The notes under the pieces: model-generated
Databases searched by the model: none
Seen by the model: the letters and a program-made list of their open reading frames with translations, nothing else
Told to the model about the DNA's origin: nothing
Translations under genes and position numbers: made by a program
Source of the DNA: Beroe forskalii
Taxonomy: Eukaryota > Ctenophora > Nuda > Beroida > Beroidae
NCBI GenBank assembly: GCA_011033025.1
Contig: WFMF01000545.1
Span: forward strand, 1-64,000
DNA: 64,000 bases
Reading direction: 5' to 3'
In this document: positions 1-64,000 of the stretch, one piece after another
How the letters are laid out: the number at the start of each line of letters is the position of its first letter
Numbering within the stretch: position 1 is the first letter of the stretch

Positions 1-860
1 AAATTAAACTATTCACTACAGGAGTACTGGAGGTTTGGACAGCACTTTGAAGTACGTCGTTTTCTCATAATGTTGCGCAAAGCATTTCTGCCGCTAGCCC
101 TGACTTGTACTGGGATTTTATTTTCGCGAACTTCGTGGACTCCTTATATAATATAAATATGAGGATTGAATCCCCCCCCCCCCATTAAGTCATAGAATTT
201 GCTTGTGTATTGAATGACCTAAGATTGTAAATTAATGCAAGAATTTCCATATTCATGTACCTGTTTTTCTCAAAATATATTATGCAAAACACAGCTAGAC
301 ATGAGTTGATCGAATTACAGCAACATTGTACTGCGTTTTGTTAATTAATAAAATAAAAAGACAAAACGTGAATCTTCGTGGACACCTTGTATAAAACGTG
401 AAGCTTTATCACCGTTCTCCCATTCCCCCGTGATGCCACCTTAAGATTGCAGTCTGGTTCCAATAAGAGCTGCAGTATATCGCCAGACAGAAACGCTTAT
501 ATTATACGCTTAAATTCGTGAAATTTGTAAAATAATATCGATAATGCATAAATAATGCATAATATTAGCATATTATTTGGTTGTCTCTCATACTGCTGCA
601 ACTTCCAATTCATTCGTTTTCGAATTCCGTCGTACGTTTAAAGACCAGGCTGTTTGCTGTTTATGATTTGTTTGCCAGCTCCCACCTCCTACTTGTGTAG
701 TATGTGGACCCTCCTGGTTTCATGATGATTGCAGGATTTTCCCTTTCAGGCGGTTTATTTGATTTTCAACTCATTATAAACACATCCTGTAATAAACTGG
801 ATCTAGGGCACGGCTGCGGCAATTTATCCCTATTATCGCAGCGTCTCTATACAAGATAAG

Positions 861-916
861 CCGGTTCTCCCCCCAAAATAAACCGGTTTCTCCCCCAAAA
901 TAAACCGGTTTCTCCT
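861..916. repeat. 22-bp minisatellite
   Basis: CCGGTT recurs at 861, 883 and 905, each followed by a C-run and AAAATAAA, giving about 2.5 units of 22 bp. It lies in non-coding sequence. In the rest of 1-1338 I see no gene, only AT-rich sequence and a C homopolymer near 172-184. Confidence 0.85.
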
Positions 917-1345
917 CTATAGAACTAGAAGAGTAATCGTGCACTATAAAACTGACATCTCTGCCAACCTTCCTTGGGAAGCTCACTTTTCGAGGTGCAA
1001 GGCTGCGTATATCTCTGTGTATTTCTAGTAAGCTGCTTGAATTCTACCGTGCACCCCCTCAGAACTCACAAACTTCTGGTCGCTATATATCGGGAGTTAA
1101 ATATCTTCTCGCTGTAATTAAATGTTAATTTGAATAACTTCTTCTGCATCTTCGCTGTTTATACTGTTCTCATGATTTAAACGAATCAGTTTATCGTTTT
1201 GAGACTCAACTGATATTTTATATGATATGTGATAGAATTAATTTCATAAATATCGCTAAAATTCTCCCAGCTCCCTGACCGCGTTTCTTTAATCTTTGTC
1301 GGGCTCCATAAATTTATCATTTATTAAGCACGTTGTATGTTGAAT

Positions 1346-3008
1346 CGGGGGATATCAGTGAGTAAGTGCACAGACATATATGGTGAGAAAGTGCATTTAG
1401 CCAAATTTCAGAGATACCACCCACCCCCATATTGCAGTTACTCACAATAATCCAATTAATACTAAGTGATTTTTAAAAAATTTTTCAGGCACCACCCAAA
1501 ATATCAGCTAATATGTCTTTTTAGACAGTTATGACAGAATTTTATTCCAACAAAAATGCAACATTTTGATGAATGGTGGGATTTTACACGCTGGAATCAG
1601 ATCACTTAATACAAATTTCTACCTTGATATAATAAGTGATTTTACATATCGAAGTGGTGACCGTATACCGCAACCCCATGGTCGAGGCGACTGGCCGAGA
1701 CTGCAAAGATGAGATAATGAACAGAGCGTGCCGAGTTCATTATCGAAAATACGGTGCAGCTGAATCATGGAACAATTAAAACCGACCAAACAGCTGGGAT
1801 CGACTATTCTCTGACCAGACAACAATATTTCTTCCCACTCGGGTCTATTTAACGCTTAAATAGATTTTTGAGTGCTCCTTTATAAAATCAAATTTTATTT
1901 TAAAATTTTTTGAACTGTTATTCAGTGGAGACCGTATAACCAAACTTACACGGCCGCTAAAATAAGCTTGGGAGGGTATAATAATAAAAATATGGCTTTC
2001 TATTGGTTGCCTAATAGACCCGCATAAACTATAAAATAGTGATAGGATAGGGATACTTAATATATATATTATATATATGTATTACCTATGTATTGATAGC
2101 AATGTGATCCTTATCATGTTAGGAACGGTTAATTTGTTTTCTATAGTTCATGGGAGAAATTATGAAAAAATATTATTCACGAGTCACGACAAGCTTTATC
2201 ATAAACCAGAGCGTATTACATACGTTAAATCTCAACCATAACAATGATTGTATGGATCTGCACACAAGACAATAATAATTGCAAATTATGAATATTTGAT
2301 ACAGTAACCTAACCGTTTGATTTTATTATGGGAAAAACTGTTGACTGTCGAAAATTTAAATTTTACAACGAAAAAGTACACGCACAACTTCACATGGTGA
2401 CAAATAGAAAGTCAGACTCAGTAGGTATTTTTTATCTACTACAGTATAGAATTGCTATGGACTAGTAGACGTGTGAACGACAGAAAGCCCTATCAAAGTA
2501 TCTATTCAAGATTGGCTGGGATACGAAAAACATTCTAATCTCATTAAAGTTACTCTTATGCTTCAGTACTATTCAGTATTTTGTCTCCAGACCGGCTCAG
2601 TACACGATCATTATCCGCGCCAAGTAGACTGTATAGAGCTAGTAATGCTGGTATGTATGATATGCTGTAATCACTCATCGTGTAATCAATATCTAAATGA
2701 ACTGGATAGATAATATAGTTTAAGATATAATTAGTTGTGACTTCAATTTTGAGATAAATCATATACCTCATCGAAATGCTTTGAAATACCTATTTTCATC
2801 CCGACAAAGCTACAAATATTGCGGTTTTGCTGCACTTACTCACAAATGAGTAAGTGATATTCGCCATAACCTTGGGACACCACCCATTTTCCAAGAATTC
2901 CCTATGAGTAACTGCAATGTGAGTAACTGCATTTCTGAATTTTGGAGCACGACCACCACGTGAGTAAGTGGGCATAAGGTCTATGCACTTACTCACTGGT
3001 ATCCCCCG
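1346..3008. mobile_element. 1.66-kb TIR DNA transposon, non-autonomous, 7-bp TSD
   Basis: The left end at 1347-1370 and the right end at 2984-3007 are inverted copies over 24 bp with one mismatch (outer part GGGGGATA[T/C]CAGTGAG). The flanking heptamer GTTGAAT occurs exactly at 1339-1345 and 3009-3015 and reads as a target-site duplication. Words such as GAGTAAGTG and GAGTAACTGCA recur inside both ends as subterminal repeats, for example near 2845, 2905 and 2960. No transposase is visible, so it is non-autonomous or gutted. A 7-bp duplication does not fit the commonest superfamilies (TA, TTAA, 8 bp, 9 bp), so I do not assign one. Confidence 0.8.
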
Positions 3009-3015
3009 GTTGAAT

Positions 3016-4710
3016 TATTATTTTAAAGCATGCCTATTACACCCTTTTTATGCTAAGTCGTGAAAGAATATAGCATTCCAAGAACGAGATATTGATTTAC
3101 GACATACTATGAAATGAAAGTAATTTAATGTAAGAACTTTCTAGTACTTTGTTGACTGTTGTCAGAGTCAGATGACGTCAACTTAGAGACAACTGGTACT
3201 AGTTAAACCATCAGCTCTCCATATCTGTTTAGAAACTTAGAAATTGTGTTTTCATTCATAGTTTTGGTAGATTTGTTAAATTTAGAAATTGTGTTTTAAT
3301 CCATAATTTCGGTAGATTTATAAAGAACTAGCACTTAATCTGTTCAAACTTCATAAAGCTTCCTTGAAAATCTCACCGGCTCCTATAGTTCACTTCCTCA
3401 AACTACATAACTTTGGTAATCGTTGGTACTTTAATATTAATTTACATTTTAATGGGTAAAATTAGGTCACATATTCGCGAGAACACGCAATTTAGTTATA
3501 GAAGTTGTCTTCATGACCTTAAATGGGTATTTTAAATGACGGATGATTCTTCGAGCGGTGAAGTGTCGTCCAGAAGTCCTGTTAACCGAATTATTCTGTG
3601 CTAGGGTAATTCACCAAATGCATAATATGTGTGTGCCAGCTGATTCATATTACATTTTTGTCAGGATAAATCACTTCACGAATTAAATACCTTTTATGTC
3701 AATTTATTTATTCTTTTTTTAATTGTCCAGTATTAATAAAAGACACCAAATATCCAATATTTTGAGGCAGAATTTGTTTTTTTTAATTGTCGGGATTCTT
3801 TCATAACTATCACAATATTCACGTGACATCGGCTATTTTACTCATGATTCAACAATTCGGCGTTGATATAACAAATTAAATCTCTTATTTTACCCTGAAT
3901 GTTCCAGCAGCCACACTATCAAGAAATGCTAAAATGTAATAATAACTTCGATAAGAATCTTGTTAAAACTTTCTTTCAATTTCTTAAATGATGATATCTA
4001 ATATTTGTTGTGTTCTGATGTTTTCTGAAGTTAATATTTTCAAGTATTATAATTCTGGTGTTTTAAATTTGAGCCATGTAATTTAATTTTTAAAATCATG
4101 CAAAGAATGGTCAGGCGTCTAACAGAGCCCATGTTGGCGTTATGGCGTTTCAATTGCTGTAATGTGTCATTGTGATATGCACCATTTTCATTATTAAGAA
4201 GTTGATGCTAGCATTGTCATCTCACTATATTTGCCATATGCAATATATGTATGCAATCAGCACTGCTGATTGTTGAACGTTGGTTGTCTTGATATTTAAT
4301 CACATTAACGAGTAATATGTTCTTATTAGATTGTTTCAGTTGATTACTAAAACATACTTTGACTTGCTCACTAGTAAGATGAGCTGGTAAACCAAAAACA
4401 TTGACTTGCTTTGTCAGGATTCTGATTTCTGACGATAGAAACAAGCAACTTTCATCATGAGTTTCAACAACCATTCTTCTTCACTATTCAGTGCTTTTTA
4501 CTTTGTTTCACTCCATAAACGTTTACCCACAGCAATATTTGTTTCTACCAATAAGCACACAGCACGATACCATCTTACAAACCCTGCGTGTTGGATTTAT
4601 CTACCTGAACGTGTTCTGTTGGTGATATACTTCCTTATTCATCTAACCAGATATGCTTATGTCGAAATATTAGATTAACTTCCTTGCTACCCTGCTGTTC
4701 TCACAGTAAT
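3016..4710. other. no gene seen
   Basis: AT-rich non-coding sequence with many stops in all frames. A short duplication of the words AGAAATTGTG...TTCAT and GGTAGATTTGT lies at about 3238-3320. The small ORF at 4217-4474 (-) matches nothing I know and has no splice context. Confidence 0.5.
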
Positions 4711-4811
4711 TCCCCCTTTCACGCCCATTCACCCTTTCACATCCATCCACCCTTTCACATCCCACCCCCCCCCCCCTTATCACGCCCATCCCCCTTTCAC
4801 GCCCATTCCAC
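4711..4811. repeat. C-rich minisatellite
   Basis: Imperfect repetition of CCCTTTCACGCCCATTC-like units, about 18-20 bp each, including one run of ten or more C. No coding potential is seen. Confidence 0.75.
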
Positions 4812-7460
4812 TTTGTAGGTTCTTGCTACTTTACACACCGTGTGTCGAGCATCAGTATAACAATGCCTTTATGCTGGTCCAACACGTGCCGTTCCGTTTA
4901 AATATGCAGTATTCCCTGCGTTTAGACAAACAGAAGGCATAAAGCATTGTTCTTTGGTTCTCACTCCCTGCTCTATTGTGTTTACTTCTAGAAAAACGGG
5001 GGCGTAAGAGCTATTCGTTATATTTGAGTATTTGGTGGTATATGGGCATATATGCTGTTTTCTTTTTTTTCTGATAATGCTCCGGCTTCCGCAAGCGATA
5101 TTCATTGCTAAGAGACCTATTTTAATTTATTCTTTTTGATGGAAGCGATGGGAATCAATTTAATATTTCTGGTCATCATGGTGGTTTTATAGCGATTACT
5201 AATGATAATCGAAATGGACCCGTTGCAGCATCAAGTTATTGCCAAATGCTTTCTTCTTTGTCCGTCCCCAATATTGATCGGCCGAATAAAGCGCAATTTC
5301 AATGAAAGGTGGTGTTACATTGATTATTAATCAAGCATAAGTACTGGAAGTAAATGAACGTTGAACAATGTCAATGGACGTTGAACAACGGTGAACAATG
5401 TCAATTGCACCCACATATTAGTAATATAGCAATATTAATAACGGTATATGCAGTGGATATTATGTAGCATCTAATATTTGACACTATAAAAATCGTGTTG
5501 CAGCTCCAAAACACCACAGTTGTCCCTTGCAACTATTTTCAGTATACCTACTTGCTGTTCCTATCCGCGGTTCAGTGTCAACAAATCACCATTCCAACCC
5601 CTGATAATGACTTCACCAACTCACCACTCTGACCCCTGATAATGACGTCATTGGCAGAGTTTGTTCATCACAGCGTGGTGCGTGACCCTTATAACTCCCG
5701 TATGTGTGGTGGCTAAGTTGCCTGCAATATGTATAATTGAAAGCCCTTGATAACGTTACGATGCTCCAAGCTGCTCTGTCGGGCTTTTAATTGTAGCAGT
5801 ATATAGTTCTGGAAGTATAAAGTACATAGAGAGGGTATTTAGTAGTGGTTAGCAGTATAACCATAGTAGTAAATAATAAATATATAGTATTAAATAGTGC
5901 AGTATAACTATAGTAAACAGCGGCGGTATTGGTATAAGTTATTGGTATGGTAGGAGCTATATTCCTTTAGTTCCCAGTTTTCAGATTCATGCAATTTCTC
6001 AGTCTCACCTCTCGTGAAAGCAATAAACTCTGTTCTTGCTCTGCGGTGAACCAGGGATTCGTAAATTGGTTCATTTTACGGTTCTATGATGTGTCCTACA
6101 TCAGCTGGGTGATGTGAGCGAACTGCAATCCAGTTCTATTATCCACGACATAATAATGGGAAGTCTAGCTAGGCTTTTTCGATAGAGTTGGATCCAATAT
6201 ATATTCAAATTTAGAAATAAAGTATTTTGCTAAATTAACATTTATTGATACTTCAATAGGAATTTTCCCCCAGAAACGGACAGGAGCGTTTTACCATCTC
6301 TCAATACCGTGAGGTGCTCCTTAGAATTCAATTCCAGCAAGATGAAATAGGCAATAGCAGCACGATGAAAATACTTAAATAGGCAAGCTCGCCCTTTTCA
6401 ATTTTCGACTTGATAATTTGTCCTAGTGAAGATTTTTATAATCTGTCAGCGAGTACACGAAGCCATTTGTCATGTTTATAATTTGGTGTGTTGGACTGAA
6501 GAGAGTATCTAACGCAAGAAGAGTCGAAGCTTAATGGGTCGTTTAAAGGATGCTCATGTATCGACTTGCTGATTACTTTATGTGTGTGGTTCAAGAATAT
6601 AGTTTTGCGAATGTTGTAAAACTTTGTGCGACAACACCAGGCGACAACATGAATGATGAAATCAATCTTTGATTTAGATAGGAAATCATTACCAATGATT
6701 GTTTCTTGGTTTGCTGTAATTAATCTGATCGTTATAATCGCACTATAATAGCGGAGTCATGAGGGGGAAGGTTCCACTTTCTAAGACATGAGATAAAGTA
6801 CCTCTTGATATCCTTCCATTTATCGCTGAAAACTTTTCATAAGGCACTAAATTGTCACCGTCAAATGCCACCAAATTGTCATGGCTACATAGTACAAAGG
6901 GGCTGGATAACACTTTAACCGACTGCAATGTGATTCAATTTGTGACTAAAAATTCCGTTCACGTTTCCATATATAGCCATAATTATATAGAGGCTAAATA
7001 TTCCGTAGTTTCATAACTTTATAACTTATTTTGGCGTTTAATAATCGCTTGATTGTTCTATCAACCTGCTATCGTATCAAAGAAATAGAAAACTCTCGCA
7101 TTTACCATGAATTCACTGCTTTTTCCACGAAAATTTCATAATGTTCACAGTCAAAGACATTTACGATTATGCGTATCCCTAAATATGGCAATTCCATCTT
7201 TATTCCGCCTTCAAGAATGTTCCCTCCCTTAGTGCACTTAAAATTTAAATATTATGTGAATAATAGTAGAGTGTTTTCTCGCTCTATAAGTAATTATGTT
7301 GTTGTGCCATTTAACTTTAAATCTATTAAGGCATACCTGCCACTACAAGATCATCATCTTGAAAATCTTTGAATCTTCGTCGCAGCTCTATTTTTAAGTT
7401 TTTATATTATTCGTCACACCGCTTAGATGAAATTGTATGTGCGCGCCTAATCTAATCCCT
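4812..7460. other. no gene seen; scattered short repeats
   Basis: No convincing exon. At 5588-5652 the phrase CCCCTGATAATGAC occurs twice about 38 bp apart. At 5810-5945 there is a loose TAGTA/AGTATAA-rich tract. AATAAACTCTGTTC near 6023 is a possible polyadenylation signal, with no gene to attach it to. Confidence 0.4.
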
Positions 7461-7592
7461 GTTATGGATGTATGTATGTATTAAGCATGCATCTATGTAT
7501 GTATGTATCTATGTATCTATGTATCTATGTATCTATGTATCTATGTATGTATCTATACATGTGTACATCATGTACATCATGTACATCATGTT
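7461..7592. repeat. ATGT/ATCT microsatellite and GTACATCAT repeat
   Basis: A tract of TATGTATC tetranucleotide variants runs to about 7557. It is followed by three units of GTACATCAT at about 7564-7591. Confidence 0.9.
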
Positions 7593-9590
7593 TGAGAGAG
7601 AGTGAGAGTTGCAGCCAGTGCATCTGCTCGCTATAAATCAACCACTTCCTCAAAGTGCCTTAACCTCTCCCTCTCTCTCTACTGTGCTGCGTTAGAAAAA
7701 TAGATGTTTAAACGTCATCAACTCACTTCATTGAGCTATGATAATGACGTCATCCTACCCGCCTATTTCTCTTGCGTGGGGTTTAAAATACCTCGCTCTC
7801 TCCCTCCCCCACTTCATGGCAGCTTATAACCCACTCCATCTAGAAGTCTCTCTCCCAGTGTACCTACTTACCACTCATTTCCCTGCGCCTCTCTCTCCAT
7901 TCTTTTGTCAAAATGTGATCGCCGTATTATGTTTTTTGATTCTTGGTGTTTTTGGTTCAGTATATAGTTCATAGGTTTTAAACACCGTTTATCAGTGCTT
8001 CGGATTTTACTTTTGCGCCCATTATAATTCTCAACAACGCAACGCGTGTCGTTATAATGGGTCATTAAATAATAGGCGGGTATGATATATAAATAGTTCA
8101 TCTAACATTCATTTCCGGTGCGTGGTTTGAGATTCGCAATACAAAATATACTTGTGTTTGTATCGGAAGATCGGTAGAACTGTGAAACTACTTCGTTACA
8201 TAAAGTTAGATCTACTGCGTAATTGTGCGCGCTGCATTACCAATCATCGAATAATGTCAAAGCCTCAAAAAATCATTTTTCAAGTGCCCCGGACACCCTT
8301 TTTTCCATTCAACGTTCTCAGCCACGATATTCTGGCCTCTACATTCATAAATTTAGAATTTTTAGGTTAACCTTTTTCTGACATTACAGTACTCTTGTAA
8401 TAAGACTGTATTATATATTTCTATTTCTATTTCTCTGTAGAAAATCAATGAATAAATGCTTATCGGGCATCCATTAGTGAAACTTTTATCGCAAATCTAA
8501 TGCCACACAAAAGAAATATTCCGTGACACTACAGGAGACTTTAAAAGACCGTAAAATAGAACCCGTACAACTTTCATATGCCAGAATCATGTGTCATTTC
8601 TGATACGTTCATAAGTAATAACTGCTATCAAAATATGTTTCCCTTGTAACTAGGGCATATAGTTTTCTGGTGTAAAATTCCAAAAAACAATGTCCGTTGA
8701 AAGTTTTTGTGATTGTCACAATATTGTAGTATATTCATTATATCTTAGATAGATGCTTTTTCTTTTGTGAACTTTAGGGTTTTATTATTTTTTTCTTCTC
8801 TTCAGTTCTTGAAATCAGACCATTACTTGTCAGTTCAATATGAAATTTCATTGTCAGACTAATTACGCGTTCTGTTCTTTGAGAAATATATATTGTCATT
8901 TATTGCTCAGTACTTGGCTTCGTGCATTTGATTCTGTGAAACTCGTTCACTTTACCTGCTCTCTACTGATTTATTAACTCTTTGTTTGTGAACTCCTGTT
9001 CAGCACCGTCAAAATTCCACCAAGAGGCACTTTTTACTGATTTTCATTTTTAATGGTTCTCCTTTTACTGGATTAAAAGTTTTTCTTCAATTTGGTTTTC
9101 CAAATCAGCAGAAAAATTCCTATATCTGTCCTGATGCAGTGTCATGGGGTGACTGAGCCGGAGAATGATACCATTCAGAAACTGAATAAATAAATACCTT
9201 GACACTTTATTCATTATATTATCTAATCTTTCTTCTTCCCAGTAAAGTTTAAAATATAGCCCATTAACCGATGACCTGTCCATCTCGCCACGTAATGTCT
9301 CTTCTGATTCGGACGCCGCTCATCCTTCCCCTAAGCATGTGATGAATTCAAGGCGCGCTATACTCCTTACTGGTGAGTGGATATAGCCTACTGTTTTCTA
9401 CTGATTCTATAGTTGTCGATATAATCGTTGTGTAAGTTTCAATTGGCTTCTAGATGAATTAGTCGAAAAATTTTCAGGAGACATATAATTATCAGGTGAT
9501 CACTGATTTCTTGATATTGAAAGGTATCTATCTCGTGAAGTGAATTCCCCCTATCCCCCTGGATACCCCTGCATGTACCCCATTGATGCC
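7593..9590. other. no gene seen
   Basis: Mostly AT-rich, with CT-rich tracts near 7660-7680 and 7790-7900. The ORFs of 60-80 codons here overlap on both strands and have no recognisable motif. The far right part could hold 5' exons of the LIM gene that I cannot identify. Confidence 0.4.
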
Positions 9591-9600
9591 CTCTCTTTAG

Positions 9601-9743
9601 ATTCGTCTACAGACCAGAGCCTAGGATCAGCGGGCTCCCACCTGAGCAAGTCCTCGCTGCTCTCCATACCCCCAACCCCGGAAACTCCGGTCAAAGTCTG
9701 CTGACCGAGACCGCTCCAAACACTTCCTCTCCCTGCACGCCAG
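9601..9743 (+). CDS. candidate upstream exon of the triple-LIM gene
   Basis: A pyrimidine-rich tract ending in AG at about 9600 precedes a GC-richer open stretch that ends in a good donor (CAG then GTAGGG) at 9743/9744. One frame is open throughout and encodes a Pro/Ser/Thr-rich segment. It ends in phase 1, whereas the next exon at 10404 opens in phase 2, so either an exon is missing between them or the boundaries are off. Base composition and position suggest that it belongs to the LIM gene. Confidence 0.4.
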
Positions 9744-9755
9744 GTAGGGCAACCT

Positions 9756-9930
9756 CACGACATTTTATCGCACGACACTTCATCACAACACGACACAACA
9801 CTTCAGCTCACGACATTTTATCGCACGACACTTCATCACAACACGACACAACACTTCAGCTCACGACATTTTATCGCACGACACTTCATCACAACACGAC
9901 ACAACACTTCAGCTCACGACAGTTTAACTC
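9756..9930. repeat. 53-bp tandem repeat
   Basis: Units begin at 9756, 9809 and 9862 with CACGACATTTTATCGCACGA, followed by a degenerate fourth unit from 9915. It lies in the putative intron after the candidate exon at 9601-9743. Confidence 0.93.
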
Positions 9931-10403
9931 ACTACACTTCATCTCACCCACTTTGTCTTTACCTCGTTTTCTTGACATATTTCACCAGGGTAATAGTTAA
10001 TGCATTGGAAAATTGGAAGAAGGTTAAGTGGCGTCAGGTTTTATTGTGATTCTGTAAAAAGTCTGGCTGCCAACGGTGATAATTTTTGCGTTTTTCCACT
10101 TCCACAATGCCAGGCGCTAAGGACTTCCAATGCTTTGCTTTAAATCCGGCCGCAAGTCTGACGTTAACTCATTCTCAACCCTCACAAGTCAATCCGTTGT
10201 GAATCATGTTTATATTTTAATGTGTTGCTACCAATTCCACTCAGCCCTGGATTCTGAGTGGCTGGCAGTCTGGGTGGGTAGCACTCAGCAGTCAGCGTTT
10301 CAAATAACTACATTTCTCACAATCTCCCACCAGTTCTCACCAGGCGTTTCAAATAACTACTATTCTCCTAATCTCCCACTTCCACAATCTCACACCCCCT
10401 CAG

Positions 10404-13400
10404 ATATGTTGAAGATTCGAGTGTCGACAAGCCCAAGTTGCTGACAGAGCCGAACAAGTCTCCTCGAACCAAGAAGAAACCCAGACGCATAAAGCGGAGG
10501 TTTTCTGTCGTAACTTTCTCATTCTGGCATTCCTTTTCTCTTCTGGATGGCATGGTAGCTTGCCTGTGAAGACCTCGTCTGTTTTTTTTAGTTTCCTATC
10601 AAATAATAAGTTTCTCGTTCTCTTTCCGTACTAGAGAAACGCAGTGAACAATGAACATGTTCTTACACCTTTAAATTCTTACCCTTCTTCCAGATAAAGC
10701 GGAGCAATGCGTTCTACCTGAACAAGTCAAATAACGGCATGACAGACGATGACCTGGACACACACAGGCGGTCCTGCACCTCCGCTACTTCGGACGAGTC
10801 CAGCCGACTCTCTGTCTCTAACGTCAGTGTCAGCGAGTGAGTACCCTAACTACTTATTGAGTCCCGGGATGTTAAATACGTGAAAAAATCGCCAAAAAGT
10901 ACGACGTATTGGCCTTTGAAGAAAAATACGCGTATTTTTCTCACAATACGTGACTTGAAAATAACAGCACGGATTCTGAATAGGGGTTGTTAAATACGTG
11001 AAAAAGTACGCGCGCATGCGCTACCAAATATAGTAAAACGATTGTATCGTTAACATTTCGAGTGCGCGCGCGACCAATACATTCGAAGTTTGAGCAAAAT
11101 TTCAAAATTGTAGCCGAAAAAGTACGGCAGTTTCTGCCAAAAAATACGTATTGTACTTTTTGACGCATTTTAAAAAAATACGTATTTAACAACCTTGATT
11201 GAGTTAATAACATTCTCTGAGAAAATCTACTATTGATATCTTGTGGCTTTTATCACGCCTAAAGTTTCAACAGTTTTTAGGGATAACTGCTAAACTGATC
11301 TGAGTTAGTTGCTAAGTTGCAATATTATCTCGAGGAACTTGCGTTTATGTGGTTATATCGTATGTAAATCAGACTCCCCCTTACGCTCATTGCATGAAGT
11401 GCCCTCATAAAACACTCAAATCACCGGAAGAGAGAGATTGCTGGTGTGTGTGTGGAGAGCTCTGTAAATAAGGGATAATCTCTCCCTGGTACTTTAGGGG
11501 AATATTGACTTTCTGCTAGGTACTTCCTCTCCTAACATCAAGTAATTCAAGTTATGTCACGCATGGAAAACACGTGCGATCCGATGGGATCATTCCATCG
11601 TTCTAGAAGCCTTGCCGAGGCTTTCACTACCTATGTTTGTGCGCTGAGCATTGTGAGTTATTTCAACGACCATCTTGCGTCTCCCCATCAAATACAGGAT
11701 GCAATACCTTGATTGAGATTATATAATTTCTAGAGCATTGCTGTGCGAATCAATCCTGTCTTCTTCTGATGATGACGTAAACAAATTAATGAATGCCATA
11801 ATAGGTCATAGGTTGTGTGGGGGAGATTACCTGATGTCGCACAATTGTCAATATCTGAATAATCGGCACTCGCCCATCAATCAAAACGTTAAAATCGTGG
11901 ATTATTTTTTCCCTTATTTGGGCATTGTCCATTGGCTCTACCTTTCCTGCACGGAATAGTGGGATTTGAAGTCGTCTATACCTCCTGCATTTTACCGCAT
12001 TAAACCTTAGGTAGCGTAATGTCTGCACACTTAAACTGAGGAATTATTAATCTGACCTCTCAACCCTGAGGCATTATGACTCGGTATATTCTGGACCCCC
12101 TAAGGAAGTGTGACTCTCTTATGTCTGCCCCCATCAGAAAAATTGACTCTGTAATGTCTGAATCACCTTCAGAAATAGTAACTCGGTAATGTATGAACTT
12201 CCTCACAAATACTTGAATTAGTTCCCGACAGGACCTGTAGTCGACCAAATCTGCAGAGGTGTCGGTAATTCCTGATCCCCCTAAGGAATAGTGACTCAGT
12301 AATTTCTGATTGTGACTCGGTAATGCCTGACCCCACTGTAATGTCTGAACCCCTGACAAAGTCTCAACTTGATACCTACTGTTTCAGGAGGTGGGCATCC
12401 CAGTCGGGACCTGACACGGACGGCTCCTTGGAGTCTCTGGACATCCGCTCCAGACGCCGGACTAAGATCAGCACGACCCTGGCAATGGGCCAAAAGGACG
12501 TGCTCATCAACCTCAAGAAGAAGATGCAGAAGAAAAACCCTCGGTATCAGGGTTATTATATACGAGGAATTTGATAGTTATTCCACCAATTGTCGCAATG
12601 TCGATCTGAGATTGACATTGCAACATTGTTTGATATTTTGTATTCAACTGCGTAAATCAATCAATTATCTTGACGCGACGCTATGACAGCATGTCAGGTT
12701 CTGCATCCCATCATATCAATTATATCTTCCCATTGAGGGCGTGTCATTACTCATAAGTCATTGAATAATTGGCAAACACGATGCTGAGAATAATCCCTGC
12801 TTAGATACAGCAATCCCTCCTTTCAATGCCACACTTTCAAAACTCCAAGACTCCAATTGATTATCAGACTTAGATTCTCCCTTTTCTTCTCCTCTCCCAA
12901 AAATTTGTTAATACTTAACAGCTCATTAACAGTATTAACAGCTCATTTGAACTTGTGTGATCCTGACTCTAATCCCTTATCAAAATCTCACACTTAATCA
13001 CCTTCCACTCTTCCGAATTTTCACCCTTAATTCTCTACCTACTACGTGTCCTGAAATCACCCCTTCTCCCCTCTCCCGGCACCCATGTATCCTCTCCTCA
13101 TCCCCCCTCTCCCCAGGGTTCTATTGACGTGATACAGAGGAACATTCTCAAGATTCTTGGCACCTCCTTCGATGGGGAGGAGGAGAACCGACTCCTCAAG
13201 TCCAAAGCAGCTCATCAGTCCTTCGATTGCAAACGCAAACAGTACTTGTTCTGTGGGGAGAATTTCGTTATCGGTATTTGATTTTGTTGTTAAAGAATTT
13301 TGCAACAAATCGTCGAATTCACGATTTAATTAGCTCTGTCTGATAGATGATAATTGTCTGGGTGCTTTTGCATCTTCACAAATCATCATTGATATGGTCG

Positions 13401-14809
13401 TAGATTTCATATGTTTGTTTCATGGGAGGTCCCCCTATTTACTTTGTGTTGCGAAATGATCTTGTCACAGCTAAAATAGAATTATTCCATTATATTGGTG
13501 TCACATTGGACGGTCCCAATATCTTGCGAGATTGTCAAATGGAAACTTTGTACATGCAGCAGCTTCGATCCTTTTAGCAAATTTCTTTGAGGGGTAAATT
13601 GTATGATGTCTTCGGTACGCAGTCTTTCCTTTCTACATGTCAGTCAGCAAAAGCTTTAAATTTTACTTTAAATGGCGCTCCCACTTCCTAATTCATGGCT
13701 TGAAGCATGTTGCTGCGAACAGGAACTTGAGAATGTTCTCTGAAATCAAATATTCCTCTCATTCCACACTTATATTTCAGTTCTGTGGGGAGTGTAGTGG
13801 TACTATCATTGAAGGTGACCTGGTGGTTTGCTCCAACGAATCGTCTCCCAAGCTGGTGTGGCACCCTCACTGCTTCAAGTAAGTTACAATTGCGGAGTTC
13901 GGCGGACGTTGCCTGTCTATGTGACTATCGATGATAGTTCCTGTCGCGAAGTATTTTTCAGCTGCATATTTTTCAGCTGCACTACCGGGTCTGGTATCAC
14001 CAGACAAGTACTGGATAGATAAATAGATAACGTCGTATCTTGCCAGGTGTTCGGAATGTGAGTGTGCCCTGGTGGACTTGGTGTATCACATGTTTGAAGG
14101 CAGGAAGTACTGCGCGCTCCACAAGCCCATCCTTCCCAAGATCTGCAGCTACTGCATGGAGGTAACGCCCTGGTTTTCTGCGGAAATGTTCTAGACTTGT
14201 AGGTGTACATGTTGTGAGATCTTTATCTCCCCATCTCAGTAGATCTCCCCCCCTCTCAGAGTATCTTAATCCCCCCTCTCAGGAGATCACGCAGTCGGAG
14301 GAGTACTCCAAAGCAAACGGTCGGTTCTACCACCCCGAACACTTCCAATGCTGGCAATGCGGCACCGTGCTCTCCGGGGAACGGTACTACGGCTGTGGCT
14401 TCTACCCCATGTGCGTGGAGTGCTACGACTCTCAGCTCGCTAAACCCTGTCGCTCCTGCAAGGGCGCTATTCAGGTAAAAAAGCTTACCGAAAACTTGAG
14501 ACATGGTCACTTGTGATATTTGGTACTACGTAACAAAGTATTTTGAGGTTCTCATCCTTAACTTTTCATCGCTGTCTCAGCTCCTATTAGCTCCTAACAC
14601 CTACCTCACATTTCCACATGTTTCAGATCGACACCCAGTTTTACTCCGTGGGGCGGCGCCGGTGGCACGCCTCGCCGCTGTGCTTCAAGTGCAGTGCCTG
14701 CCAAGCCTCCCTGGTCGGTAGCAGACTCATATCCTCCCGGGGAGAACTCTTCTGCAACAGACAATGCTTCGCCTTCGTTGTGAACAATCGGGCGAGCTTC
14801 AGTGGCTGA
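10404..14809 (+). CDS. Prickle/Testin-type triple-LIM protein, multi-exon, N-terminus incomplete
   Basis: Exons as I read them: 10404-10499, 10705-10836, 12388-12550, 13117-13260, 13793-13878, 14047-14161, 14283-14474 and 14627-14809 (TGA). They join in one frame to about 369 residues. The last ~190 residues are three consecutive LIM zinc-finger domains. LIM1 starts CGEC and has WHPHCFKC and KYCALH. LIM2 starts CSYC and has the H-x2-H variant YHPEHFQCWQC. LIM3 starts CRSC and has RWHASPLCFKC and ends FCNRQC. The order, the spacing and the H-x2-H in LIM2 are those of the Prickle/Testin group, which act in planar cell polarity or at actin-linked junctions. No PET domain is seen in the ~176 residues before LIM1; that part is Ser/Arg/Lys-rich and low in complexity, so a PET domain would have to lie further upstream or be absent. 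There is no C-terminal CAAX box. Introns before LIM2, LIM3 and the last exon are ordinary GT-AG. Three earlier junctions lie in direct repeats (see findings). The start codon is not identified. Confidence 0.8.
10985..11194. mobile_element. 210-bp MITE inside a LIM-gene intron
   Basis: The ends GGTTGTTAAATACG (10985-10998) and CGTATTTAACAACC (11181-11194) are perfect inverted repeats of 14 bp. Inside are GC-rich CGCGCG words and repeated AAAAAGTACG/ATACGTATT. A related half-element with TGTTAAATACGTG lies just upstream at about 10868-10945. No clear TSD is seen. Confidence 0.75.
12050..12357. repeat. irregular minisatellite in intron
   Basis: The phrases GACTCGGTAATG, TGTCTGA and CCCCCTAAGGAA recur about eight times at uneven spacing. 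It ends just before the splice acceptor at 12387. Confidence 0.6.
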
Positions 14810-15530
14810 GTCATATCATCAGAAATGCGTGCATTACATTAATGCAGGTTTAATATCTAGTATACTTGTTAGCCAGTTTTATTTTTATCTTCGTTTTAGT
14901 CGGTTTTAACACACGAGGCTGGTGTTGCGAAATGTATCAAATATTTACCGGGTGTAGCTTCTTTTTATTGTAGTTTTCCTATAATTTGGATTATTTGTAC
15001 ATCCAACATATTGTATGTAATTGTAACTTGTGGTTGTAGAAATTGAAAGTTGAAAGCTGCAATCAATAACTATTTCATATCATACTTAAACTTAAAGTTT
15101 AAGTCAGCTTCACGGCAAAAATTATAATTTGTATTGTGGTCTGCGTCGAATTAGATTTTAAGTTAGGACTTGACAATGCCAGTAGCAGTTGCACTCAACG
15201 GTAACCATTAACAATAACACCAACAGTTGACTAAAAGGACGCTATCGATTTTTAGATAAAATCTAAGTACGAATACGAGAAGATGCTTAGATTTAGAAGA
15301 ACTCCATTGCACTTTGAGTTACACTGGTTTACTATCAATGATCAATTCATAGAACATAACACTAATCATATTCATAACACTTATCAGGCATACTTGAAAT
15401 TCTATTTCCAACTTATGTATCATTTATCACGATGTCCACATGGATTTGTCTCTCGATGATTATTAACTGTTATTCCATTGATATTTCATTTCTAATTATC
15501 CAAACGAATCTCCTTGTTTCAGTTCGAATG
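14810..15530. other. 3' UTR and intergenic sequence of the LIM gene
   Basis: AT-rich, without ORFs. No canonical AATAAA lies close to the LIM stop codon; CAATAA near 15065 is the nearest weak variant. Confidence 0.4.
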
Positions 15531-15551
15531 GTGCCATGCCACATGCCTTTA

Positions 15552-15750
15552 TAAACATTGCCAGGCGTTGTCTGCTTGCCAGACGTTGCCTGCCCCCCTG
15601 CGCAGTGTGCGCGCGAAGAAAAAATATGGGGCAGGCAACGTCTGGCAGTGGCAATTGTCTGCCACATATTTTTCCCGAGTCGGAGTGCGCGCGCGCAGGG
15701 GGCCAGCGCCAGGCAACGCGACGCCTGGCATTGGCAATCTTTGTCTGACG
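15552..15750. mobile_element. GC-rich foldback (CAGGCAACG words)
   Basis: GCCAGGCGTTGTC on the left and GACGCCTGGC on the right are inverted. Between them the words GGCAACGTCTGGCA and TTGCCTGCC alternate in both orientations around two CGCGCG tracts. The ORFs of up to 178 codons across it come from its GC content. Confidence 0.6.
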
Positions 15751-15775
15751 CGACGTTTTTTTAACAGACCCTCTC

Positions 15776-15847
15776 GAGAATCAGCGCCGCGCGGCGCTGA
15801 TTCTCATCGAGCTGACGCCGCGCCCGCCTCGCGGCGCTGGCGTCAGC
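15776..15847. repeat. perfect 30-bp palindrome plus adjacent hairpin
   Basis: 15776-15805 is a perfect 30-bp palindrome whose half-site is GAGAATCAGCGCCGC. At 15811-15819 and 15839-15847 GCTGACGCC and GGCGTCAGC form a 9-bp stem with a GC-rich loop. Both lie between two foldback MITEs. Confidence 0.9.
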
Positions 15848-15906
15848 GGGTCATACATCGTACGACAAGAAAAATCACCTGGATTAGTGAATTGCCTAAA
15901 AATCAC

Positions 15907-16037
15907 TTGATGGATTTCTCCCGATCCCATCCCTGCGCGCAACACTCGGAGGTTTGGAGGCCAGGGTCGTGTCGTGTTGTTGTTTTCCCAGCGGAAAACG
16001 TTGTATGCGCGGCGGAGGGTAGGGTAACATCCTACAA
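15907..16037. mobile_element. 131-bp MITE with 9-bp TSD, Mutator-like
   Basis: AAAAATCAC flanks it exactly at 15898-15906 and 16038-16046. The left end TTGATGGATTTCTCCC and the inverted right end TTGTAGGATGTTACCC are imperfect TIRs. The interior is the reverse-strand relative of the insert at 16539-16652 (shared GCGCGCAACACTCGG and GCGGCGGAGGGTAGGGTAA). A 9-bp duplication is typical of the MULE/Mutator superfamily. A third AAAAATCAC lies at about 15870. Confidence 0.7.
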
Positions 16038-16134
16038 AAAAATCACATAAATTATTCCACTATAGATTACATTTTACATATTGTGTTGATGTTAAATCAA
16101 AATATTTTATTCTTATTATTTTATTTTTCAAGTG

Positions 16135-16326
16135 CATCGACGGGCGATGTCCGTCCCTTTCTTTTGACTTGTTGTTGGAAGGCGCAAAGTGACGTCCAAA
16201 TGTGGAACGTTGCGCCGCGCGCTCGACGGACGTTGCCCGTCTATTTCTTCTGACTGGGCGAGGTTGCAAAGTGACGTCCAAATGTGGAACGTTGCGCCGC
16301 GTGCGAGGGTAGGGTAACATCCTACG
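16135..16326. mobile_element. MITE with internal duplication (CGACGG...CCGTC ends)
   Basis: TCGACGGGCGATGTCCGTC at about 16137 and CGACGGACGTTGCCCGTC at about 16223 each start a segment that runs through AAGTGACGTCCAAATGTGG to AACGTTGCGCCGCG. The element ends in GAGGGTAGGGTAACATCCTA. The same words recur at 56865-57115 and 61687-61901, so this is a multi-copy family. Confidence 0.65.
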
Positions 16327-16538
16327 AGGGATAAAAAATTTTGAGGGTATAATATCATTATGGATTTTTTTTTCAAAAATCCCCAATTTTGTACCCAAAA
16401 TAAAGTAAAGTGATGTGCCCCTTTTAAGTGATGTTAAAACTTGACCGCTCCTCGTTTTTGACGAAGTTTTGACGAAGTTTTGTTGTTGTGATGGATCATA
16501 ATGAAGATACTATGGACATGTGGGATAAGTGGATAAAG

Positions 16539-16652
16539 TAGGAGGATTTTACCCTACCCTCCGCCGCGCGCCATTTTTTTCCGCGGGGAGTCTGCAACAC
16601 GACCCTCCAAATTTCCGAGTGTTGCGCGCTAGGGATGGGTGAAATCCATCTA
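16539..16652. mobile_element. 114-bp MITE inserted in ORF1-element copy 1
   Basis: The host word TGGATAAAG is duplicated at 16530-16538 and 16653-16661 (9-bp TSD). The ends TAGGAGGATTTTACCC and, inverted, TAGATGGATTTCACCC are TIRs with three mismatches. The uninterrupted site is present in copies 2 and 3. It is a reverse-orientation relative of the MITE at 15907-16037. Confidence 0.88.
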
Positions 16653-17516
16653 TGGATAAAGAGGAAATTAAGAATTCTGTCTTGCCCAAGTACCAAGGAT
16701 TTGACTGTTGAACACTGTGAAACAATTGAAAAGGGCAAACTTGCTGCAATGCTGTGTCAAGCATTTGTCCATATAACAGATATGCACCGTACTGTTCGAG
16801 GATTGGAGGAGGAGAATCATAACTTGCAGGTGAAGTATGATGAGTCTCAGAAGATATCTCCACTCAACCAAACTTCTGGTGAGATGGTTGTGTTGCAAAG
16901 AAAACTGATTGAGTCACAGGAGAATGTGGTACAGCTTCAGAGGCAATTGCTGGAGTTTAAAGATGAACAGTTGAGTGCAGTCACATCATGTGTGAAATCA
17001 TCTGTCCAGGAAACAGTCAAAGAGGAGTTCAAGAGCTACAGCTCTGTTGTGAAGTCAGGACAGCAAGGGCAGACATCAGTCACACCAGCCAGCATTGTGT
17101 CTGTAGTGAAGACAGTTGTGGAGGAGGAGGACAGGAGCCGCAATATCATGGTGTTTGGTCTGGCAGAGGAGGACAAGGAGGACCTCAATGTGAAGATGTG
17201 CAGCATTATGGAAGAGATTGGAGAGAAACCAAAGATGGAGGTTTCTCGAGTGGGCAAGGTTAAGGATGGAAGGCCACGGCCTGTAAGGGTTACTTTGACC
17301 AGTTCCTCGATTGTATCAGATGTCATTTCTAAGTCTCCCCAACTAAGCAAAAGGGACAAGTATAAGATGGTGTTCCTGTCTCCAGACAGGTCCCATGATG
17401 AAAGAGCTGCACACAGGACTCTAATAGCAGAGCTGAAGAGGAAGAAGGTTGATGAGCCTAACAAGAGACATTTCATCAGAAGTGGGGTTGTCAACAGTGT
17501 TGAGAAGATAGTGTGA
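16635..17516 (+). CDS. LINE ORF1-like RNA-binding protein, 293 aa (copy 1)
   Basis: In the consensus, ORF1 starts MDHTEDNVDMWDKWIKRK. Here the MITE insertion removed that start and supplied a new in-frame ATG, giving MGEIHLWIKRK. The first half is a coiled coil (about residues 40-140, rich in Leu, Gln and Glu heptads). It is followed by an RRM-like block with NIMVFGLAEE and then RPRPVRVTL, and a basic C-terminal block (LSPDRSHDERAAHRTLIAEL) as in CR1/L2/Rex1 ORF1 proteins of invertebrates. Such proteins coat LINE RNA as trimers. The whole reading frame after the insertion is open, which suggests recent activity. Confidence 0.7.
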   Translation: MGEIHLWIKRKLRILSCPSTKDLTVEHCETIEKGKLAAMLCQAFVHITDMHRTVRGLEEENHNLQVKYDESQKISPLNQTSGEMVVLQRKLIESQENVVQLQRQLLEFKDEQLSAVTSCVKSSVQETVKEEFKSYSSVVKSGQQGQTSVTPASIVSVVKTVVEEEDRSRNIMVFGLAEEDKEDLNVKMCSIMEEIGEKPKMEVSRVGKVKDGRPRPVRVTLTSSSIVSDVISKSPQLSKRDKYKMVFLSPDRSHDERAAHRTLIAELKRKKVDEPNKRHFIRSGVVNSVEKIV

Positions 17517-17728
17517 TCAAGCACCTGAACTCTAGCGTGCAATGTGTACTGATTGTCAATTTCTAGGGACTTTCAAACAATTTTGGTATGCAAAATAGAT
17601 AGTTGTATTCTGAGTACCTTAGTAAGGGTACATGCTAAAATGATAAAATGTGATGGTATAATTTTTATGTCTAATCGAGTTGCTATATAGCAAAAATAAT
17701 TATATTATATTATATATTACTAGCAGGC

Positions 17729-18299
17729 CAGTTGGGCCTGCAAACACACAACTGAACTATGAAACCATAACCACACAGTGCCCCTGTCACGTGGTGCATG
17801 AAAATTTCAATTTTCTTTGTTGGATGTCCTGTTTTCTATAGTATGGGATCCTGTACCATTGAGCTGGGGGAGGGAAATTAAGCACCTGCATAAGGGGACA
17901 ACAAGCAGAAAAAATGCAACAGCAGGCGCAATTCTTGTTTTTTCTGAAAATCTGGGGGGAGGTGGGGGCTTAAGCCCCTCCTGGCAATTATAGACCTGGA
18001 CCCCTCAACGAGTTGTAATCATGAAATAAACCTAGAACAAAATTTATCCAACTTTAAGTCGACTTGTAAGTTGTAAAGATTGAACTGCATATTATGCAGT
18101 TTACAAATTTACAAAATTGCCAGGTCATTTTATGTGTCTTTGTTAGACCAAATCTTTGTTTGGGACATTAGTTTGGGACATCAATATTCATGTCTCCAGA
18201 ATCAACATCCACTGTTCTTTGAGGGAGCAAAGCTCTATTCTTGAATGGGAATTTTTCAGACCATCTTCATTTACAAAATCTTTTATTTTACAGGACGTG
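17729..18299. other. intergenic; possible 5' UTR of SHQ1
   Basis: TACTAGCAGGCCAGTTGGGC at about 17718 resembles a motif at about 25837 and is probably part of a dispersed repeat. A pyrimidine-rich tract ending in CAG at about 18293 lies just before the SHQ1 ATG and may be the acceptor of a 5' UTR intron. Confidence 0.4.
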
Positions 18300-19796
18300 A
18301 TGTTAACTCCAAAGTTTGACATAAAACAAAATGATGTGTTTGTGATTGTAACAATGCATGTTCCATATATCAAAATTTCAGAATCTGAGATTTTCATTGA
18401 AGGAACTGAGTTCAAGTTCTACCTAAAACCATATTATCTACGCCTTAATTTTGATAATGAAATCATAGAAGATGGCACTGAGCATGCTCAATATGATGTT
18501 GAAAAGGGGGATATTGTGGTCCATATTCCTAAGAAAAATCAAGGTGAGTTATTCAAAGATTTAGACATGATCAATAAGCTTCTTGCTCCAAAAAGTGCAA
18601 CAATGCCACCAAATATTGAAATTGTGGGAGAAGAAAATATTAGTAAAGAGGAAGATGCAGAGGATGATTTCAATTGGGAATGGGAACAAAATTTCCCTGA
18701 CACTCCCATTTCTGTTCACATATGCTATGGATTCTGTAATGAATATAGTAACTACTATGGTCCTCTCATAACAGAGTTCCCTGGTCTTCTTGATATTCCA
18801 TATCCAGACCAAGTTCCTCCCCTAAACAGGAAAACACTCCTTGATGACAATTTGTTAGAAAGCTTTGATATGGAGCATTATTTATCAGATTTTATGGATA
18901 TCAATGAGTTTGTTGGGGATGTTTTACACTATAAGCCTCGGTACATCACCAATCCTGATAACTTCACACTTGTTGATGACGAGCAGTCATTGTTGTGCCA
19001 GCTTCCATCTGCCCATATTCAAGTCGGTCTTGAAAACATTAAAAGCACCATGATTGGGTTGGTTGATATTCTATACTCATTTGTGTTTGATCATCTGATT
19101 AATTGTGGTGAACCTTCTGTTGAATCTGCTTGGAATATATGCAAACTTAGTTCACAACTCTCATGGTTATATACCCCAAATTCATTACGGGAATGTTTGA
19201 TCCTTAGCTATTCTCGATCTTTAACATTCCCTCTTTATAGACACTTTGAATTTTGTACCAGAGTTTTAGAGGATATCAAATACATTTTATCCAGGGGAAA
19301 ATCCTGTATACTTAAGTGTCTCCTTGGTGTATTGAACACATTGAGAAGTCACGAGTTCTACTACCTGCACAACAAAACATTTATTAACAACTATTGCTTA
19401 TGGATTCAAAATGTCAATGAAAGACATATTGAAAAACTGAGTGAAAGATTGAATTCAATGGATATGATCTGTAAAAGCGATCTCCCATTTCCACTTGAAG
19501 AATTTGAAGCCTATGTTGATGTATGTAGCTCAGAGGCTTCTGATTGCTGTTCATCTTCAGAATGTGACACATGTTCTACTGATGAAGACAGCCAAGTAAG
19601 TGATGAGGATGATGGACAACCAGTACCAATTCCCAAATTCAAAGATGCATTTTTAAGTGAAAATAAGCTGGAGTCTTTGGAAGATGGAATAGGGAAAATT
19701 ACACTGAAAGAAGAGGACAAACAATGCCCAAAAGAAACTGGAGAAAAAGAGCGAAGACCTCTAATTGAAGAACTTGATAGTGAATGTAGTCCATAA
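18300..19796 (+). CDS. SHQ1: SHQ1, H/ACA ribonucleoprotein assembly chaperone
   Basis: 498 codons in a single exon. I chose ATG 18300 because the protein then begins MLTPKFDI, the conserved SHQ1 start; a longer frame from 18156 lacks family similarity. Residues 1-98 form the CS/p23-like domain (VPYIKISESEIFIEG, KFYLKPYYLRL, EHAQYDVEKG, LLAPK). From about 140 to 405 is the helical SHQ1-specific domain (CYGFCNEYSNYYG, ESFDMEHYLSDFMD, RYLSRG-like segment near 330). The C-terminal ~90 residues are acidic and serine-rich (CCSSSECDTCSTDEDSQ), and probably disordered. SHQ1 binds dyskerin/NAP57 as an RNA mimic before snoRNP assembly. An AATAAA at about 20371 could end the transcript. The length is a little below that of the human protein. 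Confidence 0.93.
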   Translation: MLTPKFDIKQNDVFVIVTMHVPYIKISESEIFIEGTEFKFYLKPYYLRLNFDNEIIEDGTEHAQYDVEKGDIVVHIPKKNQGELFKDLDMINKLLAPKSATMPPNIEIVGEENISKEEDAEDDFNWEWEQNFPDTPISVHICYGFCNEYSNYYGPLITEFPGLLDIPYPDQVPPLNRKTLLDDNLLESFDMEHYLSDFMDINEFVGDVLHYKPRYITNPDNFTLVDDEQSLLCQLPSAHIQVGLENIKSTMIGLVDILYSFVFDHLINCGEPSVESAWNICKLSSQLSWLYTPNSLRECLILSYSRSLTFPLYRHFEFCTRVLEDIKYILSRGKSCILKCLLGVLNTLRSHEFYYLHNKTFINNYCLWIQNVNERHIEKLSERLNSMDMICKSDLPFPLEEFEAYVDVCSSEASDCCSSSECDTCSTDEDSQVSDEDDGQPVPIPKFKDAFLSENKLESLEDGIGKITLKEEDKQCPKETGEKERRPLIEELDSECSP

Positions 19797-21645
19797 TTCA
19801 TGAAGCATGATTGCTATTAATTTCAAAAAACTTTTTAATGATTTATGAACTCTAATTTGCTATATTTGAATTTCGATTGCTTTTAACTTATTTCAATTTG
19901 AGCACTTCATGTTGCATCACTTTCAATACACCTTACCTTTTGGCTTTAGTTTCTTCAACGTAATGAGCTCAATATATGCATTTGTTTGACAATTTGACTT
20001 CCATTTATTTTTCGAGTGTATTTTTATTGCTCTTGTGTAGGTAATACTTTCTGCTGAGATCCTGGATGGAATTATTGAATGTGATGTCATTTTGGTTTAT
20101 AAGATGCACAAAATAACGATAAATGCTAACAAAATTTTGTACTGATGTTTATAGCTAAATCGTATTTATTAGATAATAGTAATATGCCACATGATTTATG
20201 CAATATGCAACTAAAATATATAACTATAGTTAATAGTTATATGACTTCAAATTTAATCTTTTTAAATTTTATTATATCAATTTATCGTATATTTTCCCCA
20301 AATCAATAAGATTTGATGTGATGGTATATAATGGCAATTATCTCGAAAGTCAGATTCTATATGACCACAAATAAAGTGCCATTTGGCATCCGCGTTTGTG
20401 ACCATGCTCATTGCATAAAGCGTTGGTTACTTATGATGGACTATTTTATTGATTTATTTTAATCGTGTCTCCATATTGTGTCAGCTCATACAACATAGTC
20501 ACGATTTTGTAAAATTGCTCTACTTGTTCCTTTGATGTAGATCTGTTACCGTATAGTGTGTCCGGTGAAGTTCGTAAATTTAAGATGCCCACATCTACTG
20601 CAATTATGGTAAAACCCTACAGTCATGGTACTGTAGATTGGGGTAAATAGATAAAAATTAAGGCCTTGATAAGGCTTGATAAGGCTTCCAGAACTTTAAT
20701 TAAGTCCATATTTCTTCACGTTGACTTGAAGTTTGAATAATGCACCTTGTTGAAATGTGAATTTGAGATCATCACTGTAAAATGTTCAACAGTCATTCAT
20801 GAAGCGACCTGGATCCTGCACCAAAATTTTACCCACCCTTGGTACTCTCCAGCGTATCAACTTATCAATGGACACTGGACAGAGACGCAGAGGAAGGCCC
20901 TGTTCGAAGTCTGTAGGGGCGTGCTTAGAGAATAGCGCATATTATCACCTTGAGTTTGTTTGAAGACAAATCATGGTTCTACTGTAATATGGGATATCCC
21001 GGAGTTGGCATCAATATTTTCAACGCCTCAGCAGGGAAGTCAGCTCACACCTATTGAAGTCATGGTTGAGGACGCATTCAGCTCGCATTTTCCTTGACTT
21101 AAATTCCACGAAAATGGACCACCCATCAAAGTTAATGGGTATTTCCCTATGGTTGTGTGTCGTGGTTTTTGCGTCAGCTGACGCAGACACACACGTGAAG
21201 TCGTCATGCTTCATGCAAGAAAGTGCAACGCCTCAAACAGCTCTCGAAATTCGGGAAATTATTAGCATGTAATTGAAGACAATAGCCCTCTATGACGTTG
21301 CTTTGAACAAGCTATAATGAGGGCATTCAAGAAACTAAGAGGTAATTTTGCTCTTTTGACGTATTGAGGTGAAAGGCGATGGACAAATTGTGTCTATATG
21401 AAAATGGTTATATAGAAGTTAATTTTACCATAAATTTTCATCATTATGCTCTGAAATGACGTGTGTAATTTGTCCACAAGTCAATTTACAAGTATGAATG
21501 TGTTAACTTGAAATTTACGAACTTAAACGGGACATAGTACGTATATATACAGTTTACTTTACCAGATACCTATCCATGTCAACATGATTCAAGTTCACTA
21601 TTATTTAAGTATTTATCTACTATTCCCTTCTGATCACCCTACCAT
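19797..21645. other. SHQ1 3' flank and ANAPC2 5' flank
   Basis: Mostly AT-rich. Two small ORFs are open but unrecognised. The one at 20747-20935 has a GC-richer 3' half ending in a stop at 20935 and could be an exon of something. The other, from ATG 21111, begins with a signal-peptide-like hydrophobic stretch (MGISLWLCVVVFASA). The missing N-terminal exon(s) of ANAPC2 should be in or before this interval; I could not place them. Confidence 0.35.
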
Positions 21646-21783
21646 CCTTTTCCAATTCCCTAACACCCATACTATCTGCAGATCATGGAATGTTCCCCCA
21701 GTCATCATGGCACCCCTTTTCCAATTCCCTTACACCCATACTATCTACAGATCATGGAATGTTCCCCCAGTCATCATGGCACC
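21646..21783 (+). repeat. 69-bp tandem duplication spanning the ANAPC2 splice acceptor
   Basis: Two adjacent units, 21646-21714 and 21715-21783, are nearly identical (differences at two or three positions). Each contains a polypyrimidine stretch, an acceptor (CTATCT[G/A]CAG, ends at 21681 and 21750), and the exon start ATCATGGAATG. Because 69 is a multiple of 3, the reading frame runs through both. Confidence 0.93.
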
Positions 21784-24188
21784 CCTGACATCCCCTGGAA
21801 GAGACTAGTCCACCTGCTCGACCCTCCTGCTGTAGCAGCACCAGAAACCCATGCAGAGTGCAAGGAACTGGTGGAAATACTGGAAAACCTCAACTACCCT
21901 GTCAGAAAGTGCCTAGTGAGTTGGTACCGGGTCAAGTTCAAGTTCTACTTCAAGGCGAGTGTGTTACCGGAAATCCTGACGATGTTGGATGTCTACACCG
22001 GGTTAGAAGCGTTTGAAATGATAGTACAGTTGCTGGGACGAAGTGTGCCACAGTTCATGTACTCTTTTCTCTTGCTGGAAGAGATTGATACGACGTTCCG
22101 GAAACAGGTTATTTTCACGGATATCAACACGATATTGCTCGAGATTGAAGGAGTGAGGATGCTCTTCAGGAATAGCTGTATTGAGTTTTACAAGCAGGGA
22201 TTTGACTGCTTTGACAGTATTGCTCAGCAATCTGAGAATCGTAACGAACGCCTGAAGAAGTTCGACGTTATAAACCAGAGCCTCAGTTACCTGTATTTGT
22301 TCGATGACTTGGCTTACGACGCGGTGTTACATGTGCTGAACACGAGAATAAGAGAGTTTATAACGGGTAACTTCTCAGGTTCTTCTCTTAATACAAGCAT
22401 CATCGGATCTGTTATAGCTTGGCTTGTTACTTCCGTTCTGCCCTTCATCCAATTCATTACGCAACACTTACAAACCCCACCCAACCTGGAAATGTGGAAG
22501 AAAAGACTCGAGTTTTTCTGCTACAAAACCATCGCTACAGTCAGGATCAATGACTTGTTCGAGATCATGGTTGACTACCCTGAATCCCAAATTGCGGTCA
22601 TGGACATCAAGACTTGTCTCAGTGAAGTGCAGTGCAAGAAATACCTGATTAAAACAGTTCAGGACATGTTTAAAGAGCGGCTGCTGCACCCCGGAGCCAA
22701 CACAGAAGACATTATAACGCAGTATTCCTCCGCTATCAAAGTCCTGAGATTCCTGGACCCTTCCGGCACAATCCTAGAGAAGGTGTGCTCTCCCCTCCGA
22801 CATTACCTCAAGAACAGAGACGACACGATCCGGTGCATCCTCAACTCCTTGCTTAGTCAGGAAGACAACGAGTTAACGAGGGAGCTGACTTCCACCTCGG
22901 GCAACCTGTTCAACAGCAACGAGGATAGCGATCTGGAGACCGAGGGATGGGAGGAGTGGAAGCCAGAGTCCCGGGACATGCCGTCAGACACCAAGGCGTC
23001 CAAGTCAGCGGACATCATCACGACCCTGTGCAGTATTTACGGAAGTGCTGATGTGTTCGTCAACGAGTATCGGAATCTCATTGCTGAGAAGTTACTGACG
23101 ACTTCTAGTTATGATATCAGCTTGGAGATGCGGAGTTTGGAGCTCCTTAGGGTCGGTTTTGGGGAGGATTTGTGCCAAAGTCGGATCATGTTGCAAGACA
23201 TTGTGGATTCAGGACGGAATCATGGCAATATCATGACTCAAGCTCAGACGAAACTGGCGTTTGACATCAATGTTATCATAATTTCACAGGTGTTCTGGCC
23301 CAATCTTCGACAAGAAGATGTTACGATTTACAAGCCCCTGCAAGACTTCCTTCAGGGCGAATACACCAAGTCTTTCTCCGAACTGAAGCGTAACCGAACA
23401 CTGGAATGGAAGCTCAACCTGGGGTTTGTAGAACTGGACTTAGAGTTCGCGGATAGGACACTTTCCTTCACCGTATCACCAATACAAGCTACAATCATCT
23501 CCTGCTTTGAAGAGAGCAACAAGTGCCACGCTGACACCATATCCACGACTGTAGGACTGTCTCTGAGTCAGACCCGGAAGAAACTAGCGTTCTGGGTGAC
23601 GAATGGTCTGCTCAAGGAGACGTCTAAAGACATGTTCGAGTTGAAGGAGGACGTGTCCGCTACTAGACAAGTTGTGGTGGAGGAGATGGACAGTGCAATG
23701 GTAAAGATAGAGCAAGTTAGGGAGGAAGAGTTGGAAGGGTTTACTAACTTTGTGATGGGCCTCATCAACCAATCTGGACAGGTAAGAAAATCACAGCTAC
23801 TAAGCATTTGTACGGTCTTCACAGTGCCCAATTTGTGTGCTTTTCATTCATTGTGTACAGTGGCTTGAATTTAATTAATAAGTTGATTTTAAAAATCATT
23901 AAATCACCGCATTGCATCTTGGCTTCTGCCTTATGTACATACCACTTACTGAACCCTTGCCTTACGTGGCCCTTTAAACTAAATTATCGAAGTGAAATCA
24001 TTTAAAATAAAACAGCAACCTTTCCTCAGATCACTGTTGAGCGAGTGCACAAGCTGCTGTCAATGTTACTATCTGATTCGGTGGCAGGACAACTCACAGA
24101 GGAAGAAGTTAAAACGTTCCTCGACAAGAAAGTGAAGCAGAAACTGTTGGTTTACTCCGGTGGGGTTTACAAGAAGTGTAATAAGTGA
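21754..24188 (+). CDS. ANAPC2: ANAPC2, cullin-like subunit of the anaphase-promoting complex
   Basis: Exons 21754-23781 (donor GTAAGA) and 24030-24188 (acceptor TTTCCTCAG, stop TGA) join in frame to about 728 residues; the human protein has 822, so roughly 90 N-terminal residues are encoded upstream. Family blocks visible include LLHPGANTEDIITQYSSAIK, SADIITTLCSIYGSADVFVN, EYRNLIAEKLL, LELLRVGFGE, LADRTLSFTVSPIQA and, in the last exon, the winged-helix APC2 box ending KQKLLVYSGGVYKK. The acidic loop before the cullin domain (EDSDLETEGWEEW) is also typical. APC2 is the cullin scaffold that holds the RING subunit APC11 and builds ubiquitin chains on mitotic substrates in the nucleus and cytoplasm. 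I start at the ATG after the second acceptor; the first (21685) is equally in frame. ATTAAA near 24416 may be the polyadenylation signal. Confidence 0.93.
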
Positions 24189-25825
24189 TGAAGGGGTGTT
24201 AGAAATTGCAGTTTATTTCTTTATTTGCAATTGCTGTTACTTTCGTAATGAAAAAATGAAATGGCCAAATGTAGGTTTCATTGGGAACTTGATGACTATG
24301 ATTCTACAATTAAAACTATGCGTTGTATCAAATATTTATCTGTATATCTTCATCGAATTATGTTCATACTTATCTACTGTTTAACTTTTCTAACTGATTA
24401 CAATTTTTACCGTAATTAAAATTTTGAGCGGGAAGAACTGAGGCGCGATCGTCTTTCGCAAAACTACTTGTGCAGTTAGCGCGCACGACCCTACAAAACT
24501 TTAATTAAGTAGAATTCATGGCATTTTTCATGAGATAAATTTCAAAAGTACGAAGTTCTATGGGCGTGGCTGGCTTTAATCGGTGAAAGTTCCATCAATA
24601 TTGAGTCGATTTAAATCTAAATTTGGGCATGGGCGTCAATACTATGAACAATTCTAACAGGCGTCAACAGTCGAAGATTGATGAACTAAGAACACATTTC
24701 TGAATGGTAAATGGTAATTCTAATTCTAATGGTAATAACCAGAACACAATAATTTCATACTCGCTAACTGACACCAAGTACTTTCAGAGAAAATCATATG
24801 TAAATTCTAACTCCCAAATCCTTTGAATCATATAAGAAACATAACTACAGTCTTAACCAATGCTAATTGGATTGATATGAACTTTTGAATAGGAAAAAGA
24901 ACTAACTTTTATACACCATAAATCCTTTCTTGACTATTCTATTCAATTCAAACCACCATTTTGCTGTTGGTTTATAATTCAAAGAAGGAAAAGCTATGAA
25001 ATACTTTCAAAATTGCCTATCAGCAGGAATTCATATGTAGAGACAAGAGATCGTTCACATATTACGTAATCAAGTATTAGGGGGTTGACGAGGCTTTCCA
25101 AATGATTAAAAATTTAATTTCATGTGATGAAACATATACAACTATATGACGTTGAATTAGGCCAGAAAGTGAAACCACAATAACGTGAACGGTCCCTAAG
25201 AGCAAGAAGCTAAGAAAATAAAGTCCTAGACTTCGACAGCCTCATACCAGTATGGCAAGAACTGCTTATAATATCAAAACAAATATTAAAGGATACACAA
25301 GAGGTTAAGGTTATCTGGGTTATTTTAACGCATTCTTAAGACATACAAAACTGTAAACTTCATATTATGTTAAACCTTACATGTTTTTAAGTTAGAGATA
25401 AACTAACGTATTTCAAACATGAGGCATGGATCGAAATAGCAAGAAACAATGTTTTTTTGTACAAAACAAATATCTTTTATCTGTCCACTAAGTTTTGGGA
25501 AAAATTTCAAAAATAATAGGAAAAAAATATTATATTGAATATTTAATTATTAAACTTATATAAAAAATTGGGAATATATATATTAATGAAAATTAAAAAT
25601 TTTAATGAGTATTTTTCTCCTATTGAAACCTTGAGCCTTGGTTTGGAATGCAGATCCTTGAAAGTTGCGGTTGTATCGATTCTACTCGGAAAATAGGGAC
25701 ACTGACACTCCTCTATAATTTGGTAGATTTTTAATCAAGTACACGGGTAGTGTGGTTCCGAACGATTTTTAAACAAAACTAATGCAGTTAAACATGGTGA
25801 TTGGTGAGCATGTCAATTCTCTCTT
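24189..25825. other. no gene seen; ANAPC2 3' flank
   Basis: AT-rich intergenic sequence without convincing ORFs. The region around 25400-25620 is extremely A/T-rich. Confidence 0.5.
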
Positions 25826-26345
25826 TTATATATTTACTAGCAGCCCCGGTGGGCCTGCTTGTTGCTAAAATACAGCTCACCATGGCACTACGGGCCGCCT
25901 CGTCTGCAAATTTCTACCAACGCGATATAAATCAAGTTAATACTTTTTTTACCGCATCAAAAACTAATAAAAAATTTCAATTGGCCTTTATTTAGCCGGC
26001 CAATTTTAACCGGCCCGATGGGCAAACATCAAAATATTTTTTGAATCATCTGACCGTCCCCTTGGACAAAAACTTTTCAAGCAGTTGCCAAAGCAAGGAA
26101 TTTTTGCTCAAAATAGCCACGGAAACCAAAGTCAATGAATTGCATCAAAAAATTCCTCAGTCTTTCATCACGATTTAGATCGTTATCTACGTGTTTTATA
26201 ACTATGTTATCTAAACACTGTATAAACCAAGTGATAAAAGATTTATTTAACGTAAATTAACTGGCGTTTTAAGTTTTAACCTCCCTTTGGACAAAAATTA
26301 CGGCCAATTAGGTATTTAAAAACCTAGGCATCGGGATTTTCAAAT
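25826..26345. repeat. dispersed repeat with GCCGGCC motifs
   Basis: ATTTACTAGCAGCCCCGGTG at about 25836 recalls the motif at about 17718. TTAGCCGGCCAATTTTAACC at about 25992 and CCTTTGGACAAAAATTACGG at about 26284 recur, rearranged, at 28503-28620. ORF1-element copy 2 lies between the two occurrences, so these may be parts of one older element split by later insertions. Confidence 0.45.
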
Positions 26346-26694
26346 ATGTCAAATTGTTATGTTCATGAATAACATCATATTACCAACTAAAATACGGCGT
26401 TTAATTTCATTTCTCTGTTCTTGTTACACCATTCATGAATTCTATATTTAGCAATTCCTCCTGGAACAACAGTCCTTCATCCTCAAAAACTGATTCTCTC
26501 TTTTACTAAATCTAGTCTCGTATACAGACTTTATGAATTTTAACGATACTGTTTCACAGCATGCCTCGCCTTGTTGTCATTTTCACTGGGAAATGCGGTT
26601 TGTGCCGGGCGCTCAATCGGTCGCAATTTTGGTGAAAAATTGGTAAAAATCGGAAAAACTGTAATGCGCGAAGTTATATTGTTGGAAAATACCG

Positions 26695-26965
26695 CGCTAA
26701 GCCGCGCGCAGCATTTTGGCCCTTTTAGAACACGAAAATGTTCCAAAAGTGCCAATTTGGCCCCCGGAACACGAAGCTATTCCAAAGGGCCATCTTTTGC
26801 CCTTTTGGAACACGAAGCTATTCCAAAAGGGCCAATTTAACCCTTTGGAACACGGATACTGTTCCAAAAGGGCCAAACGAAAAAATAGGTATCGAATAGG
26901 TATCGAATAGGTATCAAATAGTAAATATTCCATATGACTATTTTGAATTTGGCCCTTTTAGAACA
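26695..26965. repeat. hairpin array of GGCCCTTTTGGAAC words
   Basis: TTTGGCCCTTTTGGAACACG and its inverse ATTCCAAAAGGGCCAA alternate at least five times, each pair forming a 12-15 bp stem with a short GAAGCTA-type loop. Three units of AATAGGTATCG (26884-26920) break the array. It has the same build as the array at 58233-59355 but an unrelated word. Confidence 0.8.
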
Positions 26966-27035
26966 CCGTACGCACGCACGCAACCTCCACATTTGGAGGG
27001 TCAGATCACATTTGTGCACTCGTCCTCCAGTTCCC

Positions 27036-27106
27036 AAGCCCGCATAGGTGTTTGCTAAACACCTATACGATACGCGCGCAGCGGGTACAAACACCTATGC
27101 GGGCTT
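27036..27106. repeat. 19-bp-arm inverted repeat
   Basis: AAGCCCGCATAGGTGTTTG at 27036-27054 is inverted at 27088-27106. The segment GCGGGCTTAGGAACA after it recurs at about 58767, so the 58.2-59.4 kb palindrome carries a relative of this piece. Confidence 0.85.
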
Positions 27107-27235
27107 AGGAACATAAGTGTGTGTACGCGCCGCGCGCTTCCCTATGGGACACAGGGGTATTCACTATTCGTGCTTATGAATTTAACACTAACAGTACATA
27201 AGCCAAGTAACAAAAGTTTCATCCGACCTTAGACC

Positions 27236-28352
27236 TAATAATAATATATAATATAATTATTTTGCCATACAGCAACTCGATTAGACATTAAACTTATGCC
27301 ATCACATTTTATCATTTTAGCATGTACCCTTACTAAGGTACTCAGAATACAACTATCTATTTTGCATACCAAAATTGTTTGAAAGTCCCTAGAAATTGAC
27401 AATCAGTACACATTGCACGCTAGAGTTCAGGTGCTTGATCACACTATCTTCTCAACACTGTTGACAACCCCACTTCTGATGAAATGTCTCTTGTTAGGCT
27501 CATCAACCTTCTTCCTCTTCAGCTCTGCTATTAGAGTCCTGTGTGCAGCTCTTTCATCATGGGACCTGTCTGGAGACAGGAACACCATCTTATACTTGTC
27601 CCTTTTGCTTAGTTGGGGAGACTTAGAAATGACATCTGATACAATCGAGGAACTGGTCAAAGTAACCCTTACAGGCCGTGGCCTTCCATCCTTAACCTTG
27701 CCCACTCGAGAAACCTCCATCTTTGGTTTCTCTCCAATCTCTTCCATAATGCTGCACATCTTCACATTGAGGTCCTCCTCTGCCAGACCAAACACCATGA
27801 TATTGCGGCTCCTGTCCTCCTCCTCAACAACTGTCTTCACTACAGACACAATGCTGGCTGGTGTGACTGATGACTGCCCTTGCTGTCCTGACTTCACAAC
27901 AGAGCTGTAGCTCTTGAACTCCTCTTTGACTGTTTCCTGGACAGATGATTTCACACATGATGTGACTGCACTCAACTGTTCATCTTTAAACTCCAGCAAT
28001 TGCCTCTGAAGCTGTACCACATTCTCCTGCGACTCAATCAGTTTTCTTTGCAACACAACCATCTCACCAGAAGTTTGGTTGAGTGGAGATATCTTCTGAG
28101 ACTCATCATACTTCACCTGCAAGTTATGATTCTCCTCCTCCAATCCTCGAACAGTACGGTGCATATCTGTTATATGGACAAATGCTTGACACAGCATTGC
28201 AGCAAGTTTGCCCTTTTCAATTGTTTCACAGTGTTCAACAGTCAAATCCTTGGTACTTGGGCAAGACAGAATTCTTAATTTCCTCTTTATCCACTTATCC
28301 CACATGTCCACATTATCTTCAGTATGATCCATCACAACAACAAAACTTTGCA
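27236..28352 (-). mobile_element. ORF1-only LINE-like element, copy 2
   Basis: Reverse-strand copy. The 3' end is at 27236-27275 with the degenerate stem TTGCCATACAGCAA and an AT tail; the 5' end is near 28350. The protein frame 27439-28332 is open throughout. Compared with copy 1 it lacks three codons in the AEEDKEDLN segment. No MITE is inserted. There is no ORF2. Confidence 0.75.
27439..28332 (-). CDS. LINE ORF1-like RNA-binding protein, 297 aa (copy 2)
   Basis: Starts MDHTEDNVDMWDKWIKRK, the undisturbed family start. It has the coiled coil, then NIMVFGLAEE, the RPRPVRVTL block and the basic C-terminus ending VVNSVEKIV. An intact frame in a repeat points to a young insertion or to selection. 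A longer frame from 28356 adds eight residues from the 5' flank and is less likely. Confidence 0.7.
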   Translation of the reverse strand: MDHTEDNVDMWDKWIKRKLRILSCPSTKDLTVEHCETIEKGKLAAMLCQAFVHITDMHRTVRGLEEENHNLQVKYDESQKISPLNQTSGEMVVLQRKLIESQENVVQLQRQLLEFKDEQLSAVTSCVKSSVQETVKEEFKSYSSVVKSGQQGQSSVTPASIVSVVKTVVEEEDRSRNIMVFGLAEEDLNVKMCSIMEEIGEKPKMEVSRVGKVKDGRPRPVRVTLTSSSIVSDVISKSPQLSKRDKYKMVFLSPDRSHDERAAHRTLIAELKRKKVDEPNKRHFIRSGVVNSVEKIV

Positions 28353-28502
28353 ACAAAGGGGTTCTCCACCAAGGTGTCCAAATAAGAAATGTTCAGTGAC
28401 GAGTTACTTCATTCATAAAGTGATGCACCTTCACAAAATCAAAATTCAGAATTTTGATAAAAGTTACATAACAGGGCTAATCCTGCACACTACCTGAATC
28501 AA

Positions 28503-28625
28503 ATGGCCTTTAATTTAGCCGGCCCCATTTCAACCGGCCATTTTTTAACCGGCCCTTTGGACAAAAATCTCAAAGTCATTTTTGTCCTTAAGGGCCGGTT
28601 AAATAAGGGCCAATAAGATATCAGG
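28503..28625. repeat. GCCGGCC hairpin repeat
   Basis: AACCGGCCCTTTGGACAAAA is followed by the inverted TTTTGTCCTTAAGGGCCGGT, giving a stem of about 18 bp. It is related to 25980-26300. Confidence 0.6.
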
Positions 28626-29258
28626 TATCTTATTTTCTGATTTTTTGCCTTTTTTATGAAGTGTGATGAATAAATACCGTAATGTATTTAATCATTGTAT
28701 TTATGTTCTCTGTTGAGCAAATACAGTCATTTTCGTAGTCATTGTACTAATTTATTTATGTCTTTTTTGAATTTGTGTGCAGTTATTTGTTTCCATCTGA
28801 AGATTTTTACCTGTTCATTTGTTGGTGTAGATGATTGTGTGACTCTATGATTGTATTCGTAAAGTGATAAAGTTTCAAAGTCTTTATTGGTGCCCATCAA
28901 GGCTTTTAGTATATTCGTTATATTTCATTTATATCTATTTATTTCAATTAAGACTTATTATAAAATCAAATATTCAATGAAATTCTAAATTGTCAATTAT
29001 TTGTTCTTACATGGATAAAATCTTCTGACTTAGATCTTATCATGTTGATAGAGTACTAAAATTTTAATATGAGTGAGTGTATTTAATAAAACTGCTGTCT
29101 TTCATTGAATATGAGTGAGTGTATGATATTTCACCAGAGACTATCTCTCCCACCTTTTGTATACTGGTGTTGACAATTAAAATTGTTTATTACTTTCCAG
29201 GGTCAGAATAATGTTGTAGTCAGTTGCTGAATTCATTGGCTAGATAGTGAACTTCTTG
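28626..29258. other. no gene seen
   Basis: AT-rich. ATATGAGTGAGTGTAT occurs twice (about 29068 and 29110). TTACTTTCCAG near 29201 is a plausible splice acceptor for the following gene. Confidence 0.4.
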
Positions 29259-29654
29259 ATGTCTGATGCTGCAGTCGGCTCTCAAGCCATACCTCTTGGA
29301 GGGATTATTGGTATTGCAGTGGCAGCAATTGCCGTTATTATAGTTGCTGTCATTTTGTTATATCTCCTGTGCACAAGGCTTGTAATGAAGCCAAAACATG
29401 GTCCAGATCTTGAAAATTCCAATGTCATTTATTCTGAAGTAACCAAGAATACCAAAAAAGAGACTTCATCATCAGAATATGCTCAGGTTGAATTCAAAAA
29501 ATCAGAAAAATTTAAAGAGCAGAAAAAGAATAAAAAGAAGAAAACCAAAAGTAAGGAAAAGGCTCCAATTTATGCAGAAATCCAGGGACATCAAAACATG
29601 ATTCATTCTCCAGAGCCAGCATATGCTAACATCAACATTCAATCATCTGTATGA
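29259..29654 (+). CDS. single-pass membrane protein or receptor tail with ITIM-like tyrosines
   Basis: 131 codons from ATG 29259. Residues 11-38 are one strongly hydrophobic helix (IPLGGIIGIAVAAIAV...LLYLLC). The tail is Lys-rich and Ser-rich with four tyrosines: VIYSEV, SEYAQV, PIYAEI and PAYANI. The first two fit the ITIM pattern [SIVL]xYxx[ILV]; the others differ only at position -2. Such motifs recruit SH2 proteins such as SHP phosphatases or, if the +2 residues suit, Grb2-type adaptors. There is no signal peptide before the helix, so this may be the last exon of a receptor: an AG within GATGCTGCAG (about 29272) would open it in phase 1, common for extracellular-domain receptors. Upstream exons were not found, and an in-frame stop precedes the ATG. 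The family is not recognised beyond this. Confidence 0.55.
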   Translation: MSDAAVGSQAIPLGGIIGIAVAAIAVIIVAVILLYLLCTRLVMKPKHGPDLENSNVIYSEVTKNTKKETSSSEYAQVEFKKSEKFKEQKKNKKKKTKSKEKAPIYAEIQGHQNMIHSPEPAYANINIQSSV

Positions 29655-29777
29655 GTTATGTTTCTTAAACATAGTGTTTAAAAATATCTATTGAACATAA
29701 ACTCATAAAAAGTACAAATATATTATCTTGAAGTATTAATATTTTGTCTATATATTCTTCCAAGATGTACTTAATCT

Positions 29778-30385
29778 GGTAAATTGAGCGATCCGTTGAG
29801 GCCAGTATCACGCCAGTACCGCGCCAGTAGCATGCCAGTATCACGCCAGTATCGCGCCAGTATCAGGTTTTCCTCACGCCAGATCGCCGCTGTCACGCCA
29901 ATATCGCGCAAGTATCCGCCAGTAGCGCCAGTAGCACGCCAGTAACGCGCCATCATCCAGTATCACGCCAGTACTGCGCCAGTAAGCCAATATCAAAAGT
30001 ATCGCGCCAGTCGAAGCTAACTTAAAGCCAGGACGCCAGTAACACGCCAGTATATGATCTGATACTGGCATGCTACTGGCGTCCAGGCTTTAAGTAAGTG
30101 TCAACTGGCGCGATACTGGCGCGATACTGGCGTGATACTGGCGTGATACTGGCGCGGTACAGGCGTGATACTGGCGCGATACTGGCGTGCTACTGGCGCG
30201 CTACTGGCGTGCTACTGGCGCGCTACTGGCGCCCTACTGGCGTGATACTGGCGCGATACCGGCGCGATAACGGCGCGATAACGGCGCGATAACGGCGTGA
30301 GATAGGCCTGATACTGGCGTGATACTGGCGCGGTGCTGGCGTGATACTGGCGCGATACTGGCCTCGACGGATCGCTCAATTTACC
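29778..30385. mobile_element. 608-bp foldback element with 8-bp TSD, satellite arms
   Basis: CTTAATCT is duplicated exactly at 29770-29777 and 30386-30393. The ends GGTAAATTGAGCGATCCGT and its inverse are TIRs with at most one mismatch. The arms consist of about 25 units each of 10-11 bp, CACGCCAGTAT variants on the left and GTGATACTGGC on the right, so the element folds back on itself almost completely. The 8-bp duplication is as in hAT. No coding capacity. Confidence 0.92.
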
Positions 30386-30393
30386 CTTAATCT

Positions 30394-31739
30394 TAACCAA
30401 TTAATGAAAATATTATATAGAACAGATTTGGACATGCTGATTGCTCCCAAACCTGCCAGATTGTTATAAGTAGGGTGTTCTCAAATTGTAGTTTAGCCAT
30501 TATATATTTTACTTTCATGGAACCAATCACCAATGGATGTTTTTTAATTATTATATATGCAATGCAAGTGGAAACAATATGGTTCTACAACCTTTAGTTC
30601 CATATATACATAAAACCTAAACATTATGTGGTGTGAGACCTTTGGTAGTATATATTCAAATATACATTCAAATATATTTGACCAACAAAGGTCATATCCA
30701 AGACATTAACGTAGACTTATTTGATTGTGAATAGGAGAAATATAGACATTATCATAATTGATTTAAAATGCTGGACCTCAGTAATCAAGAATTACTATTA
30801 AAGGAGCAAATTGCCAGAGACATTGGAGAAGGTAACACCTCATATAATATATATTTGAGTACTTGGAACATATATAAGACTCTTCCCAATATTGCACTGT
30901 CTATAAAAAGTTTTAAAAAGAGTTTGAGAATTGTAATGATAAATCTGTTAAAGAATGTTCAAGAAGAAGAAGAAAAAGAATATGGCTTTTCCATTTTAAT
31001 TAAATTGTCATGCTGCATTGACCCTTTTTAGTTTGGAGTAGGTACTATTCAGAAGTCCTATGGCTATCAAGGTTTTGGGATCTTTGTAATGAAATTATTC
31101 TCATATAAGTATAATGTTAAAAGCTAATTTTGTCTCTTTGAGAATGGAAATATAATGGAAATTCACTTAGTTAAAGAATAGAAAAGTACAGGTTTTTGTG
31201 TTTATAATATTATCAGAGATAGGTGCAGCTGCACATAGTTTTTAAGACAAGTAAAAGGGGGTGCATAACATAGGTACATGATTAATTTTTATAAGTTAAT
31301 TTTTATTACTAATTATACAATGTTTTAATATTACATTTTTACTTTTTAATTGAATAATTATATGTTAAATGGATATGAAGCTATAAACATTGATGAGTTT
31401 TATTCTCGGTAGCCTAAGATAGCAGTGTTTGGCCAATTCTTGACAGAAGGTTACAAGACACATTTTATCCAGGCCATTCAGATACTAAACAACAGCACTC
31501 CTTCTTGAATTTCATCCCATTCACTACCTAAATCACATTTTCTTGAATTCATCCTACTAACTTACTAAAGTATATAAGTGTGCAAACATTATATTATGAT
31601 GTTTCAGTTGAACAATTTTAGGAAGTAAATTCATTCCTTCACCTAGGATACTTCAAAGGCTACTTGGTGTACCTGATGTAGGTTATATGCTAATATGTTA
31701 TGTGGTCTTTGCATCACTCCTGATTCCACAGATCATGTC
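30394..31739. other. sparse region; possible short 5' exon
   Basis: The ORF at 30768-31031 (+) starts MLDLSNQELLLKEQIARDIG and meets a possible donor (GAAG then GTAACA) after about 21 codons; beyond that its composition is AT-rich and unconvincing. It could be the first coding exon of a gene running into the damaged sequence to the right. Nothing else is seen. Confidence 0.25.
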
Positions 31740-34700
31740 ACTGAAGTAAGCCTTGGGGGGACTATGGTTGTCCCGGGTTATTACAATGAAATTAAGGTTT
31801 TTCAAATAAAAGAAAATTAACCCCTTTTTACACAGTTTTTTCGGGAAAAATTTTTCCCTTTAAGAAAATTACAACCTCTATTTGGGGGGTTTTTTTGGAT
31901 GATCCTGAGGGATATCTGAAAAGGAGTGAACTGGGCCCCAAGCAAATTTAAAAGCCCTTTTAAATTTTTTGGGAATGCTGAAAATTTAAAAATTTCTAAA
32001 AGGTTCCATTCTTTTTAAATGCGTTTTGAACAACTCAATATTTATTTTTAATCTAAATCTTTGGGGATTTGTTTTTAAAAAACCCTTTTATAAATGCAGA
32101 CTTTTTAAGCGGGGAAACCTCAAGGGGGAAATAAAGGAAAGACCTTGAGTAAACACAGTTTTCCCGGGGCTTTAACCACCATGCTCAGCAAATTTTTCCC
32201 TTTTTCCTAACACCCATTTTAATAAAGCCATTAAACCAGAGTGAGTGTTTTAAACCCCCAACCCCTCACAGAACCCTCAATTTTTAATTCTACATGATAA
32301 AAAGTGTCTTCAATTCAAATTTAAAAGTTTTCAGTTTAATGATGCACTGTTTAGGGGTAACTAAATTTTATCATTTACACAAATTAAAAGGGGTTTGAAT
32401 AAAAAATTTTGGATTAATGTTTCTGTACAATTTTAATAATTTATTTTTTCGGAAATCCCCAAAGTTTTTGGGGGAGGGGAATATTTTATTTCCCTCAGCT
32501 TTTTGGAAAAAACCTTTTCCCATTTTTTCAAAAACCCACTTTTTGGCTGCAGGTAAGCTGATTCCCTTTTATATCATGCAGCAGTGAAAAGAAGGGCACC
32601 TCCCCCCTGGCCTCACATGTGGAAACAGGAGGCCACCAAAACGGGGATTTGGCACCCCCAGGAAACAAGGTATTTAAAGCCACAAATTATCAACTTTTCT
32701 TTTCGCCCGTTGTATTGTATTTTTCCAAATAAGTTCCCTATTTTTTCCCAAGAATCTGATAAAAATTTAAATTACCTTCCCTCCGGGGTTCAAACCCCAG
32801 GGGGATAAACGAAATCGCTCCTTCAAAACTACTGACAGTGACACTTGGGGAATAATTAAGAAATTTTAAAAATGAGTTGTTGATTTTTTATCCCCAAAAT
32901 CTAAAAAATGTTGGACAAGGGCCTTTCCCCCGAGGGGAGAAAAATGTTTTGTCGGGTAATAAAAAATCAACAAATATGGATCGGGTGATAATGAAAATTG
33001 TCAAACTCAAAGACGCCCGGTGATCCCTTTCATTTCCACCCCTTCCTTTGACCGCACAAAATCCCCCCCCAAAAATTCATCCTTTTTTAAAAGCCCCCGG
33101 TTATGTTCCTGTTCCAATTTTTAAAAGCGCCCCCAAAGTTAAAAGGGGGAAACCCCCAAAAAAACCCCCTCAGCAACCTTAGAAAACTCCGACAAACATT
33201 TATAAACCCAAAAGCAACCCCCCAGAAAAACCACTTTATAAACCCAAAAAAGAAAATTTAGAAATTTTACCCCCAGACAACCACTTAGCCCAAAAAAGAA
33301 ACCCCACCCTACCCCAGAAAAACCCCGGGATAAAACCCAGCAGAAAGGAAAAGTTTTTAAGTTTCAAAATCCAGCAAAGAGAATATTTTTCATTGGAAAT
33401 GCTAAAATGAGATCATTCAAATTTGGGGGAGTTCTCCCCTTTTTTAAATTTTAAACCCGGAAATTTTTGGGCCTTTGGGAGGGTTTTATCTATTACCTTG
33501 GAAAAAAAACCCCAACCCATCACCCAAAAGGTTTTAATAATACAAATTGACAAATCCGCCGAGCCGTGCCTCCCATACCTGTTTAAAAGGGGAAAAACCC
33601 AAAAAAAGGGGTTTAAATCGAGGCCTGCCAAAGTGCCGTTTTGGAATTTTAAGACTATTGAATGCCCCCCGGAAATTTTAAACCCCTTTTCCAAACCCCT
33701 TTGCCCCCACCCGGCAAAGTCCCTCCTTTGGAAAGGGGGGGTTTTATTCCAATGACCCTCACACAGCCGCCCCCCCCTCTTCCCCGACACGACGTCTCCC
33801 TTTTCTCTCGCCCCAATCCCCAATGCTGTCAGCTCCCCCAGTTCCTGAAGCAGGAAAAAGGGCAAGCGGGGCCCCCCAAAGCACCCCACTGGAACCTTTT
33901 TTCCCCTGGATTTGGGGCTATTGGTTTTTTGCCCCCCGCAAGTGGGGGGGGCGTAAACGGGAAACCCAGTTTTGACATCCCATTGGGGGTATCGGGCAAA
34001 CAGCCTAAGGGGGCTGGCCCCCTAAGTCATAATCCAGCCGGGAAACTGAGGAAAATTTAAAACGCGATTTTTTTAAGAGTTTCCAGAAAGTTTAGAAATA
34101 ACTCTAAACAGGGGAAAATTGACTTTCCCTGCAGGAGTCATCGGAAATTTATTTTAAAATGGATGGGGTTTTAGGGTTTTTAAAATAAACGAAACCCTTT
34201 TTTGAAAGATAAAATGCAGTATTGAAAGTTTTTAATTATTTAGATAAGTCCGGAATTTAAATATTCTCCAAAAACTTTGTTTTTTGTCGTTTTGAGCAAT
34301 TAAATTTAACAAAAAAGAAAAAACCGGAAATTTTTAAATTTTTTTTAAAATAAAATAAATTAAACAAAAATCCTTCGCCGATTTTTTTTTTTTTTTTTTT
34401 TTTTAAACCAAACCCAATGCCAAATTCCCCCAAAAAGACCCCCAAAAACGCAAAAACCCCAAACCCCCCTTCCCCCCCTTTCCCGGGGGTGTTGTGAGGT
34501 TTGGACCTGAAAGAGTGTGGCTGAGTCAACTCCCCCCCTTGTCACCCTTCACTTGGCCCAAAAGTTCTCATTAAACAATACGGGAATATAAAAAAAGAAC
34601 AGGTTTGTGTAGAGTGCCTGTTAATTTTGGGAAAACAGGGGGGGGTTTTAAAATTTTTTTAGAAAACAGGAAGTCGGGTGGGGAGTCGGGATTTAAGGGG

Positions 34701-35249
34701 GTTTAGAAAGGGGGCGCACGGGGAAATTACACACGGGGGCCAAAGGGCCCCGAGGTGTGAATTTAAAGGGGCCAAAATGGGGAGGTTTTTACAAAAAGCG
34801 GATTTTTTACATTTAAACGGGATTAAAATTTTAAACTGAAAAAAGGGGGAAAATTTCAAACAAAAGGAAACCAAAAATTTTAAAAAAAATTAGCACCCAC
34901 TGCACCAAAAAAATAATTACCCCCACAGTGGTAATAGACTGGATTTGCACAAAAGTCCCAAAAATTTATTAAACGGGTCCCTTTAATTTTTAAAGGGTTT
35001 TTTGAACATTTGAAAAAACATGCCTGGAAGGTAAAAGATTTTTACAAACGCGAGGGGGTTGGGAATTTTAAGTACACGTATTTTTGAAAGACAAAAAGGC
35101 GAATTTTTTTTAAAAAACAATTACCAATAGATATGTTTAAGTTTTAAAGGAAAATTTCCTTTAAGAACCCCCCACTTCCAAAACACAGGGGGAAACATGC
35201 AAATAACGAGCTGTACTTGTTACTTTTCCAAAAGGTTATTGTTCAAAAT
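31740..35249. other. probable low-quality assembly sequence with over-called homopolymers
   Basis: From about 31750 the sequence is unlike the rest of the window: runs of 3-8 identical bases (GGGG, CCCC, AAAA, TTTT) follow each other throughout and mix AT- and GC-rich patches, up to a 24-base T run near 34381. It ends directly at the N gap. Long ORFs such as 33413-33889 arise from this and should not be read as genes. A few stretches look exon-like despite the errors: 32583-32669 (ends AACAAG then GTATTT) and the Pro/Ser-rich 33750-33895. Confidence 0.75.
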
Positions 35250-35349
35250 NNNNNNNNNNNNNNNNNNNNNNNNNNNNNNNNNNNNNNNNNNNNNNNNNNN
35301 NNNNNNNNNNNNNNNNNNNNNNNNNNNNNNNNNNNNNNNNNNNNNNNNN
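35250..35349. other. assembly gap, 100 N
   Basis: Exactly 100 N, the usual placeholder for a gap of unknown size. Confidence 0.99.
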
Positions 35350-36311
35350 ATGTTAGGTAGATTGCAGCTTCTGGAGTATGAAGTGTTGTTTTCGTGCGAA
35401 GACAGGATCTTCTGTAAGGGGTTGTCGAGGGATGGATGGTAGGGTTGGGAGTCATGAGGGAAGAATTGTTCTGTTGACCTGTCGTGACGTCATTCTGTTC
35501 GGATTTCCAGTTTTTGCTTCAAAGTTATGTACAAACAACCGGCTTTTCCTCCCTTCTGAAATCTAATATTATGTTAGCTGCTCCAGGATCATATTTGTCA
35601 TATTTTGCCGTTATGTTCTGAAAGTTTGATCAAGATTGCTCATATTCATAATGATATTATGCTCAAATTTAAAAAACAGCTGAGTTATACAATAATGTGT
35701 AAAGAAACATTCATCTTATATATTGCCATTTTAGTACTTGAGTTTAAGGCTCAAACTCACCGCAGAAATCATTTATGGAACTCGGCTGATTCGCTTCGCC
35801 TCGCACTCAGGCACTCTAAATCAATTAAATGTCTTCAGCTTCGCTGTCGACATGTAATTGTTGATATAGATGCCTGCTCTCGCAGACATTTACCTATATT
35901 ATCTACGTGTTCGTCATATGCCTCTGAAGAACAAAACATAACTTACGTACTCTAAACCTGTTGTGAGACGATTATGGATACTATGCGTCACATATTTTAA
36001 TAAACTGACACCGGGAATATTTTCAGAAATCTACTCCGTTTTCAATACATAAATACTTTAATTGGTTGTATGAAGTAGTGTTTTTAAGATTTTAAGGTCA
36101 GATTCTTTTCATTAAACTATAAACATTTTCAGATATTATCCACAATACTCTTGGTGGACAAGTAGGACTGGCGAGGACTGATACCAGCCACCCAGTGTAA
36201 ATAGTCTGGGTCTGAAAGAGCTTTCTAGTGCGACAATGTGGATTGGAACGAGATCCGTCTATCCCGGATTCAGTATATGAGGTATGTTTTAGATACCTTA
36301 TTCTTTTACTA
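35350..36311. other. no gene seen; contains a divergent dispersed repeat
   Basis: 35579-35690 (GCTCCAGGATCATATTTGTC, GAAAGTTTGATCAAGATTGC) is a diverged copy of the repeat at 41949-42180 and 63778-64000. The 116-codon ORF over it is not recognised. Confidence 0.5.
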
Positions 36312-37000
36312 GGGGGGGGGGTGTCACTGTCCCAATTGTCCCAAACTCGAGAAAAAGTGGGTTGGGACAGGGACATTTGGGACAAATGGGACAGTGAAAA
36401 TGATACAAATGGGACTCAAAAATTAGGAAAATTGGGACTGGGAAAATTGAGATAATTGGGACAAAGGAGACAGAGATTAATGGGTCTCTAAACGTGAATT
36501 GGGATAGGGAAATTTGGGACAAATCATGGAACATTTGGGACAAATGTGACATTTGAACAAAAGTGACGGAGACAACTGGGGCTCAAATGATTGTGTTTTT
36601 GAGCGGCAGTTTAGTGTTTTTGTTTTACAGCCTGTTACATTGCTTGATTAATGATTATTGCCAGAGAGTATTGCCAGAGTCTTGAAACAGGGAAATTAAC
36701 AGCGCTTATCACGCTCCCGAAGGCACTTGCTGCGTTGCAACTGCCACTGTGTTTTCCCATCATAGGTTTTGGGATAGAGAAATGGGAACACATAACCAAT
36801 GCAAACAAACACAACCAAAATATGTATTGTAGTATGAATATAACTTTCATTTCGATGATAGAAAAACTTGGATTAATGTTAAAAAATAAATGTCTGTTTT
36901 TTTCAACTTTTTGTTTGTCCTTAATGTCGCAGTTGTCCCAATTGTCCGAAAAACCAGTCCCAAACTCAGAAAAGTAAATTTGGACAGTGACACTCCCCCC
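36312..37000. mobile_element. TIR element with GGGACA words
   Basis: A G-run followed by GTGTCACTGTCC (36321-36332) is inverted as GGACAGTGACAC and a C-run (36982-37000). The left part is filled with TTGGGACA/AATTGGGACT words (36350-36550); the right end has TTGTCCCAATTGTCC and CAGTCCCAAACTC. No transposase; the ORFs here are incidental. A TSD is not clear because of the G/C runs. Confidence 0.7.
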
Positions 37001-37089
37001 TTTAATACTAGCAAAAGCCCGTGTAAATAAGCAAGAATTAAGGGGGGTCAATAATAAATATCAAAAGTGTGTTAAGTGTTGTCATGACC

Positions 37090-39400
37090 TACACACCGCA
37101 CCCTACTCCCAATACTTCCTCGCCATTTCTGGCGGCGCATATTTAGAACCATCAATGGTTAGGAGTCAGGGCACTGCAAGAATTGTCACCCACCGTGTGA
37201 AAGCCTGTGATGCCACCAGCCCTATCAAGGCCACTTCAGTCTGTTATCAGCTCTGTTGCCTTTCCACCACTTCGCTTCATCTCCAAAACAATAAACCAAG
37301 GCAGCCGCAGGGTCGGGGTGCTCGGAGCCCACAACGTCCCTGACCCACACTGCTTCACTTGTGCGCACAAGTTGAGGGAACAGTGTTACAGCCGCATGCA
37401 TCTCAGGATCCTGTTGCTATATACAAATAATACATCTTCTCAATAAATCTTTGTGAGGGTGAATCCTCTTTGCTTTCCAAACCAATCTGATGTCTTTGGT
37501 CTTGAAACAACTGAATAACTGATTCACTGCGCTCAGTGTCATGTTAATCCCCATGCCAGGTGTCATAGTATCTCAGTGGAGCAATGTCGTAATGAAGCAC
37601 CTAAAAATTGGGTAGTGTCCCGGCCAACTGGGTTGTCATTCCTGACAACACCTCAGCATAAGATCACTCCCAGGAAATGTGCACAGATACACAAATCCTT
37701 CATTGACTCCAGAGATAGGTACGGAAGGATATGGGGACTTCCATGGAACGTGCTTCCATGCACTCATCCACTGGTGTTTGTGACACCGTGACTTGGTGCC
37801 GTCCATTCCAGCGTGTTCCTACAGATCCATATGAAGTGTGAACAACGGATGGCGGTTCTGGATATTGTCTCTGTAAGTTTCCGGCCATCTGTTTCACTCA
37901 TTCCGAGTTGTCGCCAAACAGCAGCTGTTCTCTTAGCGACAAATCCTCTGGCCCCAACTTCAATTGTAAAGACAAATACTTTCCATACACCACCTTCTCT
38001 GATGTTTTCTGCCAACTTCTCGTACTTAGTCTTCTTCACTTCTCTCCATTTCTCGATGTTATCTTCGGCTGGTGATGTTAGCTCCAGGATAACCAACACT
38101 TTCTTGGAGTCCGAATAAAGTACTAGGTCAGGTCTTTCTGCCGTTGTGATGATGTGTGGTGGAAATTGGACTTGTTTACTTCTGAGGTCTGTTTGGATAA
38201 TCCAATCTTTAGATACATCAATTATCCCATGATGCACCTTCTTCTTCTTCTTCCTCACTCTTTGTCCACTCCCAACGAAAACAACTGGTTCTCTTCCTGT
38301 ATTCAGTGGAACAGTGTTTTCTACCTTCTTACTTTGTCGATGATTGCATCTTGGATGACTGTAAGAATGCTATCATGCCGGTAACTGATCCTTCCTTGGT
38401 CAAGAGCAACCTTGCACCCGCATAGTATGTGTGCAAATCCGGCATGTTTCCATCCACAGAGTGCACAGCTTGCCTGTGTGTCAAGCTTCCATCGTCGGAG
38501 ATTGACGGGATGGGGCAAGGTATCCTGGACTGAGTTCAGGATGAATGACAACATACTGGGGACATGCCATACAATATCTCCTTCCACTTCAAGTCGAGGT
38601 TGATCACTGAATCCCATTGTGTCCATTTGCTCTGTTGTGCGAGACTGAGGATATGGGGAATCATCTCCTCTTCTTTCATTGATGTTACTTCCTTCCCTAG
38701 CTCTTTTCTCTCCATTGGCTTGTTCAAGTAGATATTGTGCCCCAGTCCTCTCCTGTCCAGTTGACCTTTAAACTTGTGCCTATATGAGACACGCTGTACT
38801 ACTTTATCCAATACAGCAGCAGGTTTCCACTTCTTGTCCGTGATCTGCTCGGATTCTCTCCTTGCTGAAGCGACTGTTCTCACAGTCCTGTCCCTACTGC
38901 AACAAAGGATAATCTCTTTGTTCACTTGTGCCTTCATACAGGCTTCTCGGACCGATCTAATTCCGAGCCCCTTCTCTGACCTGTACAAGATAGTTGGATC
39001 AGCGCTCTTACATAATCCTAGCCATTTCTTTAACATTCTTGTGGCACATGCTTCCATCGTTGCTATGCCTGATTCCGTGAATTTGTAAATCATGAAATCC
39101 CATGACATGGCTGGCAAAAACACCATTGACGTACATCCAAGCTTTCTTTCTATTGTCTATGTGTATCTCATCTGTCTTCTTCATCAGGTTTGTGAACTTG
39201 TCAACAACTGATTGCTCCTCCTTGTTCTCAAACTTGGGATACACCAGACGTCCTAAAAACTTGAACGGAGCTTTGTGCATGGCTGGTATGACTTTACCGT
39301 TGACAAACAAGATGTTGAGATATGAGTTGGCCAGGGCGTGTACCAACACTTTGACGGTGGTATCGAGTCCATAGGTCCAACATTGCCCATATGAGGCTTC
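37090..39400 (-). pseudogene. decayed 3' half of a LINE with RT C-terminus, zinc knuckle and restriction-like endonuclease
   Basis: Reading right to left, four frame segments (39400-39008, 39126-38536, 38626-38321, 38258-37764) give successive parts of one protein, so at least three frameshifts lie between them. The first has the end of a reverse transcriptase thumb (KFLGRLVYPKF) and the next KKWLGL. The third has a zinc knuckle CALCGWKHAGFAHILCGC. The last has a PD-(D/E)XK-type nuclease core (RPDLVLYSDSKKVLVILELT, then KYEKLAE and EVGARGFV). This order is that of RLE-bearing LINEs (R2/R4/Hero-like clades). The 300-700 bp on the left is probably 3' UTR. The RT catalytic core is missing: the right side is cut by the inverted duplication at 39330-40960. 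Confidence 0.75.
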
Positions 39401-40960
39401 GGTAGGAACAGGAGAAAGAGCTTTGCATTCGATTCGTCTCGACGAGCTAATCCTTTTAGTGTAGTTGTTCGTCAAAATCGGATAAAAAATGGCCAAGTTT
39501 TGGCCCTGCGAAGAGGGCGTGCCAAAGTGGCAGTTGGCCTATTTTTGGCCTAAGGATGGCCATTGTGGCCACAATTTTGGAGATATGCGCTTAAAACTTG
39601 CTTTGCTCATCATTTAGCTTAGGTCAACATTGATGTGCAAAATAATTTATAAGTGAATTGGACCTTATTTGGCCATTTTAGCCTATAAAAAACCTTCAAA
39701 TATCCACAAAATCGCTTATGTAACCTCAGTTTGCGATTTTGCCCAAGTTGACTTCACACTTTCCGCTACTCCGCCATTTTTCAATGTTTTCGCATGAAAC
39801 TTTCAAATTCGCTTGGAAAATAATTTTCGAAACTGAGGGGCTCCGTACAGGACATTGCTATTGCGACGAATGTGATTATACAGCCAAGATTCGGATTATG
39901 TTATTGACCGAAATTTTGAGTTAGGTCCCCTAAAACATTTTGGCCATCGGAGGAAAAATCCCCGGGGCATTTTCCTCCGAAGGCCATAAAATATTTTGGG
40001 GGGCTTAACTAAAAATTTCGCTTAGTAACAAAAGTGTGCAATTTGGTTTTGAAGCGATTCTGAAAATTTCATGCAGAAACATTTAAAATGGCGGAATAGA
40101 ATTGGAAACTGTGAAGTCCATATTTTAAGGGCAAAAGTTTTCAGATGCAAACTAAGATCTTAGTAGATTTACCTCTAATTTTACACGTTTTTTTACAAAT
40201 ACGCCCTGGAAAAGGCAATTAACTGCCATTTTGACCTGAAAATGATGTTATGGATTATGGTTCCCCAATCAATTTTGGACATGCCAAATATTATTTTGTT
40301 GCATACACATATGTGGTTCCGCCATAATTACTGCAATTCATGAGCGTGATATCACATTAGATCATTTGAAAGGTGGACCCCATGCCTTCTCGGCTTGCGG
40401 TTATGTATATTGTATGATAAATTTGCCATATTTTAGTGCCCGATTTTGGAACAAACAAATGAACTACTTGTGATATGATATTCCGTAGACAGAATAATTT
40501 AATCAAAATGTATCAAAAGCCCAAAACTCTCCATCCCTTTGAATATAGGGCAAAATCGCAAACTAAGATAGTGATTTAGTGGATTTTGAAGTTTTTTATA
40601 TGGGCTAAAAGGCCTAACCAATTTTGACCTAAATGATGGGCAAAACAGGTTTGAAGCTCAGATGTCCAAAAATATGGCCAAAAATGGCCATCTTTAGGTC
40701 CAAAATACTAAATAGGACAACCTCCACTTTGGCGCGCCCGCTTCGCAGAGCGATAAATTGGCCATTTTTCGCCCGATTTTGACAAACAAATGAACTAAAA
40801 TGATCAGCTCTCCGAGACGAATCGAATGTATCAAAAGCTAAGCTCTCTCTCTTTGAATTTAGGACGCCATTTTTCCTCCGAAGCCTCACATGGATTGAGC
40901 AATGTTGGACCTATGAACTTAAGGCCACCGTCAAAATGTACACGGTGGCATCAGGGGGGT
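39330..40960. repeat. large nested inverted duplication containing a LINE fragment
   Basis: The outer arms are 39330-39735 and 40520-40960. They share, in opposite orientation, CATTCGATTCGTCTC, TTGTCAAAATCGG, TGCGAAG.GGGCG.GCCAAAG, GGCCATTTT words, and, at the far ends, LINE coding sequence (TAGGTCCAACATTG at about 39371 and CAATGTTGGACCTA at about 40901). An inner pair, 39715-39930 and 40000-40180, centres on a hairpin near 39965 (GGCCATCGGAGGAAAA / TTTTCCTCCGAAGGCC). About 340 bp (40180-40520) without a partner sits in the right arm. Confidence 0.8.
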
Positions 40961-41948
40961 CTGGGGCGCTACCCCAGCGGGGAAAGGGACGGAGCCTGTC
41001 AATGTCGAAGTCTTTGACTTGAAATCAAGAGCGACTAAGTAGTCGGCCAATACTCATTAGCTTATTGTGGCAACTTTAATCCAGCTATGACAGGTTTACC
41101 TTTTCAGTGCTCTTCGAGTCTACTTTGAACTTCGCTTAAGTGCTTCGTGAAGTTGCAACTCTCAAACTACACTCCGAATACAGTACGAGCATCAGGATCA
41201 TATGGGCATCAAGGGATTAATAGCATCGTTCTGTTACAAGGTAAATTAGACATTAAATGCCGGTTAATGCATTTAAATTTTATCTTCAGATTTTCAAGCA
41301 ACAAATTAATATGTGTCATGAGGTAGCGATTTTTATTTCAATAGGCTCAATCAATTTAGAAACTTCACGAGTGTGTTTTATGTATTTTTTGTAACAGCGT
41401 AGATAAAATATTGGAGTGTAAATGCTACCTTTTTCAGGGCTGCAACTGAAAAGTAATTTAAACTTCATTTCGGTGACGGGATTGCGATGTTATGCGACAT
41501 GAGGCTCCGCAGGGCGACAGCAAAAACACGGCTTCTCAAGATAGAGAAAAGTCTTCGATAACATGTGAGCTTTCAAGATTTTACGTTCTCAATACTCATA
41601 GCACTCTGCACTTAACATATAATAGCCTTTGAAAAAAACCCACGGTGTGGCACGACTAAGCGCTTGTAAGCGAACTGTATACATTATGTCCTTAAAACCT
41701 CACGGTTGCTCAGAATTTGTCCCGGTGTCGGAACTGTTCAGCTTCACCTCTATCGGTCTTTCATCAATTCTTCCACCAAGTCGTCTTCGACAATAATTTT
41801 CAGTTTTCAGCCATAAATTCCTTGCTGCTTCTTAAGAGTAGGATGGAATATGATTGCAATTTTCGTACGGAGTAGCCCGGAGTAGTAACAGTACTATAAG
41901 TCATACGTCATAGTGATACAGTTTCGTACCTAAAAATGTGTAGCTCAA
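40961..41948. other. no gene seen
   Basis: Begins with the hairpin GGGGTCTGGGGCGCTACCCC (about 40957), a motif shared in part with 48609-48632 (GGGGCTGCGCCCCAGACCCC). The rest is unremarkable AT-rich sequence. Confidence 0.45.
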
Positions 41949-42180
41949 AAAATGGCAGAGTTATTATTAACTTAGGCACAAAAAACGGTTTTTCGACCAT
42001 TATCTCCGTTTCTGAAATTCAAAAATGTTAGCTACTTCAGAATTCCAGAGCTCCAGGATCCTATTAGTCATATGTTGCCCGTAATATTCTGAAAGTTTGA
42101 TCAAGATTGCTAAAGAAAAAACAGCGGAGTTATACGCGTTATTATAATGAGTATGCAAGCATTTTGTTTGCAAAAATAAG
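41949..42180. repeat. dispersed repeat, inverted relative to 63778-64000
   Basis: Nearly identical in reverse orientation to the last ~222 bases of the window, including AAAAACGGTTTTTCGACC, the GGATCC site in CCAGGATCCTATTAG, and CGTTATTATAATGAG. The right-hand copy runs off the window. Confidence 0.92.
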
Positions 42181-42359
42181 CTCATCTGTGCAAAAATTCG
42201 TTAACGTATCCCACCATGTTATTTGTGCTTCTTATCATGTTAGAAAACATATAAAACCAGGAGTATTAAAAAATACCTTGGGGAAACTCGAAAATTGACC
42301 ACGCCCTTTTCCGAGCGTGGGAAAGTTCATGGATCGCAGAACAAAAAATATTTATAGTC

Positions 42360-42915
42360 ATATATAGCATGATGGGTGTCTAAACCCATGTTTTTTGGGG
42401 CGCTGAATCGATTGCAAGGGTTATTTTTAGTCTCTGACCATCACATAAGCCATAAATTACCACGCCCACCCTCTATCGTGGGAATTTTTGAGTCATTTTC
42501 ACATGATACATTTCCAAATCAAAATGTGGCATGTTAGGTGTCTAAACCCATGTTTTTTGGGACGCTGAATCGATTGCAAGAGTTATTTTTAGTCTCTGAC
42601 CATCACATAAGCCATGAGTGACCACGCCCACCCTCTATCGTGGGAATTTTTGAGTCATTTTCACATGATATATTTCCAAATCAAACTGTGGCATGTTAGG
42701 TGTCAAAACCCATGTTTTTGGGACGCTGAATCGATTGCAAGGGTTATTTTTAGTCTCTGACCATCACATAAGCCATGAGTGACCACGCCCGCTTTTATGG
42801 TAGAAATGTTTGAGTCATTTTCACATTTCATATTTGCAAATCAAATCTTGGCATGTTAGGTGTCTATTAGACTGTCTATAAGCCCATGTTTTTGAGACGC
42901 TAAGTCGATTGGTTT
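42360..42915. repeat. 162-bp tandem repeat, about 3.4 units
   Basis: GGTGTCTAAACCCATG recurs at 42375, 42537, 42699 and, altered, 42859 (spacings 162, 162, 160). Each unit carries CGCTGAATCGATTGCAAG, TTAGTCTCTGACCATCAC, a CCACGCCCAC box and GTGGGAATTTTTGAGTC. The last unit is the most diverged. Confidence 0.93.
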
Positions 42916-44067
42916 AACTTCTCCTTTATGACTTTATCCATGGATGTAGTGATTCACCTTGAGGCAGAAATCACCTTAGAGGAAATTTTCTTGTAATGAA
43001 GTGTGGTGGATTATGGATCCGAATAGCCATCTAATTTTCTTGGTTCTTCCTATGTAAACCATGCATGCTCTGAAGCTCTCACAGGACAAGGGTTATCCAT
43101 GACCTGAGATGCCGCAATGATTCTCACGGGTAGTAAGGGTCCTGAACTCTGCTGTTTGGGGAACAAAAGCTTTATTGACAAATCAAGAGCAATTAGTTCC
43201 CCATCTTTATCTTTGACCAGACTGTTATCTTTGGTGCCTCAATGCCCTATAGTTCCAAATATAAAGTCTTATTGATCTAAGATGGAAAGCTCAGTGTTGG
43301 AAGAATCGCTGACTCTGATTATCACTTGTTTTACATTCCACGTCGTGTTATATTATCTAGCCCTGTGTGGATTAGATTCTTATGCTGCTTTCATAAAAGT
43401 CATGATCTGAGAGTTTCTTGTCCTCAATACTAGACAAGTTAATGGATAGTTCAGATTTTCAACTGCTAAGCTGACTGACGAGTCTATGATTTATGACACT
43501 CCCTCTGTTTTCATTTCATTTCAAAATCCATTATTGGACTGATGTCACAACTCACATGTATTGAATGGGTCAATTTCATGCTTCTGACAGAATAGAACCC
43601 ACCCTTTTCAGCATGTCTGGTACTTGGGCTAATTCCCATATCTGTATAAGGAAATTGCAGAGTTGAGGACTCTTCGTTCCTCCTTTTTCATTATGTATGC
43701 ATGACGCACTGGGAGTGTTGCCTCCACATATGACCAGTTTTTGTCCTCTAAGAGGAGGAGTGATGAGCTCTAGATTTTGTTTTTCTGGGGACCAATTTCC
43801 ATGCGCTTGTCTGGAGTTCAACAATACTCCTCATTCTGAGTTGCTAGCATCTAATTGATGATGTAAGGCTGACCCTGACCAACAAAAAATCTTCTGGTGT
43901 TTCACTGTCGCAGCACGGAACAGTTTGCTCCAAAATTCAGTTCTTTTAACTGATATACTGATATTTCCCACACCCCAGCTTCCCTAGTTGAAACCTCTCC
44001 TGCTTCTCGAAACTCCGGAATTTGAGCTAGGAGCTTCTCTTGCTTCAGGGAGGGAAAGATTCATCGC
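42916..44067. other. no host gene seen
   Basis: Unremarkable sequence. It may include decayed upstream parts of the LTR element that begins to be readable at 44068, but nothing is recognisable. Confidence 0.35.
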
Positions 44068-45531
44068 ATGTCCATTCCCAGAAAAGCTATAAGCTGCACT
44101 GGTTCCGAGAGCTTTTCTCCTGTGTGTCTACAAACCTTAGGTACTCTACCTCGATATCAGGTGATTGCCGAAGATGAGACATCTTTCTCAAATCCGGATG
44201 ATTTGATCTGTATTCCACACTCCCTTACAGAGGAAATAATTAAACTCTGTCATGACATTCCCACAGGGGGACATATCGGTAAGCCGAAAACCCTATCTAA
44301 AATTCAGTCCCGCTTTTACTGGCCTCGAATGGAACTTCAAATATCCTTGTACATTGATGCTTGCGAAATATGTATTAAAAAGGCCCAAAAGAAAAAGCCC
44401 ATTTCTCCACTGCAGCCATTCAACGGTACCCATCCTAATGATATCATGCAATTCGATATTCTAGAAAATATGCCTTCAAATGTGCATGGTTTTAGTAGTA
44501 TTTTGGTGATGATATGCCGTTTTACTTGCTGGCCGGAAGCTGTCCCACTGAGAAATACCAAAGCCACAACAGTCGCCAAGGCACTCCTAGATAACTGGAT
44601 AGCCCGGATGGGTTGCCCAGTCCAATGCCACAGTGACAGAGGTCCACAATTCACTTCGGAAGTAATGCAAATCGTATATGATCTGATGGGGATACATAAA
44701 ACTTTTACATGCGCCTATAGGCCGTCCTCTGACGGTGCTGCAGAGGCTGTTGTTAAAATTGTCAAAAACCTTTTGAAAGGGTTTTGTATGGAGAATTCAG
44801 CACGCTGGCCAGATTTACTCCAGCAATGCCTGTTCGCTTATCGCACAAGTAAACATAGCAGCACTGGCTATACGCCGTTTTTCCTCCACCGTGGCCACAA
44901 CGCCAGAATTCCTTTAGATATCTTATTTGGCACATTTAACCAAAAGAAATTCAATTCTCGGCAGGAATACGCGTATGATCTATACAAAACCCTCAAGCAA
45001 ACTTATGATTATGTTGAAAAGAAATTGGGTCAAAACCGGGTTTTCATGAAAACAGCTTATGACAAGCGTTCCAAAATAGTTCCTTATAAGCCTGGACAAT
45101 ATGTGTATGTATGGCGTCCACGCCCACCACACAATAAAAACAAATTCTTTGACAATTATTTCGGGCCGTTCAGAATCATCAAGAAGATCACAGACTTCAC
45201 TTACAAACTCGATATTGGTTCTAAATCCCGAATGCACGATGTTGTTCCACATGACCTTCTTAGGTTGGCCCCTCAACAACCTGATTCAGGTCCTGTAAAA
45301 ACTCATGAATATGATCCCCCGTGTCTAGATTTAGATCATCGGTTAGAAATCATTCCTGAGCACCCTATTGAGATTGAATGTCAAACTGATGACGTCACTC
45401 CGCCAGCTACGGACGCGCCTGAGCGCCCTGTTATTGTCTTGCCTGCAGATGCTAACAACGGAGTCATTCCACGGCAATTACGACAAAGGGACGCAATTAG
45501 ACGCCCTGACTTCTATCAAGCTGGATTCTAA
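44068..45531 (+). mobile_element. Ty3/Gypsy LTR-retrotransposon fossil, integrase region
   Basis: The 487-codon frame is an integrase of the Ty3/Gypsy type: an HHCC zinc-binding N-terminus, a catalytic core of the DDE family (HSDRGPQFTS region) and a C-terminal chromatin/DNA-binding part (YKPGQYVYVW, FGPFRI). Gag, protease and reverse transcriptase are not present beside it and no LTR pair was found, so this is a truncated fossil. The long readable frame suggests a moderate rather than great age. Confidence 0.85.
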
Positions 45532-46481
45532 TTACCATAATTCTATATTTTATCTCTATATTGCAATATCTTATTCGGCTACCTGGATAGCCCATATCCA
45601 GCTTAACAAATATCTTCTTCTCTTACCAAATGCTAAATTGCCGAATTACCACCTCGTTTTGAACAATGGGGACGGGACTTCATCCACCAAATTACCATAG
45701 TGCTTTCAATAACAATAGAAACCCCCTAAGAGTTCATCCGAGATACTAATAGAGATTTAGTTCTGGGCAGCAATTACCCAGAAGTTGTATCAAACTTACA
45801 ATGCGTTACTAATTGCACATTAGAGCAATTCAGCTAGCTCCTAATTTGCCCAGGATTCGACGGCATTCCAGGTAACGTTCATTGTCAGAAGTAATTGTAG
45901 TAAACAAAGAGGTTATGAATCTGTCAGCACATCTGTATTGTGAGTCAAATTTGAGCAATTACACAAACTTGCTCGCAAATTATTCAGATGAAGAATAGTA
46001 TTAAGATATCTTTGAAGAGCGCTAGTGAGCGTGAACAACGCGTTGCCAATGCCGCAACGCATAACAACAAATTTCGACATTGCCCCGAATTGAATAAAGT
46101 TTCTGTCTGACACAGTTCCTGCTTAAATTTTTGATATAATCCCAGCATTCACTGTTTGCGCAAAGAGGTTCGACCTCCTCCCAGACATGAAACTGCAATT
46201 CGGTTTTTCCATTCTTTTCTATTCAGTTATCAGTCTGATATCATGCAACAATGTCGACGGAACTCTACTTCCAATTCCGCCAAATGATACAATCGTATTC
46301 TCAATCATGGCTAGATTGGAAAGCGACTGCATTATCTGACCTTTGCTGTTCTGCTGCTTTTATATTGGACCAACTGTCAGTGTACGATAAAAACCGTCCC
46401 ATAACGTGGGTTAAATTTTTCAAAGTCGGCATGCTGCTTGGATTTAAATTGAGTAATATTTTGTGATACAGTAATTGGATA
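45532..46481. other. flank of the LTR fossil; no recognised gene
   Basis: Possibly the 3' non-coding end of the element. AATAAAGTTTCTGTCTGACA near 46093 has a polyadenylation-like signal. A short frame from ATG 46187 begins with a signal-peptide-like stretch (MKLQFGFSILFYSVISLISC) and is only about 49 codons long; its identity is unknown. Confidence 0.35.
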
Positions 46482-46672
46482 ATATACGCTTAGAGCATGG
46501 CTTGGGATGCGCTAATAAAAATTATTGCACGAGGCGAAGCCGAGTGCAAATAATTTGGGTTATCGTCACGAGGCGAAGCCGAGTGCGATAACCCCAGTTA
46601 TTGCACGAGGCGAAGCCGAGTGCAATAACTGTAATTAGCGTATCCCAAGCCATGCTCTTAGTGTATTAGCCA
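46482..46672. mobile_element. foldback with three GCACGAGGCGAAGCCGAGTGC hairpin words
   Basis: AGAGCATGGCTTGGGATGCG at 46492 is inverted at 46634-46660. Between the arms, ACGAGGCGAAGCCGAGTGC occurs three times in the same orientation (about 46528, 46570, 46605). Each lies within its own TTATTGCAC/GTGCAATAA-type inverted pair. The word is of a kind I have seen widely in aquatic invertebrate genomes. Confidence 0.85.
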
Positions 46673-46696
46673 ATGTGAGGAAAACGATATTAAAAC

Positions 46697-47935
46697 TTAT
46701 TTGCATGAGCATTTTAATTGCAAAATGCTCTATCATAAATTATTGCACTTTCGATGAAAACCTATTCATATAATCATATTGTTCGTCAATTTGACTTATG
46801 AAAAGGTGAAAAGATGAATCACAGCTGCTATATGATAAAGTTGGTCACGTGACTCTCAGTGACAAATAAGTCTGAAATTCATTACGATATGCCTTTTAAA
46901 ATAAACAATTTGTTAACTAAAGCAACGAAACAATGAAAATTATGATACGAATGAAAATTATCATACAAATAATCACTGAAGGAGAAGGATGGTTCGTGAA
47001 CAGAAATAATTGATAATGAATTAAACAGGAGTATGTCTCAAACAGCACTATTATATTGTGCGATAACAAATGCAACAACAAAAAAAACAATATCGATCAA
47101 AGAATCAATACAACAAAAACGATATTAACGAATAAGGGCATTGCGATAATCAGCAGAGCATGCAAAAGAGGTAAATGGACTTTCTCGCCGTGTAATTAAG
47201 TAAAGCAGAGCAAGAATGGCGAAACAAAACAGAAACTGCGAATGAGAGAATGAGAAACCGTTTGCTGAAGGATAGTGCTCGAAACCAGTGGCACGTGCGC
47301 GCGCGCAACACGTGACCTTGATTTGGTACAGTAACAGTGGCACGTGTGCGAGTCACGTGGTACGGTAATTACATGTTTAGAGAGATTCTCGCGGGAACGA
47401 AACATTTGCATTTATTTGGTATACATTTGCTAGTAAGAGTGCGTGTTATTTGGAAGGAGTAATATACACTGCAACTATGTGATAGAGACAGTGAATGTAT
47501 TTGATAGAGGGGTTCTGCCAGCGTGTCTATCGCTCTATTTTTTATCCCCTGCCGCTGGCTAAACCCTCACGCAATAACCCGGACGAATCTATAAACACAT
47601 AGACACGCCTATGTCCATTTTGGGATAGTTCCAGAGGGCGTTAGCCCGAGGGATGTATCTGGTTTTGGCCCGAGCCCAGTAGGGCGAGGTCTAGACCAAT
47701 ATGGACCTGATCAGGCAAGTGTCTATATATTACAGAAAACGTCAGAGGTTCTATAATCATCATCCCATAACTATTCAGAGCAAAAATTTTAGAGTGCAAT
47801 AATAGAACTTATTTGCATGAGCATTTTAATTGCAAAATGCTCTATTATAAATTATTGCACTTTCGATTCAACTTATTTGCATGAGCATTTTAATTGCAAA
47901 AATGCTCTATCATTAGTTATTGCACGATAAGCAGA
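46697..47935. repeat. repeated TTATTTGCATGAGCATTTT units
   Basis: ACTTATTTGCATGAGCATTT followed by TAATTGCAAAATGCTCTAT and AATTATTGCAC occurs at about 46698, 47817 and 47876. Each unit can fold (GAGCATTTT / AAAATGCTC). They may be terminal or subterminal repeats of an element of about 1.3 kb. The interior contains an E-box cluster (47292-47359) and a GC-richer block at 47500-47720 without an ORF. Confidence 0.65.
47292..47359. promoter_or_regulatory. cluster of four CACGTG E-boxes
   Basis: CACGTG occurs at 47292, 47309, 47341 and 47354, four times in 68 bp; another lies at 46846 inside the palindrome GTCACGTGAC. CACGTG is the site of MYC/MAX, USF and other bHLH proteins. There is no adjacent gene that it clearly serves, and it may be repeat sequence. 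Confidence 0.45.
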
Positions 47936-48402
47936 ATGAAATCATTCCCCTGCCAAAACAAACAATCAAATCGGTCATGCACTGTTACAAATTATTGCAC
48001 GCTTATAAGTACCCTCAAAATTGGCTAATAATAGTTGGCACTTTTTCAGCTAAGACACGTTTTAAATTTAAGTTTTGAATACGGAACAAATACAAACACT
48101 TATATCTGAGAATGTGCCAGGTATGAAAATATGTCTTATTAGATTAGGGCACTGTAACTGATAATAATATGAATGTAATAACCATCCGCAAATGTATATT
48201 TTGTACTGATAATGAAATGATTTAATATGAAATGTAAAAACTTAAACATATCGACCAATGAATTAAAATCAAATTTGATAATATGTTTACATTTTCATAT
48301 TATGCTTAATGTTTAATAAAAACCGAAAAAAGTACAAATCTAACTCATTGGTTCATGATAATAATATGCATAGTACATACTCGCTAAGTTACTAATTCAC
48401 TA

Positions 48403-49190
48403 CACTCAGTTTTTTTTATAAGAAACTGTCTATAAGAAACTTAGCCTAGGATTTCCGAAAATTTAAGAAACTTAGCCTAGAATTTCGGAAAAATTAAGAA
48501 ACTTCACTGATTTACAATTAAGAAATTAAGAAACTTCTAGCCTAGAATTTAGAAATTTGTGTATAAAACTTATTGCAACTGAAATTCTTTAACATGATAT
48601 GTTTGTTTATGGGGCTGCGCCCCAGACCCCCATTTTTTGATTATGAAATATTCCGAAACTAATCTAGTACTTTATTGAACTTCTATTACAGTATTACACT
48701 GGATATGTGATAATTGGATCATAATATAGAATAGAAATTTAGAAAATGAATCTTTCATGATTTTTCGGTTTAAAGTAACACGCCAGATACTAAAGCACAA
48801 AACAGAAATTTAGAAATTGTTGTTGCAACAGGACACTATTACAGTTCCATATCTATTTCCAAAAGTTCCAAGCATTATAGGATTGAGATATTATCTAAAT
48901 TTCAAAATTTCAAACTTTTTTGGAAGAACATTTGATGAAGATCCCTGAACATTATTGTACATGCTTAAAAGTGTATAATTTAACTGAAAATATCAGAAGG
49001 TTCGATTCTAATCCTCAACTACAGTCTACACAGTAGGTTCCTATGTTGGAAATTTCGTAGACATTTTTCGTACGGTATGTCGGTATGTAGAATTAAGAAA
49101 CCGATTAAGAAACTTTAGGCTCAAAATCGTGAAAAATAAGAAACTTGTAGCCTAGGATTTCAATAAGTTTCTTATAAAAAAAACTGAGTG
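48403..49190. mobile_element. 788-bp TA-flanked MITE, Tc1/mariner-like
   Basis: CACTCAGTTTTTTTTATAAG plus AAACT forms perfect 25-bp TIRs (48403-48427 and 49166-49190), flanked by TA at 48401-48402 and 49191-49192. Subterminal units TAAGAAACTTAGCCTAG repeat three to four times inside the left end and once or twice inside the right. The motif GGGGCTGCGCCCCAGACCCC sits at about 48611. No transposase. Confidence 0.92.
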
Positions 49191-49530
49191 TATTCTAGAG
49201 TTCCCGTATTGTAGAGAAACTTCCAATAAAATTGAATCGAAGTCAGATGCTCAGACATGGGTATAATGTATATATATAATTCTTATAATGGTCGAAATTG
49301 GAATGATTGATTGTTTTATGCAAATGAAATGCATTCAATCTCGCATTATACATGCTAACATGCTCACATACTTACACACACGGAGTACGATCAGATGCAT
49401 AATCCACATGTACATTGTACCTACTGTAGTTCGATCACGTCTAATGAAATGGACACCACTCAGCCACATATTTTACTGCAGCTACAGTCAGTGCAGTGCT
49501 ACGTATGTAGGCAATCTGAGTAGAGTGTAA

Positions 49531-49562
<32 letters not shown>
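49531..49562. repeat. (GT)n microsatellite
   Basis: About 15 uninterrupted GT units. Confidence 0.97.
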
Positions 49563-49564
<2 letters not shown>

Positions 49565-49969
49565 CTGTGAAGCTTCAGTTGTACACTTTAAGACTTAAAG
49601 TATATGTAGGTACATTTAGGAAAAAATGTGTGATGGTATGACAGCTGCCGTCGATGTCATCAATGATGACTCATCATAGTAGAGAAAGGTGAAATGCTGA
49701 AATTGAATAAAAGCAAATAAAATCTTGGTGCTTCAGTGCAATGAGTGATTGTAACACTAAGTCATCACGTTCAAAGACACACGTGACAGCGGATGGTGCG
49801 TCATCAGACCTTTTACAGGTGCTATTGTGAGCAGTACTGTGGCATTGAGTTTGACGATGGACAATAGGCTAAGTAGCCACGTTCCGTTATCCTTGCAAAG
49901 CTACTACTTATACCGAATCAATCTACCAATCTCAGAATCTCACTGCAGTATCGTTGGATACATACTTAC

Positions 49970-51485
49970 ATGTCCATCAGGAAAATTGCTACCATCACCA
50001 TCAGGTCCAGGAATGTACTTTTTATAATGCCTAAACCTAATATCCTTGCCACCTACTCCTGAAATCCTTCCTACCAACCCAGACCAGCCCGATTAATGAG
50101 AAAACTAATGAGACAGCAAATCAAAAAGTAGCAAATACAAGAAATGTATGCAAATATACAAATAAGAGTATTCGACATACACAATCAGCAGTGAATGGAA
50201 ATAAGGTGCTCACCTGTTTTTGAAGCTTAGTATAGCGAGCAACCACGTCACTCAACTCTGCTTTTAACCTGCCAGTCTGCAGGGACTCGTACTTTGATAA
50301 GCCTCTGATGTAGGAGATGTTGCTGATCTGAGGAAATGTGCTAATGTTGCCAATTATCTCGACATACTTTGTCATCAACAATGCACTGCCTACAATGGAT
50401 TCAAATGGATTCAAATGGATTCAAATGGTAATTTATCATTACCATTTCTTTACAATTATATCTTAAAAACAAAATATCTGTACGACATTTTCTTATTTTA
50501 ATGAATGGATTAGAAAGACCAGATCGGGCTCAGTGGGACTGATTGGCTGCACCAGACACATGACATGGTCATATTGATGCTGGGGCTGCCTAGAATTTTG
50601 AATACAGATACTTGGGTACTGGGTAGCTATATCTCTATATTATTGTTATCAGAGAAAATTGCACCCAATCCTACCCAAAAACAATCGAATGTTGTAAATA
50701 CTTAAATAAAGTCCCATAAACTAACAACATAATTTAATTGTTGAAGATGATGTTAAAAGTTAGAGTTTGGAATTCAAAATTTAAAAAAATAATCTCCAAT
50801 GGAGATAGACGAAATTCAACACTGAACACCTCACCAATTGACGTTTTTAAACTGTTATATTTAACCTATTTACCTAAAGTAAGAAAACTCACAAGTCTCT
50901 GGCAGCGGGAGACTTTGGACTGGAATTTGATATGGGTCTCACTGAGTTCAGACCATAACCCTTCATTGTCAGTCAGGGTTCCAATTCGCTTGTTCAACTT
51001 ATCAACCCCATTTACCAGTAAGTTCATCTGAAAATTATTTGAGTAATTTCAAGTACCTAAAAAGTTAGAATTATGGACAGCTGTAAACAGAGAATCCAAC
51101 TTTAAGTAAGTAAATAGTTCTATTCAATTCAATTATATAATAATGGAGATAATCTTTGTAATAACATATTCTCTAGATTATTAAGGAACTGTAAGTTCAA
51201 TTGACGTCAAGTGACTAGTCCAATTATTTTAGGCAAGCACCTATTTACTCTATCAACAAAATACTAAAAGGCAAGAATGCTGTTCCAAAAGCTTTTGAGA
51301 AGCTTGAGAAAAATGTATTTGGTGTTGAGGAAGTATAAGGACACCCCTATATGAAAACATGGAAAGTGAGGGGTCGACTATGCTTATGACTTTATGATAT
51401 GTTTTCTCACCTTTCCAATATTCTGTGAAAGCTCTTCTAGGGATTCTGGTATATTTAAACGACTATAACTCATGTCTGAAGTCAT
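49970..51485 (-). CDS. syntaxin-7/12-like Qa-SNARE, N-terminal exons
   Basis: On the minus strand: exon 1 51485-51411 (25 aa from ATG, donor GTGAGA), exon 2 51027-50893 (45 aa, acceptor TTTTCAG, donor GTGAGT), and exon 3 50327-50214 (38 aa, acceptor TTTCCTCAG, donor GTGAGC). All are phase 0 and join to 108 residues: LEELSQNIGK, then VDKLNKRIGTL, then GRLKAELSDVVARYTKLQKQ. Spacing and pattern match the Habc domain of endosomal syntaxins 7/12 (SNIQK...LNQLGT...DRLVAEF...FQKVQRQ). A further exon-like piece, 50030-49970, has an excellent donor (GTAAGTATG) and frame KKYIPGPDGDG, but its phase does not fit exon 3, so an exon may be missing between. The SNARE motif and membrane anchor must lie left of 49.9 kb; I did not find them, perhaps because of the repeats there. 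These proteins drive fusion of late endosomes and lysosomes. Confidence 0.6.
50395..50430. repeat. 11-bp triplication (ATGGATTCAAA)
   Basis: Three direct units just upstream (on the minus strand) of syntaxin exon 3. Confidence 0.9.
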
Positions 51486-51551
51486 CTTTCTAGGAAGAGA
51501 GATATTCAAAGATGTACCAATAAGAAATGAGAAAAATATGAATAGAATAGA

Positions 51552-51583
<32 letters not shown>
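51552..51583. repeat. (ATT)n microsatellite
   Basis: About ten ATT units, 70 bp upstream of the syntaxin start codon on the minus strand, so in its 5' UTR or promoter. Confidence 0.95.
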
Positions 51584-51584
<1 letters not shown>

Positions 51585-51585
51585 A

Positions 51586-52015
51586 TCTAGACAGCATAAA
51601 TAAATATACCATCGAGCCTCTTCACGTAGGCATAACAAACCCTTATCAAAATATTAAAAAAACAATCTGATAGATCTCTTAATAAGTTAATAAACACTTT
51701 CTAAAACTGGAAGAATAGATGAAATAAAGAATGAGGAACTGTAGGACCCTTACCACACTAAGGCATGGGACATGACCCGAAACTAAGTTAATGACACATA
51801 AATGGTGGTCCATCTTAATAAATCATAATGATATACTTGGGGTGAAGAATGAATAAAATGCAAGCTAAGAATAGATGGATTTATTGACTTAGACCTACTC
51901 AAACAAAAAGTCAATATTGCAGTGTACTTAGACTAGCTTAGAAGCTTAGAGCTACAATTGTGGTTTTGAGTATTTGAAACTGTGTTGCATTCTCATGTTT
52001 ACTAACCCCACCTGG
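51586..52015. other. no gene seen; syntaxin upstream region
   Basis: AT-rich and without ORFs of note. It probably holds the syntaxin promoter. Confidence 0.4.
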
Positions 52016-52612
52016 CAGTAACTGTTGGCACTTCCACAATCCAGTGGCAGACATTTGTCCACTATGGAAGTATGGAAGACAGCAGAAACTGTCAAATGCT
52101 GGCAGACAGTTGGTGGACATTGATTGACTCTGCTAATGTCCGCAGCAGTCCTCTAACTTCAGTTCTTGCAGAATCCACAAACATCCACCAGTGGACACAA
52201 TTTGGATAAACTTTCACTGGCTGGCTGGAATAGTATGCATCAGACATTTGTTTGCCAGACAATTGTTTGCCAGCCACAGAAAATTTCCACCATGAACTCT
52301 GTCCATGGTGTACAATTGTTTGTGGCAGACATTCATTCAAAAGCCAGTGTAAAATTCCTTGGACCCTTGGTGGACAAATGTTCAGTGTAGACAAACTTTC
52401 AGCCGTTTTAAATCCTTGCTCCCTCCTGGTCTGCAACCCAAAGACCCCTACATCAGACATCCCTTAGACACTCAGTCAGTCCATGAGAAAAAGTTGGCAG
52501 ATTCCTAGTGGACATAAGAGGAGTCTACCAATGTCCACCAACAGTCTGCCAGCATTCAAAGGTGTCCACATTCATCTGTGGAAGGCAAATGTCCACCACT
52601 AGATGTGTGTAA
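52016..52612. mobile_element. foldback MITE with GTCCACCA / GGCAGACA words
   Basis: AATGCTGGCAGACAGTTGGT (52096) is inverted at about 52537-52556. The outer ends CAGTAACTG and CAGTTACAC are inverted at 52016 and about 52612. Between them, TGGTGGACA, GTCCACCA, TTTGCCAGACA and TGGCAGACA occur about 15 times in both orientations. Confidence 0.75.
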
Positions 52613-52669
52613 CTGTTTTTTGTATATTATAGCTCCTAAGACCTTCAATTCCATGCCATTCCTACTGTG

Positions 52670-52935
52670 ATTAGAGCTGGATTACACAACTGTTTAAAGT
52701 TGACTGCCCTAGGTGCTCCTTAAAATGGCACAAACTGCAGTTTAAGGTCCACCTTTAAATTCCGTATTACCCAATGTGTTCCTTTAAGGCGATTTTATGG
52801 TGCTCCTTAGTGAGGTAGGTCGACCTTAGAATTCCCAAAAAATCGGCATTACCCAATCCACCTTGTCCTTAAGTTGGTCCTTTAGCTGCCTCGTCCTTAG
52901 TGTTGTAAAGTTTTAAACTTTACAACACTACTTTT
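52670..52935. repeat. repeat with CCTTA/TAAGG words and a 31-bp palindrome
   Basis: 52899-52929 is a palindrome with 15-bp arms (AGTGTTGTAAAGTTT) around a single T. The preceding 230 bp repeat TGCTCCTTA, GTCCTTTA and ATTACCCAAT words. Confidence 0.8.
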
Positions 52936-53079
52936 TACAATCAAATTTGAGAATGTATAACTTTATTGAAAGTTGTTTGTTTCACTGCATCAATGATCAA
53001 TCACATCAAACATATAACTATGATGAATGATAACTTAAATTATGCACATTCCAGGCATGTTTTTGCTATGTATTCAAAA

Positions 53080-53225
53080 ACCCTATAGGCACCAGGGTAC
53101 CGTGCGCAATAAATTATTACGCACTGGAGTGCCAAAATCAGGATTTATTACACACTGTAGGTCATAATAATTTATTATGGTGCAGTGGAACAGTGCGTAA
53201 CAATTTATTTCACACAGTTGAGCAA
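53080..53225. repeat. AATAAATTATTACGCAC-type repeat
   Basis: GTGCGCAATAAATTATTACG, TTATTACACACTG and GTGCGTAACAATTTATT recur in both orientations. It probably belongs with the foldback at 53311. Confidence 0.5.
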
Positions 53226-53310
53226 ACAGTACCTTCAAATCTTGATTTAAAACATTTCCTTGTGTTTGAAAATATTGTCATTTTTTCGAGTAATTACGGT
53301 GCATAATTCA

Positions 53311-53453
53311 GTTTAATAACTCGTAAAAGTTACTAAACTCAGCATTAAAAAACCTCGGCCTTCGGCCTCGGTTTTTCAATGCCATATTACACACTCGGGC
53401 CTCCGGCCCTCGTGTGTAATATTACGTTTAGTAACTTTTACTCGTTACTAAAC
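53311..53453. mobile_element. 143-bp foldback with GC hairpins
   Basis: 28-bp TIRs at 53311-53338 and 53426-53453 (GTTACTAAAC core, few mismatches). Inside are two perfect or near-perfect hairpins: CCTCGGCCTTCGGCCTCGG and ACACTCGGGCCTCCGGCCCT with CGTGTGT. It has the same plan as 46482-46672. Confidence 0.85.
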
Positions 53454-53459
53454 CCTTCA

Positions 53460-54540
53460 ATAATAAGTTATTCAATGTGATGAAATTAATTTTAACTTCC
53501 ACAATGACAAAATATCAAAATTGATAAAAACACTGGAAAGCCAGTAAAAATAAACTGATGTGTTTTAAATACTTAAATAGAAAATCTTTGAGCTAGTAGG
53601 GAAACAACTAAATATTGCTCATTTAAACACGATTCAAGTAGGGGGGTCACATGAAAAATCAACTTGGACGATTCCCCACAAAAATGGTATCAAAATGATC
53701 AGCACGATGAGCTCTTTCAAACAAACTAAGTTTTATTGTTTTTTTCGATAATTTAAGAGAGTTATAGGCTGCACGTGGGCAAGGAGCCGCGCTCAAAATC
53801 TGCAACGCCGAAATTTCGCTTGAAATTACGCACATCTACTGTCCTCACAAAAAACGCGATTAAATGGAAAATCATCGCTCAAATTACAAGATAAAGCATG
53901 GAAATCAAAGCTTAATCCTTTCTCTAACGTTTCTTGAAATTTTCAGGGAAATACATTATGTGGAAGTAGAATTATCAATCTCCAAAGTCAACTGATCAAA
54001 ATTCCGACGTATTTCGTCCATAACTCGGCTCAGGATAGACGTAAAACAAATCTGAAAACACTGTTTGAAAGCTCGCAAGCGCCCCCGTGCATTCCCACGG
54101 TGCGCGCAATTCTTAATGTTGAAGCGTAGCACGTGCGCGCTGATTAGTTTCGTTGTTTGGGTATATTTTGTCAGTTTCGCGAGTCCCGGTGAAAAAATGG
54201 GTTTTTTCAAATTTCTATCTTCCCCATTTTTCATCGAATCATCATGAAACTTTCAGAAAAGTTGAAAAACATAATTAACAGCCATCTGGACTAATTTTTT
54301 CTGAAAATCGAATCATGAGACGAGATATGAGCATTTGTGTACACAAATTTTGTAAAATGCGTCATTTTAGGCCATAACTTCCGTTAGGAGCAAAATTTCT
54401 GGAAAAAATTAGTCCGGATGCTCGGTCTATGTGTTCTATGGCATATATCCAAATTTCAGACAGAACACATTTATACATCTTGAGTAAGGACACTTTTTAT
54501 GTGAAAAAATGTGTTACACTTTTTATCATAAGAGAGATAA
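53460..54540. other. no gene seen
   Basis: ATTAGTCCGGATG (about 54408) and the inverted CATCTGGACTAAT (about 54282) form a loose inverted pair with AAAATTTCTGGAA/TTTTTCTGAAA nearby. No exon is recognised. Confidence 0.4.
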
Positions 54541-55655
54541 GATAATTATTTTGCTATATAGCAACTCGATTAGACATAAAAATTATACCATCACATTTTA
54601 TCATTTTAGCATGTACCCTTACTAAGGTACTCAGAATACAACTATCTATTTTGCATACCAAAATTGTTTGAAAGTCCCTAGAAATTGACAATCAGTACAC
54701 ATTGCACGCTAGAGTTCAGGTGCTTGATCACACTATCTTCTCAACACTGTTGACAACCCCACTTCTGATGAAATGTCTCTTGTTAGGCTCATCAACCTTC
54801 TTCCTCTTCAGCTCTGCTATTAGAGTCCTGTGTGCAGCTCTTTCATCATGGGACCTGTCTGGAGACAGGAACACCATCTTATACTTGTCCCTTTTGCTTA
54901 GTTGGGGAGACTTAGAAATGACATCTGATACAATCGAGGAACTGGTCAAAGTAACCCTTACAGGCCGTGGCCTTCCATCCTTAACCTTGCCCACTCGAGA
55001 AACCTCCATCTTTGGTTTCTCTCCAATCTCTTCCATATAATGCTGCACATCTTCACATTGAGGTCCTCCTTGTCCTCCTCTGCCAGACCAAAAACCATGA
55101 TATTGTGGCTCCTGTCCTCCTCCTCCACAACTGTCTTCACTACAGACACAATGCTGGCTGGTGTGACTGATGTCTGCCCTTGCTGTCCTGACTTCACAAC
55201 AGAGCTGTAGCTCTTGAACTCCTCTTTGACTGTTTCCTGGACAGATGATTTCACACATGATGTGACTGCACTCAACTGTTCATCTTTAAACTCCAGCAAT
55301 TGCCTCTGAAGCTGTACCACATTCTCCTGCGACTCAATCAGTTTTCTTTGCAACACAACCATCTCACCAGAAGTTTGGTTGAGTGGAGATATCTTCTGAG
55401 ACTCATCATACTTCACCTGCAAGTTATGATTCTCCTCCTCCAATCCTCGAACAGTACAGTGCATATCTGTTATATGGACAAATGCTTGACACAGCATTGC
55501 AGCAAGTTTGCCCTTTTCAATTGTTTCACAGTGTTCAACAGTCAAATCCTTGGTACTTGGGCAAGACAGAATTCTTAATTTCCTCTTTATCCACTTATCC
55601 CACATGTCCACATTATCTTCAGTATGATCCATCACAACAACAAAACTTCGTCAAA
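54541..55655 (-). mobile_element. ORF1-only LINE-like element, copy 3
   Basis: Reverse-strand copy with the perfect 3' stem TTGCTATATAGCAA at 54551-54564 and the same 5' start near 55650, preceded by TTTTTGACGAAG as in copy 1. The ORF (start MDHTEDNV at 55632) carries a 2-bp insertion near 55037 that shifts the frame between segments 55632-54958 and 55258-54728. Otherwise it is almost identical to copies 1 and 2. ORF2 is absent. Confidence 0.75.
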
Positions 55656-55820
55656 AAGACTTTTTCCAACTCCACTTAGCATTCACCTGGATCTTCCAAC
55701 CATCATCATAATTTCGTGCTAGTACTTTGTGCGCAAGTACGCGTTGTGACACCCCTAATTCAAGTCATGAGGGGCCAGTGAAACAAATGGACTTGATCAA
55801 TAGACCACCCACCCAACATT
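55656..55820. other. no gene seen
   Basis: Short unremarkable spacer between copy 3 and the AACGTT-rich region. Confidence 0.4.
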
Positions 55821-56864
55821 TTTGGTTGCACAGGAGTTGCACAACGTTTCATATGCAACCTACAACGTCTCAGGGAGGTTTCATAGGGGGTGAATTGTCG
55901 TGTGCAGGGAGGTTGCTTACACTTAAGTGAAACGTTCCTCATGAAACGTTGCGAAACGTTTCACTTGAAACGTAATTCCACCGTTTCTGCAACCTATTTG
56001 CGGACGACAATTTACCCCTATGCAACCTTCAAGCAACCATTGTAAGGTTGTAAATGCAACGTTTTAAAACGTTGGCACATTGTTGCTAAAATGTTGCAAA
56101 TAACGTTGCTGCAACTTACCCAAGGCGAACCCCACGTCAGCAACAATAATATTGAAGAGCAATATTGTTCCGATTTGTGTTTGTGGCTGAAGCAGCTGTA
56201 ATGGATTTGGCGCTGCTTCAGCCAAGACCTTGTTCAGGAGCTGCAGGCTCTTGACCAAGGTCTTCCAAAAGTCCTTTCATTGCACTCTTGAGTACAAAGA
56301 AAGAGAGGATGTGATGGATACCCATCAGCATCCAGAAGGCCTCATTAACCCCCAGAGGAGGTTACATGAGAAGTCGAATACTCACCATACTTACTTCAGT
56401 AACGATGTTATCGCGCTGAACATCACGTTGCAAAGAGGTTGCATTGCGTCATTTAGTTACCCTTCGAATATATCTCTCACGATAAAAAATTTTCTTGCGT
56501 TTGAAAATTCATTTTGATATAATTTGAATTGATGTCATCTCAACGTCCTTAAATTACAATTTTCTTGTTCTTTAATACTCGAAGCAAAAATTTTCACTCA
56601 AACAATCATTCATGACTGTAATTGGGCTTCTTTATCAACTTATTTCGTGAAACAAAATTGCAGAAAAACGTTGTTGTGATGTTTTCAAAACGTTTCAAAA
56701 ACTTTGTTACTCGTTATAATTTCTACCACAATCTACAGTATTTCTTTGACAAAGTGGCATGGCCGCGGCTTGTCAGAAGTTGTCTGACCCCATCGGCAGA
56801 CCCTTGCTAAAACACAAATAACCCTGTGTGGCTCTCACGCCGCGCGCTTCTGCATCACAGGAAG

Positions 56865-57115
56865 TCGAAATGTGGAATGTTGCGCCGCGCGAGCGAGGGT
56901 GGGGTAACAATTAACATCCTACGACGCGCGCGGTGCCGCGGTGGTAGGGTATTATCATTCTTCATTTCTTCGAGTACGACGCAACCAATTCAGTCGACGG
57001 ACGTTGCCCGTCTAAATTTCTTCTGACTGGATGGCGAGAGCGCAAAGTGACGTCCAGTCGTCCAAATGTGGAACGTTGCGCCGCGCGTGAGGGTGGGGTA
57101 ACATCCTACGGCCAA
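56865..57115. mobile_element. MITE copies of the 16135-16326 family
   Basis: GAATGTTGCGCCGCGCG, GAGGGTGGGGTAAC...CATCCTACG (twice, near 56895 and 57091), CGACGGACGTTGCCCGTC (about 56996) and GTGACGTCCA reproduce the family's words in the same order. Confidence 0.7.
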
Positions 57116-57214
57116 TTCAGACAACGTCTGACATTGACAAGCCGCGTCTTTTGCTAAAAATGTATAACATCAGTTCGCGATGCGCAGCACGCTTCCCCAG
57201 ATTTAGATTTAGAA

Positions 57215-57775
57215 CAGGGAAGCGCTTGGAAACGTTAAAACAACGTATTTCAAACGTATCAAAGTAACGTTGCGTACAAGTTACCTCTAAACGTTTAAAC
57301 AGCGTAGTTCAGACGTTTCAAAGTAACGTTGCATACAAATTAATTGGAAACGTTAAAACAACGTAATTCAAACGTATCAAAATAACGTTGCATACAAGTT
57401 CCTTGTATTTTGTAAACGTTAAAACAACGTAGTTCAGACGTTTCAAAGTAACGTTACATACAAGTTATTTGCAAACGTTAAAACAACGTATTACAAACTT
57501 ATCAAAGTAACGTTGTATACAAGTTACTTTGAAACGTTAAAACAACGTATTTCAAAAGTTTCAAAATGACGTTGCATACAAGTTACTTGGAAACGTTAAA
57601 ACAACGTATTTCAAACGTATCAAAGTAACGTTGCATACAAGTTACTTGGAAACGTTAAAACAACGTATTTCAAAAGTTTCAAAGTAACGTTGCATACAAG
57701 TTACTTGGAGACGTTGAAAAAACGTATTTCAAACGTATCAAAATAACGTTGCATACAAGTTACTTGGAAACGTTT
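57215..57775. repeat. 59-60 bp tandem repeat, about 9.5 units
   Basis: The unit contains GAAACGTTAAAACAACGTA, TTTCAAACGTATCAAAGTAA and CGTTGCATACAAGTTACTTG. Two or three variants (GTATC or GTTTC; AGTT or AGTATT) alternate along the array. Confidence 0.93.
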
Positions 57776-58232
57776 AAAATACGTTCCATATGCAACGTTC
57801 CTTAACGTTGGATTTTTGAAGTTGCTGAAACGTTCCATTGGAATTATTTTGTAACGTTTCAAAAGAAACGTTTAAATGTCGTTTCACAACGTTGCCTAGG
57901 CAACGTTCCAAAAGGTAACAATTGAAACGTTTAGTATACGTTGCAATAGGTTGCCAACGTTGCAACCCCGTTGCAACCTTTGCAACCTTGGTAAATGTCT
58001 TGCAACGTTACTGCAACGTTGGCAACCTTTACTAAGCTAGAGTTGCTTGGTAAACCCCGCACCTGAGCTGTTGCAGCCGGCCGGGGACTGCCATGCCGCC
58101 CGTTGCAGCTAAGCTAAAATTTGAAATTAGATTGATTGGACGTGACGACGTGACGTTGAAAGTTGACTGCAGCGCAGATTCCAGATTCGGTTTAAAGCTC
58201 ATCTACCCAATTTCCATCCTATCTACGGTGTA

Positions 58233-59355
58233 CCAGAAGGATAAGTTATTGTACCTTTTTTTTAAAATAGAAATAACTTATCCTTCTGGGACTGAGTGTG
58301 TCCCAAAGGATAAGTTATTTTTATTTTTGAAAAGAAAATAACTTATCCTCTGGTATTTGAGTGTGTCCCCAGAAGGATAAGTTATTTCCTTTTTTTGAAA
58401 AGAAAAATAACTTATCCTTCTGGTAATACGAGTGTCCCAGAAGGATAAGTTATTTTCTATTTTTTGAAAAAATAAAATCCTTATCCTTCGAGTGTAAAAT
58501 CCAAGAAGGATAAGTTATTTTTATTTTTGAAAAGAAAATAACTTATCCTCTGGGACACGAGTGTCCCAAGGATAAGTTATTTTATTTTACAATGTAGGTG
58601 TATGATATGCAAACATCTTTCCTTGGGGAAGCATGAAGCTGCACTGCGCAGGTGAGTCTGGCAGAAGTGTCATACCCGGTGGCAAATTATGACGCATTGC
58701 CTGACCCCCTTGCTAAACATGTATATCCCTGTCTGGCTTGTGCGGCGCGTACACCCTGCACCCATGCGGGCTTAGGAACACGACTGCAAGTTGTGGCGCT
58801 ACGCTAGGGGGTCAGCTCCTAAGCCCACATAGGTGTGTGTACGCGCCGCGTGAGCCAGACAGGGATATACGTGTTCAGCAAGGGGGTCAGGCAACGCCTG
58901 ACAAGTGTGCCACCAGGTATGACACTTCTGCCAGACTCGCCTGCGCAGTGCAGCTTCATGCTTCCCCAAGGAAAGATGTACGCATACACACACCTACATT
59001 GTAAAATAAAAATAACTTATCCTTCTGAGATGTCCCAAGCATAAGTTATTTTTATTTTTCAAAATAAAATAACTTATCCTTCTGGGACACACTAATACCA
59101 GAAGGATAAGTTATTTTTTCTTTTCAAAAATAGAAAATAACTTATCCTTCTGGGATTTCCTCGTGTCCCAAGAAGGATAAGTTATTTTCTTTTCAAAAAT
59201 AAAATAACTTATCCTTTCTGGGACACACTCTGTAACAGAAGGATAGTTATTTTTTCTTTTCAAAATAGAAAATAACTTATCCTTCTGGGACACGTGTAAT
59301 AAGGATAAGTTATTTTTTCTTTTTTAAAAATAAAAAATAACTTATCCTTCTGGGA
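58233..59355. repeat. 1.12-kb giant palindrome built of AACTTATCCTTCTGGGACAC hairpins
   Basis: The outer parts 58233-58590 and 59008-59355 each hold five or six alternations of AAAATAACTTATCCTTCTGG and its inverse, so each outer arm is itself a row of hairpins. The inner arms 58591-58797 and 58800-59008 are inverted copies of about 200 bp with few mismatches (ATGTAGGTGT, TTTCCTTGGGGAAGCATGAA, GCACTGCGCAGG, GGCAGAAGTGTCATACC). The centre is near 58798. ORFs of 60-90 codons across it are by-products. Confidence 0.93.
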
Positions 59356-59367
59356 GGCTATATACTG

Positions 59368-59780
59368 GGTGAACTGCAGTTCATATGAAGTCGCCGCGAA
59401 CTTCATATGAATCCATATGAATTCATATGAGTTCATTTGAATGCGTTTACCAGTTCAATAAATTTTTATATGAATGAACTTCATGATTATATGAATTCAT
59501 ATGAACTTCATATGAACTCCACCAAGTTCATATGAACTTCATATGAATTCATATGAATTCATTAAACACGGATGAACTAGTTCACCAAAATTTAGTGAAC
59601 TGAGATGCATATGAACTCATATGAACTCATATAGCATTCCAGTTCGCCTTGAATTCATATATGAACTAGGAAGTTCATCTCGCGGACTCCAGTTCAACGC
59701 AGTTCAACGCAGTTCAACGGAGTTCAACGCAGTTCAACGGAGTTCAACGAATTCATCTTGAAGTTCATCTAGAAGGTCAA
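59368..59780. repeat. GAATTCATATGAAC palindromic-word array
   Basis: TTCATATGAA, GAATTCATATGAAC and AGTTCATATGAAC recur about 20 times; the words are themselves palindromic. The right end changes to CAGTTCAACG units (59690-59750). A second block with the same words and orientation lies at 61538-61690. Confidence 0.85.
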
Positions 59781-59821
59781 AATGATAATTTAACAGATAT
59801 TTCGGGGATGGATCAAAACAT

Positions 59822-60097
59822 GGATCAGCGACGCCACGAGAGCCGCACCGCAGTGCCGCAGTGACGCCAGGGCAGTGCCATGGTGAAGCCACGAAAGGAC
59901 GCCACTACTGGGCAACGATGAAGCCGGCAAGGGCGCCACGGTGACATCATGGCAGTCATGGCAGTGCCACTGTGAAGCCATGGCGTCTTCATGGCTTCGT
60001 CGTGTCGTCCTCGTGGCTTGCACCATGGCACTGCCCTGGCGTCGATGTGGCGCACTGGCGCTACCATGGGGCCCTCTTGGCGTTGCTGCTCTGATCT
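59822..60097. mobile_element. GC-rich foldback (GCAGTGCCA / GCGCCACGGTGA words)
   Basis: GATCAGCGACGCCACGAGAG at 59823 is inverted, with mismatches, at about 60074-60096. The interior repeats GGCAGTGCCA, AAGCCATGG and GACGCCA in both orientations. Confidence 0.65.
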
Positions 60098-60104
60098 ATG
60101 CCCG

Positions 60105-60360
60105 ATAAGTCTCTCATTCCGGTTGACTGCTGAGTGACGTCACCTATTGAAAGGCTTTTTTCAATTTTAAAGAGGCTGTTAAACTTCACCAAATTAGCTG
60201 CATCTTGATCCATTTCACTAAAGGGGCTTCCAAAATCAAATAGTTAAATCAGACTCAAGTCTTGAGCTCTTCCATAAACGATTTTTCGTACTCTTGTTAA
60301 GTGTACAGTCACGTGACAACTAAAAAATTTCACTTACGTCATGAATTAACTCTAGTCACT
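60105..60360. other. no gene seen
   Basis: Unique-looking spacer between foldbacks. Confidence 0.4.
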
Positions 60361-61322
60361 CTACGACCACTCAGTGACTCGACGACTCAAATCGACTCGA
60401 TGCCTCAACTCGACGACTTGATTTGACGACTCTCTGACTTGTCTCAACGACTCGACTCGACGACTACTCTCAACGACTCGACTCGACGAATCGACTCGAC
60501 GACTCAACTCGACTCGACGACTCGACGACTCGACTCGACGACTCGACTCGACGACTTGACTCGACGACTCGACTCGACTCGACGACTCCACTGCTCGACT
60601 CGATGACTCGACTCGACGACTCGACTCGACGACTCGACTCGACGACTCGACTCGACGACTCGACTCGACTCGACTCGACTCGACGACTCGACGACTCGAC
60701 GACTCGACGACTCGACGACTCGACGACTCGACGACTCGACTCGACGACTCGACTCGACGACTCGACTCGACTCGACTCGACTCGACTCGACTCGACTCGA
60801 CTCGCCTCGACTCGACTCGACTCGACTCGAGTCGTCGAGTCGAGTCGTCGAGTCAAGTCGTCGATCATCGAGTCGTCGAGTCGAAGTCAGAAATCGAGTC
60901 GAGTCGTCGAAGTCGTCGAAATCGTCGAGTCGAGTCGTCGAGAGTCGTCGAGGTGTCGAGTCGAGTCGAGTTGAGTCGAGTCGTCGAGTTGAGTCGTCGA
61001 GTCGAGTCGAGTCGTCGAGTCGAGTCGAGTCGAGTCGTCGAGTCGAGTCGTCGAGTCAAGTCGTCGAGTCGAATCGTCTAGTCGAGTCGTCGAGTCATTG
61101 AGTCGAGTCGTCGATTCGAGTCGTCGAGTCGTCGAGGTGTCGAGTCGAGTCGAGTCGAGTCGTCGAGTTGAGTCGTCGAGTCGAGTCGAGTCGTCGAGTC
61201 GAGTCGAGTCGAGTCGAGTCGTCGCTTCGAGTCGTCGAGTCGAGTCAAGTCGAGTCGCGTCGTCGAGTCGAGTCGTCGAGTCGAGTCAAGTCATGAAGTC
61301 CAGTCATTGAGTCAAGTCATTG
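60361..61322. repeat. 0.96-kb CGACT satellite palindrome
   Basis: 60361-60828 is made of CGACT and CGACGACT units; 60829-61322 is made of the inverse AGTCG and AGTCGTCG. The switch is at CTCGAG (60826-60831). The arms are about 470-490 bp. Long Ser/Arg and Asp/Leu/Thr frames on both strands come from the repeat. Confidence 0.97.
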
Positions 61323-61537
61323 ACTATCTCCGCTGTCAGATAACATTTCTATCTACATTATTATTTTCATTCCTAATGAGCTAATGGAATTGAAATTTGG
61401 AAGGACGTGTTGCATAAAATAAGTGCTCGCAGTGGAGGTAGGCAACACTAACAGTTACATACAGTCGTTTTAGGTCTATTCTGTTGCAAAGCTAAGTTTT
61501 TCCAAAATAACATATGTTATTCTTATTGAGTGACATG

Positions 61538-61690
61538 AACTCAGGTGAACTCAAATGAACTCAGGTGAACTCCAGTTCAACGCAGTTCAACGCAGTTCAA
61601 CGTAGTTCAACGCAGTTCAATGAATTCAGGTGAACTCCAGTTCAACGCAGTTCATATGAATGAACTAGTTCATTCATATGAATTCATTCG
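61538..61690. repeat. second GAACTCAGGTGAAC / CAGTTCAACG block
   Basis: Same CAGTTCAACG units, in the same orientation, as 59690-59750, then GTTCATATGAATGAACTAG. Together with the first block it brackets 59.8-61.5 kb. Confidence 0.8.
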
Positions 61691-61901
61691 ACGGGCGATG
61701 TCCGTCCCTTTCTTCTGACTTGTTGTTGGACAAGGGACGGAGGAAATACGACAATTCCCGCGTAAAACTTTTCTGCGCGTCATCGTACGTGTCAACATGG
61801 TACTTTGTCAGCGCATTTAGTTCAGCGTCGTACTGAAAGTACGACGTAGTATGGTACAGCCCCATGCCAGAGTCCGAAATAGACGGGCAACGTCCGTCGA
61901 A
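61687..61901. mobile_element. MITE of the CGACGG...CCGTC family
   Basis: TCGACGGGCGATGTCCGTC at 61688 and the inverted GACGGGCAACGTCCGTCGA at 61882 are the TIRs. The interior has AAAGTACGACGTAGTATGG and no ORF. The TIR words match those at 16137, 16223 and 56996. Confidence 0.75.
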
Positions 61902-63777
61902 GTGTCGACTAATGGCCCAGAACAACCGGGTCTTGCTTGCATAGAGATCAATAAGAATATGAAATATATTTTAAAAACCTGAGAAGAATAGTACACATGT
62001 GCAATCTGACAATTTAACGCTTTGAACTGTACTAAAAAAAAAACATGAACAAGATTGACAATTTAAAGCTGATTACCTACGTGATCAAAATTTTAAAGAA
62101 CAAATTGTCAAAATTTCATAATTCAATGATTAAAATAGTATAATAAGTCTATGTTGTACTGTAGAACTAATATACCTACAATCTTACTCAATATGTTTTA
62201 GAATGTGCAGTTCCTTTAGTGCTGCCCGTAGAGGAGGGATGCTCTCCATTCGTGGAACTCCTCCAAACGTCTACCTACAGTGCCTCTCAGTCTCTGTACG
62301 TAAGGTTTGCAGCTCTGTGCTTGATCAGACGTTTGGATGCCTATTTCTTTCCCTAGAGCTGAGTTTAGAGCAGGTCTTGGCGTACGATCGCAGCTCCATT
62401 TTCCAGAAATCAATGTTTTTGATGAAGGTGTATGAAGCTGCAGTTCTCTGTGAAGCGTCTGTTGCAACATAAAGGGCCTCCCTAGTCCTTCCCAGGCTTG
62501 ATCGATTCTCTGACACCCGCAGGAAGATTCCAGATGAAGAGGGTACATCACGAAGTCTTGAGATGTTGAGATTGCGAAGGTATATACTTCGGAGTGCTGG
62601 TGTGATCGTCCAAGTTGAGATGAGCCAAGTGTTGAGGGTCTGGAAGGTGAAGAGGTGTTTCAAGTGAAGGTCGGGATTAATCAGGAGCTTCAACAATCCT
62701 CTGTAGTGAAGTGTGGACTCTGATCTGGCACTTTGGTTCAGTCGTCTTTGGAGGCAGATGGGCAAGGACTCTGATCCGGATGGTCCAGGGTTCTGTAGCA
62801 TCGACAGGGAGAAGGGGAGGGACTCTGATCTAGACCTTGGGTTCTGTTCACTGTATACTCCGGCTCATCATTACAAACTTCCCGAACTCCCGAAGAAACG
62901 CAGCAGCTGTGTCCCAATCTTGGGTGTGCCTGAGGAATACGATAATCAGAAACATATAATTACTTAATTACATCAAGAGGTGTATAGGATATAGGCACAT
63001 GTACAAGAGAGTATATATTGATATAGATATTATGCAGAAAACACGGAAAAATGCATCACCATGTATTTTTAGCACACCAATCACCAATCAAATCCACCGA
63101 TCAAAACAAAATTGATCAGAATTTGAGTAGCTGAAGATAATGATTTGTACTGCATCATGACTGGCACACCATGAACTCCCTAATTAACCAGGGTCTTCTC
63201 ATCAGTATACACACAGTATTGAGTATACACAAAGTATACATCAAGCATAGCATACACTCATTGATACAATTTGATTACATGCTGCACTGCTAAATGCTCA
63301 AACTTAATAAGTTAATACTCTCTATTACTTTTTGTCCCAAATTTGCTAGTAGTAAGGTGTTGTTGCAGTTCTGTCCCATTTCAATGATATTGACAGGCAA
63401 AAACTTAACCAGAGAATCAAACATTGACAATAAAATTGGATGACAGCTACACTGCACAACTGGTTTTATGCTTGTTCTGAACATAATATGCTCACGACGG
63501 GTTTTGACTTTTAACGACGGGGTTTTATACAGGTTTTAAACGGGTTTCTCGTGACAAGCCTTATTTATTAAGATATTATTGTAAAAAATGGGGTACCACT
63601 TATCAGGTTCCGTCATCATTTCTGCGGTGAGTTTGAGCCACTTGTAAGTAGTTAAGTATTATACATACTAATACTAATAGTAGGTATAGTCGAAAAGTTT
63701 ATACACAAGACACACCTTGTAAGCTTGTACTCCTGTACACAACAATTCAACAAGCACACATTACCTTATATGGCAAT
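61902..63777. other. no recognised gene; overlapping ORFs at 62.2-62.97 kb
   Basis: 62203-62472 (+) and 62325-62801 (-) are overlapping frames of 89 and 158 codons in a GC-balanced block (62200-62960), unlike its AT-rich flanks. A pyrimidine-rich tract and TTTTAG precede it at about 62200. Neither protein is recognised; it may be a repeat or a decayed gene. GACTCTGATC occurs three times at 62718-62830. Confidence 0.3.
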
Positions 63778-64000
63778 AAACAAAATGCTTGCATACTCAT
63801 TATAATAACGCGTATAACTCCGCTGTTTTTTCTTTAGCAATCTTGATCAAACTTTCAGAATATTACGGGCAACATATGACTAATAGGATCCTGGAGCTCT
63901 GGAATTCTGAAGTAGCTAACATTTTTGAATTTCAGAAACGGAGATAATGGTCGAAAAACCGTTTTTTGTGCCTAAGTTAATAATAACTCTGCCATTTTTT
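63778..64000. repeat. inverted copy of the repeat at 41949-42180, cut by the window end
   Basis: Reads as the reverse complement of 41949-42180 with very few differences, starting at AATGCTTGCATACTCATTAT. Confidence 0.92.

Follow-up and report, generated by a model that had tools for sequence, protein, structure and literature searches.

Why should islands in one stretch of genome be built on one plan from unrelated words? The question is raised by a 64,000-nucleotide stretch of Beroe forskalii DNA (contig WFMF01000545.1; the window), in which a preliminary description recognized at least ten islands made of repeated short words, forward on the left and inverted on the right. We followed up twelve of them, A to L. 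The common plan with unrelated words was confirmed for the most part, and no single named family covers the islands. The mapped features are as follows.

A, 26715..26970, + strand: hairpin train with a unit of ~41 bp (TTTGGCCCTTTTGGAACACG..TTCCAAAAGGGCCAA) and the right terminus ...GAACACCGTA.
B, 29778..30385, no strand assigned: near-palindromic element with terminus GGTAAATTGAGCGATCCGT and arms built of GCCAGTAtcac, an 11-bp word that the right arm carries in inverted form.
C, 36312..37000, no strand assigned: G-run terminus with GTGTCACTGTCCC and TTGGGACA words; the copy is nested in a larger repeat.
D, 46482..46668, no strand assigned: three TTATTGCACGAGGCGAAGCCGAGTGCAATAA hairpin words forming a palindromic stretch; a longer element has its left end here.
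E, 48403..49190, no strand assigned: TA-flanked element with terminus CACTCAGTTTTTTTATAAG, 31-bp words near the ends and a long unique core.
G, 53040..53459, + strand: ~420-bp repeat with hairpins; A precedes its left end, and T or AT follows its right end.
H, 55808..58027, no strand assigned: one 2.2-kb element rich in AACGTT words, with a 59-bp tandem array at 57225-57779; the right terminus is incomplete in the window copy.
I, 58224..59355, no strand assigned: hairpin train GTCCCAGAAGGATAAGTTATTTT.. flanking a 0.4-kb centre on both sides; the right terminus is missing in the window copy.
J-K-L, 59356..61687, no strand assigned: terminus GGCTATATACTGGGTGAACTGCAG, then arrays J (TTCATATGAA), K (GCCAC-type) and L (CGACT); the right terminus is missing in the window copy.
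J, 59356..59790, + strand: left terminus and palindromic word array TTCATATGAA / CAGTTCAACG.
L, 60345..61330, no strand assigned: CGACT array with a single polarity flip near 60828.

Word density was measured as the share of repeated 9-mers in each island and compared with 100 dinucleotide shuffles of the same island and with six control stretches (0.01-0.16). Eight of the twelve islands exceed every control: A (0.41), B (0.58), D (0.44), E (0.18), H (0.30), I (0.59), J (0.44) and L (0.77). E lies barely above the highest control (0.16), and owing to the simple composition of L its shuffles themselves climb to 0.56. Four islands, C (0.13), F (0.12), G (0.11) and K (0.16), do not surpass the densest control, although each is denser than its own shuffles. 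The commonest single 9-mer occurs 10, 3 and 3 times in H, G and K versus shuffle maxima of 12, 3 and 3. Word arrays are also common in the genome background, where 16 of 240 tiles (6.7%) reach a share of 0.3. The mirror order is strong only in B (index 0.91; 29.8 kb) and L (0.98; 60.4 kb); L has 47 forward words in its left half, 38 inverted words in its right half and none on the wrong side. The other islands score 0.14-0.76 and the controls 0.25-0.73. Since the word of A, D, I and J is itself a hairpin or palindrome, order carries little meaning there, and these islands are trains of hairpins. Periods of 41 (A), 37 (D), 59 (H), 65-69 (I) and 13 and 5 (L) show that helical word spacing is not a general rule.

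Island B gave 91 match rows genome-wide, a count in which both strands of one palindrome are separate rows. The window copy is flanked by an 8-bp duplication, CTTAATCT, at 29770-29777 and 30386-30393. In 27 of 29 loci both ends carry GG; the exceptions (L013 and L017) have one altered end. Removal of one incomplete locus and of loci read twice on opposite strands left 21 distinct copies; the 8-bp duplication is exact in nine (0.35 after shuffling), matches at six or more of eight bases in 14 and at four or fewer in seven. J, K and L, described as separate islands at 59.4, 59.8 and 60.4 kb, recur together as one transposon: 38 of 40 scored places (window copy included) are 88-100% matches over 874 or more of the 981 bases that comprise J, K and the sequence past them. 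The sequence GGCTATATACTGGG is found at both ends of three copies (L003, L004 and L005). Restricting eight loci to those with both termini readable left three, and all three have an exact 8-bp duplication. A 5' GG and duplications of 8-9 bp are the published signature of the Merlin superfamily (PMC8101967). B and J-K-L thus have Merlin-type ends, GG with an 8-bp duplication, which are a signature of such elements and not proof.

Full copies of I run TACGGTGTACC..GGTACACCGTA and carry 5-6 bp duplications; all eight have the termini TACGG or TATGG..CCGTA, with a duplication of 5 bp in six and 6 bp in two. Published IS3EU elements have TA..TA termini and a duplication that is usually 6 bp (PMC10045372). 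Compared by ends and duplication alone, I resembles the IS3EU / GingerRoot elements and differs in that most of its duplications are 5 bp; hairpin trains are unmentioned in the portions of PMC10045372 drawn on here. I would accordingly be classed as IS3EU-type, and the one readable end of A is alike: read inward, it is TACGGTGT, as in I. The A array forms the right end of a longer element, spanning at least 25980-26970, whose left end was sought and not found.

The remaining islands differ again. Among 30 E loci, TA precedes 29 of 29 left ends found and follows 30 of 30 right ends, a duplication trait of Tc1/mariner that would place E there by its flanks alone. Full H copies run CCCACCCAACATTTT..AAAATTGTTGGGTGGG; once two of ten copies lacking both termini were left out, 2-bp duplications were present in seven of eight (2.2 in shuffles), and an 8-bp duplication was rejected in favour of this fit. 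Of 12 C loci taken, ten had both ends by the end pattern, and these include four exact 6-bp duplications (0.5 in shuffles) and one of 5 bp; a search around the window copy gave no clear duplication. Among 40 places scored with the 175-bp D query, counting the window copy, 11 are 100% matches. Five copies continue rightwards and their left flanks differ, and the idea of a stand-alone palindrome with a TTA duplication was dropped; the right end was sought and not found. G occurs in at least 39 other places, with no word array by 9-mer density and no clear target-site duplication. F was joined to the commoner G in a search that scored 40 of 2024 candidates. It was found in one other place only, where the surrounding 1.5 kb is 98% identical from end to end, and the remaining loci retrieved contain no match; a family status for F is unsupported by this single place from a G-dominated search. 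For the most part, the islands are non-autonomous DNA transposons of several unrelated superfamilies.

The genome contains 36 matches to PF12762 (Merlin-type transposase, DDE_Tnp_IS1595), 35 of them above the cut-off. Three loci, L133, L134 and L143, were picked from this list before their sequence was seen, so that this kind of 5'-side reading covers 3 of 36. In each of the three, a word array precedes a TATA-like sequence and the gene, and the words are unrelated between lineages. L133 and L134 (PF12762 E = 8.4e-20 and 1.4e-19) represent one lineage, and the Merlin evidence therefore comprises two lineages; the L143 transposase is 28% identical to that of L133 over 136 amino acids. The L133 protein had no match when its sequence was searched against the PDB. 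Repeated-9-mer shares of the arrays are 0.37 (L133), 0.32 (L134) and 0.50 (L143), values to be set only roughly against the background, as the Merlin stretches span 187-600 bp and each tile 300 bp. The L143 array, seen on the 5' side only, consists of GCACACCTGGG every 11 bp (~29 copies) and TGGTCCTCTATCA every 13 bp (~9 copies).

Elements of the L133/L134/L135 lineage have GG ends, and both ends were read in five. The 8-bp duplication is exact in three, matches at 7 of 8 bases in one and is absent from one (C1036, with an altered left end); of the five, C263 and C171:120483 include a PF12762 match. The C263 element combines both ends (GGCAGTATCCAAGTTGCC), an exact 8-bp duplication and a transposase match inside with eight palindromic words at the left end and seven, mirrored, at the right. 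Over five array stretches of this lineage, 31 of 32 word-to-word steps are 21-23 bp, a helical spacing. Positions 1, 2, 4, 6 and 7 of the half-site TARTRGAM are fixed in 71, 71, 72, 72 and 72 of 72 half-sites (36 words), in a count that leaves out one distant eighth word of L134 and favours conserved cores, as words were found by similarity. The spacers, 5-7 bp long, vary. Between L133 and L134 the arrays are 68% alike, but the array-free sequence that separates array from gene is also only 78% alike, so that divergence is not unique to the arrays. Autonomous partners with matching ends, sought for B and J-K-L, did not emerge from this set: neither terminus is present in the five Merlin loci L133, L134, L135, L136 and L143.

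We regard subterminal arrays of transposase-binding sites, with each family using its own word, as the best explanation of the islands (probability roughly 0.6). The array beside a terminus would offer a tandem series of sites to which the family's own transposase, or a DNA-binding helper protein, could bind, in the Merlin-type families and probably in the rest, and its mirroring at the two ends would make capture of both possible. Slippage or unequal exchange would let word copy number drift, usually in steps of a whole unit, while binding would hold the word core constant. If each transposase lineage has its own word and the arrays a common function, one architecture with unrelated words would result; the unity of the islands probably lies in function. 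B and J-K-L may then be moved by a Merlin transposase, and the same logic may hold in the IS3EU-type, TA, H and C families. The earlier guess that a transposase reads subterminal arrays thereby gains indirect support. Duplications with no common length are what different superfamilies would produce, yet a structural rule survives: transposase-bearing Merlin elements, too, have a terminus and then a word array. The puzzle becomes a testable rule, namely a terminus and then a site array read by the family's protein, and the Merlin elements, which combine gene and arrays, are suited to measuring such binding.

The arrays may alternatively be neutral by-products: slippage, unequal exchange and template switching in post-excision repair would multiply any seed lying close to an end and transfer it to the other arm, and transposases that read only the terminus would spread the palindromic founders. 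Several observations fit this account, which we consider rather unlikely. Arm lengths in B differ from the commonest length by a multiple of 11 bp in 16 of 20 readable arms, the J-K-L array ranges from 819 to 1955 bp among eight copies of an otherwise well-matched element, and L is a near-featureless CGACT array. In the C171 element the two ends are 97% alike and the array is 61% like that of C263, as though one end had been copied to the other; slippage and template switching have been invoked for Galileo (PMC4168063). Slippage, which the preliminary description had proposed, accounts for these changes in copy number, but alone it leaves unexplained the word cores that stay fixed over 72 half-sites and two subfamilies despite variable spacers. 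Arm-to-arm copying is not general either: the best match of a B arm is its own partner in only 6 of 42 cases, which leaves it unsupported as a general ongoing process in B, and the ends of C263 are 82% alike. The presence of arrays in all three transposase-bearing loci read at the 5' side also argues against a by-product.

A more tentative, and on balance doubtful, proposal takes the arrays as private, lineage-specific recognition tags across several superfamilies, the word copies being replaced together at both ends and so stopping cross-mobilisation of relatives. Two Merlin subfamilies have a terminus identical over 28 of 28 bases, a gene 93% identical and arrays 61-68% identical; together with the closely similar C171 ends, they would represent word replacement in progress if the proposal were true. 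Improbable is a role of the arrays in expression or silencing, for instance as transposase promoter elements or sources of hairpin RNA: their place upstream of the TATA-like sequence and gene in L133, L134 and L143 suits it, but the right end of C263, downstream of the gene, repeats the words of the left end in mirrored form, and arrays are kept in both arms of non-coding families. A single transposase or replication mechanism that makes and moves every island, as first suggested, can appeal to the common architecture, to the terminus shared by I and A and to the GG and 8 bp shared by B, J-K-L and the Merlin loci, but is extremely improbable, and one common transposase is excluded because the insertion signatures differ, with unrelated termini and duplications of 8 bp (B, J-K-L), 5-6 bp (I), TA (E), 2 bp (H) and ~6 bp (C).

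Drosophila FB and sea urchin TU elements have inverted ends of short tandem units, as the islands do, and are likened to them by architecture. No sponge or sea-urchin precedent was among the literature matches listed, and coral MITEs have a different architecture (PMC2872659). The Tetris / DAIBAM foldback of Drosophila virilis is likewise non-autonomous with tandem repeats in its TIRs, but has a unit of ~220 bp and is a single family (PMC4079207). The closest functional parallel to binding-site arrays comes from Galileo (P superfamily, Drosophila), whose foldback-like TIRs contain internal tandem repeats; footprinting placed a site for the transposase THAP domain in the long TIR and further sites in the tandem repeats (PMC3688188). 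Repeat copy number changes within Galileo TIRs too (PMC3573991). Galileo differs in its P-type transposase, 7-8 bp duplications and units of ~140-210 bp, versus words of 5-22 bp here (PMC4168063, PMC3573991). Such arrays, known from Galileo, look like a novel form in Merlin and in several superfamilies of one genome. Here they seemingly arose in several superfamilies, so that origin and turnover can be compared within a single genome. Published Merlins share the 5' GG, 8-bp duplications and DDE_Tnp_IS1595 domain; the parts of PMC8101967 on which we draw mention neither a palindromic 21-bp-spaced array at both ends nor a role in binding, for Sy.m_F1 of Symbiodinium or others. Sy.m_F1 does have tandem repeats with a region duplicated in opposite orientation, and tandem repeats occur in other Merlins as well (PMC8101967).

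The twelve foldback islands of the window, A to L (26.7, 29.8, 36.3, 46.5, 48.4, 52.0, 53.3, 55.8-58.0, 58.2, 59.4, 59.8 and 60.4 kb), lie in a setting of genes for an ANAPC2-like protein, an SHQ1 protein and a LIM domain, which mark the DNA as eukaryotic and most probably animal. Word density, taken as the share of repeated 9-mers per island, was compared with 100 dinucleotide shuffles and six control stretches. The preliminary description had all islands built as word arrays; eight (A, B, D, E, H, I, J and L) are denser than every control, E by a narrow margin, whereas C, F, G and K do not surpass the densest control, yet each exceeds its own shuffles. Arrays are common across the genome, as a share of at least 0.3 occurs in 16 of 240 background tiles. 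The proposed order of words, forward on the left and inverted on the right, is pronounced in B and L. The words of A, D, I and J are themselves hairpins or palindromes, so that these islands are trains of hairpins and represent another form of the architecture. Other features of the window are:

16542-17516, 27439-28392 and 54728-55650, coiled-coil-like reading frame in three copies (Pfam: sub-threshold matches only, to the 27.4-kb copy)
42367-42866, 3.1 tandem copies of a 162-bp unit, 91% alike
44026-45531, integrase of retroelement type with H2C2 and rve domains, in a 501-aa open frame

The genome searched, in which the window is C631:1-64000, comprises 216 Mb in 1134 contigs. Each DNA search scored about 40 candidates, which makes all counts across the genome minimum values. 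J, K and L, listed earlier as separate islands, form a single transposon: alignments to seven other loci run through all three, in six cases from position 59356; the seventh locus ends inside J. When J, K and the sequence as far as 60340 were used together as a query, 38 of 40 scored places (counting the window's own) matched over 874 or more of the 981 bases. For F, a search dominated by G gave a single further place among the matches scored, within a 1.5-kb stretch of 98% identity (window 51960-53490 against locus G000:C381:731022-732547), a second haplotype or recent duplication.

Insertion signatures differ by family. Duplications of 8 bp are exact in 9 of 21 distinct B copies (shuffles: 0.35), with at least 6 of 8 bp matching in 14, and occur in all three J-K-L copies having both termini. 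I has duplications of 5 bp (6/8 copies) or 6 bp (2/8) and termini TACGG or TATGG..CCGTA; A shares with I its right end, TACGGTGT read inward, and a left end of A was looked for and not found. TA adjoins all ends found of E (29/29 left, 30/30 right; 30 loci). H shows a 2-bp duplication in seven of eight copies having both termini (10 fetched), and C an exact 6-bp duplication in 4 of 10. In nine fetched copies of G the left end is preceded by A, the full right end (CCCTTCA, eight copies) is followed by T (3) or AT (5), and no duplication longer than these flanking bases was seen. The islands thus span several superfamilies, and the differences among B/J-K-L, I, E, H and C exclude a single enzyme moving them all, one of the mechanisms that had been suggested.

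B and J-K-L have GG ends and 8-bp duplications, the Merlin signature in the available text of PMC8101967; the Merlin transposase domain (PF12762) was therefore searched for genome-wide, giving 36 matches, of which 35 passed the cut-off. From these, L133 and L134, both high-scoring, were fetched first, and L143, a lower-scoring locus with a long frame, later. A word array lies upstream of the transposase gene in all three, the three of 36 Merlin loci looked at on the 5' side, and this array evidence represents two lineages (L133/L134; L143). In L133 and L134 the 27-base terminus GGCAGTATCCAAGTTGCCCGACACACT precedes seven words, evenly spaced, that fit TARTRGAM-KTCYAYTA. Searching with the L133 5' end revealed inverted partner ends flanking transposase matches, e.g. 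C263:69513-71458 and C171:120483-123218. Among five elements with both ends seen, the 8-bp duplication is exact in three, matches at 7 of 8 positions in one and has no match in one (contig C1036); only the C263 and C171:120483 elements contain a PF12762 match. The C263 element combines an exact 8-bp duplication and 8 + 7 words at its ends with a broken transposase gene copy. The L143 protein is 28% identical to that of L133 over 136 aa, and its arrays repeat unrelated words every 11 and 13 bp. The pattern of arrays with unrelated words recurs in gene-carrying elements. No transposase-bearing partner with B or J-K-L termini was found among the five Merlin loci checked (L133, L134, L135, L136 and L143).

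The N-terminal parts of the three proteins (L133:655-1548, L134:654-1547, L143:622-1071) share C35, C38, C47 and C60, zinc-ribbon-like, followed by a weak helix-turn-helix match. According to the available text of PMC8101967, the IS1016 group, Merlin's bacterial relatives, is without the N-terminal zinc finger present in the rest of IS1595. A separate 393-bp foldback (L133:2083-2475; ends GGGGCCATCCATAAAGGACGTC, words GGACGTCC) adjoins the Merlin gene.

In five Merlin array stretches, 31 of 32 word-to-word steps measure 21-23 bp, two helix turns. Within each eight-base half-site, five positions hold constant in 71 or 72 of 72 instances, whereas variation occurs at positions 3, 5 and 8 and in the spacers. 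Fixed cores and regular spacing suggest that the words are transposase-binding sites, a prediction from sequence to which we give a probability of roughly 0.6. Helical spacing (21-23 bp) is not a general rule across the islands' arrays. The C263 and C171 elements have identical termini (28/28) and arrays 61% alike; L133 and L134 are 93% alike in the gene, 78% between array and gene and 68% in the arrays. Similarly, the long TIRs of Galileo hold several sites for the transposase THAP domain, and the authors propose that the binding specificity of foldback-like elements may come from such arrays (PMC3688188); according to the paper on Galileo of D. mojavensis, different superfamilies seem to have converged on multiple binding sites (PMC3573991). 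The general idea of multiple binding sites is therefore already in print, whereas the literature searched, in its available text, yielded no precedent for this arrangement in Merlin elements or across several superfamilies within a single genome.

Of 20 readable positions of a central marker in B, 16 lie a multiple of 11 bp away from the commonest one, and of the 42 arms, 36 are closer to an arm of another copy than to their own partner, pointing to an old palindrome in whose arms units are gained and lost. J-K-L arrays span 819-1955 bp among eight copies, with a single polarity flip in six. The ends of the C171 and C263 Merlin elements are 97% and 82% alike, so one end may at times also be copied onto the other. 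A plausible source of the units is slippage or unequal exchange, and the predicted binding would keep the word core.

One B copy (L016/L031, C290:44225-44870) lies between two inverted copies of one sequence, and another B end is found ~1.1 kb away. By eye, a GC-rich nested palindrome containing a word like CACCTATGCGGGCTTAGGAA recurs at 26980-27150 and 58690-58870 of the window and in flanks of I copies, several of which (e.g. the fetched L090, L094 and L101) lie within or beside it.
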